Shown here: piece after piece, positions 1-64,000 of the stretch
Layout: every line of letters starts with the position of its first letter
Numbering within the stretch: position 1 is the first letter of the stretch
Assembly: GCF_022201045.2 (NCBI RefSeq)
Contig: NC_068558.1
Location: 50,757,501 to 50,821,500 of the forward strand
From: Citrus sinensis
Taxonomy: Eukaryota; Streptophyta; Magnoliopsida; Sapindales; Rutaceae
DNA: 64,000 bases
Direction of reading: 5' to 3'
Made by a program: the position numbers and the translations under genes
Notes under the pieces: generated by a model
Seen by the model: the letters and a program-made list of their open reading frames with translations, nothing else
Databases searched by the model: none
What the model was told of the DNA's origin: nothing

Positions 1-221
1 GCAAAAGACTATGAAACGTGTCGATCTATCATGGGAATATATCATGAACTGGATAAAGCATCTAGCTCTTGCTCTTCTCTGTAGAAACTCCAAATATATC
101 ATGTATGTAGTGTAAACAAAAAGAGACGAGAGCTTTGCAAGCAAAATAAAATAAACAAATAAATATCAAAGGAGGAGCCAACATGAAATTAAATTAATGG
201 ATATATGTAAAATATATATAC

Positions 222-403
222 CCAGCACTACCAAACTCATAGAGCTTGCCACGGCTAGAGAAGATGATAAGAGCAACTTCAGCATCACAAAGCACAGAAA
301 GCTCATAAGCTTTCTTCAGCAAACCATTTCTTCTCTTTGAGAAAGTGACCTGTCTGTTAATCTTGTTCTCTATCCTCTTCAGCTCCACTCTTCCTCTCCC
401 CAT
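222..403 (-). CDS. AGL6: AGL6-like MADS-box transcription factor, exon 1 only (rest off the left edge)
   Basis: This exon encodes a complete MADS DNA-binding and dimerisation domain of the type II (MIKC) class, starting [18 protein letters not shown] and ending [13 protein letters not shown] factors bind CArG boxes in the nucleus as dimers or tetramers. The AGL6/SEP clade acts in floral organ identity and meristem fate. The residues [14 protein letters not shown] fit AGL6 better than SEP3, which usually reads FSNRGKLYEFCSS. The exon runs from the ATG at 403 to a GT donor at 221-220, giving 182 nt (60 codons plus two bases), the usual MIKC exon-1 length. The I, K and C regions must lie left of the window, probably behind a long first intron, so 1-221 is intronic. 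Confident for MIKC MADS; AGL6 rather than SEP is likely, and fits the neighbouring SAP18. Confidence 0.9.
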
Positions 404-577
404 AATTTTTCAGTACACTCACTTTTCTTTTTATTATTATTTGCTTTGCTTTGCACCTAGCTGGATAATATAAGTTATATATAAGTGTATATTATTATTG
501 TTATCATCAACTGATAATATATATTGGTGTTTTGAGTTTGAATGTGTTTAGTTTTGGGGATACATATATATATATAT

Positions 578-614
<37 letters not shown>

Positions 615-985
615 ACAAAAAGGGAGCTGATGATCAACAAGTAGTAGTACTGATTGATGATGGTATATGTAATTCTTTCTTTTGTCTACTGTGTCTGTGA
701 AAGAAGTGGAAGTTGAGACCTGTGGTTGTACATTATATACATCTTGTTTGATTAATTACTTTTACAATAAAATGGAAACAAGTATGCGGGTGTGTATATT
801 CGTTATTCTCTTTTACCATTTTATTTATTAATATCTCTCTGGTAATTGTCCAGCTTCCCTGCGCCTTCATTTTTCTTACCTTAAGCATTAACTTACCCTC
901 CTCACGGAAGCGTGCGTCCACGCTCGCAAATGCAAAAGCATGAGATGAGAAATTCAGATTTTTTCTTTTAAATATTGTTATACAG
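404..985 (-). promoter_or_regulatory. 5' leader and proximal promoter of the AGL6-like gene, with GA and TA microsatellites
   Basis: This is the sequence just upstream of the MADS ATG. It has a TA tract at about 563-580 joined to a GATA/GA tract at 581-614, which reads as a CT-rich stretch on the gene's own strand. CT-rich leaders are common in plant 5' UTRs. No CArG box or clear TATA box could be assigned by eye, so the transcription start is not defined. Confidence 0.4.
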
Positions 986-1576
986 GACGGTTACTGATAT
1001 TACATAAGATATTACAATTAATATTTACAAAAAGATTATACTACTGCGTCCACTCTACTCACATTTCTTGAGGGATAGATTGGCTCCACTCAATTTACTA
1101 ATAGTGAGAGGATAGACAGGTTATACTATTACGTCCACTCTACTCACATATCTTGAGTGATAGACTGGCTCCACTCAATTTATTGATCATGAGGGATGAC
1201 TTACATTTCGTAAGGGATAGACTTACTCCATTCAATTTACTGATCGTGAGGGGATAAACAGATTATACTACTGCATCCACTCTACTCACATATCGTGATG
1301 GATAGACTAACTCCACTCAATTTACTGATCACGAGGGATAGACTGGCTCCACACAATTTACTGATATTACATAAGATATTACAATTAATATTTACAAACA
1401 GATTATACAACTGTGTCCACTCTACTCACATTTTGTGAGTGATAGACTGACTCCACTCAATTATTTGATAATTGAGGAATGAATGAAATTAACCCGCATA
1501 ATATTTTTATGGAAACTCGAACCCTTACACTCAACATTGTAAGTGTAAGAATTCTTCCACTGAACTAAAAGCCCCT
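986..1576 (-). repeat. tRNA-headed SINE-like element with an expanded internal minisatellite
   Basis: On the minus strand, 1576 to about 1500 resembles a tRNA-derived SINE head: an A-box-like TTAGTTCAGTGG and, about 45 bases on, a B-box-like GGGTTCGAGTTTCC. Downstream (1490-990) are degenerate repeats of two alternating motifs, GTGAGTAGAGTGGACGCAG and GAGTGGAGCCAGTCTATCCC, at least five times. A segment beginning ACTGATATTACATAAG occurs at both ends of this body (about 992-1040 and 1360-1408). This arrangement suggests a Pol III retroposon whose body was amplified, or an insertion beside a minisatellite. Family and target duplication were not determined. Confidence 0.5.
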
Positions 1577-3393
1577 TGCTATTTAGAATTATTTTTCAAG
1601 AAAGTAAAAAAAGCACGGAGTGCATCAATATGATATCAGGAAATGCAAATCTTGAATTTGATAATGTATAAAATGATGTAGAGTTACATTTTGATCGTCG
1701 AAGAGACCGTACGATTTTGTCGGATTTGCGTTGTACTGGATGGATGGAGCTCTTGCTGTTGGTGGGCACTCTATATGGGGTCCTCCTATCCTATTGCGCT
1801 GCGCAGATCTAATATTAATGGTTGCAAATTTGCAATTTCCAATCAACTTTTATGCTTTTATTCTTATTGAACCCATCAGGTCACATGCCGTGACTTGATC
1901 AGTTTAAATAATTCAATGCTCCACATTCCAAGTTTTCTTCTTATGCAAAGTTGTTCAGTTGATGACATTATGGTGTTACTTCTCACTCTCTAATCCCATT
2001 AACGATATTAACCTGCAGGAGCTGCAAGAAAAGACTTTTGACTATCAATTTTGATGCATTTTTTGTAATACGAAAATTACGGAAAAAAGTATAGGTTAAA
2101 ACTTGCCTTGGTACGAACATTTGAATAAAAACCAAGAAGATTTCACGTTCAAAGTTCAAACCCTCATTTACACACCTTTTGTGTGTCATATAATATTTAA
2201 TTTGTTACAAGTGTGTGTGTGTGTGTGTTACTCTTAGGATCCATGTGACCTTAAAATTACATGACAATTTTACCCAGCCATAGTCGTGCACGTGAAGCAC
2301 ACCCACTTGAAGTGAGTTTTGAAATAGAGGTTGATATTTAAAGAAACTGGAAAAGAGCAGACTGAGAATTCGTATTCCGTATGTTTATCATCATAGTTGG
2401 CTTGCTAATTCTGATATGCTCAGCTGTAGACTCTACTCACGAATGAATTGAGGCAAAGGGAAGAGTAGTTAAAGCTAGCGTGCTGTGCAGTGATAGCTGT
2501 TTCCTCCTTTTGATTTGAAAATTTCCTTTCATGCCATATTGTTAACAATTGCTTTAACTTGATCTACAAGTCAACAAGCAACTTATAGTCCACGGCCTAG
2601 AATTATGTGATCCTTTTTTCTTTTTTTTTGTATGTAAGAAGAAAATATTTGATCAGTTGCAGATTCTACAAAGCACTTTGTGCATGCAACAATTTTGGAA
2701 GCGAAAACATGATCTGTCACCTCCAAACCTTTGAACCAAACACATCACCCACCAAAAAATTTAGTTTACTAATTCTATTTATGAAGTAACAATTTCATTT
2801 TATTGTTGAAGCGTAGTTGGCGAGAATCATGAGCTGAATAGTGCTAAGTTTTTTTTTTTAATAATATGCGTGTGTTTGTAATAATCTATGGTTAAGATTC
2901 GACTATATATTAATTATTAATTATTTATTAACTATCAATCGCAATATTATTAAAAAAAAACTCAATTTAACACAAAATCTTAATCCAATTGGTGAATGGA
3001 TTGAGTTTCAGCATCATATATCATCATGAAATGTGCTGATTGCATGTTAAATAATCCATCAAACAGTCAATTTTTCTTACTATCTTTCTCCTCTGTGATG
3101 ATTTTATGCAGGAATTGGGATAATGAAAACATGGCATTATTTTATATTGAGTTCGAAAATCCACATTTTATATGTTAACACAATGGGTAATATATAGATT
3201 TCAATGTCCACCTTTTTTTTTCGGGGGGGGGGGGGGGGGGGTTTTTGGGGTTGAGGTTTAGATTTCTTGCATGTGGGATGAGTTTTATTAGGAAAAAAAA
3301 TTTGTTGTTCCGTAACCTTGAGAATTACAAATATGATTAATCGCTGGTGTTGCAAAGGTGCCAGCATCTCTACTCTTTGATATATATAATTAA
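1577..3393. other. intergenic, no gene recognised
   Basis: AT-rich spacer with short tracts only: a TG run near 2212-2228, a T-rich run near 2613-2629, and a long G homopolymer near 3223-3241 preceded by T. Open frames here are short, lack family resemblance and contain low-complexity translations. Confidence 0.6.
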
Positions 3394-3960
3394 GGGTTAT
3401 TATCATTTTACTACTTTAAAAATTGTCAAATATCAAATGACTACAACAAGTATTGTCTCCTATCATTTTTCTACTATATTTTTATAAAAAAATATAATTT
3501 TACTATTTTTCTGTTATAACCGTTAGTTGACCAGTTAGTTAACTAATAAAATATCAATTTCACCCTTTATGATTAAAAAAAAATTAGTTGAAACTTATTT
3601 ACAAAATAAAATTGTAATATATTTATTAAAATGGATATAAAAAGCCAACATAATTCTTTTTTGCTGGAATTATGAAAATGAAGTTTATTTACAAAATAAA
3701 ATTGTCTTATTATTTTTTTAATGAAGCTTATTTTTTTTAATCATGAAGGGTAAATTTGGTATTTTGTTAGTCAGCTAATTGGTCAACTAACGAGTCAACT
3801 AACGGTTGTAACGGAAAAATAGTAAAATGATATTTGTTATAACGAAAAAGTAATAAAATGATATTTGTATAAAGATATAGTCAGAAAATGATATGAGACA
3901 ATATTTGTTATAATCATTTAATATTTGACAATTTTTGAAGTAGTAAAATGACAATAACCC
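3394..3960. mobile_element. Mutator-type MITE (567 bp) with long terminal inverted repeats and a 9-bp target duplication
   Basis: The element starts GGGTTATTATCATTTTACTA and ends with the near-perfect inverse, TAGTAAAATGACAATAACCC. The inverted arms extend inward well over 100 bp, with mismatches and small indels; both contain the TTAGTTGACCAGTTAGTTAA-like motif. The identical 9-bp sequence TATAATTAA flanks it at 3385-3393 and 3961-3969. Long inverted repeats plus a 9-bp target duplication are the signature of Mutator-like (MULE) non-autonomous elements. It has no coding capacity. The intact target duplication argues for a fairly recent insertion into the AGL6-SAP18 spacer. Confidence 0.85.
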
Positions 3961-3969
3961 TATAATTAA

Positions 3970-6900
3970 TGGGTGTTGAAGTTCAGCTACGGTAGAGCAC
4001 GAATCTCTACATAAAGTAATAAATAATAAATAACGAGTTATAATGAACTTTTTATCATTTATCATTTTGCGTGTGTGGCTTAAATTAACGCTCACTCCAA
4101 TATAGCCACAGCCATAATTAATTATTGCGGCCCGAAATTTGCCGCTCTATTAATGCAATTGGAATTATGATTCAATGTTACGCCCACTTTTCAAGGAGAG
4201 TGCGTAAGTAGCGTGATCTACCGGAAGTCAATAAAGCAATTTATATAATTTCATTCATTCATGATTAAAAAAAAAAAGCAATTTAATTTGTGATACGATC
4301 TGAAGTTCAAAGAGATTAATTAATGTACTTGGGAGTTAATATGGCAAGTTAAATACGAATGTTAAAGTTAAACAAAACACGGTGAAGTACGGTGTTCATA
4401 TGGGCACATTTACGTTTTCCGGCTCTATTAATTCATCGCACTATTTTTTTCGTTTGCATTATTCAAATATTTTGTTGATGTCTTAAGTTATGGGTTACAT
4501 TTGTCAACTCAACCTTTTTCTTTCTAAAAAACTGGGAATGCAATAGAACACATTTGAAATAATGTGAACCTGAAGCACCATATACATTCATGGCTCTATT
4601 TATGCAAGGAAAGCAGCTTGAGAAAAATTAAAAATTATTGTTTTCTAAATTATAATTAAATCGATCTCCAGTAATTAAAAAGAGATAAAAGAGGATGATT
4701 TTGAATGCTAATGTATAGAAAATGACTGCTGTAAAAAGAATCAAGTATCCATCACACTATCTTGAAAATATTTGGAATGAAAAAAGAAAAAAGAAAAAAG
4801 AAATAACCATCACATTCAACTCAAAACTTTGATGAAATAAACCAAATGGGCATGATTAATTTCTTTTTCTTCATAATCTGTTACAATTAATGAATCGATC
4901 AGCCCACTTGCCCACCTTCACCTGATCTCTCGGTTTCTATTAGGTGCTAAGTAAAGCCTGAGAAAAAATAGCAGATAATTAAGAATCCATATTAAGGTAC
5001 CATAAGATTAAACCAAATTTGAGGGAAAAATTAATCACTAATAGCATTATATATCAACTTAGTGTGCAACAATTAACTGTCAGTAAGTCAGATTGCAATT
5101 TTAAGCGAATCCTGATTTCTTGTTTTATGTTGTGTTGAGAATGCTGCCCAAATCAAATATTGCTTGCCCAAGTTTGGGCTCAAGGCAATAGTACGCCATT
5201 GGAGTTCCAATTGAGGCACAAAACATGCTAATTGTTTCCACCATGTGAAACCTCCTCAATCGCCAATCCCATTACCAAAATATTACTACAGTGAGAAGGA
5301 AAATGGGAAAAGCGTTCAAAATTAAAAAAAAAAAAAAAAAGGTAAAGAAAATTGAATAGTCATAAGGGGCCCATAATTTCCAATTTTGAAACTATTTTTC
5401 TAGAGTGGTCCAGCTAACCTTTGAATAATGACCAATTATTATTATCTAATGGTCCAATGCGAGAAGGGTGTTGGTTTCAATCTCACCATTTTTAGAAAGC
5501 CTTGATGGATCCGAGTAAGCTTCTTTAATGGCCATTTTCCATTTGTGGCCTCAGCATTCGCTATCAACTGAGCTTTCAAAGTTTTACCCCTAACCATGAT
5601 GACTTTGTGTCCTTGCAACAACAAAGAGGGAGCAAAGTGTGAACACGGAATCAAAAACTTTATTGAAATTATCTTCTGGTTTCTTTTGCCAAAATAATAA
5701 GCACTTGAATTTTTCCGAAGGTAGTTAGTCAATACTCAATAGTCAGTGAAACTTCTGTATGCATACGAAACGGGTCCAATGCCCTTGCGTGGCACTGCAG
5801 CTCATGTGGGGTGGGCCGCCAGTTCTCAATTATCTTTCAAATGGTCCTAAAGGTGTTTCTCAAGAAGCAATTGACTAATGAATGCGTTTATTTATCTTAT
5901 AGGCCATTTTTGGAATCAGTCACAGTTATTATAAAATAAAAAATTTAATTATAAGATAAAAATTATTAGTGTGCAGTAAATATAATTTTAAAGTGATAAT
6001 TTTGACAAGAATATAAATGATATTATAAGCTTTTTATCATATAAATATGATATCAAATCAACTTAACTTTTAAACTATAGTAACAGATGTTCACCAAATA
6101 CTCTAGTATTGTAAATTTTAAGTTACAACTATCCAACATTAATACCAAACAAGGATGTAACGTAAAGTCTACCAACAACACCATTTGAATTTAAGCGCAA
6201 GTCGTTGTGATGAAAATTATTTAAAAGTTCAACTTCAAATTATATTTCAAATAGTAAAGAGTTAACTCCCAAATAGTTGAATAGAGAAAAATTTTATTCT
6301 ATGCACAAAGACACGTTATCTTTTTCACTTCAACAAGGAGAAAAGAAGGATTAGAAACTGATTAAATTGAGAAATGATACTCATATAAATGCTTATTGTG
6401 TTGAATCACTAGAATATTTTGGAAATATTAATTAAAAAATGATTTAGGATTTCTATTAATGGTATATATATATATATATATCCCCAAGCACCTTCGGGGA
6501 TGAAGAGCCTTTAGATATATATATATATACATACACACACACACACACACACTAATGATTAGAAACTAATTATTTTGTAATCTTGGGGTGAGAATAACTT
6601 TTGTGGTGGCTATCCCATCAACTTAACATGTTGAATTGGTAGGAGAGTGCAATAGTGAAGTGGGTCTCACAATGGATCATAATAGATACTATAGTGAAAC
6701 TCACTTAATTTAATATTTAATAATTAGTGGGTTTCATGTAAACCTACTATTCTGCCACATAACAAAGCATTATTGGGTCCTCCTACAGCTCAGCATGCGA
6801 AGTACGTAGGAGAACCCCATACAATTTGTTTTTTTTTTTTTTTCCTTAAGGGTACCCTCACTTCTAAGCAAACTTTTTCCTTGAGAAAGTTACTTAAGAA

Positions 6901-7700
6901 AGTTAAATTTGGTAAATAACGAATTCTTTTGGTCAATACACTTGCTTAATTATGCATATAAATGCAAATTCTGGTATATTTAATTTTGGGAATCAACTAT
7001 ATATAATTGGAATATTAATAGTTGGAGTTATGAGTGAGATATAAAAGTTGTGGAAGATAGCTTAGAAAAAGTGAAAAGAATAAAGATATCGTGTTGACAA
7101 AAAGCTCAATACATGCTTTCTTCTTGAGTGAAAGCATGATGTAAGAGAGGGATAAGGGGATGAATGACTTGCATCAAAGCAACTCACTCTCACATGTCCA
7201 ATAAAAAAGTCTATAAGAAAATTATTTTTATTATGTTTAAGAAAAGTGAGATTGTTGTGGAATTATTTTGGGACCTAAGTATGGATGCAAATAATAATAT
7301 AATATAAATGATAAGAAATTAAAGTGACAAAATGGCACTAGAAAAATTAAATATGAAAGAGAAAATTCTATGCTCTATTGCTCTATTTCAATTCTTATTG
7401 TTTTAATTGATTTTAAAGTTTTTGTTATTATAAATGGTGATGACCATTTATAAACAGTGAAACAGACGAATTTTAAAGTGTTTTGACATCTTGTAAATTG
7501 ACTAGTGTGATGATAAAATGTTTCAAGAAATGTAATACACACGTAATAAGTCATACAACTTTTTTTACAATTTATTTTTTAAAATCATTAATGTAAAACA
7601 CGTATTGTTTTATCACGAGATAAATAGACACATCTCATAAGATAAGATAGATGGTTTATTGTTTTTATTGAATTATGAAAGATATGAGAAGGCGTCTGAT
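3970..7700. other. intergenic spacer between AGL6-like gene and SAP18
   Basis: No gene could be supported. The stretch is AT-rich, with an A tract near 5323-5340, a TA tract at about 6463-6481, a compound TA/CA microsatellite at about 6513-6552, and a T tract near 6830-6843. Between the two microsatellites sits a small hairpin-forming motif, CCCCAAGCACCTTCGGGG (6482-6499). An open frame on the minus strand at 5442-5732 has no recognisable domain. Confidence 0.55.
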
Positions 7701-7727
7701 CTAACTACCGCAGAGGTTATTCTGGGC

Positions 7728-7757
7728 TCGCCCAATTGAGCCCAATAAGGCCCAAAC
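7728..7757 (+). promoter_or_regulatory. cluster of site II-like (TGGGCY) elements upstream of SAP18
   Basis: Three GCCCA motifs, the complement of TGGGC, occur within 30 bp, about 150 bp before the SAP18 start codon: GCCCAATTGAGCCCAATAAG followed by GCCCAAAC. Clusters of site II elements are known in promoters of plant housekeeping and cell-growth genes and are bound by TCP factors. The position suits a proximal SAP18 promoter. The functional claim is inference. Confidence 0.5.
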
Positions 7758-7907
7758 ACATAAGCCTTAACTCGGATTTATTTAATATTATTTTCTTCCG
7801 AAAATGGTTCTTTATATTTACAAGCTAAATGAGAAGACTTAGCAGAAACATTGTATTAAAAATTAAAAAAATTAAAAAAAAAAAAAACTTCGAGACCTGA
7901 GAGAGGG

Positions 7908-10279
7908 ATGGCGGGAGTAGGAGAAGCGCAAAGAAGACAAGCAGGCAGGAGCAGGCCATTACATCCTTCTGGAAGGGGCCCTCCACCACCGCCTCCTCGC
8001 CCCCGCTTCGAGCCCGTTGATCGCGAGAAGGTTCGTTTTCCAATTTCTTTTGCATACTTTAACAGTTTAGGGTTTCACAACTCAAGACTTTTATATACTT
8101 TATTTTATTATTTTTTTAAATTTTTTTATAGTGTCATTTTCGAAACTTTTAGGATTTCTTAGCCTACAACTTAGTTTTAAGATCATTTGAAGTGTTAATT
8201 GCTACTTGCAACGTTGTTCTGTCACTGAGTGAGTCGGAATAAGACCATATTTTTTGTCTGTTGCGAGAGAAACTATTCATATTGATTTCATTTTCTTATC
8301 CTCTTTCCCTTTTCCAATGCAGACTTGTCCTCTGTTGCTTCGAGTTTTCACTAAGGTACGTCCTGCGTCATGTCTTTATGCATTACCACGGGTTCATCTC
8401 CCAAATTCATATTGCAAGTGGCATCCTGTCTTTAATTGGACTCATCGGCCAAGTGGTTCATTTTCTTTTCCTATGTTCAGCAATGCTTTTTCCTGCCCAA
8501 CAACTCTTGCTTTGCATTCAGCATTCAATATTTCCATATCTTTTACAATGCTTTGAAAGAATCTGGATCTGTGTTTGATTAATTAGTTCGATGCTCTAAT
8601 TTGTGGTTTATTTCTTCTCTAGTTTTATCTTTTGTATTTTATGTCTGATGTCTATTTATTAGATTTTCTAGCTGGTTTGTATATCATTCTCAAGGTAGCA
8701 TAATAGCAGAAAGTTTGATGTTTGACTGCTAGAGGTTTTGTAGTATTCAAAGGAAACACTAAGTGTAAATGAAAGAGGTTATGTGTTGTGCTTGTTGCTA
8801 TTAATAGTTCATTGTTTAAAAAGGTTCTTGGCTTTTTATAATGGCTTTTCAAGTCAGCCTTGGTGTGCTTGTTAAAGCAGTGAGCATTCAATGGTCATTG
8901 AATTCCACATTATCCATTTCTAGAATCTGTGGCACCATGATTGATTGGAGCATATGTCTATGTTCACCTTCTTGTTGGCCGCTAGCTACAGCCTATGAAA
9001 CGAAGACCATTTTTATAAGTTTTCCTTGTACTTTTAAACATTATCTGTGAACTGAAATCATGTGTTTAGTGTGAAATATGTACCCTATGACTCACCCATT
9101 GAAAGTTCTGCAGATTGGGGGGCACCATTCTAGGGAGGATTTTGCAGTCAGAGGCAAGGAACCCAAGGATGAGGTTCAAATTTATACATGGAAGGATGCT
9201 ACTCTTCGTGAACTAACTGATCTGGTATGTTGAACAGTGCATTTCCTTTTTTATTTTTTAGAATTCTATTATGCATATATTTTTATTATCTGTCACTTGG
9301 GCTGCATGGTTGATTGATACTCTATCACAGGTTAAAGAAGTAGCACCGGCTGCAAGAAGAAGGGATGCAAGGCTTTCTTTTGCTTTTGTTTATCCCGATA
9401 AGAATGGTCGTTTTATGGTGAGAGAGGTTAGTCACTCTTCCCTCACTGTTTCTTATTTGGGACATGATCAATCTGCAATGAACTGAACTGTCTGTGAAGC
9501 AATGGCATAGCTTGTTTAATCCTGTTAAATGGTTGAAGGCCAGCTCAAGTTAAGATCTATTAGTTAGCTCTTTTAGGCTACGTTTGGCTGCCGGGATAAA
9601 AGCAGGGCTAGACTAATTTTCAGGATAAGAAAATTTATCCAATCCAAGGCTATGTTTGGCTGTTCGGATTAATAATTTACTCCAACTTTTAGTCTAGATA
9701 TTTTGGGACTTTTTAGTCCCTATTTTTTTGTGGGTTTAGATAGGACTAAATTCATATCATATTTTAAGCCAAATTTGATACCAATAATAAAATTTTATTC
9801 AATAATTTATTTTAACTTGTATTTAATTTACGATTAAATATCAACATTTTAATTCAATAATCTATATATAAACTATTATTTAATATAGGACTGGCTCAGC
9901 AAGGCACATGAACAAAGGATTTTGCCATGGGTAGAATTGTTGCTGAAATATGATGGATATGAGCATATTTGTCATTGCTTATTAGATGGTTGATGTAATG
10001 ATTTGATTTAACTGATTAATTTGTAAATGACAAGTAAAAAAGGATTTTTACTTGGCTTTAAATTCTTCGTTGTTTTTATGAAGGTGGGGAAGACCTTCTC
10101 TTATGAAGGTAGGAGGCAGTTAGATGATGGCAAAATGTTGGCTGAACTTGGCTTTGAGGTATAGCAAACTGCTTTGATCTGCTGTTGATCTTGATTAATT
10201 TGAACTTTGTTCTGTTTATCTCTAACTTAATGTTCCTCGTATGCAGATTGGAGATTACTTGGATGTGGCTATCCTATAA
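7908..10279 (+). CDS. SAP18: SAP18, histone deacetylase complex / ASAP complex subunit
   Basis: Six exons join in frame: 7908-8030, 8323-8355, 9114-9224, 9331-9426, 10084-10158 and 10247-10279 (TAA), giving 156 residues, close to Arabidopsis SAP18 (152). Every exon is a multiple of three (phase 0), with GT-AG borders. The product has a proline-rich N-terminal tail (about 1-40), then the ubiquitin-like SAP18 fold with the family motifs TCPLLLRVFTK, YTWKDATLRELTDLV, FAFVYPDKNGRF and the C-terminal EIGDYLDVAIL. SAP18 bridges Sin3-type deacetylase repressor complexes and the ASAP/PSAP splicing complex in the nucleus. Arabidopsis SAP18 interacts with repressors, including MADS and ERF factors, so its place beside AGL6 is notable but is probably ancestral order, not regulation. 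Intron 4 contains transposon-like sequence. Confidence 0.95.
9576..9890. repeat. probable degraded MITE in SAP18 intron 4
   Basis: The motif GGCTACGTTTGGCTGCCGGG at 9576 recurs as GGCTATGTTTGGCTGTTCGG at 9648, each followed by related sequence. GGC..GTTTGG is a common terminus of plant MITEs of the PIF/Harbinger and hAT groups. No matching inverted end or target duplication was found, so the borders are approximate and the class open. Confidence 0.35.
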
Positions 10280-10615
10280 AGTTTAACTGTGTAATTTGTT
10301 TAGATCGGTTATGATACGACTAGATTTGAGACTTGGGAAAGGGCCTGTTATGTAACTTAGTGATATTTTAGCATGATTTCACACTCTTTGTTTCAGCCCT
10401 GAGGTGTTTGTGATGATCAACACTCAGTGCCATTTGGCTTTGTTTTTATATTTTTTTCCTAGTTGAAATTTTGAGAGAGATTCAGTGATGTTTGAAGTTT
10501 ATTGAATTCAAGAATGTCGTTTAGGAATCTTGGGAGGGGTAAATAGCTCAAGTTGAATTTGGGTTTGTCCACGTCCTTATCTTTTTAAAAGAAGGAAAAT
10601 GAGGGGAAAAAAGGC

Positions 10616-10895
10616 GCTACATAACTTATAGGTGTAAAAGTTATATTGTTGTGATTCTTTAATTGTTTTGCATATAATAATTAAGTCATATAAAAAGAAT
10701 TAGCTTGGAGTTGATGTTAAATATTTATATAAATTAGCAAGACCGATTAATAAAAAGCTACATAACTTATAGGTGTGAAAGTTATATTGTTGTGATTCTT
10801 TAATTGTTTTACGTAGAATAATTAAGTCATATAAAAAGAATTAGCTTGGAGTTGATGTTAAATATTTATATAATTTAGCAATACCGATTTAATTG
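10616..10895. repeat. tandem duplication, two copies of a 141-bp unit
   Basis: A unit starting GCTACATAACTTATAGGTGT at 10616 is repeated at 10757 with only a few substitutions, for example GTTTTGCATATAATAA against GTTTTACGTAGAATAA. Both copies end near an AGCAA(G/T)ACCGATT motif. No coding potential. The high identity suggests a recent duplication. Confidence 0.85.
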
Positions 10896-11429
10896 TGGCA
10901 GAGGATGGCAAGTGTATTGCCCCGTGTTTGAGGTTTTGATGGATCCGTCTTGAAGTACAGAATTATCGATGGTTTTAACCGGTTGTATGTCCTTTGAATT
11001 GTATGAATGAATGGAGGGATTCAATAAGATTATTTTCTTACATGTGGTGTGGGCCTTATCTTTAGAACCTTGCAGCACAGACCATGTTAGTGGGTCACCC
11101 CTAGGCCCGTGGATAGCGGAAACGGGCATCGATTAGGGATGGGCATGTATGTGGCCATGCGACAGTCACTTTTCAGTTTTGAAAACGAAACAAAAAGCTC
11201 CACGACCACGTATGGGGCAAAATTATGTTGCAAATGTGGTTTGGTATTACAGTTATAATCAGTTATTAAATTTATAATTGTATTAGTTGGATTCAATAAC
11301 TGAAAGTAACTGTGATAACGTACCACAGTTGCAATATAACTGGACCCCCGCGTATATGATCTTTATTGAATTCATGATCACAGAACAAAATCTTCAAATA
11401 CTTCAACCGATGTAATTTTGATGGGTAAT

Positions 11430-11575
11430 TTTAAATTATTTATTTTAAAAAATTATTGTAAATAATGTGTCATTCATTAAAATATAATATAATTGATTCA
11501 CTTAAATTTTATAAAAAAATTATTAACGAATAAATGAATGACATATTATTTAAAATAAAATTTATGATAAAAAAA
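11430..11575. repeat. AT-rich foldback, possible short MITE
   Basis: The arm ending GTAAATAATGTGTCATTCAT (near 11475) is mirrored by ATGAATGACATATTATTTAA near 11534-11553, giving inverted arms of about 26 bp around a 55-60 bp loop, in very AT-rich sequence. It may be a small MITE or a chance AT-rich hairpin; no target duplication was resolved. Confidence 0.35.
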
Positions 11576-12386
11576 TTAAAATGCCTATTATTACTCAATT
11601 TGGATTTGCTTTTCTATGTAAAAGTAAATTGTAAGTCTTGTTATAATTAACATTCGCCTCACAACATTGCTAAGATTTTGCATGAAAAATGTTTTAATAG
11701 CTAAAATGTGAGGGAATAAACATGTGATTAACTGTCTGGCAAAAAGAAGGATTAATTAATTTCATGGAGTTCTTTGGCCATTTCCAAAATTAATAACAAT
11801 TGTGAGAATAAAGACGATTAAAAAACTAATAACCCGATAATGATTAGAATTTAGTCTGCTTCCTGCCGGGCGTGGAACGACGTCGCTAATTGTCGGTTGG
11901 GAAACGTCAGTAAAATAAAGAAACTGAAACAGCCAGGGGTGGAGAACAGGGAGATAGACACAGCGAGAGTGAAAACGAAACACAAGATTATTAAAAGAAG
12001 ATTACAGAAAACAGAGAGAGATCGAGAGCTAAGATTAGCGTTCATTGCTGGTTCCAGATTCTTAAACAATCGGCTTTGAAATAAAAGCAGGCATACTCCA
12101 TTCGTCCCTGCATTTTCCTTCATTTACACGCTTTCACTTACTCAAATCTCATTTTTGGACTCCTGTCATTATCTGATGCTTTGCTGTGACGATGAACTCT
12201 TATTAGCGAAATTGCTCACTAATTTCTCTCGATTTCGAAAGATCTCTTAACTCATCCACCTGTATGTCTCATTCTCTAAAATCTCTCGTTTTGAGATGCT
12301 CCCTCTCTTTCCCACTTTTTCACCTTTTTTTTTTTAATTTTAATTTTTTACTCTTTTAATTAAATGATTTTAGGTTGTGGAAGGCA

Positions 12387-15300
12387 ATGGCGTCGGGGCG
12401 GGGATTATCAGGTATGGGCATCCACAGGAAAAGAGGCGGTGGATCTCGATTGCCTATTGTACTTGTTATTTTCTTCTCAGTTCTTGCGCCGTTGATCTTC
12501 TTTGTTGGCCGAGGGCTTTACACCTCCGCTTCGATTGGTTAGTTCTCTTTAATTAATTAATTACTTCAATTTAATTGTGTATTTTCAGATCTAACTTCTA
12601 TGTCACATTCGTTTGCTCTTAGGTTTTCTGAGAATTGTTTTTGCTTGCTTTTTAGACCTGACCTATTGTTAGTTTTCATTGCATTCTAGAAAATCCTAAT
12701 TTACTAATAGCATTGGTACTTTTCGCCTTTTGGCCGTATATGCTATATATATTTTTCTTGTTACTGAACGCCAACACTATGCATCTAAAAACACCATATT
12801 TACTCCTTGAGTGACTAGAATTCTGTACTTTGCTTGTGTAATCTGGCATCAGATTTTTATCAGTGCACGTTTGAAGTTTATTTATCTCTTCTTTCTATTT
12901 AAAAATTATTGTTGTTACTTGTGCCAGATCAAAATGATATCCCAAGTGGTTCTAGCAAGCAGGTAGCTTGTTGCAACATTTTATGTTATTTTCAATCATT
13001 ATTATTTGGATTAAGAGATTCTGGTTACTCATTTTATCCGAGGGAAAAATTTGGTTGACTGGTGCAGAATGTGCATTGGAGAGAAAAACTGGCACTGCAA
13101 TACATTAAATCCCTACTATCAAAAGATGTAAGTGTGCATTGGTGAAGAGTTTTAGTGACAAGCTATCTGTATTACCTTACAGCAACTGTACTTTTCTATT
13201 ATCAATTAGATTAACTTTGTCGCAACTTGTTTAAACCAATGTTTAGGTCATTGATGTTATCGCAGCCAGCACGGTAGATTTGGGCCCTTTAAGTCTTGAT
13301 TCTCTGAGGAAAAGTAACATGTCTGCTTCATGGAAATTTGTTGGAGCAGAGACTTCTGTAGAGAACAATGCCACTTCTGAGGTTAGCTTGACTTTGATGC
13401 TTTGGTTGAGTATGCATTTAGTTATTGTACAACTTTTGTTGCAAAGGTCTTATCTGCTTAATGTTGCTTACTCACTGTGATAGGACTTAGGGCTAAATTA
13501 GGGCTGACTTTTATTGATTAAATCAAAAGAAAACAAACAATCAATCTTGACCTACAATTCGAGAGGTAGGTCAATCTCTCCCAAAACTCCTAATGGTTCC
13601 TAATACCAGACAAAACTCAACATAAACCCTAAATGACCCCATAATCTCTTATTTATAGCTAAACCCTAATTAATAATAAAGTTACTAAATTGCCCCTGCC
13701 CCTAAAATTACTAAACAGCCCCTGCCCCTTTATATTTGCGCCTAACATAAGTTTTCATGGGTCTAACACACTGATGTCATTGGATTGTGATTGTGTTCAA
13801 AGCCAAACCAAAAAGCTGTACGTATCGAAAAAGAAGCTCCTAAGGGGAAAGGAGACAATATTCTGTCTGGTAACATCTGTCTTTTTGACTATTTGATGTC
13901 GTTGTTGATAGTTTCTTGCTTGCATGCTGATCTGGTTGTCCCCCACAGATGGCCATTCCCAATTGGTTGATACACCTGCAAAGCAATTTCGAAGGGTAGA
14001 TGTTCTTTCTATCTGATGTTGCTTTAATAATCATATGTGCCACTTAAACCTTTTTACTATCTGAAGCTATCCATGATTTCTTCTGAATTGTGAAACTTAT
14101 CTCTGTGAACAGCAATTGAGAGAGAGGAGGCGTGAAAAGCGAGCAGCAGATTTGGTACAACAAGATGATGAAGCAATTGTGAAGCTTGAAAATGCAGCCA
14201 TTGAACGCTCCAAATCTGTGGACTCAGCTGTCCTGGGAAAATACAGCATATGGAGGAAAGAAAACGAGAATGACAACTCTGATTCTACTGTACGGTTGAT
14301 GCGGGATCAGATGATAATGGCAAGGGTGTATCTGAGTATTGCAAAGATGAAGAACAAGCCTGACTTACAGCAAGAGCTACAGTCCCGGCTCAAAGAGAGT
14401 CAGCGTGCTTTGGGAGACACAGCAGCTGATGCTGATTTGCATCACAGGTAGCTGCATTGTAAATTTTGTGTCATTCACTGTGTATTATATATAGTTTGCA
14501 TTTTTCATGCATTCTGGTTCTGCGTGTATTACTTTTGTAGTGTGCCCGAGAAAATCAAATTGATGGGTCAGGTTCTGTCAAAAGCAAGAGAGCAATTATA
14601 CGACTGCAAATTGGTGACCGGAAAGCTGAGAGCCATGCTTCAAACAGCAGATGAGCAAGTTAGGAGCTTAAAGAAACAGAGCACATTCCTGAGTCAGTTG
14701 GCAGCCAAAACAATTCCAAATGGAATCCATTGCATGTCCATGCGCTTGACCATTGAATACTATCTTCTTCCTCCAGAGAAGAGAAAATTCCCTGGAAGTG
14801 AGAATTTGGAGAATCCAAATCTGTATCATTACGCCCTGTTCTCCGATAATGTGTTGGCTGCATCGGTTGTTGTCAACTCCACTATCATGAATGCCAAGGT
14901 ATGTAGACTGCTTATCCTGTTGCACTGTTGTCTTAATGCTCTCCATTAGTGAGTACATCCTTGATTTGTTGCGTTTTATCATTTGCTTAAAGGTCATTTA
15001 ATGCCGAGCTCTCAAACTATTGGGCATAGTTTATGTGCCTTTAATGGAAATTAAGAATTAGCCTTTTAAACTGACCTTAGATGCAATCTTGACAAGAATA
15101 TGCCTCTTGATGATATTGCAGGATTCCTCAAAGCACGTATTCCATCTCGTAACTGATAAACTTAACTTTGGAGCAATGAATATGTGGTTTCTTTTGAATC
15201 CTCCCGGAAAGGCTGCTATTCATGTTGAAAATGTTGATGAATTTAAGTGGCTTAACTCATCCTACTGCCCTGTTCTGCGGCAGCTTGAGTCTGCTTCAAT

Positions 15301-16181
15301 GAAAGAGTATTATTTCAAGGCAGACCATCCAACCACTCTCTCTTCTGGTGCTTCGAATCTGAAGTATAGGAATCCGAAGTATCTTTCAATGCTTAATCAC
15401 TTGAGGTTCTATCTCCCACAGGTCTATCCTAAGTTGAACAAGATCCTGTTTCTTGATGATGATATTGTTGTCCAAAAAGACTTAACCAGATTATGGTCTG
15501 TGGATCTTCAAGGAAAAGTGAATGGGGCGGTGGAAACCTGTGGTGAAAGCTTTCATCGTTTTGACAAGTATCTTAACTTTACCAATCCTCATATTGCACG
15601 AAACTTTGATCCAAATGCTTGTGGGTGGGCATATGGGATGAATATGTTTGATCTGAAGGAGTGGAAAAAGAAGGATATAACTGGCATCTATCACAAGTGG
15701 CAGAACATGGTCGGTAGAATCTTGTATCTTTTTCGCTTACACATATAGCCATTTATACAACCACATAATTTGATGATTCAACTGCTATGGGAAGAATTAG
15801 TTTGGCCTTTGCATTTGTCTTTTGAGTTTAAACATGCTACACATGGATGAGCAATTCGTATCTTCTTATGTTCTTATTTTTCTGTTTCTTCGTTTTTAAT
15901 CTCAGAATGAAGATAGGACACTGTGGAAGCTTGGCACATTGCCTCCAGGGCTGATTACATTTTATAATCTGACACATCCACTTGAGAAGTCATGGCACGT
16001 GCTTGGATTGGGTTACAATCCTAGTGTTGATCGGTCAGAGATAGAAAATGCAGCAGTTGTCCACTATAATGGCAACATGAAACCATGGCTGGAGTTGGCT
16101 ATGACTAAGTATCGGTCATACTGGACCAAATACATTAAGTATGATCATCCCTACCTCCGGAATTGCAATCTAAATGAATAA
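12387..16181 (+). CDS. GAUT1: Galacturonosyltransferase 1, homogalacturonan synthase (GT8 family)
   Basis: Ten coding exons: 12387-12537, 12928-12962, 13068-13127, 13247-13381, 13803-13869, 13949-13995, 14113-14447, 14541-14898, 15122-15709, 15906-16181. They join in frame to about 683 residues (Arabidopsis GAUT1: 673). It is a Golgi type II membrane protein: a short basic cytosolic tail, a membrane anchor at about residues 22-44, a stem with the basic QLRERRREKR segment, a coiled region (ENAAIERSKSVDSAVLGKYS), then the GT8 domain. The metal-binding LFLDDDIVVQ lies near residues 507-516, followed by ETCGESFHRFDKYLNF, WKLGTLPPGLITFY and the C-terminal HYNGNMKPW. GAUT1 adds galacturonic acid from UDP-GalA to homogalacturonan and works in a complex with GAUT7. 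The match runs through almost every segment, so GAUT1 is preferred over GAUT4. The exon-5 acceptor (AG at 13801-13802) is the least certain border. Confidence 0.96.
13478..13768. mobile_element. solo LTR (fossil retrotransposon) in GAUT1 intron 4
   Basis: A 291-bp segment begins TGATAG and ends CTAACA, close to inverse of each other as expected of LTR ends. It is flanked by the 5-bp direct repeat CACTG at 13473-13477 and 13769-13773. A TATA-like TATTTATAG sits near 13650. No internal retrotransposon region is present, so this is the single LTR left after recombination between the two LTRs of an element. The superfamily cannot be told from this. The intact 5-bp flanks suggest a moderate age. 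It occupies most of intron 4 and lies between GT and AG, so it should be removed by splicing. Confidence 0.75.
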
Positions 16182-19100
16182 ATCTGATCGTGGGCATTAA
16201 GGTACAACGAAATTCTACCTCTCTCTCTCACTGCTAATGGGTTAGTTTGTGTTGGTTTAATACATGAGACGTAATGGGTCCAATTTTTTATGCTGCACGT
16301 TCCTTCTCTTCATTCCACATCTTTTTGCTGTTCTTTGTAATTCATTAAATTTGTTCCCACCATTGCTCACCAACTGAAACAAGATAACAAATTCTATGTT
16401 GACGACTTGTAGCCTCCCTTGTGGTTTTTTTTTTATTTAAAAGTTTTCCCTTTTTTGTGGTTTATTTTTTTATTAATTTTTTTTTTAAAATTGTGGGAGC
16501 TAAGTTCAAATTTGGACAGGAAATAGTAGTAAACCTCCTATAAATGTGAATTTCTGTATTCTTTGAAGAAGTTTTGCTTTAGAGAATGTAATGTATTGGT
16601 TCTTTATTAGATCAAGGACTTGCTATCTTTCAGCAGTATTTACAGTGTACTGACTGCTTGTTGGTTGTATTATCCAACTGCTTTCAAAGGAATGTATTTT
16701 CCATTTTTTCTGCTCCATGTTCTCTGTAAATATCCCACCATACTGTCTTTTATATGACCTGCCTTAATCTGGCTAGAGATTTATTTTGCACAAATGGTTT
16801 CTAGGTTATGTTCATGTAAAGGATCCAAGAATAATATTAGATGCTGAGCTTTTTCTTTTGTGGCTTAATCTCAATTATGAATTTTCTCACATAAAGTTAA
16901 TACCTGATGGATGTTTTACCAGAGATTTTTCATTCCTTGTTTGCTTATATTTTGATTCGGTATGCCAGTTTATGCTAGTGGTCGGGGTCACAAAGTTGTG
17001 ACCACTATACTGTGAAGGTTTGTCGCGTAAATTGCAATAAACCGAGCACAGTGAAACTAGTGTAAAAACCAAGGATATTGCTTAATAATTTAGGTGGTAT
17101 TAACGATTCTATTTCCAGAATAAACGCTTTTGCTAGCACACGAACAATGTGTATAGTGAGGGCTGTTGTTTAAGTTATATGTTACATCATCATCATCAAC
17201 CCAAAAGTTGTTAAGTTTGTTGTTTTTCACGCTTTTTGTGCCTTTGTGGACTTAAAGATATGGACTTTTTTGATGCGCTGTCTTATCGTTGTTGTGGAGG
17301 TCATGTAATTACCGTGGGCCTATTGGATCTTGATGTATTGGATGATCTTAAACTAAGTTGTTCAGCTGACAGATTGAGTCCGTGAGCCATTATAATAGAG
17401 AGTTTATTTTTATTTGCGGAAATGAAGAAGCTTACTCAAGACCTGGCAAGACGAAAACATATTCGGTCAAAGGATGGGATCATGGGATATGGGCTTTCAG
17501 AATCATTTGTGTCTTATGTCAAAAGAAAGGAAAAAAAAAAAAAAACTTATTGTATATTTTAGAATTGTGTTTTTTAAGTGAAAAAAAAAAAAACGAGTTG
17601 AAACAATATCTCGGTTTGGGACTGGGTAAATGAAGCTACCTTATTGCTCTAGCTCTAGCAAGCTTCCAAGTGTCAAAGAGTCCCTAAAGCAGCAGCAGCA
17701 GCACTACGTAGACAGAAAGTGTTTTTAAACCAGCTACCCACAAATGATTATCAATGGGAAAATACACGTTACGTCTCCTAGTCTCGAGCGTTGACCCGCT
17801 TTCTATTCTTTTATTTCTTGAAAAATTCCGTTGTAGAAGTCGGAACATGGATTTTGGATGCGGTGACCTTTACGTGGATTTTGGATGCGGTGTGATTCGG
17901 CCTACGCCTATTGCCTTCGTCCATGAACCAGCATGTTTTCTCTCAATTGTTCCCAGAGTTTGAGAATCAAAATCGGGATCATAAGTATAATCTTCAATTG
18001 CATCAAAATTGTAATCCCGAACCCGAATAAAGATGTATCCATCAAACAACTTGAGAATCTAGTTCTTTCTTTGCCCCCCATTATTTTGTTTGATTTGATG
18101 ACTCGATCACCGGATCTGTCTTGAGAATCTTCCCGTCATAGTTAAATATATATTTTATATGCTCGCGGCCATCGATGGTGTAGTGGAACCACGTGCACTA
18201 ACATCTATTGTTCACTGTAAACTGGTCGTAGCTTACCAACAAAGATGAATGGTTTTCCTTTTTAATGAAAAATGATAAATAGAAATAGCCCTATATCAGG
18301 GCTGATTAATTGGGTGCCAAAATGATGTACGCAAGTTATGTGTCCTTATCAATGCCTGCGTTCTTTTATGCAAATAATTTGTTGTTTGCGTTTTCACCAA
18401 TTCAATTGCATACGCTAGTGAAAGATGCATCGTCTTGTTTCATGCAGTGAAGCAAGAGCCTAAACCGCCTCTACACAATACTCATATTTAGTTTCTTTCT
18501 TACGTAAATTTCACAGCCATGTAACTGTATTTATAATTATGTAGAAATGTTGTAGAAATAAAATAAAAGTCTTCTCATTCTTCTCATAACTCTTCTGAAT
18601 TCAATTTAATAGACCTATGGACAGTAGAAAAATAATTTTTCATGTGGGTCGGCTTTGCCCATGTGGACGCCAGTTCAATGATAACGGAAAAGTATAATTG
18701 AGTTGTCCAAAAGATAAAAGGTAGGATGATGAGAGAGAGAGAGAGAATAGTGTACGTGTATAACCAGGGGTCACATAGTCATAAGGTATTCCCTTGTAGA
18801 AGGGTGACGTGGGCTCTTTACGCACCACATGCACCCAGCTACGCCTACGCGTTGCCTCAGCATCAGTTTCTATTTTTGACAGGGATGAGGATTCAATGCG
18901 ATGTTGGCTACTGGGGTCTGGGGAAGTGCTAGAATGAAATCCACTCAGCTGAATAAATATAATGGTGATGGCCTAATGGGATTTTTAAAAGTTAAAAGGA
19001 GGTTTGGAATAATGAGCAGCCCTTACTTTTTCTTGCTTTTATACCTCTATTATCTTCTTTAATTTATATGGCAACTATTGTCCAAAAAAAAAAAAAAAAA

Positions 19101-20825
19101 AATGATCAGATCGTTCATGCATGCGTTTCATTAGAGTTTGTAAGCGGTTTAGTTTATCAATTTAAGCAAGCGTACACCTGCTCTCTCTAGAAAAGAATTC
19201 GCTTTAGTTTGTAGAAGTACTAATTAGTGCATGAGACATGCATATTAGTGCTCCCTTTATCATGAAAAAAACAAAACCTAAAAAAAAAAAGAAAATTGCA
19301 AAGAACACCCTCCGCTACAACAGTGTTGATTTAGCCGACCTTGGTGACCATTTGGTTCTTATAAATACACAAATATGTATTATTGATCAAAAACTGTAAG
19401 ACACGTATATATTGATGAGTCATTGGGAGATCGCTCTACGTCATACCTCTTAAACTTTGCATGTGGAAGAAACTCTGCTCAACTCTATATAGTAATGTCC
19501 CCACGCGCGTCATATCAAATATTTGTTAGATGGTCTTCTAGATTGTAGTTACTCAATCCTTGGTTGATTTTTATTAACTATATATATATATATATATAAT
19601 GCGGACGTTTTTTTATTTTTATTTTTTTTCATGTAAATTTTTTTAATAAACTATTAAATTAAACAACTTAACAACATATTTGTATTTAAAAAAAAAAAAT
19701 CTGCTCTCGAGATTGTATTTTTCTTAACTCCATCTAGCACCACCATCCAATGAATAAAATCATGCTATTTAACTTTTGTGGAGATGAACAACTCGCTAAT
19801 ACTAATAATTAATATAATAATATAATATAATAAAGGGCTGGATGCTCTCCTTAATTTGAAATTGAGTCGTTTTTGCTCCTTGCCCTTAGTGAAGCGAGTG
19901 GTTTCTGCTCCCCAATTTAGCATTTGTGAGCGACTCTCGCTTCTCTTCTTTTCAATCTAAATCTTATCAAGCATGCCTCAACTGGATAAATTCACTTATT
20001 TTACACAATTTTTTTGGTTATGTCTTTTCTTCTTTACTTTCTATATTTTCATATGCAATGATGGAGATGGAGTACTTGGGATCAGCAGAATTCTAAAACT
20101 ACGGAACCAACTGGTTTCACACCAGAAAAACAATTCTTTGGACACACTTACATATATAAGACTGCCCTGCTGCACATGACGGGTGCCAGTATGTGCAGCC
20201 AAAGAGAGGAGTAAAAAAATAAAAAAACCACCAGGGGCCGTTGGATTGACAGTGATGCAATCCGGGACTCCCGAATACACACACACACACACACACACAC
20301 GGTTTGATAAATTATCAATGTTTATCACATACATTTAACTCTCTCCAGTCGGGAATCCAATGACTTTACATGCAGATATGTACGGAGTACGTAAACAAAG
20401 AGCAACCAAACAATTGGTGATGCCGAAAACAAATGTACAACATGTATCACCACCATCTTGTATTAACATAAGAACATTAAAATAAGAGAGCTCTTTACCC
20501 CCCACAACTTAGTACTTCATATTTATATTACATTAGTACTTTCGTCTTTTGAGCTTTTGCTCTCGGAGTTTTCACAAAAAAAATATATATATATATCCCT
20601 CCAACGCTAACCGGCTATTAGCTAATTACAGAAACTGGCCTCTCTTTTTGGTGTTTCTGTTGCCCCTTGTTGTAGTTCCAATCTAGAAGCTAGCCACCTT
20701 TTGCTTAATTAATTCCTCTCTCCCTTCCACAACAAAAACAGAAGATAAAAAAATTAAAAAAAAAAAAAAACTTCTTCCATTAATTCCTGATCGTCATCAT
20801 CATCTTAAATTTCCTATTCACCCTC
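16182..20825. other. intergenic between GAUT1 and the convergent GA20ox
   Basis: GAUT1 3' UTR sequence probably covers the first few hundred bases. No other gene is supported. Seen here: A tracts near 17528-17543 and 17581-17593; a CAG run at 17691-17703; a short direct repeat of TGGATTTTGGATGCGGTG (near 17847 and 17875); a GA run near 18731-18745; an A tract near 19084-19102; a TA tract near 19579-19598; and a CA microsatellite at about 20277-20300. Confidence 0.5.
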
Positions 20826-22286
20826 TTAAATATTGACATGCTGTTGAAGCCAAGCAGAGAATGCGTTGAGGGTTTTCACGTCGGCTCGAAAATAGTTTTG
20901 TGTAAAATGGAGCAAATTGTGCCATGTGAAGTCGGGATATATCCTTGGATTGTTAGCATTGACCAAGTTGTTCGGAGGTGTCACCACCTTGTCCATCTTT
21001 GGACATAAAAAGAAAGCAAGTGATTTCCTAACAGTTGTATTATTAACCGCCGCTCTGTGCAAGCAACTCTTGTAAATGCCATTTGATAGAGCCTGAAATG
21101 TCAACTAAATATGATTAATAAATTCAAGCTCAAATTACAATTTTATTATTTAATAAACCTATAGTTAACTGAATATATGAAAATTAACTATAATAATTAC
21201 CATGAATGTATCGCCAATGTTGACAACAAAAGCGTCTGGGTTAGGGCTAACAGATTGCCATTGTTCGTCCACATACACTTGAAGGCCACCCACTTGATCT
21301 TGATGAAGAATTGTTAACGATGTTGGGTCACAGTGGGGTCCAGTTCCTAGAGTCAAGTTAGGTTTTTGGCACGGTGGGTAGTAATTCAATCTCATTATCG
21401 AATCATGTCCTTGGAAGAATTCTCTGAAATGTGCTCTGCCAACTCCTAGACTCATTCCTAACAGCTCCATGATCCCGAGTGAGAGACTGCTCATGGCTTC
21501 ACAATACTCTTGATACACTTTCCTACACACCCACAAAAAAGAAAAAGAAAAAGAAAAAATTAATTTCATGCTATACTTTTATTTAATTTATTTCCATGCA
21601 TGCTTATATATGATACATTTATAGCTATAGCCGTGTTTAATTAATTTGCTTGCATATGTGTATTTTTTCAATTATCATCATCTAGTAAATATATATAACA
21701 ATTAATGGTTCAGCTATTTATAAGTGTATATATATATATATATATATATATGTTACCCGAATTGCCTGAAATCTTGACCCATTACGTTGAAGAAATAATC
21801 TTCGACGACGGTTGAAGAGTTCTCGTCATTAGCACGATAACGAAAGGTCAGTGTTTCTTTCCAGGGAAGCTTATTGGAAAACCTCCCAGTGAAACTACTT
21901 GAATATCCACAGTGATCTCCAATTTTTCTCTGAGCCTTTTGCTTCTTAGAGAGTTGCGTGGCAAAGAAAGAATCCATATACTTATGAGCTTTCTTTATAA
22001 GCATCGAATCAACACCATGGTTTACAACTAAAAAGAACCCGTGTTTCTTGCATGCCTCATCCACAAGCTGGCATATTTTATCAACTTCAAAAGGATCTCC
22101 GGAGAGGAAACTGCACAAGTCAATAGGAGGAATCACTAGTTCAGGCAGCTCAAGGCTTGGCTTCTCGCCGTCGGGCCATATGAATTGTGAAGGTATGGTG
22201 GATTGAAATTGAAGAACCGATGCATCAAAAACTAATAGTTGCTCTTGAGTTGGCAATATGCTTGAATTGTAACAATCCATTGACAT
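20826..22286 (-). CDS. GA20ox: Gibberellin 20-oxidase (2-oxoglutarate/Fe(II) dioxygenase)
   Basis: Three exons, 22286-21757, 21522-21201 and 21092-20826, join in frame to 372 residues, the normal family length and intron pattern. GA20-oxidases act in the cytosol and oxidise carbon 20 of GA12/GA53 stepwise to GA9/GA20, a main control point for bioactive gibberellin. Visible motifs: [10 protein letters not shown] (GA20ox signature), NYYPPCQKP (2-oxoglutarate region), [20 protein letters not shown] with the Fe ligands His240 and Asp242, the third ligand His296 in SCLHRAAVN, and the 2-oxoglutarate-binding RKS at about 306-308. The start at 22286 (MSMDCYNSS) is chosen; the Met two codons on is an alternative. 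The isoform number is not assignable by eye. It is convergent with GAUT1. The 5' flank at 22287-22400 is AT-rich with no clear feedback element. Confidence 0.95.
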
Positions 22287-24809
22287 AGATCGAGCTAGCT
22301 AGATAGATAGATTGTAATAGATAGATGGGTATTTATTATGTATGAGACAGTTAATTAAACCAAGTTAAATTATTATTATTATTATTTAAAAAAAGAAGCT
22401 TATATCTGACAAAAGAGAAAAGAAAAGCCAAGGCCGTTCATGGGGAAAGCTGAACATATATATTGGAATCTTGTTTCACTGCTGCGTCATTCCTTTTTCA
22501 CATTTATAGGACTATAGTTTGTCGCCCGACGCCTATAGTAATTACTCGCACGTGTATATAGATATATGCACACATGCACAGGGCAGTACAATAGTTTTGT
22601 TTTTTGAGTTGGTTTTAAGACGAGTGAAGAGACGCCCTATCAGGATTAAGGTTCTCTTTTCTTGGATGCCAGCCCATCCACCAATTATATTCTGAGAGTG
22701 ATTTTTATTTGTTGGGTTCGTTTTAAATAATTATTTAAAATTAACTTAGCATGATTTACTTTGTTAGTTATTGTAATTTCTAAGTTTACATGCTTATCAT
22801 AAAAAATAAAAAAAGTGCTTACACGATCTTGCCGTAGCATTTGAATACCATGTTATTGGTCATTTTAGAATATATATGAGGTACCATATCACCCATACAA
22901 CAAGCAATGATGCCATGACATGTGTGCATTTATTTTGAATTACTATCATGCAAGTGGTGATTGTATTAAATTCAATTATACATGTCATGCATGCATTAAT
23001 TGGTTGTAGTACATCTGAGGTATTCTAGAAATTTTCCTCTTTCAGAAGTGTGAGCAATGGGCTAAGCCCTCTGCACAAATTTTCTATTTTTTAAAAAAAA
23101 TTAAATAAATTAAAATATATAAAATGCAACTAGTAATTTGTTCTTTTGATTTTAATTAAATGGTGGTAAAAGTTGCTCTGTAGAGTTTCGATGAAACTCA
23201 AGTAAGTAAGCTCCTAAATTAACTTCGATCAACAAACAGCGGTGGTGTGGTTTCTTTGATTTTGGGTAGGCATGTGCTTGAGCTCGCTGTGGTCGTGCCT
23301 GTCTTCACCACTCCAAGTATGAAGCATGCGGTGAAGTTTGAACATTTAGAGCAAAAAATTTATATTTGAGAAAGGTCTGTCGCAATTTTCTTTTCTTGGC
23401 CAATTCAGTACATGATGAGTTAGGTTTACAGTTTGATCGATGGCCAAGAATTTAGGTCAGGTTTCAGTATGTTTCCAACATTTATTTCTCCGTTCGGTGG
23501 ATCGCATTCACTCCCAATTTTAGTTCGTATAATTTTTCTATTTGCTAATTACTTACCATTTCGTTGACGATCGATGACCCTTTTTTTTTTTTTTCTTTCT
23601 TTCTTTCTTTTTTTTTATAAAAAAAATAATGATATGTATGCATTATAATTAGAATGCTAAAGATATTTACGATAATTTTTTTTTTTAAAAAAAAAACTAC
23701 CTTAAATCAAATCACTTATCACACAGCTGAAAATACCACCCTCATTATCAAAGGAGTACATATTCCACGTTCTATGAGAAATTTAACTTCACTCAATTAC
23801 AAAATTGGAGGAGGAAAGCTGAGTTCCCATATGAAAACTTGAACTGCTACACTCGTTAATGTGAAGTTTGCGACTCACTACTTGACTTTTGACTTGACTG
23901 TTCATTAATATTTTACTTAATTAGATTAGTTCTCCTTTTCCAATTATATGACCAAAATCTCCTCTCATTTTTCAAACTCATTAGAACTTTACTTGTGTCA
24001 GAAAATACTTAAAACGAGACTCTTGACCGTCGGTCCTATCAAACTGATGGACATAGTTTTCTGAATGGAAATGGGCGACAGCCAAAAAAGAGGGTAAGTT
24101 ATTGTTTGTAACTTAACAAGGTCCGAAGAGAGATCATATTTTGTGCATATCGAATAGCTGGAACCGTTCAATCAAACAAATAGACAAATAAAAATTGAGC
24201 AACCAATATTATGTTGTTTTGTTTTGTTTTGTTTTGTTTTTTTCTTTCAGAAGGCAGAACACATTTCGGACACATCAGGAGCACCCACTCTACTTACATT
24301 TATAATATGAGAGAGAGTAGGGCTACATATCTTATTATTATTTTGAGGTAAATTTTCAAAATACAAATGTCATCAGGAAATTATTGAGGACCTCACTTGA
24401 CACAGACTGATCATGTCGTTAAATGATCTTGATTGATGACGATGCATGCCAAATGAGTCATGAAACCAACAATTCACACAAGAGTGAGGACCTCCCACGC
24501 ATCATTTTCATCCCATGTGGGTGGGCAACACATTGCTTATCTGGTTTGGTTGTAAAAGATCGGTTTTGGCTTTGTTTTAGTTTTTTTTTTTTTTTTAAAT
24601 CAAAATAAAGAGAGAGATTAATGCTAATTGGATAAGGATTCTGTTCACTGATAGAAGCATTCAGAAGTAAACAGAATAATATTGATTTTTTTTTTAATTT
24701 TTCCATCCGTTCCATTTTACACCTCCCCATAAACGTACAAAAAGATGATTACCATATGTTACAGTTTTATCCATATATATATGGTAAACCCTATCTTACA
24801 TGCATTTAA
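22287..24809. other. GA20ox promoter and spacer
   Basis: No gene supported. AT-rich, with T/CTTT-rich sequence at 23581-23612, a TGTTT repeat near 24213-24242, and a decayed tRNA-like stretch near 23822-23865. Translations of open frames here are low-complexity. Confidence 0.5.
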
Positions 24810-24932
24810 GGGTCCTTCTATCTTACATGCATGTAAGATACATTCCCCTCACATGAATAGTGCATGTGTGGGACCCATATACCATTCATGTGAGAAGAAT
24901 GTATCTTACATGCATGTAAGATAGAAGGACCC
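24810..24932. mobile_element. 123-bp foldback MITE with near-perfect 49-bp arms
   Basis: The left arm starts GGGTCCTTCTATCTTACATG and the right arm ends CATGTAAGATAGAAGGACCC. The arms pair over about 49 bp with about two mismatches around a 25-bp loop. Each arm contains the self-complementary ACATGCATGT, so each arm can also fold on itself. A further partial copy of the arm motif (CTATCTTACATGCATTTAAG) lies directly upstream at 24791-24810. No target duplication could be fixed because the flanks are TA repeats. No coding capacity. If transcribed, it would form a strong hairpin of small-RNA precursor type. Confidence 0.75.
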
Positions 24933-25352
24933 ATATATATATATATAATAACGAACCTCGTGTCGTGCGTGCAAATATAGAACGAAAGAAGCAACAAAAA
25001 TTAGACCACCGACGGTTTCCACAAAGTTCTTTAAAATTTCAAATAGCAAAAATAAATATAAACGTCCCTTTACGATCAAAATCATGATTTTTTTATCCAA
25101 GACTAAGACTAATATTAATTGAATCAATTACATTGGTGTAGCTACCCACGTACTCTCTATTTAGTGATTAATTGATGAAATTATCTGCATAACAAACCCC
25201 AGTTACCATCGTACATGATATACGGCTTCTTTTCTCTTAAAAAAATACCCCTTCAAATAGACCACATGGAAGCTACAAATCGATCGAGCAGAAAACAAAA
25301 ATTAACTGCATGTGTTTTTTGCGAGGCATCGATTCCATTTAAGATTTATAGC

Positions 25353-25387
<35 letters not shown>

Positions 25388-25699
25388 CAAACTGTGTCTC
25401 ATGTGTTGGATCAGGTTGGTCAACAGCTACTGCAGGGAAGAGATTCAAAAGCTGTGCTGCTAAGTCCTATTGCTATTAATCTTAATAATGACTTTCCCAT
25501 AATTTTTAAATTGGGCGCTGGAGATGCTTGAACAAAAATTCTACTTAAAAAAACAGAGGCCCATCCCATGAGACCATTTCTGGCAGCCCTTTAAAGGGAA
25601 CCAAAAAGTCCAAGACGTGTCTGCAAGGTGTAAACAACTCCAATGTGTAACAACAGAGTACTTAGTACAAACAAACCTGAGAATGGGATCATAATACAT
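24933..25699. other. spacer and 3' region of the first HPR-like gene
   Basis: Contains TA tracts near 24932-24950 and 25356-25384. Nothing else recognised. The part next to 25700 is probably 3' UTR of the minus-strand HPR-like gene. Confidence 0.45.
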
Positions 25700-27132
25700 T
25701 CATTCAGCGGTGACTGGAGAAAGCAGCGGTTGATTTGAGAAGAGAGCTTCCAAATTCCCCACAGCGAGTTCACATAAATCCACGAAACATTCGGAGGTAA
25801 AAACAGCTCGATGTGGTTGCAGCACAACATTATCCAATTCAAGTAGCTCTTTGGGAACATAAGGCTCATTCTCGAACACATCCAAACCAGCACCTGCAAT
25901 CTCTCCACGCACTAAACATCTGACCATTTCATTCTCGTCAATAACAGCCCCGCGTCCGACATTAACAATTATGCCTTCCTTCCCCAATGCCAGCATCACT
26001 TCTCTGTTAATCATGCGGCGTGTTTGATCAGTTAGCGCACAACAAATGATGAGGGCATCACTATTAGCTGCTAGTTCACAAACATTTGAATAGAAGGCGT
26101 ATGGTACTGGCTTCTTGCTCCTTGAATTGTATAGCACATTGCAGCCAAATGCTTGCAGCCTTTTAGCAACTTGTAAGCCAATGTTTCCCAGTCCGACAAT
26201 CCCAACTCGCTTGCCTCCCAACTGAAAGTTTATATCTTGCGTAACAATTCAATGAGACTACCATCTAAGACTAAAATCATTAAAAGTGTCGCAAGGAAGC
26301 CTAAATGCACACGAAATTGTCTGCTTAATTTTGGATGTGCAACAGCTTAGTGTGAGTTTTTATTTTTATTTTTTTTGGTTTAAACCACCCAATTTCCGGC
26401 GACCGCATTGAGCCCGATTAATTCGGATTTGTGGTCTAATCACAATTAAGCCTCTTTAGCCCTCCTAAATGGTATGTTTAGAGGGGATCGAACCCGAGAG
26501 CCCTTCCCACTTACCCAACCTACACCGCAAACTGACCCACAACCGTTTGGTTGAGTTTTTAGTTTTTAACAACTAATATTTACCAACAATTAATGTAACG
26601 ACTCATTTATACTTCACAAAATGTTAAAGATTGAGTAAATTAAGAGAGCGGGGATGACCTTAGAACCAAGAGGATAGTCCCCAATCTTAGACCAAAGCCC
26701 TTGTCTCAGAAACCTGTCAGCGGAAGAAATCTTTCTCCAAACATCAATCAACAACCCCACTGCGGCATCTGCAGCGTCGTCAGAGAAAATGCTCCCGGCA
26801 TTAGCAACAGCAATCCCACGACGGCGGCACTCGGGCATGTGGATGTGGTTGACGCCCGCGCTGGCAGTGACGACGAGCCGCAATTTTGGCAGCAGCCTGA
26901 GAATGTCCAGCGTGACTGGAGAATCACCGGAGCATAGAATGGCTTCAATTGAATGCGCGTGGCTAATCAAGAATTGCTCGAGTGAGAGTGACGATTCGTA
27001 CGCTTTCAAGAGTTGGAAACTCCTCGAAATGAACTTGTCACCAAATAGCGTTAATGGTGGTGGAGGTTTAATAACAAGGACTCGTGGCAAGTGTTGTGAT
27101 TGGTGATCCCTGTGTTCTTCATGAATTTCCAT
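25700..27132 (-). CDS. Hydroxypyruvate/glyoxylate reductase-like protein (HPR3 type), array copy A
   Basis: Two exons, 27132-26659 and 26221-25700, encode 331 residues. It belongs to the D-isomer 2-hydroxyacid dehydrogenase family, which reduces hydroxypyruvate, glyoxylate or hydroxyphenylpyruvate with NAD(P)H. The N-terminal catalytic half carries TASAGVNHIHMPECRRRGI. Exon 2 opens with the Rossmann signature [13 protein letters not shown], and the NAD(P)-binding domain follows. The catalytic Arg (NVGRGAVID), Glu (GLDVFENEP) and His (QPHRAVFT) are all present. Length and the single intron after the SK codon are shared with copies B and C. There is no peroxisomal targeting tail (it ends PVTAE), so the cytosol is likely. 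A SINE-like element lies in the intron. HPR3 or HPPR activity cannot be separated from sequence alone. Confidence 0.92.
26390..26560 (-). repeat. tRNA-derived SINE-like sequence in the intron of HPR copy A
   Basis: On the minus strand, an A-box-like region (CTCAACCAAACGGTTGTGGG, from about 26556) is followed about 65 bases on by a good B box, GGGTTCGATCCCC (26483-26495). Together they resemble the Pol III head of a plant SINE. The sequence is more GC-rich than the surrounding intron. The 3' tail and target duplication were not resolved. Confidence 0.5.
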
Positions 27133-28604
27133 TGATTTTTTTTTTCTCTCTTAGAAATTCGATCATTTAACTCTGGAAATTTATATATAGAATGGGAAAG
27201 TAAAGTTGGTTATTAATTTTGCAGCAACCCCTTTATACATAGAGGGAGAAAAGATTATTCATAGATTCTTCTCCAGCTGAACCATAGAATATGGAATTAT
27301 GGATTGGCAAACATCAGTGCGCGCGTCATCATTTTCTAAAGGACAAACTTTAATATACCACCACCTTAAAATGACAATTTTTAATCGATTGTTAAAAAAT
27401 TAAAAAAACATCAATTTACTCATACTATTAAGAAGATTGAAAAAAGAAAAAATTATCAAGTAGAGTTTTTACTTAAAATATTATCAATACCTACTCTACT
27501 TACCATCATCTTTTAAATGAAAATTAAATAAATTGAGATTTTCATATTTTAAGACTTCATTTGATATAATTTTTCATGTGATACCTAAAATATATTTGGT
27601 TGTCGATGAGAGATTTTATTAAAAATTATAAAATTACTTTAATAGACAAACATTTTAAAATTATATTATGAAAATAATAAAATAAGATTGTTAAATAAAT
27701 AAAGGATATTTTAGGTATTTTAACATTAAAAAAAATTTAACCTTACTCTTAAAAACCCAAAAATTAAACTTTTGTTAGTAGAGGCAGATTAGCTTATTTA
27801 AGCTTCAAAAACTCTATTAAAAAAACCAACCAAATAACAACAAAAATTTTGATAAGAGTTTATGTGATTAAATAAGTGCTAATAAAAATTGAGAATTATC
27901 TTTCTATCTAATGAAAATTGAAGTTTACCCTTTTCCTAAATGCCACTTACCATTAAGAAATAATTAAAATTGGATCCTTACTTGATAATATTTATTGGTA
28001 ACATTTGCTAGAAACACAATTCTTAGGTTTAATCATTATAAGCCAATTAAATTCTCATAAATGCTCGTCTTTTTAACTTTTAGATAAACTTTCTATGTTT
28101 GAATGCACGACCCATTTTGGGTCCGAAAGTTGTGAAATGCTTGCAAAATGAATAATTGTTGTTAGTCAATTATTCTTGCACTGCATTGTTTCTCATTGCG
28201 CTCCTATGATACCATCAGCTCTGGAACACGGGAAGCATCCACTCCGGAATTAGTGGAGTAGTAAAACAAATTTGCAGGCTCTGTTTCTTGACAAGTTTCT
28301 ATTTGGTCACCCTTGAGAAAACAATCAAGATGATTAAAGCGAAAAGGAAAAAGTGATGCAAGAAATGGAAGTCAGTTTAGCAAGCAAGTCCCTGATATTA
28401 TCCTTCTAATACAAAGGATGGTGATCAATTCAAGTACACAACATGCCGATTACAGTACTTTATTTATGAGCAGAACGTGCTCGATGAGACTGAAGCAACA
28501 TAAGCCTCTCTTTCACCAGAAATCAATCCCATTCGCACAAGGAGGCATAACACAAGATGTTTTGCAAAATGAAAGGAATAAATCACAGGCCAAAATACTC
28601 CCGT
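27133..28604. other. promoter of HPR copy A and 3' region of copy B
   Basis: No gene. Very AT-rich in 27350-27960, then of normal composition towards the 3' end of copy B. No further repeat could be bounded. Confidence 0.45.
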
Positions 28605-30180
28605 TTAATCATTATCCACAATTTTAGTGAGTAATGGCTTATTTGAGAAGAAAGCTTCCAAGTTTTCCACCACAAGTTTTTGCCGATCCTTGAAAGTTTC
28701 CCAAGTAAAGACGGCGCAGTGGGGTGACAGAACAACATTATCCAGTGCTAGAAGCTCTTTGGGAACGTCAGGCTCATTCTCAAACACATCCAAACCAGCA
28801 CCCTTAATCTCTCCTTGCACCAAACATCGCACCAGTTCCTGCTCATCAATAATAGGCCCACGTCCAATATTTATAACCACTCCTTCCTTCCCCAGAGCTG
28901 ACAAGACTTGCTTATTGATCATGTGGTGGGTTTCAGCAGTTAATCCACAGCAAATAATGAGGATATCGCAGTTAGCTGCAAGTTCACAGACATTTGAATA
29001 GAAAGGGTATGAGACAGATGGTTTCTTCGTCCTTGAGTTGTATGATATGGAGCATCCAAAGGCATCTAGTCTTTTAGCAACTAATGAGCCAATGCTTCCC
29101 AATCCAACAATCCCAACTCGCTTACCTCCCAGCTGAAATTGGCAATCACCAAACATAAACTTCAGTTTCAAAAGCAGTAATACACATCAGCACCTCATTC
29201 ATAATATTAATCATAACCTTTACATCTTGTTTTCTCATAGTCAAGAAAAGAGGAAAAATAGAAAAACGAAAAAAAATATAGCAAAGATTTAAAAGCAAAA
29301 GGTAGCATCCATGAGATCCCAATCATAACTAGTACATTATGAATTCCAAAAGAGGATAATTGATTATGCATATATATTTTCTCATCACAGTCCTGTTCGG
29401 CAAACAAAAATAGATAGATTGGATTCCCTTCCAATTTTTCAGGAAAGGGAAAGCCTTAAGTTTATGCCGAGCAGCAGAGGTAATCCCTCCCCACCGGACA
29501 ATATCTACGTAAACTCTGAGAAAGCTTCAAAATGGATATTGACTCATCTGTGCATTTAGTTATATTTATATCACAGTACTTATCCAATAACTATCCATTA
29601 CCATCTTTATATAATAAGGGAGTAAAACAAAAACAAGAAAGTAGAGAGTGGAGCAAGCAGAGTGACAGACCTTACTGCCGATGCCGAGAGAATAGCAGTC
29701 CCCTTCAGCAGCTTGACGAGGCCGAAGCCATTGTTTAACAAACCGATCAGAAGCAGAAATGTTCCTTAACAAATCAATAAGCAACCCCACGGCCAAATCA
29801 GCAACATCTTCGGAGAAAACGTTTCCAGCATTAGCTACAGTGATGCCGCGGCGTCGGCACTCGGCGATGTCGACGTGGTTGAGTCCGGCGCTCGTGGTCA
29901 TCACCAATCGAACGGCCGGCATCAGCCGCAAGGTCTCGGCTGTCACCGGGGCGCCACCCGATGAGAGAATGGCTTCGACTGACTGTGCATGTGTTTTCAA
30001 GAATTGGTCAAGTGGGAGAGGAGATTCCCACGCCTTCAAGAACTTGAACTTGTTTGAGGAAAAGCATTCGTCTCCGAAGAGGTGAAAGTCCGGTGGCGGC
30101 TTAAACAGGAGTACTCTCGGGAGGTCTTGGGATTCTTTTTCTTTGCCATGCCCATGATATGCTTCCATCGTCGGTTCCAC
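28605..30180 (-). CDS. Hydroxypyruvate/glyoxylate reductase-like protein (HPR3 type), array copy B
   Basis: Two exons, 30180-29671 and 29132-28605, encode about 345 residues, slightly longer than copies A and C because of an N-terminal extension ([16 protein letters not shown]) and extra residues before the exon junction ([20 protein letters not shown]). The second Met, at 30168, is an alternative start. The family features are intact: [18 protein letters not shown], the Rossmann motif [13 protein letters not shown], catalytic Arg in [10 protein letters not shown], Glu in [10 protein letters not shown] and His in SPHCAVFT. Same family, intron phase and strand as its neighbours, so a tandem duplicate. 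It ends KIVDND, with no peroxisomal signal. Substrate preference is unknown. Confidence 0.92.
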
Positions 30181-30606
30181 TCACTTGACTGGTCAACTTA
30201 ATTAATTAAGAATTTTTTTTTTTTTAAAAAAAAGGAAAAATCTTGTGATTTCTCAGACGCTTACTTTGCCCCTCCTTCATTGTGCTCCTCGAAACGGCTC
30301 CGTTTCAAACACTTGCTAGTTGCCAGAGAAAAAGAAATAGAAATGGTGTCTGTGTATAAATTAAAAAATAGAACCACCTTTATAATTTCTATTAGTAATC
30401 CCTAAAATTACGCACCGCACTTCCATTCATTTTGTTGAGGGGCAGCTCGAATTAAGTACTATTTATTAGAAAGAAATGGGGGGATACAGCACGATCAAAA
30501 GATTTAAAAATAAGTAGGTGACATGTAATTTTAGAGATAATAATAATAAAAAATTATGCTGAGGAATTGCAGATGCTACGTCTGTCCGTCAACTACGAAT
30601 CTTCAA
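30181..30606. other. promoter of HPR copy B
   Basis: Upstream of copy B; T/A homopolymer near 30211-30236, nothing else recognised. Confidence 0.4.
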
Positions 30607-30609
30607 TTA

Positions 30610-31235
30610 TAGTGTGTTTACTTGAGGGTTTATAGAATATGAATGGATGAATGAAAATGAAACTCATGTTTATTTAATAAAATGTAATTTGAAAATGGAA
30701 ATAAAATGTGTGAATCCCACATAATTTAGGAATAAGATATGAGAATCTCATTTTTATGGAGGTTAGGAATGAAAATGAAATTCATGTTTACTTTTGTATC
30801 CCACTAATTTTTTTTTATATTTTTTGAATTACGCTCGTTCAAATCACAATTAATTTTATTATTTTAAATGTTATTATTACTATTATTGTTATTATTATTA
30901 AATTTTATTATTTTTATTAACTTTATTAATTTAACTATTATTAATTATTGTTATTATTTTCATTATTATTAATATTTATTATTTTAATTAATATCATTTT
31001 TTAAATAATATTTATACATATATCTAGTTAATGAAAATTACATTATTTAATACTATGAGTATTTTGGTAAATTGATTATTATTCACATTCCTCAATTCTC
31101 ATTTATTTTGCCAAGTAAATATATCAATGGCATTGCAGCACATTCTCATTCCCATTTATTTTTGTCAAGTAAACGTTGAAATCTCATTCTCATTTCAACT
31201 TATTTCCATTCCCATTATATGAAGTAAACGCATTA
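30610..31235. mobile_element. MITE (about 626 bp) with TTA target duplication, probable PIF/Harbinger type
   Basis: The ends are TAGTGTGTTTACTTG (30610) and GAAGTAAACGCATTA (to 31235), inverse of each other with a few mismatches. The inner sequence is also partly inverted: GAATGAAAATGAAA-type motifs on the left, ATTCTCATTTCAAC-type on the right, with CATTCTCATTCCCATTTATT variants. TTA flanks both sides (30607-30609 and 31236-31238), fitting the 3-bp TTA/TAA target of PIF/Harbinger elements. No coding capacity. It lies directly against the HPR pseudogene fragment; the right TTA is that fragment's apparent TAA stop. Confidence 0.65.
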
Positions 31236-31400
31236 TTAGATTACAGCAGAAAGCAAGGGCCTATTTGAAAAGAAAGCTTCGGAGTTTCTCACCACGATAA
31301 GTGAAGCTGGCTTGGATTCGAGTGTGGAGACGGCAAGGAACAACATTGTCCAATGCGAATGGTTGTTTGGGAACATCAAGCTCTCATTTTGAAACACCTG
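31236..31400 (-). pseudogene. HPR3-type dehydrogenase fragment (C-terminal remnant) between copies B and C
   Basis: On the minus strand this piece ends EAFFSNRPLLSAVI, clearly the family C-terminus (compare [13 protein letters not shown] in copy C). Upstream it keeps traces of the VFENEPDVP and LDNVVLSPH region, but with internal deletions and frame changes. The Rossmann domain, the catalytic Arg and the whole first exon are absent. It is not likely to be functional. Its position and strand show it was once a member of the same tandem array. Its right-hand border is uncertain. Confidence 0.8.
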
Positions 31401-32647
31401 TAAAGTTGAAGGGGCTAACATTTTAACTTCACGCATATTTATAATTTGAAGAGAATTTATCACGATCGTTGGCCTCGAATCCAATGGGGTGAGTACTTAA
31501 AAAAGATACTTTAAGTCTCAAATTAGTATTTGATTAAGATTAAAGAAAGAAAAAAAAATGGAGAATATGACTTTCTCTCTCTAGATATGAACGATACTTT
31601 TGTTGAAGGTCAAATACTTCTTCTTCCTTAAAAATGAGTCTCTATTTATAGATGATGAATGATGTAGATTTAGAGTTTTGCTTTGAACCCTAAAAAATGA
31701 ATGGAGAATATTCCACCCTTATGTGTTTCCCTACTTGTTTGACTTTGGACGTGATTTACTTAGACTAATGAATTGCGAAACTAATCCCCCCCTCCCCCTT
31801 CTTGCCATTTTTATAAACTCCAAGAAAGCTTTTTCCTTAGATGTTATTCCGCAAATAGTTTCGGTTCCAAAATAGCTTGAGTGCTATTTATCCCAGAATA
31901 CCTTCTGATATCTAATAAGATGAACACGTGGCATAGTTAGATGTCTTTTAAAATATGGCACCTATAGTAATGATCATATATTTATTTAGCAAGATAAAAT
32001 AACCATTAATATTGCTAATCTTCTGTTCCACTTTTCATTGTTGCTATCCGCTGAACAGCAGTTCGACGCGGCTGCTGACGCCCACGCCACGGATGTACAG
32101 TTACCCAACTGAAAACCAATTGTAAGGGGTTCTAGTTCGGATCGAATCCTAAAAAATTCTCAGAACCAGAACCCCAAAATATCCACACCCTCTCTTACTG
32201 TGTACTTGAGCAAACAAGAGAGAGATTATACAGGTACCCATGAAACTTGGTTCCACTTTGCGTGATAATGGTTGGTTTTCGTTAATAATGTAGTGTCCAT
32301 TTGACCCATAAAATACAGCACTAATGATAATTCATTTTGGATGTGGTGGGTCAGTGACAGCCATCAGCAGGACACTCTCACTCTGCTTCGTATTTCTGAT
32401 ACTAGTATGTAATTAATATGTGAGGTGTGTGCTTGTGCGAAGAAAGCATCGCCTTATAAAATAAATATACATCCTTTTGAGTTTGAGCCCTTCGAGCATA
32501 ATTATAAATAAACCTTGATGCTTAAGACTACATCAGTTCTTCATGAAAAATATCCAATAACTGCCCAATGTTAAATAAAATGATCAATTTTTTACCTGTG
32601 ATTTCCAGAGAATGACAGCAGGAGCAGAGCTTTACACAAAAATGCGG
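31401..32647. other. spacer between the HPR pseudogene and copy C
   Basis: No gene. A CTCTATTTATAG motif near 31632 and the adjoining sequence resemble an LTR core promoter, but no borders or target duplication were found. A short GC-richer stretch near 32055-32100 is unexplained. The end nearest copy C is probably 3' UTR. Confidence 0.4.
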
Positions 32648-33838
32648 TCAATCAACTGCGGCAAACGGAGTAAGTAAGGGCTTATTTGAAAAGAAAGCTT
32701 CCAGATTGGCAACCGCAAGTTCACACACATCCTTAAAAGATTCAGGCGTAAAGACAGCACTATGTGGCGACAGCACAACATTATCAAGTGCAAAGAGCTG
32801 CTCAGGAACATCAGGCTCATTCTCAAACACGTCCAAACCAGCACCTCCAATCTCTCCTCGCAGCAAACACCCCACCATTTCTTTCTCATCAATAATAGCA
32901 CCACGCCCTACATTAATAATAACTCCTTTCTTCCCCAGGGCCAACAAGACTTGCTTATTGATCAAGTGATGTGTTTGATCAGTCAATGCACAGCAAATGA
33001 TGAGGACATCACTGTTAGCTGCAAGTTCACAGACATCCGGATAGAAAGGGTACGTAACAGAAGGCTTTTTATTCCTAGAGTTGTATGAAACGCAGCAGCC
33101 GAAAGCTTCAAGCCTTTTGGCAACTTCAGACCCAATGCTCCCCAGCCCAACAATCCCAACTCGTTTGCCACCCAACTAAAATTGCCAATAATCAACACAA
33201 ACAAGCTCGATCAAAATCAGCAGTTCCCCTTCATAGTTCAGACTAAATAAAACAAAAGATATACACATGACACCAGACCATGCAATGCTACACAATTTGC
33301 ATAGAACTAAAGAAAAATTAATAATACTCCAAATCAAAACTGGAAAAAGAAAAAAAAAAAAAAGTACCTTAGACCCAAGCGGAAATTCAGCGTTGATAGG
33401 CCAAAGCCCTTGTCTGACAAAGCAATCGGCAGCAGAAAGTTTTCTCAGGACATCAATTAGCAAGCCCAGTGCGTAATCAGCCACGTCTTCAGAGAAAACG
33501 TTACCAGCATTGGCCAGAGCCACACCGCGGCGGCGGCACTCTACTACGTCAATATGGTTAAGGCCGGCGCTTGTGGCAACCACCAGCCGCACCTCTGGAA
33601 GCAGGCGGAGGATTTCGGCTGTAACCGGCGCACCTGCGCTGGAGAAGATGGCCTTCACTGAGTGCGCGTGTAGTGTCAAGAATTCGTGTAGAGGAAGCGC
33701 TGATTCGTATGCTTTCAAGTATTGGAATTTGTTTGAGGTAAAGAACTGTTCTCCTAACATAGCGAAGCCTGATGGTTTTCTTAAGAGTAGCACTTGTGGG
33801 AATTGGACTGCGAAGTGATGATGAGTCGCCATCGTCAC
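32648..33838 (-). CDS. Hydroxypyruvate/glyoxylate reductase-like protein (HPR3 type), array copy C
   Basis: Two exons, 33838-33368 and 33175-32648, encode 332 residues. Domain order is as in copies A and B: N-terminal substrate half with ATSAGLNHIDVVECRRRG, then [20 protein letters not shown], the NAD(P)-binding domain, and the catalytic Arg (NVGRGAIIDE), Glu ([10 protein letters not shown]) and His (SPHSAVFT). The first two codons give MTMATHHH; the Met at codon 3 is an alternative start. The residue after the catalytic-site His differs among the three copies (Arg in A, Cys in B, Ser in C), a possible hint of different substrate fit. It lies next to URT1, as one HPR-like gene does in Arabidopsis, and may be closest to the ancestral position. 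Confidence 0.93.
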
Positions 33839-34272
33839 GAAGCCTCCTTTTTTTTTTTTTTTGTTTTGGGGGTTGGTGGGGGGGGGGGGGCGCGGGGAAG
33901 GAAGGGGTAAACATAATTAATTAATATATTTCGTCCAACTGATTTACATCAGTCCCCGCCGGCAGGAATTTTAAAATATATACGGGGTAACATAATTAAT
34001 TAATATATACGACATAGGTAGTTAAATTTTACGCATAACACATATTATAATATTTTTTATTTATTACATGACTAATATATTAGTTAAAGACATTTCAAAA
34101 TTTCTCCGGCTCACCGTCACGGCTCCATTAACCATTAATAAAAGTTATTTAATTTTAAAATAAAGAATAAGAAACCTATTCAGTTTTAAAAAAAAAAGAT
34201 AAACAAAACATTGATAACCCCGCCGACGGGCATTTTCCAAGGTTCACACTTCTTCACTCACAGTTCCTCACC

Positions 34273-34304
<32 letters not shown>

Positions 34305-34567
34305 GACTGATTTAAATCGGTTTCATTAACCACAATACTCTTGAAATTAACTCCAAAAATGAAGCGAAAATTACACTACAGTACCGCTTGGTAATTAAAA
34401 TTGCAACTGTCGGTTAAGCCAACAAGTTCTTTACACCCAAGGATATTTAAATAATAAGCTGAAGCCCTAAATACAAAACTATAAAACACAAGACCATGGA
34501 ACGGATGCTTAAGGCTGATCAATCTCTTTTCATTGCAATTACATCTCTAACAAGTGTGCTGCTTAAA
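33839..34567. other. promoter of HPR copy C and 3' region of URT1
   Basis: The 5' leader of copy C has a strong strand-asymmetric tract: T-rich at 33847-33862, then G-rich at 33865-33898. A CT microsatellite occupies about 34277-34304. The rest, up to 34567, is probably URT1 3' UTR and spacer. Confidence 0.45.
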
Positions 34568-37500
34568 TCAACCAGGAACATAGGGTTCAAAGAGTTTCAC
34601 ACATGGATTTGGATCATGCTGCATGATTTCAGCAGCACGTTCAAACTCCTCCCTTAGAACTTTTATGCTGAACTTGTCCACAACTCGACCAAGGTCGTGA
34701 GTCACCTCAAAGGGATCCTCTATGCATATCAAATGACGGTCATTTCCAATCCTTCTTGTCCAGTCCTTTTCTTGTTTGCTAACACAACGGGAAACAATTG
34801 GTCAATTACAAGAAAGATATCTTGAGTGTCAATTTTTATAAAGTAAAAGTTCTTTAAGAAACCTCTGAAATCTTCTCAGCATAGCTGCCATTGTCATTTG
34901 CTAACAATATTCAGCAAACAGATTACTCACACATGCAACCATTATTCACCAAACTAACAACGAGCAAGCTGTGCCTAAACTAAATACAAGTACCAACTTC
35001 CCTGGTGAATTTTCTTATCAAAACAATGACACTGAGTGACATTTCAACGTTACCTAAATACCAATTCACTCCATTATATTTCAGATTCTAGAAATGCCGG
35101 TCACATCCTCAAGGGTAAACTTGTCAAGAGAAACCCATCTAATAACATTTCAAAAACCAAAATCCAAGTCATATAAGGTATGTAACCTACCTTATTGTAC
35201 TTCCGGTGCGAACGGAAATAACGTTGCTGGCATAATCATGACCATAAGCCCAGTAATTGAAAAATGCCCACACAAGTCGACCAATACTTTCCTTGTTACG
35301 AGACCCAAATCCATGAAGTTTGTCAACTTGATCAAAGTAAGCACATTCAATATCATCCACAGTCACAGAGTATGTTTTCTCCATTCCCTGAATGAGATTT
35401 TACCAAGCATGAAATAAAACAAAAATGGAGTAAAGATACACTTTCAAATGCAAATATTTATGACAAAACGTCAAGCATGTCATGCACATCAACTCTTTGC
35501 CAAACTTTTCACTAATACAGAGCAAAATAAAATAACAAATGACAGCCAAAGAGCATGTAAATAATTTAAGGACATAATTATTATATAAACAATGCCACTA
35601 TATACCGTATAAAAGCATCACTTTTTACAAGTATTATTGGCAGAAAATTCATTCACTTCACTCAAACAGTTTCTTCAAATCAAAATTTCTATATACGGGC
35701 TACATAATCTTTTGAGTAAATCAAAATAATCATTTTTTACCATTTGTCGCATCTTGCTGTTTCTATTGTCCCTTGACATTCCAGTGAGTTGAAACATATA
35801 ATAATTATTTTGTGGATACACACACACACACACCTCTCTGTGTGTGCGTGCATGTGTGGGGGGGATAGGGTTGGCATGTAAATGAGACAACCAGATAACC
35901 ACAATGTTCTCACACAAAGGACACATAAAGCACACCAAAGGAACTGCTTAAGTAGAAGTATGGGCCCCGCATCCAAATGTAGAAGCACAAAATGATATGC
36001 ATTTCATGCTACAAAATTAAAGAAGCAAACAACTAATATATACCTGTAAGCATGGAAGAATAGCAGGCCTACGCTGCTGTAAGAAATGAATGCACATCAA
36101 AACATACCTGAAAAGGAGATAAAAGTAAACATTGCGATAAAGCAACATAAGCACAGAAACCCAAACATTTAGCATAGACATCTTAAACAAGGTGATTCTG
36201 TTGAAAAAAGGTAAGCCAAAATAGCCAGAATTATTGTCTGTAGCTTTTGCTGATTGTCTCAAGCAGGTCTCATGACAATCATCATTGGAATACGACCCAC
36301 AGATAGTTATTTACTAAATTGGAAAATAAATATATAGCTCTAAAAGATAACTTACGCATAGCTAGATAGGGTTCCTTGATAAGTTACATTGACTCCTCTT
36401 GATTTAGCCCAATGTTTAACAATAAAAGCCAACTGCTGCAATCGCACATCTATTTGAGCATAATCCCGAAGAAGCTTTGTATTTACAACAGCCAAAAGAT
36501 TGTTTATGCATATGTCACAAGAAATTCCAGTGACTGGATCCATAAGCTTTACTATGGGGACCCTTGCCCGTGTCAGTGCCTGTAAGAAACTTGAAAAAGT
36601 TTGCATCCATAGAAAGTAAACCAACAGCACAAACGGCAATAAAAGACCATAACACACCGTGCAAGTAAGATTTGTGCTTCACCTAGACCAATCCCATCAT
36701 TCAGTTAAAATAATCAAACACCGCAGGATAAATTTGTTTCAAAGGAAAAAATATACCATGTACACTATATTTAAAAGAACTACTAAAGAAGGAATTACAC
36801 ATAATTAAAACCAAATGATGGAATAAAACTAAATTGATGAGCAATCAGAATTACATACAGTATCAAACAAATAGCAGGGGCATCCATTAATTGAAATATG
36901 CTTCTTTCAGGAACCAACATGTTACAAAAAAATATGCTTCTTTATTGAAAATCAGAAGAGCAAACTTTCACCATTCACTTCCCATTTATCTGCAGCGTCT
37001 GGTTCATTTTTCATCGTACAAGTGAAAAATAATGAATACAATTACTTTTAAGTTCTCCAAAAACTTCAGAGAGACAAACTCATTGAACCTTGTTCATGGG
37101 GAACAACAAATCAAACTGACTCACCTGCACATTCTGGAGATTATCTGATTGCAAGATATCTGCCAACTTCAACAAGACCTCAGACTTGTTGATCTCTGAA
37201 TCATTAATTGCAAGGCAAACATCAATGTCGCTCTTAGAAACACCAAATGAGTTAGCACATGATCCATACAGATACAACCGAGCATCAGGCCATTCTTTGC
37301 AAACTAACTTCTCCAATAATGTTAACAATTTCTTCTGCTTTGCCTTTTCTTCTTCTGCTGGTATTAGAGACTCATAAATTGCAAGAAAAGGAGCATTTAG
37401 TCTTCCTATGTCAGCACGACATTCAATCTGCCATTTTAAATTTCTCATCCTCTGGCTAAGTAGTCTTTTCCCTCTGTTATCTGATCTGATTTCCTGATAA

Positions 37501-38700
37501 TAAAAAGCACAGGCAAATCACACAGTTTATCCACTAACCCACTAACAGTAAATGTTTTATCACTAAAGAATTCCAATCAAATCATGCAAATGTACGCTAA
37601 TATAATGATTAGTTCATGGAAGCATATAATCACTACTACAGAAAAGAGATAACCTTATCACGTGAATTTCGATGTTTCTTGTCATTCCTCTCATGAGTAT
37701 CATTCTTGAGTTCAGATTCATCGTCAGGCAATAAAGAATCCACGAGGTCTTCACCAAAATCATCCATATCATCGCCACCTTGACTATAACCCGGGCCATT
37801 CTCCCTCCTCTTATCGAGCCCCAAATGCCTTTCTCGGCCTTCTCTACGTAAATCCAACAAAGACTCTTCAATGTCCAAGGCTGATACTGAATGAAGATTA
37901 CTTCCAGAAGGAGGACCAGGACGATCAAGCTGTCTAGTGAGACCTACACCATTACCACCTTCAACAGCAGAACTAGTAAATCTGTTAATCATATCAACAT
38001 TATGCTCAAAGCCCCTTCTGCTATTACCACTGCCACCAACTCTTGCCTTGTTCGAAAAGCCAGGAGGCGGTGTTGAGCCATAATGCTGTTTGCCGAGTCT
38101 CAAATCATGTTCTCGAGAATTCTCCAGATTCCTGTGCTGAAATGAATTCGGATTCGAAATAGAACTTGCTCGGGGTTGGTCAAATTGACTGTTCCTATCC
38201 AAATTGTATTTCAAATTATCTAAATGATTCAAATTCAATAAGCTGTCGGGTTGGACCTGGAAAGAACCAAACCGCAGATTCTGCTGCTGCTGCTGCTGCT
38301 GTTGGTGATTCGGTTGCTGAATAAGATTATGAATTGCAGCATAATTAGCGTTAGAAAACCCTAGTCTCCCGAAATCCTCGCACAAGAGTCGTTGTTGCTG
38401 ATTTTCAGTAGAAGAAGAAGCCCAAGGGTTTTGAGGAAACCCTAGGAAATTGAGAGGGAGAGGAGTGCGGGGCCAGGTCGGAGGAAGATCACAGCCGTTG
38501 GATGGCCACTGTGGCTGGAAATTTATGGTGGGGCCTACAGCCGCAACAGCAGGATCGTTGGGCAGGGATGGTTGTTGCGGTGGAGTTTGATGTGGAGGAG
38601 CTTGGGGATGCTGCTGGGGCTTTTGGAGGAGAGATAGAAGAAATTCGCCGCCGTTACAGGCTGGCGTAAGCGGCGATTCACCGCCGCCGCCGCCGGTCAT
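34568..38700 (-). CDS. URT1: UTP:RNA uridylyltransferase 1
   Basis: Six exons, 38700-37654, 37493-37125, 36579-36356, 36107-36044, 35387-35191 and 34778-34568, join in frame to 703 residues. URT1 adds uridines to deadenylated mRNA in the cytosol and P-bodies, limiting over-trimming and feeding decapping. The N-terminal 349 residues (exon 1) are disordered and rich in P, Q, N and G, with a polyglutamine run near 135-142. [12 protein letters not shown] near residues 17-28 resembles the conserved motif reported to bind DCP5. The nucleotidyltransferase core has [18 protein letters not shown], with the metal-binding Asp438 and Asp440, and the third Asp (about 494) in SCDICINN. The PAP-associated domain follows ([20 protein letters not shown]) and ends [20 protein letters not shown]. 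It is shorter than Arabidopsis URT1 (764) in the disordered part. A GAA repeat lies in the 5' leader (about 38746-38763). Confidence 0.94.
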
Positions 38701-39899
38701 AGCAGTGAGGTTGTTTTTTACACTTACACTGAAGCGAGTAAACGGAGAAGAAGAAGAAGAAGAATGATGATGCGAGAAAGCATCTGAGTCTGACTGTGAT
38801 TTGTTGTTTTTAGTTTTACGGAATTATTGTTACTCTATTAATTAAATAATTTACTTCCTCGGCAAGTATTAGATTTTTCGCTACTCGCATCTGATCTGAG
38901 AGTGGGTCCCGGTTATTTGATCGGCGGAAGATTCGTAGACCACGCTACAACGACTTGTCGTCCGTCTGTGTACGATTTGTCATGTGTTTGTGGATTTATG
39001 ATTCTATTCTATTTCTCTCTTACTTATTCATCAATAATAATAATAATTAAAGAAAAAAAAATCAATAAACGCTTGAAGCCTGCCTGCCTGATGAATAAAT
39101 ACCGAAGAATCGCAATGCCAAATCCAAGTGGAAGGCACGATCAACACACTTAAGTATTGTACATGTGGGCAAGTCAACGACAAACTTGACAACTTTCCAT
39201 TAACAATATGATAAAATTGAGTCCATCAAATCAACAACACTATTGTTTATGCATCAAATTAAGTCCGTTATTTATGTGTTGGCAAGTATGATTCCAAGAC
39301 AGCTACGTTTGTATTGCGTTGCGTACTCCAGGCATTACTGATTAACATGCACACACGTACGCATCAATTGGATGTATATATTACACGTGTATTATCATAT
39401 AATGGTAACAGCATGTATCCCATCAATTTATTTAAGGATGCGACAATGGGGACAAAAACAATGGTGAGGTCCAATTTCCATCATACTTAACTGAACACGT
39501 CTTTAAATCCAACGCAGGCATCAATGATCGCCAATTTTATGCTGTAGAGGAGCACCAGCATATAATTTGAATGTTCGTTTTACAGTTAAAGACAAAATAT
39601 GCCGTGAAATTAAAGGTAGGCAAAGTTCAATCACTTCGCACGCCCGATCGAACCAACTATGTAATTAAGTAGTGATGACATGCGAAGTCGCTTCCCACTA
39701 ATTGGCCCTTTCATTATCATTTACAGTTTTTGAGTTAATTATTTGTATTGTCGAATTTACTTACCATAAAGGGCTGTCATTCGTTGTGGTTCGAATGTAA
39801 TTCGATGACTATTTATTCTTACTTTAAAAGTGACATCTTCTCTCCTTCTTGATAATTTTACACTAGATAGTTTAATTGTCTAAATACGATAAAGTCTAT
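38701..39899. other. URT1 promoter and spacer
   Basis: Upstream of URT1. Short AAT and A-rich tracts near 39031-39062. No gene recognised. Confidence 0.45.
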
Positions 39900-40192
39900 G
39901 CAATTTCATTGTTCCCATATTTACCGAGAAAGCAATGGTGTTGCTGACACTTTAGCCAACATTGGTTTGGGTTTCTCCGATTTCACATGATGGAATTTTC
40001 CTGCTTTAGAATTTAAAAAGTTTATGCTTGATAATTCTTGGGGGATTCCTAAGCATCAATTTTCCTAATTCCATTATAGTTTAATATTGTTTTTATAAGA
40101 TTTTGTATCTTTGTTTCTTTTAAATGAACTCTGTACCTTCTTTTTCATTTAATAATTTTTTACCTCTCTTAAGGTTTATTAAAAAAAAAAAA
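39900..40192 (+). mobile_element. 5'-truncated LINE fragment (RNase H tail, 3' UTR and poly-A)
   Basis: The + strand encodes HIYRESNGVADTLANIGLGF near 39915-39975, the C-terminal RNase H motif of plant L1-type ORF2. It is interrupted by a stop soon after (ACA TGA). A 3' UTR-like stretch follows and ends in an A run (40181-40192). Only about 0.3 kb remains, the usual outcome of 5' truncation during LINE insertion. It is not the same copy as the large LINE downstream and looks older. No clear target duplication. Confidence 0.75.
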
Positions 40193-40855
40193 TCAGGCAA
40201 TGCATTCACCTTGTGATAAGATGTTGATGCCATGCTTAGATGTTGCATGGAAGAATTAATGAATTAGCCAAATCTACTTCCCAAATTCTATTTGAAAGAG
40301 AGTATTTGTTATTTCCAAAAAGTTCCCAAATTCTCAACATTATTGTCGCATTCTATAAGAAATTTTCTAGGATTTTATCTTACCTGCAATTCCGTGGCTC
40401 GATCAAGACACATCAAATTCCAACTCATGAATAAATGCTTAAACCAGCCCTTCAAACAGCCAGAAATATGATTGAAACTCCCAACATTTACCAAAACTTT
40501 CTACTGCTAAAAATTAAATTCATTGTATGCTGTGAATAAGTAAATAACAAATAAGAAGACCATCAATAGGATTATTGAGTTCCCATTTTCAAATTAACCA
40601 TGGAAGGTTATTATATACGGCTGATTCATTATTAAGATTTTATTTTTGAAAAAAAAAAGTTTTGTGCCCATAGGATGGCCTCAACGGTCTATATTGTCCA
40701 ATAAAATTATATTTAGTGTTCCAAATTTTCTCTATATACGTTTACTATAATTTATGAATTTCTAAAATAAACAATTTGATAAGATTCTATCGAACAAGCA
40801 TTACAAATAACATAATATCCTAGAAACTACTTAGGAATTAAATAAAAAATAGGGC

Positions 40856-42577
40856 ATGAGCTCCGAAAATATTGGAAGGGACGAAAACTTAGGGCTAGGG
40901 TTTGAGAACTCTAACCCGCCACCACTGCAAGAGGACAGGACGACTAAGAAGGCCCGGTTTCGAGCTGAGGGAACTGATGCTGATAATCCTCATAAACCCT
41001 CTTGGAGAGATAAGGCTATGGAGGCAGTAACGGTGATGGCAGGTCAGCCAGGAAGTGCAGAGGAAGATTGGGATATTGAAGATGAAGATGTGGTTGAGAG
41101 AATAGAGGAAGGGATTCCTGCGATATATTTCTCTAACAGGGTACAAGAGAAACTGCAGCAGCCATGGCGTTATTCTATAATAGTCAAATTGTTGGGACGA
41201 CAGATAGGCTATAGGGTTTTATGCAATAGATTGGAGATCCTATGGCGGTCGATGGTAGCTGGCTTCTCCATCATTGATCTTGAAAATAATTATTTTTTGG
41301 TCAAGTTTCAAACTGCTATTGATGCAGAACGTGCCCTAACTGAAGGACCATGGACTGTTATGGGTAGAAATCTTTTTGTTCAACCTTGGACGCCGAATTT
41401 TGATTGCTTCTCTAATGAGCTAACATCAACTGTGGTATAGGTACGACTGCCCGGCATGGCAATCCAATATTATGATAAACGCAGCTTGCGACGACTCGGC
41501 AGTAAAATTGGAGACGTTATTAAAATTGACTATAATACAGAGGACTCGAAGAGAGGGAAATTTGCAAGGCTGGCGGTAAGGGTTTCACTTGTGAAACCTT
41601 TAGTCTCGCAAATTAAAGTGAATGGGCAAATCCAACTGGTGGAGTATGAGGGACTCCCTATGATATGTTTCTCTTGTGGAAAATATGGACATTTTACGGA
41701 GGATTGTGGGGAGAAGAATCTGAAGGAGACTGGTACAGCTAAGACAGTGGCAAATAACGCACCAGTGGTGGCCAACGAGAAGAATATTAGAGTAGCTGAA
41801 ACGGGAGTGAGCAAGTTTGGTCCTTGGATGGTTGTATCACGCAAAGGCAAACCAAGAAATTATGCTGGCAAGACTTTTGCTCATGGCACGGATGAGGAGC
41901 AGTCGATTGTACATCAAAGTAATTCTCGCTTTGCAGTGCTTGCATCGCAAGATAAAGGGGACAATGAGAATGAACATGTGGCTACGGACTCTCAGGGACA
42001 AGAGATCAGCCATGCAGACCCGAAACAGCCACGTAAGAATTATGTCCTGCAACCTCATGCATCTGAATTCAAACGCAGACACTCCACAAGAATTCCATCA
42101 AAGTTTACAGACAAGGGCAAGTATCTTATTGCAGCCAAAGACACCAGAAACAGTAAGCTAGCCATGCATCCCAAAACCGACACACAAAACCATGTGGTGA
42201 ATCCCAATGTGGCTGCTACGTCAGCCATGCCACTCGATACCCAAACCAGCCCCATGATGATCCCTCAGCATGCACCTACAACCCTTGACCCTCTAAGGCA
42301 TACGACAATTATCTTCCATAACCCAAACAATAAGCCTATAGATACTCATGAGCTGGATGATGCCGCAATACAAATGAGCCGGGGGACTAAGGGTCGTTCC
42401 CTACCTTGCTTGGGAGACCCTCCAGATTTACATAGTGGTGATATGGATCTTGAAATGGAGGCTGATCCGAATTATGTGGAGGATGAGGAGGATGAAGATA
42501 CAACAGAGGGTAAGGACTCCTTTGTGGAGGATACGCCAATGAGTAAGGAGGATAAGATCCATGGATCCAGCCAGTAA
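40856..42577 (+). pseudogene. LINE ORF1, DUF4283/zinc-knuckle RNA-binding protein, one in-frame stop
   Basis: The frame from 40856 runs through to 42577 except for a TAG at 41438-41440. The residues on either side (STVV, then VRLPGMAIQYYDK) match the plant ORF1 consensus, where a Trp (WVRLPG) is usual, so TGG to TAG is the likely change. Before it lies the DUF4283 RNA-binding region (YSIIVKLLGRQIGYRVLCNR and FQTAIDAERALTEGPWTVMG). After it comes a CCHC zinc knuckle, CFSCGKYGHFTEDC, encoded at about 41666-41707. The C-terminal part is polar and acidic. ORF1 proteins coat the LINE RNA. An unbroken product would need read-through, or supply in trans by other copies. Confidence 0.88.
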
Positions 42578-45500
42578 GGAAGCTCTAACCAGTTATTCTT
42601 TTATTATGGTTATGCCAATTTCAGTTATGTTTTGGAACGTTCAAGGGGCGGGAGCCTCAGATTTTAGACTTTCTTTTGCTGCAATTATTCAATGCTATAA
42701 TCCATCTATGATGGTAATTTTTGAACCAAGAATTAGTGGCCAAAAAGCTGACAATTTCATTCGGGGCTGTGGTTTTGAGAGATCCCACAGGATAGAGGCG
42801 GTGGGTTTTTCTGGAGGAATTTGGCTTTTATGGAAGGATTTTATCACAGTCGAGGTAGCCTTAAACCATAGGCAGTTTGTTCATTTCAAGATTGTTTCTA
42901 GCAATGGATTGGAGAGTTGGGTCACGGCAGTGTATGCTAGCCCTATTCCAACAGTCCGGCGGGATTTATGGTATCACCTTGCAAGTATTGCTTCCCAAAT
43001 GTCGGATCCGTGGTTGGTGGGTGGAGACTTCAATGCTATCTTATATGCACATGAGAAGAAAGGGGGCTCAAACCGAATAAGTGGCACTTGCAATTTATTT
43101 AATCATTGGTTTCATTTTTGTAGGATGCTTGATCTAAAGTTCTCCGGCCCTCGCTTTACTTGGTCTAGGGGAAACCTTTCTAAACGACTGGACAGAGCGG
43201 TTTGCAATGATGGATGGCTCATAAAACATGCAAATAGTAGTGTCATGCATCTTCCAAAAATTGATTCCGATCATCGGCCTATTCTAGTCAAGTTCCAAAA
43301 CATGGATTCCAAGCATGGGGGCCCGAGGCCATTTAGATTTTTGGCTGCATGGCTCACGGATGAGAGATTTGGGAGTTTTGTGAATGATAGCTGGAATAAG
43401 GGAGTGAATTTTCTTGAGGCGGTGGCCGATTTTACTCAACAAACTAGGCGGTGGAATAAGGAAAGTTTTGGAAATATCATTTATCGGAAGCGGAAATTGT
43501 TGGCTAGAATAGGTGAGATCCAACGAATTTTGGAAACCAAGCCTAACCATAGCCTTACTAGACTTGAAGTTAAGCTTCAGAAGGAGCTCGAAGAGGTTCT
43601 CACTCAGGAAGAATTATTGTGGCTTCAGAAATCCAGGAGAGATTGGACTTTGTATGGTGACCGCAACACTGCTTATTTCCATAAAAAAACGCTAACTAGG
43701 CGTCGCCAGAATCGGATTACTGCAATTCAAAATGATACTGGGCAGTGGATACACGATGTCGAGATCATTAAGCAACGTGCAGTCAATTTCTTTTCGGAAT
43801 TGTACACACCTGAACAAGGGGTGCATAGACCATATAATGTCAGGGGGTGTTTCCCTGATTTGTCAGATGATATTTGTTTAAGTTTTATGTCTGCGGTAAC
43901 AGATGAGGAAATCAGACGGACTATTTTCAGTATAAGTCCTTTTAAAGCTCCCGGAGTTGATGGCTTTCATGCTGGTTTTTACCAAGCGCAATGGAATACA
44001 GTTGGTATGTCTTTGAGTTCTTTAATCAAAAATATTTTTAATTCTAATCATATCCCTGCAGAGATCAACAGAACTTTGCTGGTGCTCATTCCCAAAGTGG
44101 ATCATCCAACAAGTCTTAAGATGTTTCGGCCGATCAGCCTCTGCACAGTTCCGTATAAAACGGTGACGAAAATTATTGCAAATAGGCTACAGGCTTTTCT
44201 TCCAGATCTCATTGGACCCCAACAAACCAGTTTTGTACCGAGTCGGCATATTACAGAAAATATTATTATTGCTCAAGAGGTAATCCATACAATGAAGAAA
44301 AAGGTGGGGGGTAAAAGAATGATGGCGGTTAAAGTGGACTTGGAAAAGGCTTATGACCGGTTGAGTTGGCGTTTTGTTCAGGAAACTTTACAGGAAGTTG
44401 GGCTACCGGAGCGATTTATTCACCTCATAATGGAGTGTTTGTCCACAGCCCAAATGAATATTTTGTGGAATGGGGAAATGACTGAAGATTTTCGGCCAGG
44501 GAGAGGAATTCGACAAGGAGACCCTCTTTCGCCTTATATTTTTGTGCTTTGTATTGAAAGATTAAGTCATGGGATTATCCAGGCGGTTAATCAAGGTAGA
44601 TGGAAACCCATTCGACTGACTCGAACTGGCACTCCTCTAAGTCATTTATTTTTTACGGATGATCTGCTTCTCTTTTTGGAAGCAAGTTACGGCCAAGTTG
44701 ATGTATTGAATGAAGTGGTGGAGAATTTCTGTAGGAGTTCGGGCGCTAGAGTTAGTAATCAAAAGACCCAAGTCTTCTTCTCTAAAAATGTCCCGGTCAC
44801 TTTAGCCAGTGGAATTGGCAATGCTTTGGGCTTCTCGGTTACTAATAATTTGGGAAGATATCTTGGCATGCCTCTGCTACACGATCGGGTTTCTAAGAAA
44901 ACGTATCAGAGTATCATTGACAAAATTGATCAGCGGCTATCAGGATGGGCAGCAAAGCAATTGTCTCTGGCAGGGAGAGTTACTCTCACTCAATCGGTGC
45001 TTCAGGCAATCCCGATTTACACTATGCAAACCACATACCTCCCATCTAGTGTCAGAGGTAAAATTGATCAATTATGTAGAAGATTCATTTGGAGTGGGGC
45101 TGATTCTCAACGCAAGTTAAGTATGATTAGCTGGGATAACATTTGTAGGCCTAAGAGCAATGGAGGTCTCGGTTTCAAGGATATGGAACTTATGAACAAA
45201 GCCTTACTAATGAAAGTGGCTTGGAATTTATTCATAAATCCTAGCAAGCTGTGCTCCCAGGTTTTAATTTCTAAATATGCTGCGCCTTGTGACATGAGTA
45301 CTACTGATATTTCATTAAAAAATGGTTCCTATTTATGGCGCTCTATGGGTAAGATTTGGAAAGACTTCCAGAAGGGTTTGCGGTGGAGTATTGGAAGTGG
45401 CCAACGGGTGAAGTTTTGGGATGATATTTGGGCTACGAATGGTGATCCCTTAATTAACTATACGGTGGCTCCAATTCCGGATAGCATGCGAAATATGTTG

Positions 45501-46718
45501 GTGGCGGATTGTGTGGATCAAAATGGGAATTGGTTGTGGAACAGATTCAACTCTTTTTTGAATAACCATGCTGTTTTAAGGATTGCTTCCATGGCTCCTC
45601 CGTCGGCAATGAGAGGCGAGGATATGATGTATTGGGGTGCATCAAATACTGGAAATTTTACTGTCCAATCAGCCTACCAAGTGCTTACGAATTTTTGCCC
45701 TGCTGAAGACTGTCATGACTGGCAGCATGTGTGGAAATGGAAGGGGCCTCAAAGCGTAAGAATTTTTCTTTGGTTATTATGCCATGATCGTTTGAAGACG
45801 GGATGTGAGCTTGCTAGAAGGCATCTGGACGTCGAGGCTGTATGTGGGAGGTGCCATGCAGACGTTGAGAATTCTTTGCATGCAATTCGAGATTGTGATT
45901 ATTCGAGAGGTGTTTGGCGGAAGCTTGTTCCAGCGCTTAGACAACATGACTTCTTTAGTTATCCTCTTCGGCAATGGATCATGACAAATCTTAGGAGAAG
46001 AGTCTGTGATATGGGGAGTTTATTTTGGCCGATTATGTTTGGTATTGCGGCTTGGAGAATTTGGCATTGGAGGAATCAGGTGATTTTCAACAACAAGAGC
46101 TGGAATGGTGATTTGATAGTCCGGGATATTAAGGCAAGGGCTGAGAGTATTTGTTCTACTCTTTCAAGCGTAGGCTATCGAAGAAATGAAAGGATTCAGA
46201 AATGGATTCACTGGGCTCCTCCACCATGGCCTTTCTTGTGCTTAAATACGGATGGTGCAAGGAAAGGAAATGGAGAGACGAGTGCAGGTGGGCTGCTGCG
46301 GGACTGTCATGGTAATTTTATTCATGGCTTCAGCGCACATCTTGGAGTTTGTTCAGTTCTAAAGGCTGAGCTTTGGGGTGTCTTGCATGGGCTAAGAATG
46401 GCATGGGATCTTGGCTATAGACATATCCAAGTTGGAGTAGACAACTGTAGTGTGGTGCAAATTATAAAGGAAAATAATGCCCATGTCAACGAAACTTCGA
46501 ATATAATCGAGATAATTAGAGAACTCATGAGGAGGGATTGGAGGATTCGAATTGGTCACATCTACCGCGAAGCAAACTTGGCAGCTGATATCCTTTCTAC
46601 GCATGCTTTGAGTTTACCTGTTGGAGTACATTTTCTTCATTCTGCACCTTTAGGGTTGAGATCTATTTTATATTCGGATATGTATGGGGTGGCACACCCC
46701 CGGTTTGTGCCCCTCTAG
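42561..46718 (+). CDS. LINE ORF2: endonuclease, reverse transcriptase, zinc-binding region, RNase H
   Basis: An uninterrupted 1385-residue frame. The N-terminal APE-type endonuclease has MFWNVQGAG, a catalytic Glu in FEPRIS, GGDFNAIL and SDHRPI (about residue 236). The reverse transcriptase carries KAPGVDGF, VDLEKAYDRLSW (about 593), GIRQGDPLSPYIF (about 650) and the catalytic box FTDD (about 696), a variant of the usual F/YADD. Near 1055-1120 is the zf-RVT region (FLWLLCHDRLKTGCELARR, then a CGRCHADVENSLHAI zinc motif). A C-terminal RNase H follows, with TDGA (about 1228), KAELWG, VGVDNC and REANLAADILS. The true start may be one of the Mets at codons 16-23, just before MFWNVQG. It drives target-primed reverse transcription in the nucleus. 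All key acidic residues are present. Confidence 0.95.
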   Translation: MDPASKEALTSYSFIMVMPISVMFWNVQGAGASDFRLSFAAIIQCYNPSMMVIFEPRISGQKADNFIRGCGFERSHRIEAVGFSGGIWLLWKDFITVEVALNHRQFVHFKIVSSNGLESWVTAVYASPIPTVRRDLWYHLASIASQMSDPWLVGGDFNAILYAHEKKGGSNRISGTCNLFNHWFHFCRMLDLKFSGPRFTWSRGNLSKRLDRAVCNDGWLIKHANSSVMHLPKIDSDHRPILVKFQNMDSKHGGPRPFRFLAAWLTDERFGSFVNDSWNKGVNFLEAVADFTQQTRRWNKESFGNIIYRKRKLLARIGEIQRILETKPNHSLTRLEVKLQKELEEVLTQEELLWLQKSRRDWTLYGDRNTAYFHKKTLTRRRQNRITAIQNDTGQWIHDVEIIKQRAVNFFSELYTPEQGVHRPYNVRGCFPDLSDDICLSFMSAVTDEEIRRTIFSISPFKAPGVDGFHAGFYQAQWNTVGMSLSSLIKNIFNSNHIPAEINRTLLVLIPKVDHPTSLKMFRPISLCTVPYKTVTKIIANRLQAFLPDLIGPQQTSFVPSRHITENIIIAQEVIHTMKKKVGGKRMMAVKVDLEKAYDRLSWRFVQETLQEVGLPERFIHLIMECLSTAQMNILWNGEMTEDFRPGRGIRQGDPLSPYIFVLCIERLSHGIIQAVNQGRWKPIRLTRTGTPLSHLFFTDDLLLFLEASYGQVDVLNEVVENFCRSSGARVSNQKTQVFFSKNVPVTLASGIGNALGFSVTNNLGRYLGMPLLHDRVSKKTYQSIIDKIDQRLSGWAAKQLSLAGRVTLTQSVLQAIPIYTMQTTYLPSSVRGKIDQLCRRFIWSGADSQRKLSMISWDNICRPKSNGGLGFKDMELMNKALLMKVAWNLFINPSKLCSQVLISKYAAPCDMSTTDISLKNGSYLWRSMGKIWKDFQKGLRWSIGSGQRVKFWDDIWATNGDPLINYTVAPIPDSMRNMLVADCVDQNGNWLWNRFNSFLNNHAVLRIASMAPPSAMRGEDMMYWGASNTGNFTVQSAYQVLTNFCPAEDCHDWQHVWKWKGPQSVRIFLWLLCHDRLKTGCELARRHLDVEAVCGRCHADVENSLHAIRDCDYSRGVWRKLVPALRQHDFFSYPLRQWIMTNLRRRVCDMGSLFWPIMFGIAAWRIWHWRNQVIFNNKSWNGDLIVRDIKARAESICSTLSSVGYRRNERIQKWIHWAPPPWPFLCLNTDGARKGNGETSAGGLLRDCHGNFIHGFSAHLGVCSVLKAELWGVLHGLRMAWDLGYRHIQVGVDNCSVVQIIKENNAHVNETSNIIEIIRELMRRDWRIRIGHIYREANLAADILSTHALSLPVGVHFLHSAPLGLRSILYSDMYGVAHPRFVPL

Positions 46719-46770
46719 CTCTTCTCTTTTAGAGCCCTTTGTTTATCAAAAAAAAAAAAAACATAATATC

Positions 46771-47457
46771 TTGATAATTTCACATTAGAGTTTCTCAATT
46801 TCTAAATGAACCTCAACAGAGAAAACTTCTCTAGTTATTTTTTTTATTTTTTTATTTATTTTTTTTCGTCAAGTGTTATATATATATGAAGAGACGCATA
46901 CATAAATTAAGGATGAAGCAGTGGGTTATATTATATACATAGCTGCTACAAACTCTATATAATTATTTCCTTACGAAGTTATCTTTTGCGCGTAAACCTT
47001 ACTGAAGAACGCCTCGTAAGATCAAATTGTAACTAATTATTTCAAATCTATACGTAATTAAAAACCAAATTAATATGAGCGGATATAGCTCATCATCATG
47101 ATCGACATTTCTGAAGATACTTGTCAAAAACTGAATTCAGTCCATCTCAGTTTTTGAAACACTCAATTTAATTAATTTTGAACGTTCATTAAATGAACGT
47201 GAATCAAGCCCTTGGAATAAACCAATTACCACATTCTAGCAACGGAACCCTACAAATTTGCTCAAACCTCAACAACTAATTATGCGTACGGCTCCAATGG
47301 ACACTAATCCCGCACGCAGATCCTAGTGTTTAGGACTTTCAGTTAGGCCACTCTTTTTTTTAATCTTTTGAAAGTTATACACGGAAGCAAGCTTAATCTT
47401 TCATATATGTAATTTAAGTAACATGCATGCATAAGTAAAACCAAAAACTTACAATTA
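46771..47457. other. 5' flank of the left carboxylesterase
   Basis: Spacer between the LINE and the carboxylesterase start. T-rich at 46832-46865; no TATA box or gene assigned. Confidence 0.4.
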
Positions 47458-48414
47458 ATGTCCACGTTCGATGCATACGCCCATTTGGGCGTTGTTGACG
47501 ACGGAGACGGCACCTTCCGTCGTAACCGTGAGTTTCCGGGGGCCGAAACGAATCCGGAACCGGTTCCGGGGAACCCCACTGTCAGCAAAGACGTAACTCT
47601 AAACGCTAACAACAGGACAAAGCTGCGTATTTTCAGACCAGTGAAGCTGCCCTCGAACGACAACACAGTCGCTCGTCTTCCTATAATCCTTAAATTTCAT
47701 GGTGGTGGCTTTGTTCTTTACTCAGGCCTTGATATCGTATGTCACCGTACCTGCACACGTTTGGCAAGTGAAATCCCCGCCATTGTTATTTCTGTCGACT
47801 ATCGTCTTGCTCCCGAGCACAGGCTCCCCGCATGTTACGAAGACGCTGTTGAGGCAATCCTCTGGGTGAAGCAGCAAGCTTCGGACCCAGAAGGCGAAGA
47901 ATGGATTACAAATTATGGTGATTTTACCAGATGTTACCTTTATGGCCGCGGTAATGGCGGTAATATTGTTTTTCATGCAGCGTTAAAAGCAATAGAGTTG
48001 TGTTTAGGGCCAGTGAAAATTGCTGGCTTGGTTTTTAACCAACCAATGTTTAGTGGAGTTCGTAGAACGGGAACTGAGATTAAATACGCAGCGGATCAAT
48101 TATTGCCATTGCCTGTATTAGACGCGTTGTGGGAGCTGTCACTGCCAAAAGGGACAGATCGTGACCATCGATTTGCTAATATTTTTATCGATGGACCTCA
48201 CAAGACTAAGCTTAAATCGTTGCCCCGGTGCTTGGTTATCGGGTTTGGTTTTGATCCGATGTTCGATCGGCAGCAAGACTTTGTTCAATTGCTGGCCCTG
48301 AACGGAGTACAAGTTGAAGCACAGTTTGATGATACCGGCTTTCATGCTGTGGATATAGTGGACAAGCGTCGAGGACTTGCCATTTTGAAAATTGTTAAGG
48401 ATTTTATCATTTGA
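47458..48414 (+). CDS. Carboxylesterase-like (plant CXE, HSL family) with the nucleophilic serine replaced
   Basis: A single-exon frame of 318 residues with the whole alpha/beta-hydrolase_3 fold. It is closest to the CXE8/CXE9 type ([58 protein letters not shown]). The oxyanion-hole HGGG is present at 81-84, the catalytic Asp near 266 and His near 296 (GFHAVD). The nucleophile elbow, normally G-x-S-x-G, reads GRGNG (163-167): the serine is Gly165 (codon GGT at 47950-47952). Classical ester hydrolysis should therefore be lost. The frame is otherwise clean, with no stops or indels, so the gene may be kept for a non-enzymatic role, as in the GID1 gibberellin receptor, a non-catalytic member of the same superfamily. 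A receptor role here is speculation. It is tail-to-tail with the intact paralogue at 51926-52957. Confidence 0.92.
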   Translation: MSTFDAYAHLGVVDDGDGTFRRNREFPGAETNPEPVPGNPTVSKDVTLNANNRTKLRIFRPVKLPSNDNTVARLPIILKFHGGGFVLYSGLDIVCHRTCTRLASEIPAIVISVDYRLAPEHRLPACYEDAVEAILWVKQQASDPEGEEWITNYGDFTRCYLYGRGNGGNIVFHAALKAIELCLGPVKIAGLVFNQPMFSGVRRTGTEIKYAADQLLPLPVLDALWELSLPKGTDRDHRFANIFIDGPHKTKLKSLPRCLVIGFGFDPMFDRQQDFVQLLALNGVQVEAQFDDTGFHAVDIVDKRRGLAILKIVKDFII

Positions 48415-48840
48415 AATATAGGCACATGTTTAAATGTGAGTTTTGAGCTCATTAAACAGCATATATTAAATAAAAACACGTGAATTTTGCACAAAATCTA
48501 TGTTTAATTTCCACATCTGGAAGCTCTGATATATACAGTCGTTCTCAGATCCAAAAATTTCAGATTTTATAAAATTCAGATGAGATGACAACAATGTAAT
48601 CATACTTTTACAATGTTGTTAAACAGCTTAATGATGTTGTGAAAGTCTGTTTTAACTGTTGTCAACATATCCTGAATTTTAAGTTTGAATTAAAATATTT
48701 TCCTATATATATGTAGATCTTTTTTCCCTCTTTGTAATCGACTTAATTTTCTTCCAATTATTTGTCAATCTCTATATATATTCAATTCTCTAATTTTTTT
48801 TTTAATAAGAATCTCTTATTAAGAAATTACTATACGTTAA
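48415..48840. other. 3' flank of the left carboxylesterase
   Basis: AT-rich; probably 3' UTR then spacer. Nothing further recognised. Confidence 0.4.
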
Positions 48841-49538
48841 GGCCATGTTTGATTTCAAGAAAAGAGAGGAGAGGAAAATAGTGGAATGGAGAGGGAGGGA
48901 GAAGAAATGAGTGAAAAAAAATAGTGAAATTAGATTTTATTGTTTGGTTTGATATAAAATTTTATAAAGAATTACAATTTTTTTTAGACAAATTTATCAT
49001 TTACCTTAAATATTAAACTATTTTATATTAGTAATGAAATATATATATATATATATATATAATAAAATGGCGGTTTGGACGACTTTCTGGCATTGTCCGA
49101 CGGTGATCCGGCGACTTTGCGGCGAAGTCCGGCAGAGGTCCGTTGACAGTTAATTTGTATTTTTATATTTTCATATTAAATAAATAAATGAATAAGTTTA
49201 TTTATTTTGTTAAATTTCTTAAATAATTTATTAAATTTAATTAATATATAATTATTTATAATATTAAATCAATAAAATAAAATTATAAATAATAATTATT
49301 AATGGTATTAAACAAGTTAAAAAGTTGAAGAGTAATTTTGAAAATTTTAGTTTCCAACATAAAAAGGAATTTAAATTCTTCCTACTTGGTGTGGAATTTA
49401 AATTCTATATTATGATGGATATTAAATTTTAATGGACATTAAATTCCTATAGATTTTGTCAAATCAAACAATAAAAATAAAAATAAAATTTAAATTACTT
49501 TCCTCTCCTCCATTCTCTCCTCCCAACCAAACATCACC
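48841..49538. mobile_element. MITE (about 698 bp), probable PIF/Harbinger type
   Basis: The left end GGCCATGTTTGATTTCAAGA and the inverse of the right end (GGTGATGTTTGGTTGGGAGG) share terminal and subterminal motifs, including GAGAGGAG-type purine tracts (AGAGAGGAGAGGAAAATAG against AATGGAGGAGAGGAAAG). TAA (48838-48840) and TAG (49539-49541) flank it, a TAA-type 3-bp duplication with one change. GG(N)CC..GTTTG ends fit PIF/Harbinger MITEs. It has no coding capacity. A TA microsatellite (about 49042-49062) and a GC-richer patch (49070-49140) lie inside. Confidence 0.6.
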
Positions 49539-49541
49539 TAG

Positions 49542-50154
49542 ATTCATGGTTTACAATATATATGGATCAATTGAATTCCATCGTATATATTAAAGTTAGT
49601 CGGATGATGATTATGCTTTTAGACTAATTTACTACCAGATATGGCAAACCATCACTATGTGTTATATGCATAGAAAATTAGTTATCTGTGACGACATTGT
49701 AATTTACTTTTTAGAGCACCATGACATGACTTTTGCGATCCACTTGTGTATTTTGGGTTCGTTTCAAATTGTCGGTGGAAAGTTCAAAAATGATTTTGAA
49801 TAAATTTTTTTAATAATCACTTTTGACAAATTTATCTTATACTTGTAGCAGATTTTGAAAAGTATATAAGGGATAACTTTCTAAAAATTCAAAATATTTA
49901 TCAATTTATATTATAGAATCAATTTATATATCTTCAAATATATTATAAAAATTCAAAATCTTTATTAATTAGGAAATAAAATTATTAATTTTAAATAGAT
50001 TATTATTATTATTATGTTAAAAAAATAAAAATAAATTAATAATATAAAATTTTTAATTATCAATTATTATATATACATAATAAAAATATTTGATATACAT
50101 ATTTATAAATGCATAAATAAATTTTATTCAATATCATATCTAATGCAATCATTT
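49542..50154. other. AT-rich spacer
   Basis: Very AT-rich, no gene or bounded repeat recognised. Confidence 0.45.
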
Positions 50155-51580
50155 ATATTCTTACATCAATTTAATATTAAGATAGAGTAAATACATATAA
50201 CTGTTTTTAAAATTCACAATATTTTTTAAAATTAATTTTACTAAATATTTTATTGATTTATTTTTTAAAATTTATTTTTTGAACAATATCAATTTTTGAT
50301 AGAATGCGTGTGTCGGTAGAAACGATGATAAACTGTAAACACATGAATTCTATCAATTTTTTCTATTTAAGGTTCTAAACTCATGATAAAATTTCTCCAA
50401 ATTCTTATCATTAACTTGATGAATTTTAGGACATAATTTGAGATGTATAATATTATCTTTAATTCCTAAAAGGAAAATGTAAATCTTGGATTGTTTATCT
50501 CTTTCGTCAATAAAATTCATAATCTTGTATTTCTCTTTATCGCGATTTTGCTAGATTATACGCCCTTAAGATTTTGGGTTTATAAGTTCACTCTCACTTC
50601 TTATTCATTTTTCAATTATACTTATTTATATTCTTACAATAATTTAATATTAATATAAATTAAATGCATATAACTACTTTTAAAACTCACAATATTTTTT
50701 AAAATTAATTTTACTAAATAATTTATTAGTTCTCTTCACAATTACATATCTTTATAATACATATAATAGTAATTATTTTAAAAATAACAGCATTATCACT
50801 TTCAATATTACCAAACTGGCCTTTATATTACTTCCTCTCCACTTTCACTAAACCGTTGTGTCAACATTGCCCTTTACGGATAATCTAATATGATGCCAAG
50901 TGATGTGACATAATAGACTATTACATATTTATTTTATTTTATTATTATTTTTGTTGCATTGGTATGGTTTGGTGGACTTTGTAGTGAGATATTTATAATT
51001 CTTCGAACATAAAAATATTGGGGCATCAATTTATTATTATTATTATTTGTTATTGTTTGATTATATCTAGGCAAAGGTAAATTTTGGTTACTTGCAAAAT
51101 AACAAGTTTTTTTTTTACTGTTTAAAATTATTTTAATTTAGAGAAATTCTTAATTATGTTTTAAAATTTTTATTAGTTAAGTAATAATTAACTATTTAAA
51201 ATTTATTTTTTGAACTATGTCAAATTTTGATAAAATGCGCATGTCGGTAGAAACGATGATAAACTAGTGTAAAATTAGATTGATTTTGTAAACACGTGGA
51301 TTCTATCAATTTTTTTCTATTTGGATTTCTAAACTCATGATAAAATTTCTCCAAATTCTTATCATTAACCTGATGAATTTTAGGGCATAATTTGAGGTGT
51401 ATAATATTATCTTTAATTCTTAAAAGGAAAATGTAAACCTTCGATTCTTTATCACTTTCATCAATAAAATTAATAATCTTGTAATTCTCTTTATCGCGAT
51501 TTTGCTAAATTATACGCCCTTAAGGTTTTGGGTTTATAAGTTCACTCTCACTTCTTATTCATTTTTCAATTAAACTCTTT
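50155..51580. repeat. tandem duplication of a roughly 465-bp AT-rich unit, second copy interrupted
   Basis: A segment A (50155-50260) followed by B (about 50265-50620) recurs as A' (about 50627-50730) and B' (about 51205-51580). B and B' share long blocks, for example GTCGGTAGAAACGATGATAA, TTCTCCAAATTCTTATCATT, TTATCGCGATTTTGCTA and TAAGTTCACTCTCACTTCTT. B' has about 23 extra bases after GATAAACT. Between A' and B' are about 470 bp of unrelated sequence. The simplest reading is a tandem duplication whose second unit was later split by an insertion, or whose first unit lost a block. No coding potential. Confidence 0.75.
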
Positions 51581-51925
51581 TTTTTTTATTTATTTTATTT
51601 AAAATGTGGCTACATTATTTTCAACACAATAAATCACCTTAATCCTCTCCTAATTTAACCTTTACTTGCATATCCGATATCCGCGCAATCATCTGTTATA
51701 ATTTAATTTAACCCTAACCAATAAATCCATGACTGACCAAAGATTTTTACTCTTTACTAATGGCCAATTAATGATTACATTAATAATCTTTACCAAGTTA
51801 AAAAAAAAAAAATCGATAATTTGTCAAATACTTAAAACTGCATATAAACAAATTAAATAACCATCTTGGAACACGATGGAGAGATAAGCAACCGACGGTT
51901 GTTTTGAAATAACTTGTCATTCACA
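51581..51925. other. 3' flank of the right carboxylesterase
   Basis: AT-rich spacer, with probable 3' UTR of the minus-strand esterase near 51800-51925. Confidence 0.4.
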
Positions 51926-52957
51926 TCACAAACTTGGTTTATTTGAAGCTGCAGCTCGAGCATTATTATGTTCAGGCTGACGGGCACATACATCGTTAAC
52001 AAATTCCTGGACAGCCTTGTACAGGGCTTCGGCTTTGGAAGGATCAAACAGCTCACATGCGTGGTAACCATCGTCAAACTGTGGCACCACGTGCACTCCG
52101 CGCGCCTCTAACATTTTTGATAACTCTTTTTGTCTGTCGATCAACGGGTCCCCCTCGCGTCCTCCCACAAAACAACTTGGCAGCCGTCCGATCTTATCGT
52201 TAGTTTCCACACTTGCGATCGGATTGCAATATTCATGATCGCGATCCGCACCCTTCGGCAACGACAGGTCCCACATGAGATCCGTTGCACTCAACGGACA
52301 GAGCTTGTCGTCGATCATTCTTTTCTCCGATTCAGTCCTCTGGACCCCACCGAAAAATGGCTGATTGAGCACGAGCCCTACGATCTTCACCGGCGAAAGA
52401 TGATCAGCATCCAAGTCCAATGCACGTAACCCGGCATGGTAAGCGATGCCGCCGCCAGAGCTGGAGCCCATCAGAAAACACTTGGATAGATCGGCGTAAT
52501 CTCTCAGCCACGGGTCACCAAGAGCCTGGTCGCGGACCCACTGGATGGATTCCATGGCGTCATCAAAGGCTGCAGGAAGGCGGTGTTCGGGGGCGAGACG
52601 GTAATCAACCGACAGGATTAAAGCGGGGATAAAAGCCGCCAGTTGGCAGCACGAGTTGTGAAAAATGAAAGCGTCAGCACTGAACAAAATGTAGCCGCCG
52701 CCATGGAAGTATATAATAAGAGGGAGCTTTGTGTTGGGGGGAATATCCTTGGGTTTAAATAAGCGAAGGAAAGTTTTGTTTTGGGGGTTGAGTGGGACAT
52801 CTTTGGAGAGGGCGAGCTGGTCGGTTATCGATGCCGATGGCGGAACAGTGGGGAATTTGTTGTGTCTCGTGAGTGAGCCGTCCGAGTTGAGGGAGATTTT
52901 GAGTAACTCAAAAGGGTCTACGGAACATTGTATTTGTTCTTCTGCCATTGCCACCAC
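51926..52957 (-). CDS. Carboxylesterase (plant CXE, HSL family), catalytically complete
   Basis: A single-exon gene of 343 residues. Plant CXEs hydrolyse short-chain esters of metabolites and xenobiotics, usually in the cytosol. The oxyanion hole HGGG is at 85-88, the nucleophile Ser166 in GSSSG (164-168), Asp270 in [10 protein letters not shown] and His299 in DGYHACEL, so the triad is complete. [21 protein letters not shown] and [16 protein letters not shown] match the left paralogue and the CXE8/CXE9 type. The start at 52957 (MVAMAEEQ) could instead be the Met at codon 4. The C-terminal tail after VNDVCARQ is unconserved and polar. No intron and no signal peptide. More GC-rich than its surroundings. 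Confidence 0.94.
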
Positions 52958-55159
52958 TCTGTTACTTTTTATTTAGCACAATTGAAACCAAGTGTTCGAC
53001 TTTTTATTTATACGGGAAGGGAAAGCTTAGGGCTTTTTTGTGGTCAAGAAAAGAAGGTGGAGCAATTAAAGGGCTATCCATTTTAGTTGGTTGGTGCGCC
53101 TTTTTTCATAACTATTAACAACATTACATAATAAATTGATTGTGGAGTATGAACGAAAGCCATAAATGAGCCAGTTTTTCTTGACTCTTCTCAGACAGGG
53201 AAGTAAGTGGTGGATATATCTTATGAATTTTATCGATCTAGAAGCATTTTAATAGTGGGGAGTTGCTGCTTTTTCTTGTCGGCATGGCATGGCCCCAGCT
53301 ATACTTTATCTTTTCAAACGCCAATTATTTTATTATTGGGGCTTCTGTGACTTTACGCATTGCCTGCTGAATAGGATCTTGGGCAAATAATTTTGGATCG
53401 ACCAGCTCAGACGGCCCTCCTAGACCATCGATCTTGTGCGACTTATGAGCTTCATAAGAAATATTATATGGGCCTTCAGTATGATGGTAGCCAAACATAG
53501 GCCCAATATAGCATGAGCCTGCTGCCACTTTTATTTATTTTTATTTTATTAAAAAAGGAAGAATATCAGTCTCTAGTCTCGACCCTCAACTCAGCAATTT
53601 ACAACTTCACAAGTGCAATTACAAAATGATTCTCATGATCTACCAGATTTATTGCATACCTGTGTTGTCACTATTTTGCAGAATCACATTCATTTTTTAT
53701 TCTAAAGAATCGAATTAATTAAATTAAAAAAAGAATAAGCATCAGAACATTCCAAGTCGAAGCAATAGCAATTCATGATCTCTTATTCTCTTTGCATATA
53801 AAGAGAACCGAACTCATTCTGCATCAGAATCCCCCCACCATTTCCAACAGAAAAAATGATGAAAGAGCCCTCAGACCCTGTGTATCGTTGTTTTTGTCGC
53901 CGTTCTGTCAAATTCTTCTATCCAAATATCAGTGATCTTCCCAAAATTACAGTATCCAATTAAAAAAAATGGGGATTTTTATTTATTTTTTACTTTTTTT
54001 TTTTTTTTTATCTTAACGACTATCCTTCCCCCGCACAGACACTTTTGGAAATGGTTAATATCAGCATTCTCAAAAAAACAATATGCTGCGAAGCTTGTAC
54101 ATGATAAGTTGGTAACAAAATTTTACAGCTGCAAAGACATGAATTTGAGGGTTCTGACAGTAGAAAAGATTTCTTAATTATCAAGAGTTAAGCGTCCAAA
54201 ACTCATCGAATCAGTGATCTTTACATGGGCTTGAATGATATAAAGTACTAGACAAGGAGTAATGGTAGGGCTTGTTAACGGCAAGTGTTTGTTAGGGTTG
54301 TCGTCTCATTGCGGAGAAAAATTATTAAAGGTAAAAGGTATATCCGAAAAATTATTAAAGGTAAAAGGTATATCCACCATTAAGTTCGTTTCATTAGCAC
54401 ATCTCGTAACAGGCTCAGTTAATTAACCTTGTGCTAAATTTGTTACGGTAATTTGAGACATTTTAGAGCCAACGGCTGAATAAGCTTGCATTCTGGGTTT
54501 CCTGCATGGCTAAATATAATAAACAGTTTTAATGGAACTGTATAATCATTTATGAAAAGAAAAGGCAGGGGCCAAGAATGGCTTCCTTCTGTTGAATCCC
54601 TTGCTTGCGCCCAAAAACAACTAACTTGTGAAAGCTAGCAATCAGTAAGAAAGCGGACACATCTTCTGACTTATGGGGCCAATAAGTCCAAAAGTCATAA
54701 AAAGGAAAGTTCTCCTTCATGTCCCAGGACAATACACAAATCTATCAATGAAGCCTTAAGACCACTGGCTGGTGGCACTCACCATTCACCATCTGGAAAG
54801 ATAAAGCAATATCTAAACATTCATCTTTATATTTACCGTTAAACCTGGGATTCCTAAAATTCAACAATTTGTACAGCAAAAGCCAAGTGGGGTTGTACAC
54901 TAAAAAATCAATAGTTGTTGCATAAAGTTAACTGTGAAACAATATTGTAGGCCCGAAGGAACATATAAACAATCAAAGTGCAAAGAGACCCTGAATTCAT
55001 GATACAGATTTTTCTTTTTTTTTCTTTTTTTAACTTTTCTTTGTTTTTGCATCAATTTGTACACAACATAATAATTAGAAATGACCTACAACAAGAAGTA
55101 CACACACTCACTCTACAGTCAATGATATAATTAAAATGGTACCAGAAAATCCGATGAGC
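52958..55159. other. spacer between the right carboxylesterase and the receptor-like kinase
   Basis: Contains the promoter of the right esterase, a short unassigned frame at 53325-53528, a T tract near 53994-54010, and a small tandem repeat of GAAAAATTATTAAAGGTAAA (54317 and 54347). The stretch nearest 55160 is probably 3' UTR of the kinase. Confidence 0.45.
53325..53528 (-). other. short unrecognised open frame with non-random composition
   Basis: The minus-strand frame holds about 65 residues, including FGYHHTEGPYNISYEAHKSH and LGGPSELVDPKLFAQDPIQQ, ending TEAPIIK. The composition (G, P, H, Y, charged) is unlike the lysine/isoleucine-rich noise of the neighbouring AT-rich DNA. I do not recognise the family. 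The first ATG in frame is internal (MFGYHH), and an AG acceptor-like site (GGCAG) lies at the 5' end, so it could be one exon of a small gene, a gene fragment, or chance. No partner exon was identified. Confidence 0.25.
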
Positions 55160-57148
55160 TCACCGCGCTTTCTTCTGGGATTTAAACGGAAAATTGCTCG
55201 GCGGTGATGGTGAAAATTCAAACGGCAAATGAGGTGGCTCAGCCTCACCAGTAAGCATCTCAACAATATCTTTCATTGTAAGTCGCTTGCTTGGCGATCT
55301 TTGTAAACAGAGGAGTGCAATGGTAATGCAAAGCAATGCTTGATCCTTATCCAAGGAATGAATAGAAGGGTCTACAAGATCCAAAAGCTTCCCATTATAA
55401 GCTAATTGCCTAGCCCAAGAAATCAAATTAGCCCTTTCAAACTCAGACATTGGAGATGCTGTTACTTGTAAAGGCCTGCGCCCTGAAATCAGAACCAAAA
55501 TAAGTACACCAAAGCTATAAACATCACATTTCTCCGATAGCAGCCCACCGCCACCATATTCAGGGGCGATGTAACAAACTGTTCCTCTCATACTCGGCGT
55601 GCTGCTAATGCCACCGCTCTTGGGTATATCTCCACTGGCCCAATCTTGGCTACTTCTTCTTCCAGTTCTTAATTCACCACTAAAACCATCAAGCCACCAA
55701 TCAATGCTACCTCTGCTAGTCTTATTCTTCCTCTTCTTTCTCTCTTGCACAACAACTTCCTCATCTTTTTGCCACCACATTTCTCCAACATTACTAGAAT
55801 TCAATCCTCTTTTCTTCTTCTTTTTCGTTAACTCTTCGCAAAACTCTTCCTTCCACCATTCTCTAGGCTTCCTATTCTTTTCCTTCTTCCTAATTCTGTC
55901 CTTCTTCATCTCAAGTTTGGAGCTAGAACCATTATTCTCGGTCGAACTTGGGGATGCAACCCATTCGTTTTTGGGCCTTTCTTTCTTGATCTCACTCCCA
56001 ATCCATTCCATAACATAATCTTTTACTCTCCCTGACTCTGACCCTGCTCCGTTGTCCTGCTTCCACCACCAATCCCGCCTCGAACCACCCTTTTTACAAT
56101 TTCCGTTCAAATCTTTCCCACTCTCAACACTAATCTTATCAAAACAACCTTCCGATGCACTCCCTTTATCAACGCCAACTTCCGGCGACAACGTTACTGT
56201 ATCAGTCTCAGGAGATACCTCAGCATCAAAAACTCTCACTACACAACTCTCCGGCGACCGATCAACACCGTTGCCGCCGCCAGCACTCTCTTCATAGGCA
56301 GTCACCACACTCTCAGTCTCCTCCAAGATCGACCCGTTATCCTCGTTAACATCTCTCTTCTTCACACACTCACCTTCAATCATCAGATCCTCAGTTTTCA
56401 ACCGAGCAAGACCAAAATCTCCAATCTTTGCTTTAAAATCGCCGTCTAATAAAATATTGCTCGGCTTAATATCGCCGTGAATCACCGGCGGTTCACAAGA
56501 ATGATGGAGATACTCGAGACCCTTGGCGATATCAATAGCAATTTCGAATCTTTTATTCCACTCCATTAGTTCTTCACATTTTCGATCCAGTAACGCGTCT
56601 TGTAAGCTCCGGTTCTCCATCAGCTCGTAAATTAAAACGAGTCTGCGACCTCGCCGATCGGAAGCGAAACCTAAGAGGGAAACAATGTGAGGACAGTCTA
56701 ATGACGAGGCCAGCGAGAGCTCGTTGTGGAACTCGCGCTCGCCTTGGAGGGAACCGGAAGAGTCGAGTATTTTCACGGCGAGTGGTTGCGACGACGACGG
56801 AACTACGGCTTTGTAGACGGAGCCGAAGCCGCCGTGGCCGAGCCGGTTTGAAGGAGAAAACGACGCGGTTGCTCGACGTATAAGGTTATAAGAGAACCGT
56901 CGGCAGTGGTTGTGGTTTGGAGACTTTAAGTCCGAGGGAGCCGTACGGTTCCTGTAGAGTTTCCGGTAGGTGAAAATGGTGATGATGATAAGGATGAAAC
57001 AGGTTAGAACAAGGGTTCCGGCGAGTATCGCGGGAAGAAAGTGAGCCTGATGGTTGTGGCGGCGGTGATGGATGACTGGTGGCGCCATCATCGACGGCAT
57101 TGGCAAGGGCGGCGGCAGCGAAACTGAGAATACTGAGCGTGATGGCAT
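55160..57148 (-). CDS. Receptor-like Ser/Thr kinase with a long activation-segment insert (At2g45590 type)
   Basis: An intronless gene of 662 residues. There is no sizeable ectodomain: a short proline-rich N-terminus, a membrane span at about 39-60 (ILAGTLVLTCFILIIITIFT), then a cytosolic kinase. Seen: the glycine loop LGHGGFGSVYKA (about 103-114), the ATP-binding Lys near 126 (AVKIL), the catalytic loop VIHGDIKPSNILLD (HGD instead of HRD, so non-RD), and DFG at about 244-246. GTVCYIAPEY comes only at about 522-531. The roughly 270 residues between DFG and APE are an acidic then lysine/tryptophan-rich insert (RDWWWKQDN, REWWKEEFCEEL, KKKKKRGLN, IDWWLDGFSGEL). The C-lobe is complete, with SEKCDVYSFGVLILVLISGR. 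The ATG at 57148 is the first good start. Ligand and substrate are unknown. Confidence 0.93.
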   Translation of the reverse strand: MPSRSVFSVSLPPPLPMPSMMAPPVIHHRRHNHQAHFLPAILAGTLVLTCFILIIITIFTYRKLYRNRTAPSDLKSPNHNHCRRFSYNLIRRATASFSPSNRLGHGGFGSVYKAVVPSSSQPLAVKILDSSGSLQGEREFHNELSLASSLDCPHIVSLLGFASDRRGRRLVLIYELMENRSLQDALLDRKCEELMEWNKRFEIAIDIAKGLEYLHHSCEPPVIHGDIKPSNILLDGDFKAKIGDFGLARLKTEDLMIEGECVKKRDVNEDNGSILEETESVVTAYEESAGGGNGVDRSPESCVVRVFDAEVSPETDTVTLSPEVGVDKGSASEGCFDKISVESGKDLNGNCKKGGSRRDWWWKQDNGAGSESGRVKDYVMEWIGSEIKKERPKNEWVASPSSTENNGSSSKLEMKKDRIRKKEKNRKPREWWKEEFCEELTKKKKKRGLNSSNVGEMWWQKDEEVVVQERKKRKNKTSRGSIDWWLDGFSGELRTGRRSSQDWASGDIPKSGGISSTPSMRGTVCYIAPEYGGGGLLSEKCDVYSFGVLILVLISGRRPLQVTASPMSEFERANLISWARQLAYNGKLLDLVDPSIHSLDKDQALLCITIALLCLQRSPSKRLTMKDIVEMLTGEAEPPHLPFEFSPSPPSNFPFKSQKKAR

Positions 57149-59331
57149 TGCTGTAGATAGTTTGGAAAAGAGAGGGGTGTTTGAAATACAATATTAGCAG
57201 GTCATGGGTAATGGCCAGTTGAAGAAGAATTGAGAGTGGGGGATTTTAGTCACTGTCTCTCACAGTTAGGGGTCACAGCTAGCTCTGTTTGAGTTCTCTG
57301 TTGGTGCGTGTTTTCTTGTTTTTGTACATAAGTGGGCCCAATATGTGGTGGTTTCCTTTTCTATTTATTAGGATAAGACAATTGTTGTGTGACGTGGAAC
57401 TTTTAGAGATGGATGCTGAGGAAGCCATTAGTTTGACTTTTTTGCATAAGTGGCGATAATTAATTAGTCCGTTGCTTTTCTACAGTAACTGTCATGTGAG
57501 TAGCTTTAGTTGTCATTTACTCAGGACCGATCGATCTTAAGGTCATCGCGCGCGCGTGTATTAGAGCAGCATGAGCCACGCACCTCCTTCATGCTCGTGA
57601 TAAATGGTGGAGAGTGATCGGTATCATAGACTCCAAGCGGTCTATTGTAGAGCTGGCCATTTGAGCGTGGCTTTCCAACTTCTACGAGTTTTTACCTGGA
57701 GCAGAGTCCCAACGCGCTGATTAAATCGCGTGGACCCGGTTTCCTTTTGTTTTTTTTTTCTGTTTGTCTATTTCACTTGCGGTAACTGAATACTGTTGAT
57801 TTTGTAGCTACGCATAATTAACGTAAGCTCGTTTGTTGTGCTTGCGGCGACTTTTTCTGCGGCATTTTTCTATTTTGTGAAAGACCATTATACCCAGATG
57901 ATCTTAGAGATCGACATATCGTCAAATAGGGTGGTTTGGTAAATTGATGGGAACTCATTGACTTTGTAATCGTAAGTGGCTTCGTAAAAGGAATCTGAGG
58001 GGAACTTACGAGGGGAAAGGGGTTAAAGAATAAAACAAGAGCGAGACTGAGATCATGTGAGTCCTACTTTGGCTATTATGAATGACTGCATCACTTCTAA
58101 AAAGTAAATATATATATATATATATATGGAATGACTACATCAAAGTCTTACAGCCCACGCCTGTCGGGAGAGCTGACCCGTGAGTGATATTTCCTAGACT
58201 GGGTACGCGATGATAATCTTAAAGAATGTGCTTAATGCCATTAATTAATTCAAGTCTTACTCCTAAACCCAAAAGATTACTCATAACTATGATAAAATAA
58301 GAAATGCTATTAATTAATTCAAGAGTTACTCCAAAGGACAAAGAAAATATTTGTGAACTGCCTTTTTTGTCTAGTGGTAGGTTGTTTCCCCTCACATTTT
58401 AAGTTTTCATCTAAGAATAGAAATTTTAATTTTTTCTTTTAATTAAAAATAATTGAATAAAAGTAATATTCTCTCTCAAAAGACTTGAGTGAAATAAATA
58501 TTCTTTAAATATTTAGTGAGAATAATAAATATAAACAGTAGCTTATAGATTTCTAATGTTGACTAATTACAGTGATTATCTAATTATAAATATAAGTAAT
58601 ATCAGTAATAAAAAGATCCTGGACCCAAAAGATTACTCGTAACTATATAATGAAAATTATATTATTCTTTTCTAAAGATTGGCTACGATACGACCTTCGT
58701 GTTGCACCACGTGTCACAGATAAAGTTATGATATTTTATGTTCACGGGATCAAACTACGTGAGATCATCGCCGACAGAAAGTAGCTTACTCTCCATTGGA
58801 TGGGGTCTTGTTTGTGGTGTTTTAATTTGTATACAGTAGATGGATCTGAGAAATGACAGGTTGTTCGTTCCCTGTTCAAGATTCTAACTCACGAGAGCGA
58901 ATATTGGCTTTGACCAGAGGGAGCAGGAGAATTGGCAAGCGAGCTACGAGCGATTATACTAAGTTGACGGATTTCAATTAATCCACGTAGATATGAAATA
59001 AAAATAAAACCAAACCACCTTCTTTACGAATTTAGAACTTGAAAAACTGAACTTCCTTTTTGTACAATGTTAAATGTTTGATGGTCTATAACAACATATT
59101 CAGATCCGTGTATACGGGGACCCGAACGGAGAGGACAAGGTAAATGAAGTTCGGATGATAATCAATTTCCAAACAGCAGAAGACTCGCACTGTAGAAACT
59201 ACTAGAGATATACGAGGGTTAAAATGAAATCTCTCAACCTAAAATTTAAAGTACAAACAGTGGGCCAAATTTCACGTTTTTGAGAAGTGGCACCGGAGTA
59301 GGCTTTGTACCACTATTTTCTTGGACAATAT
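57149..59331. other. kinase promoter and spacer to the lipid-binding protein gene
   Basis: No gene. Includes a GCGCGCGCGTG run near 57547, a TA tract near 58107-58126, a 24-bp direct repeat (58267 and 58624), and a SINE-like head near 58366. Confidence 0.45.
58366..58500 (+). repeat. SINE-like tRNA-related sequence
   Basis: TTTTTTGTCTAGTGGTAGGT resembles a SINE A box. About 35 bases on, AAGTTTTCATCTAAG is a weak B box. An AT-rich tail follows. Degraded; borders are approximate. Confidence 0.35.
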
Positions 59332-62300
59332 TCACTGCACTGGCTTAGCTCCACCGTTTTCTTGGACGCTATTGACAGGAGTTGTCGTGCCGCTCCTTTT
59401 GCTGGAATGCCCAGTGATGGTTCGGCCCATAAACTTTCCAGCCTTGCTCAAGCCACTGCCGACAGCTCCAAAGCCACTCCCAACAAGTCCAACCCCAGTA
59501 CCAACACCGGCGGTCACAAGCCCAGCACCGGCACCAATACCAGTACCCACCATTCCAACACCAGAGCCCACCAGGGATGCTGCTCCATCTATTGCATCCA
59601 TTGTGCTTCCTATAACTCCTGCTTCCTTCAGTTTCTTCCTTTCTTCTAGGAACCTCTTCTCTTCCTCTAGAGCAGACAACTGCTCCTCCTTGTTAAATTC
59701 ATGATATAGTACCTGAAGTATATATATAAACCAGATAACTCCAGGGTAAAAATAACCAATAAAATACGCTAATACAGAGTAGAGAGAAACAAGAAAAATT
59801 CCACCAGATAGCACCCTGAAAAAGGATTTCACTTTTCAGAAAACAATCTAAAGCTCTGAAGTGAAGATACCACCACAACTCAAACCTCAGAAGTCCACCT
59901 TGTTGTGGGAGACAACTACTAATGGGCAATCGCAAGTCCATCTCTCTAAGAAAGGCCGACACATTTGGCATCATTTAGAAAATTCATTATGCAATCCTTC
60001 CTCACATAAAAAAGTTACAAACAAGACAGCAAACAAGTTCTTATAAAGAATAAAGGATTCATAACACACATACAAGAGAAGAAGTCTATTAGCAAAGAGG
60101 ATTCTCATGAACTGAAAAGCAACAGCATGAAGTAAACCAATATCTAGTTACCAGCATAATGAACGATATAGTATTTACATTGGTATCTAAAACAACCTAC
60201 TTAAAGAGATTAAAGCTATGTTTAGAAGCACCTACCTTTACAGTAATGCTTCCTCTGTCCTTCTTATCTTTTATTTTCAGCATATCAAGTGACGGTAGGA
60301 GTCTCAATTCAGCCTCTTTTGGAGTATCTGCTTCGAGATCAATCAAGGGCAGTTTCACTATTCCCAATCTCTTATCTTGCCCAATGTCCTTATCAAAAAC
60401 CTATTTCAGGAGTAAAGAAACATCATTTGCAGCAAGGGAAACCAACTTTATAGCACTTTTACTCTGCAAGAGTTAATATTACATAAAAAAATATAAAGAC
60501 TCCCGTACCGATGCTAGAGCCACAAACTCATTGTACAACCTGTATCATACAAACTGGTGTGGCATAAGTAGTATTGATTGGATGAAAACACAAAAGAATG
60601 AAAATAAATCACGTGGGCCATGTGTTTTCATCCAACCAATATTGTTATGCCACATCAATTGAAGTTTGTGGCTTTAGAATTACTGAAAAGGAAAAAAAAA
60701 TGATGGATACACACAATGTGTTCAACAAATGGAAAATTTAAGCTCATGCAGATGGAGTTCAGTAGCACAAAAGAATTCAACCCTAGGTAGATGGGCTATG
60801 TTGAAGTTAAAATTGCGTAGCTCTATTTGAAACATGTTCAATTATCACAACTCCCAAATTTTTATACGTATATAATGCAACATGTAGAGGCCACACAACA
60901 GGTCTTACGGTTCAGTCATAGTATTAACAAGCTCTAGCATTATGGACGAACCATCTCAAATCTTCATGACAATTAAAGTATTTGCCCACCAGAAATATAG
61001 ATGCAAATTCGTAGATATTTATAAATGTATATTAGATGCATATTGGACAAAGCGGCACCATATTCAGAATTTAAAATGGGCACCCACTGAGCAGGGAAAA
61101 ACAGCAAGAAAATATAAACCTCAAAGATAAGTGACTGAGTCTCTTTGTCTTCTGCAATCAACTCAAATGTTTGATTCCAAACAGGATTCAGGTTGTTGTC
61201 TACGACATTCGTTTTAACCTTGAATAGCGGCTTGATATGCACAACAGCATATGGATCAGATTTCCCAATCATTTCCATGTTCTTCAAATTATTCGCTTTC
61301 ACTATGGTCACTGCAACCTTCCCCTGAGGTTTAAGCTCTAATTCACTGGATAACAAAAGGAATGTTGTATCAGACTATTTTTCAGAAAAAGAAAACTACT
61401 TAACATCCCTATAATAATACACCAAACATCATGAATATAAATTAAATTAACTACATTGAGGCTTTACCATATGCCAAACAACTCAAAACATTAAGAGGAA
61501 GAATGATTATTTTTTCCTATTTATATCAGGTTAGCCGAAAATAGATCCTCCGAGGTCCAAGCATCAATATGTGAACCAAACACCAGAAAATTAAGGCATA
61601 ATGCAGGCATAAATATGTGAACCAACTCAAAATTCAGAAACTTTTGCCATATTCCAATATTATGTGTGACCAGCAAAAAGTGAGAACAAAAATAGCTGAT
61701 GACAAATTACCTAGTATCCACAGGTATACCGCCAATCGGAACAACAATTCTATGAGGCCACTGAAGCATGTCTGTGATGATTGAATCCACAGTATCCTAA
61801 CAATTGTGACAAAAGCAGAATCACGAATCTGAGTTAAAAAAAGAAAAGAAAAGGAAATATTAAAAATAAAATCAGAAAAATTACAAAGAATATAACTTAC
61901 ATCGATCATATCTGCAATTCCAGGAATGGCTGTCAAGCTTCCACCAACAGCCTTCAGTGTATAGTCAATTCTTGGCTTTGGCTGATTGAATGTACATGAG
62001 AATTAGTCAATTCAGAATATGTATGGAACTTTTCTAATACACCCATTAATTCATATAATTCAGTTCTGTTGTGGATATTGGCTTCTTTGAAAATACAAAT
62101 ACATCAAATACAAAATTTCGTTTCCCAACTTCCCTTTACATTTTAAACAAATTCAAAAGCTTGTCCTTAAAACAAAGGGACATCTGATAAATTGTGGAAA
62201 CAGTCACTAACATTCAAAATACTAACAAGACCATCAACAATATATGAACTTTTTCTGGGACCAGTTATAGTCCAAAGCTAAGATTCGTACAATTGTTGAA

Positions 62301-63595
62301 GAATCAGAGGCATTTGAATATATTAACACATCTTACTACAGTTGTTTTAAATGTACCTCAGAAAGTAGAGCAACAACAACAGCAGAAATGCAGGGTATCT
62401 CTTCAGCAAGTTGGAAGATAACACGTATAACAGTAAAAACTTGAAGATCTTTCAACTGTAGGATAAGGCACCATGGCAACATCCAAATTAATAACCTCTT
62501 GAATGGTATGACTCCAAATACAAAGGAAGGAAAAAAAAACATGATATGACATGAGATAGTCTTCTGTAAAATCAAACACCTACTTGGATGGGTATTGAAG
62601 CAACCATTGCAGCTTCAACACCTAAAATAATGCTTGGATCACCACCCCACCGAAAATCAATATCCATTGTAATTTGACCTTGCTTAAGACTCTGAACACG
62701 GATGCCTGCATAATAAGAAATTATCCAAGCATAAGTGCTTAAGAAGGAACTGACAAGAAAATAAGAAGAGTGGAAACACAACCAGATGACAAAAATATTT
62801 CCATGGGTGAAGTATACCTTCAATCTTGGGTGCCACATTGCCAAGGGACAATTTGCTAAACTTTAAAGAAGTAATACCCGGAGGTCGGTATTCTTCCAGT
62901 AATGGTTCAACAGATTCTTTTATCACCAATTCTGCTGCCTGAAAACAAACACAGACAACGAGGTTGAATTTAACATTTCAGAGATTGAAACAAATTTGCA
63001 TAAGGCAAATCTATTTGCTTTATTCTAATCTCTATTTCTCTCTTTGTTTTCGGTTTCCCTCCTCATTTCAGTTTCGGCATCTTTTCACTAATAAAATTTT
63101 CATTTCTCGCAAGAAATACCTTTTTTGTCGAACAACTAAATAGAACCTGCCAACGCAAACACATAAAATCTACCAACTACAGCACAATATTTTTCCCTAC
63201 CTCCTGTATAACAGTAGAAAAGACAATTTGTTTTAACACCTACAATAAACATGAACATTCAGGTGTTATTATATCATTCATAGAATGGTATCCTGTGATG
63301 TAGGTCCTCCTCATTTTCCTAGCCTTCTTTTGCATAATTTCTCTCATCTTACAATAGTAAAATTCTTACACTTCATTATTGAAAATTAAGGGCTCCAGGG
63401 TACACCAAGTTTGAGGAAGTCGAAAATTTATGAAATAGTCACGAGTCATAACATGCTGACCGGTACAAAAGAGGCTATAAGAATAGCTGAAAGAAGTAAG
63501 CATCTTATTGTACATTTAAATTTCGAGAAAAACCAGAGGCTTACATCTGCAACAAATGGCCATAATTTACTCAATTCCTTGTTCAGCCATTTCAC
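59332..63595 (-). CDS. SMP and C2 domain lipid-binding protein (CLB1/NTMC2T4, synaptotagmin-like), 5' end off the window
   Basis: Nine exons join in frame: 63595-63545, 62938-62818, 62705-62584, 62455-62357, 61981-61901, 61796-61711, 61345-61120, 60400-60236, 59712-59332, giving the last 443 residues. The first exon, with the N-terminal membrane anchor (probably about 60-70 residues), lies beyond 64000. It resembles Arabidopsis At3g61050. The SMP lipid-transfer domain runs from VKWLNKELSKLWPFVAD to MLQWPHRIVVPIGG. One C2 domain follows (VTIVKANNLKNMEMIGKSDP, NNLNPVWNQTFEL, VFDKDIGQDKRLG), with the Asp residues for calcium binding. The tail has LEEEKRFLEERKKLKEAGV, then glycine-rich repeats (GVGMVGTGIGAGAG, GVGLVGSGFGAVGSGLSKAG). 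Such proteins tether the ER to other membranes. A CLB1-type protein was reported to bind the thalianol synthase promoter in Arabidopsis. Phases agree at every junction. Confidence 0.93.
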
Positions 63596-64000
63596 CTGAA
63601 AGAGCCCACAAGTAAGGTGCTATGAGCTACACTTGACACTAAAGCAAATTCTAACAATCAAAATAATTCCAAAAAAAGAGAAAAAGGCATACTTTCATGA
63701 AACATGAAACAGAAAGCAACATAAATAAATAAGAATTAGAGCTTAGATACAATTTTTATTAATTAGTTGTGATGCAAATTGAATTGTCTTAGATACAATT
63801 TTTATAAATTCATTGTGATGCAAATTGAATTGTTCACGAATCTAATAAATCTTTAGGTCATATACCATTTCTTAACATTGACAAAAACATTAGCAAACTA
63901 GCAAAGTGACCTTTTGGAAACAATAGTCATAGTGTCATACAACTGAAGATTATTGCATAATATTGGAAAAAAGGATTCTATGTAGCGCAAAGAAAGAAAG
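63596..64000 (-). other. intron of the SMP-C2 gene, running off the right edge
   Basis: No exon was found here; AT-rich sequence with two copies of TTAGATACAATTTTTAT(T/A)AATT and TTGTGATGCAAATTGAATTG (about 63740-63785 and 63789-63832). The preceding exon must lie outside the window. Confidence 0.6.

Follow-up and report, generated by a model that had tools for sequence, protein, structure and literature searches.

Does the gene order along this stretch of the Citrus sinensis genome preserve an ancestral block whose genes are now split between two segments of the Arabidopsis genome? The window, by which we mean the whole stretch of 64,000 nucleotides analysed here (NC_068558.1, 50,757,501-50,821,500), very probably belongs to an old, slowly changing eudicot neighbourhood that was doubled and fractionated, with a chromosome-3 inversion and the loss of GA20ox in Arabidopsis.

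Gene models were obtained with a splice-aware gene finder at two settings, and models scoring under 8 or 9 were left out; because the settings differ on some ends and on the second HPPR copy, gene ends are approximate (Table 1). From left to right, the initial annotation had listed an AGL6-like gene, SAP18, GAUT1, GA20ox, three HPR-like genes, URT1, two carboxylesterases (CXE), a kinase and a CLB1-like gene, and both this content and this order are borne out by the gene models, with a Pfam match for every window protein scanned (10/10). The genes were paired with Arabidopsis members by family and place, family membership being the level tested, and most of the one-to-one matches are thus to be taken as probable. 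Only exon 1 of the AGL6-like gene falls in the window, the other exons lying to its left at about -2108 to -3629, and the modelled protein combines a MADS domain and a K-box with the C-terminal end QGWVL, a motif typical of AGL6. URT1 is so named after UTP:RNA uridylyltransferase 1, its top PDB hit (E = 9.1e-187), and the GAUT1-like protein was scanned against Pfam without its N-terminal part. The stricter gene-finder setting divides HPPR copy b in two.

Table 1. Features of the window (positions counted from its first nucleotide).
Feature	Position	Strand	Basis
Twinned segment	1..5229	.	99.5% identical to C3:49426903-49432122; identity ends at 5229
AGL6-like exon 1 (MADS domain)	222..403	-	Pfam SRF-TF and K-box on spliced model
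SAP18	7908..10279 (approximate ends)	+	Pfam SAP18 4.9e-43
GAUT1-like galacturonosyltransferase	12387..16181 (approximate ends)	+	Pfam Glyco_transf_8 3e-85, GAUT_1 1.1e-32
GA20ox, three exons, 372 aa, open	20826..22286	-	Pfam 2OG-FeII_Oxy and DIOX_N
HPPR/HPR-like copy a, two exons	25700..27132	-	Pfam 2-Hacid_dh on exon 2
HPPR/HPR-like copy b, two exons	28605..30168	-	Pfam 2-Hacid_dh on exon 2
HPPR/HPR-like copy c, two exons	32648..33832	-	Pfam 2-Hacid_dh
URT1 terminal uridylyltransferase	34568..38700 (approximate ends)	-	Pfam MTPAP-like_central and PAP_assoc
LINE-type retrotransposon	40820..46760 (approximate)	+	Pfam reverse transcriptase, RNase-H-like, zf-RVT; poly-A 46748-46761
Carboxylesterase (CXE) 1, single exon	47458..48414	+	Pfam Abhydrolase_3 2.1e-47
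Carboxylesterase (CXE) 2, single exon	51926..52948	-	Pfam Abhydrolase_3 2.6e-50
RLCK-XI-like kinase, long insert	55164..57148	-	Split Pkinase (Pfam)
CLB1-like SMP-C2 protein	59332..64000, 5' exons past window end	-	Pfam SMP_LBD and C2

Sixteen markers, assigned by us across 264 kb (the window with a 100-kb flank at either end), are strictly ordered, by gene numbers, as At2g45470-At2g45695. Nine of the numbers come from papers, that of URT1 from a listing, and six, those of the BEACH, AAA, Aurora and FLA genes among them, are general background. Which carboxylesterase comes first was decided so as to fit, and from the flanks the order test took in the models with a known At2g45 partner. For ten of the 16 markers, a complete run in order, whether forward or reverse, has a chance probability of 5.5e-7, a value that is too favourable since the markers were chosen and assigned by the analyst. 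In a published gene table, the Arabidopsis genes run from AT2G45510 (CYP704A2) to 45640 (SAP18), 45650 (AGL6), 45660 (AGL20), 45670 (LPEAT2), 45680 (TCP), 45690 (SSE1) and 45695 (URM1), followed by a gene matching AT3G61110 (RPS27) (PMC9554558), and other published accounts give RLCK XI-2 as At2g45590 (PMC9992409), HPPR4 as At2g45630, URM11 as At2g45695 and URM12 as At3g61113. An At2g45 segment holding the kinase, CXE8/9, URT1, an HPR-like gene, SAP18 and AGL6 had been proposed, and it stands, its markers strictly ordered on numbers drawn in part from papers. The likeness extends to the AGL6-SOC1 neighbourhood of Arabidopsis (At2g45650-45660), where a SOC1-like gene is likewise found near AGL6 and is followed in number order by LPEAT2, PEX16 and URM1.

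Locus numbers from other eudicots bear on the same question. Grape chromosome 15 carries AGL6a (VIT_15s0048g01270), GA20ox (VIT_15s0048g01320) and two GID1L3 genes, which are carboxylesterase-like (VIT_15s0048g01350 and 01390), and for these genes, to which the grape check was limited, the order by locus number matches that of Citrus. A grape TCP gene is given as VIT_15s0048g0115 (as printed). On grape chromosome 16, fructokinase-2 carries the next number (02340) after AGL6b, much as a pfkB gene adjoins AGL6 in Citrus; locus numbers were used here instead of the chromosome-16 coordinates, which conflict (AGL6b at 14.94 Mb, 02340 at 16.47 Mb) and which we assume to stem from different assembly versions. 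PP2C and SAUR genes also lie within these grape stretches (PMC10235105). In tomato, SlAGL6 is Solyc01g093960 and SlGA20ox4 is Solyc01g093980, and in poplar Potri.014G073700 is a GA20ox.

Further copies were sought by protein searches of the 299.7-Mb Citrus genome itself, in which 150 of 163, 70 of 70, 110 of 319, 35 of 87 and 43 of 43 candidates were scored, and the statements that follow refer to the matches listed. A trio of SOC1-like, AGL6-like and GA20ox genes occurs at C9:2.93-3.01 Mb, where the AGL6-like model ends in QGWL; around it, no GAUT1, SAP18, HPR, URT1, CLB1, LPEAT2, PEX16, GET3 or SPX gene was found among the matches listed. HPR, SOC1-like and SPX matches also lie together at C3:6.57-6.76 Mb. 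None of GAUT1, SAP18, URT1 and CLB1 has a close second full copy among these matches. The GAUT1-like gene is the one copy at such identity, the next most alike (69-71%) lying on C8 (70/70 candidates scored). For the other three genes 35 of 87 candidates were scored, and the matches listed were none further for SAP18, only two of 43 residues for URT1 (74% and 77%, at C3:52025470 and C3:52026736) and, for the CLB1-like gene, no more than weak ones in the C2 region, on C5 and C9. Among the matches listed, nothing in the searched markers points to a later whole-genome doubling of this region. Two C4 loci, C4:25041686 and C4:25054008, were considered as a second AGL6-SOC1 pair on the basis of MADS identity and were dropped, as the K-box at C4:25041686 reads SEP-like.

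The second Arabidopsis segment carries CLB1 (At3g61050), AGL13 (At3g61120) and GAUT1 (At3g61130). CLB1 and GAUT1 presumably occur on the chromosome-3 side only and the other genes on chromosome 2, which would make the contents of the two complementary. Had both segments kept the ancestral order, simple interleaving with no rearrangement would account for the window, and the strict order of the chromosome-2 markers agrees with this. However, the chromosome-3 numbering runs CLB1 (61050) - URM12 (61113) - AGL13 (61120) - GAUT1 (61130), of which the URM12 number is taken from a paper, whereas the Citrus gene models give CLB1 - GAUT1 - AGL6 - URM1, and on chromosome 2 URM11 follows AGL6, SOC1, LPEAT2 and PEX16 (PMC9554558), the same as in Citrus. 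Since URM12, AGL13 and GAUT1 are reversed relative to Citrus, collinearity with this segment fails, by gene numbers, unless one small chromosome-3 inversion is added; the gene numbers make such a flip probable and an undisturbed interleaving highly improbable. The interleaving put forward in the initial annotation therefore holds for chromosome 2 but needs this local inversion on chromosome 3. GA20ox, the one gene that could not then be placed, is predicted to encode a 2OG-Fe(II) dioxygenase with LPWKETL and NYYPPCQ motifs, which are typical of GA20ox. Its arrival in the block within the Citrus lineage would accord with its presumed absence from both Arabidopsis segments, but the tomato GA20ox is two locus numbers from AGL6, the grape gene lies between AGL6a and the GID1L3 genes, and the C9 gene (68.7% identical, dS near saturation) is about 24 kb from the C9 AGL6-like gene, all of which makes a newcomer very hard to credit. 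Given the AGL6-GA20ox linkage in tomato and grape together with the C9 trio, GA20ox can be placed after all, most likely as an ancestral member of the block that was lost from both Arabidopsis segments. A very unlikely reading is that selection holds SOC1, AGL6 and GA20ox together (a flowering integrator, a floral MADS gene and the gibberellin enzyme feeding the pathway); on this view the trio persists in two Citrus segments and the AGL6-GA20ox linkage in grape and tomato, and it broke up where Arabidopsis would have lost GA20ox.

The history favoured here, fractionation of an old block, would start from the neighbourhood SPX - URM1 - PEX16 - LPEAT2 - SOC1 - AGL6 - SAP18 - GAUT1 - GA20ox - HPPR - URT1 - CXE - RLCK XI - CLB1 - BEACH, and onward, which in early core eudicots would have been tripled with the whole genome, presumably at the gamma event. 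The Arabidopsis lineage underwent a later genome doubling (alpha), to which we would assign the two segments, and redundant copies would have been deleted after each doubling. The chromosome-2 copy would have retained most genes in order, and the chromosome-3 copy CLB1, URM12, AGL13 and GAUT1, with the small inversion spanning the last three, while GA20ox would have been lost from both. The duplicated anchors of the At2g45 and At3g61 segments are AGL6/AGL13 and URM11/URM12, the remainder presumably being one-sided and the outgroup holding their union; the pair is of the same kind as a typical fractionated alpha pair, apart from the seeming disappearance of GA20ox from both sides and the small inversion needed on one. 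This is ordinary fractionation, a textbook kind of pattern of low novelty. It provides a clean worked example of reciprocal gene loss following genome doubling, in which the Arabidopsis map alone would hide the probable chromosome-3 flip and the probable loss of GA20ox from both copies, and the block can be used as a reference order for AGL6/AGL13, GA20ox and HPPR orthology.

The block had been described as preserved, a description that needs limits: a LINE has been inserted, HPPR is present in three copies, and the left edge has a twin 1.33 Mb away. The LINE, absent from the earlier gene list, sits between URT1 and the carboxylesterases and is flanked on both sides by the direct repeat AACATAATATC, 11 bases long, at 40809 and 46760. 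According to protein searches, the twin also covers at least 60 kb left of the window, and this assembly differs from the AGL6-SOC1 neighbourhoods of Arabidopsis and grape in having a second, near-identical SOC1-AGL6 copy. It may be either a real duplication or an assembly artefact. An unmerged haplotype, which would make the second copy an assembly error and not a biological one, is suggested by an alignment of 5.2 kb that contains 11 mismatches and 8 gap openings, by the offsets of seven marker pairs, which agree within 46 bases, and by the similar scores of exon matches in both copies, whereas the right end runs into different sequence, as expected of a real duplication; we give the assembly error slightly better than an even chance. 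The twin implies that part of the region may be unstable, and the doubled segment calls for caution with gene counts in this assembly.

Outside the window, all ten flank proteins scanned have a Pfam match, LPEAT2 having been scanned by its EF-hand part alone. No partner is known in the Arabidopsis order compared for four genes of the left flank (a pfkB gene, a CRM-type gene and two subtilases) or for two of the right, one uclacyanin-like and one quinone-oxidoreductase-like, and farther left, GET3-, SPX- and other genes presumably depart from the At2g457 order. TCP, which is near AGL6 in Arabidopsis and grape, is missing from the listed left-flank models, which are those above the score cut-off. 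Within the window, the RLCK-XI-like kinase has 281 residues between DFG and APE and thus contains the kinase insert domain between subdomains VII and VIII; compared by length, this insert is close to the average of 276 residues given for four Arabidopsis RLCK XI members in PMC9992409.

The gene-order pattern in this region is real and stronger than chance, and it is ordinary, representing fractionation after known doublings to which we add nothing more than a probable inversion, a location for GA20ox and a caution about a near-identical second copy (the twin) of the window's left end and its flank. Sixteen markers assigned to At2g45470-At2g45695 run in strictly decreasing order of gene number from URM1 to FLA, with the three HPPR copies counted as one marker, the relative order of the two CXE genes set to fit, and models for which we know of no partner in At2g45 omitted. 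Nine of the sixteen numbers come from papers and that of URT1 from a listing; the remaining six (both CXE genes, BEACH, AAA, Aurora and FLA) are presumed here to be correct. For the ten markers numbered from papers or the listing, the chance of complete order in either direction is 5.5e-7, a value that takes the assignments as given and is hence too favourable. The gene table of PMC9554558 supplies CYP704A2, SAP18, AGL6, AGL20 (SOC1), LPEAT2, SSE1 (PEX16) and URM11, the last also appearing in PMC3899330; HPPR4 is numbered in PMC6133988 and RLCK XI-2 in PMC9992409, and URT1 is At2g45620 solely by the listing of URT1 papers carrying that number.

The gene families named in the initial annotation were borne out by Pfam for all ten model proteins, HPPR being represented by copy c in that scan and by exon 2 for copies a and b. 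The gene read as URT1 has URT1 as its top PDB match. In the kinase, the DFG-to-APE stretch of 281 residues fits RLCK XI, for which PMC9992409 gives an average of 276 and names At2g45590 as a member. Gene models place the first exon alone of AGL6 inside the window and extend the CLB1-like gene past its right edge. We examined 100 kb on each side. Outward on the left, the models comprise AGL6 exons, a pfkB kinase, a SOC1-like MADS gene and an EF-hand gene taken as LPEAT2, followed by a CRM-type gene, two subtilases, PEX16, URM1, a GET3-like gene, an SPX gene and others. The pfkB (fructokinase-like) gene lies between SOC1 and AGL6, and grape fructokinase-2, VIT_16s0022g02340, carries the number right after AGL6b (02330). 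Outward on the right are uclacyanin-like, BEACH, CYP704-like P450, quinone-oxidoreductase-like, AAA ATPase, Aurora-like kinase, fasciclin and other genes. All ten flank proteins scanned matched Pfam families (MADS with K-box, PfkB, EF-hand, Pex16, Urm1, Beach, p450, AAA, Pkinase and Fasciclin), and the finer names and the remaining flank genes are our reading of the sequences. The scanned piece of LPEAT2 contained the EF-hand and no acyltransferase domain.

Positions of the features discussed (C3, contig carrying the window; C9, another contig of the same assembly; the genome has 299,734,781 bases in 11 contigs)
Feature	Position
Window	C3:50757501-50821500
pfkB gene	-10099 to -7539 (left of window start)
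LINE-type element	window 40809-46770
Twinned stretch	window 1-5229 and left flank to at least C3:50696595
Twin counterpart	C3:49366043-49432122
SOC1-like/AGL6-like/GA20ox segment	C9:2929501-3010900
Second GA20ox	C9:3009389
HPR/SOC1-like/SPX segment	C3:6570096-6759076
Short URT1 matches	C3:52025470-52026867
PEX16-matching stretch	C3:18072387-18076698

On Arabidopsis chromosome 3, we take CLB1 to be At3g61050, AGL13 At3g61120 and GAUT1 At3g61130. Arabidopsis gene numbers rise along the chromosome, so with URM12 as At3g61113 (PMC3899330) the order there is CLB1 - URM12 - AGL13 - GAUT1. The order in C. sinensis is CLB1 - GAUT1 - AGL6 - URM1, and the three-gene stretch from URM12 to GAUT1 has therefore flipped as one unit, which is most simply explained by one probable inversion on Arabidopsis chromosome 3; by their chromosome-2 numbers, AGL6 and URM11 keep the C. 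sinensis order. The earlier proposal, in which the window unites two Arabidopsis gene sets separated after the most recent genome doubling and these sets interleave, thus appears to hold for content but not for order.

Tomato SlAGL6 is Solyc01g093960 (PMC5921562) and SlGA20ox4 is Solyc01g093980 (PMC10116951). In grape, AGL6a (VIT_15s0048g01270, PMC6437108), GA20ox (VIT_15s0048g01320, PMC7449092) and two GID1L3-annotated genes (VIT_15s0048g01350 and 01390, PMC3923830), which we read as CXE relatives, match the window order by locus number. Poplar GA20ox is Potri.014G073700 (PMC8087784), the sole poplar number confirmed. The second C. sinensis GA20ox, a Pfam match, is 68.7% identical to the window copy (dS 2.58 and pS 0.726, near saturation) and is separated by about 24 kb from a divergent AGL6-like gene (model end QGWL; MADS domain 80% identical) and by about 79 kb from one that is SOC1-like; this trio is an old paralogous segment. 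Together with the tomato and grape locus numbers, it indicates that the AGL6/GA20ox linkage predates the duplication from which these segments arose, taken here to be gamma.

A further segment, probably also old and paralogous, has HPR genes together with one SOC1-like and one SPX gene in mirrored order; the HPR exons match at 51-72%, and the longest SPX exon matched is at 80%. Among the matches listed in our own-genome searches, which covered AGL6, GA20ox, GAUT1, SAP18, HPR, URT1 and CLB1 and, in the flanks, SOC1, LPEAT2, PEX16, GET3 and SPX, GAUT1, SAP18, URT1 and CLB1 had no close second full copy (35 of 87 candidates scored in the SAP18, URT1 and CLB1 protein search). URT1 gave two short matches to the start of its catalytic part, 43 residues each at 74% and 77%, within open frames that are 633 and 380 residues long. 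The copy pattern of the searched markers fits one old tripling, with no sign in these copies of a later doubling of the region. Separately, PEX16 exons find matches in a 4.3-kb sequence that shares 94% identity with a section of the left flank; this is a younger, at least partial PEX16 copy.

C3 carries two sets of AGL6, SOC1, LPEAT2, PEX16, GET3 and SPX exons at a spacing of 1.3306 Mb, and the seven offsets compared differ by no more than 46 bases. Identity is 99.5% over the 5.2 kb alignable (11 mismatches, 8 gap openings), and the likeness ends at window 5229, between AGL6 and SAP18. Among the matches listed in own-genome protein searches, none to GAUT1, SAP18, URT1 or CLB1 lay beside the twin. 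The twin may be a recent duplication, or it may be an assembly artefact.

The window also carries lineage-specific changes. Its HPPR tandem is old, since the three copies differ by a mutual dS of 1.1-1.3, and the two CXE genes share 44% identity. Between URT1 and CXE sits a LINE-type element with RVT_1, RVT_3 and zf-RVT (Pfam). It has a poly-A and is flanked at either end by an 11-base direct repeat, two features that suggest a rather recent insertion. The window has therefore kept its order, yet is not an untouched ancestral block.
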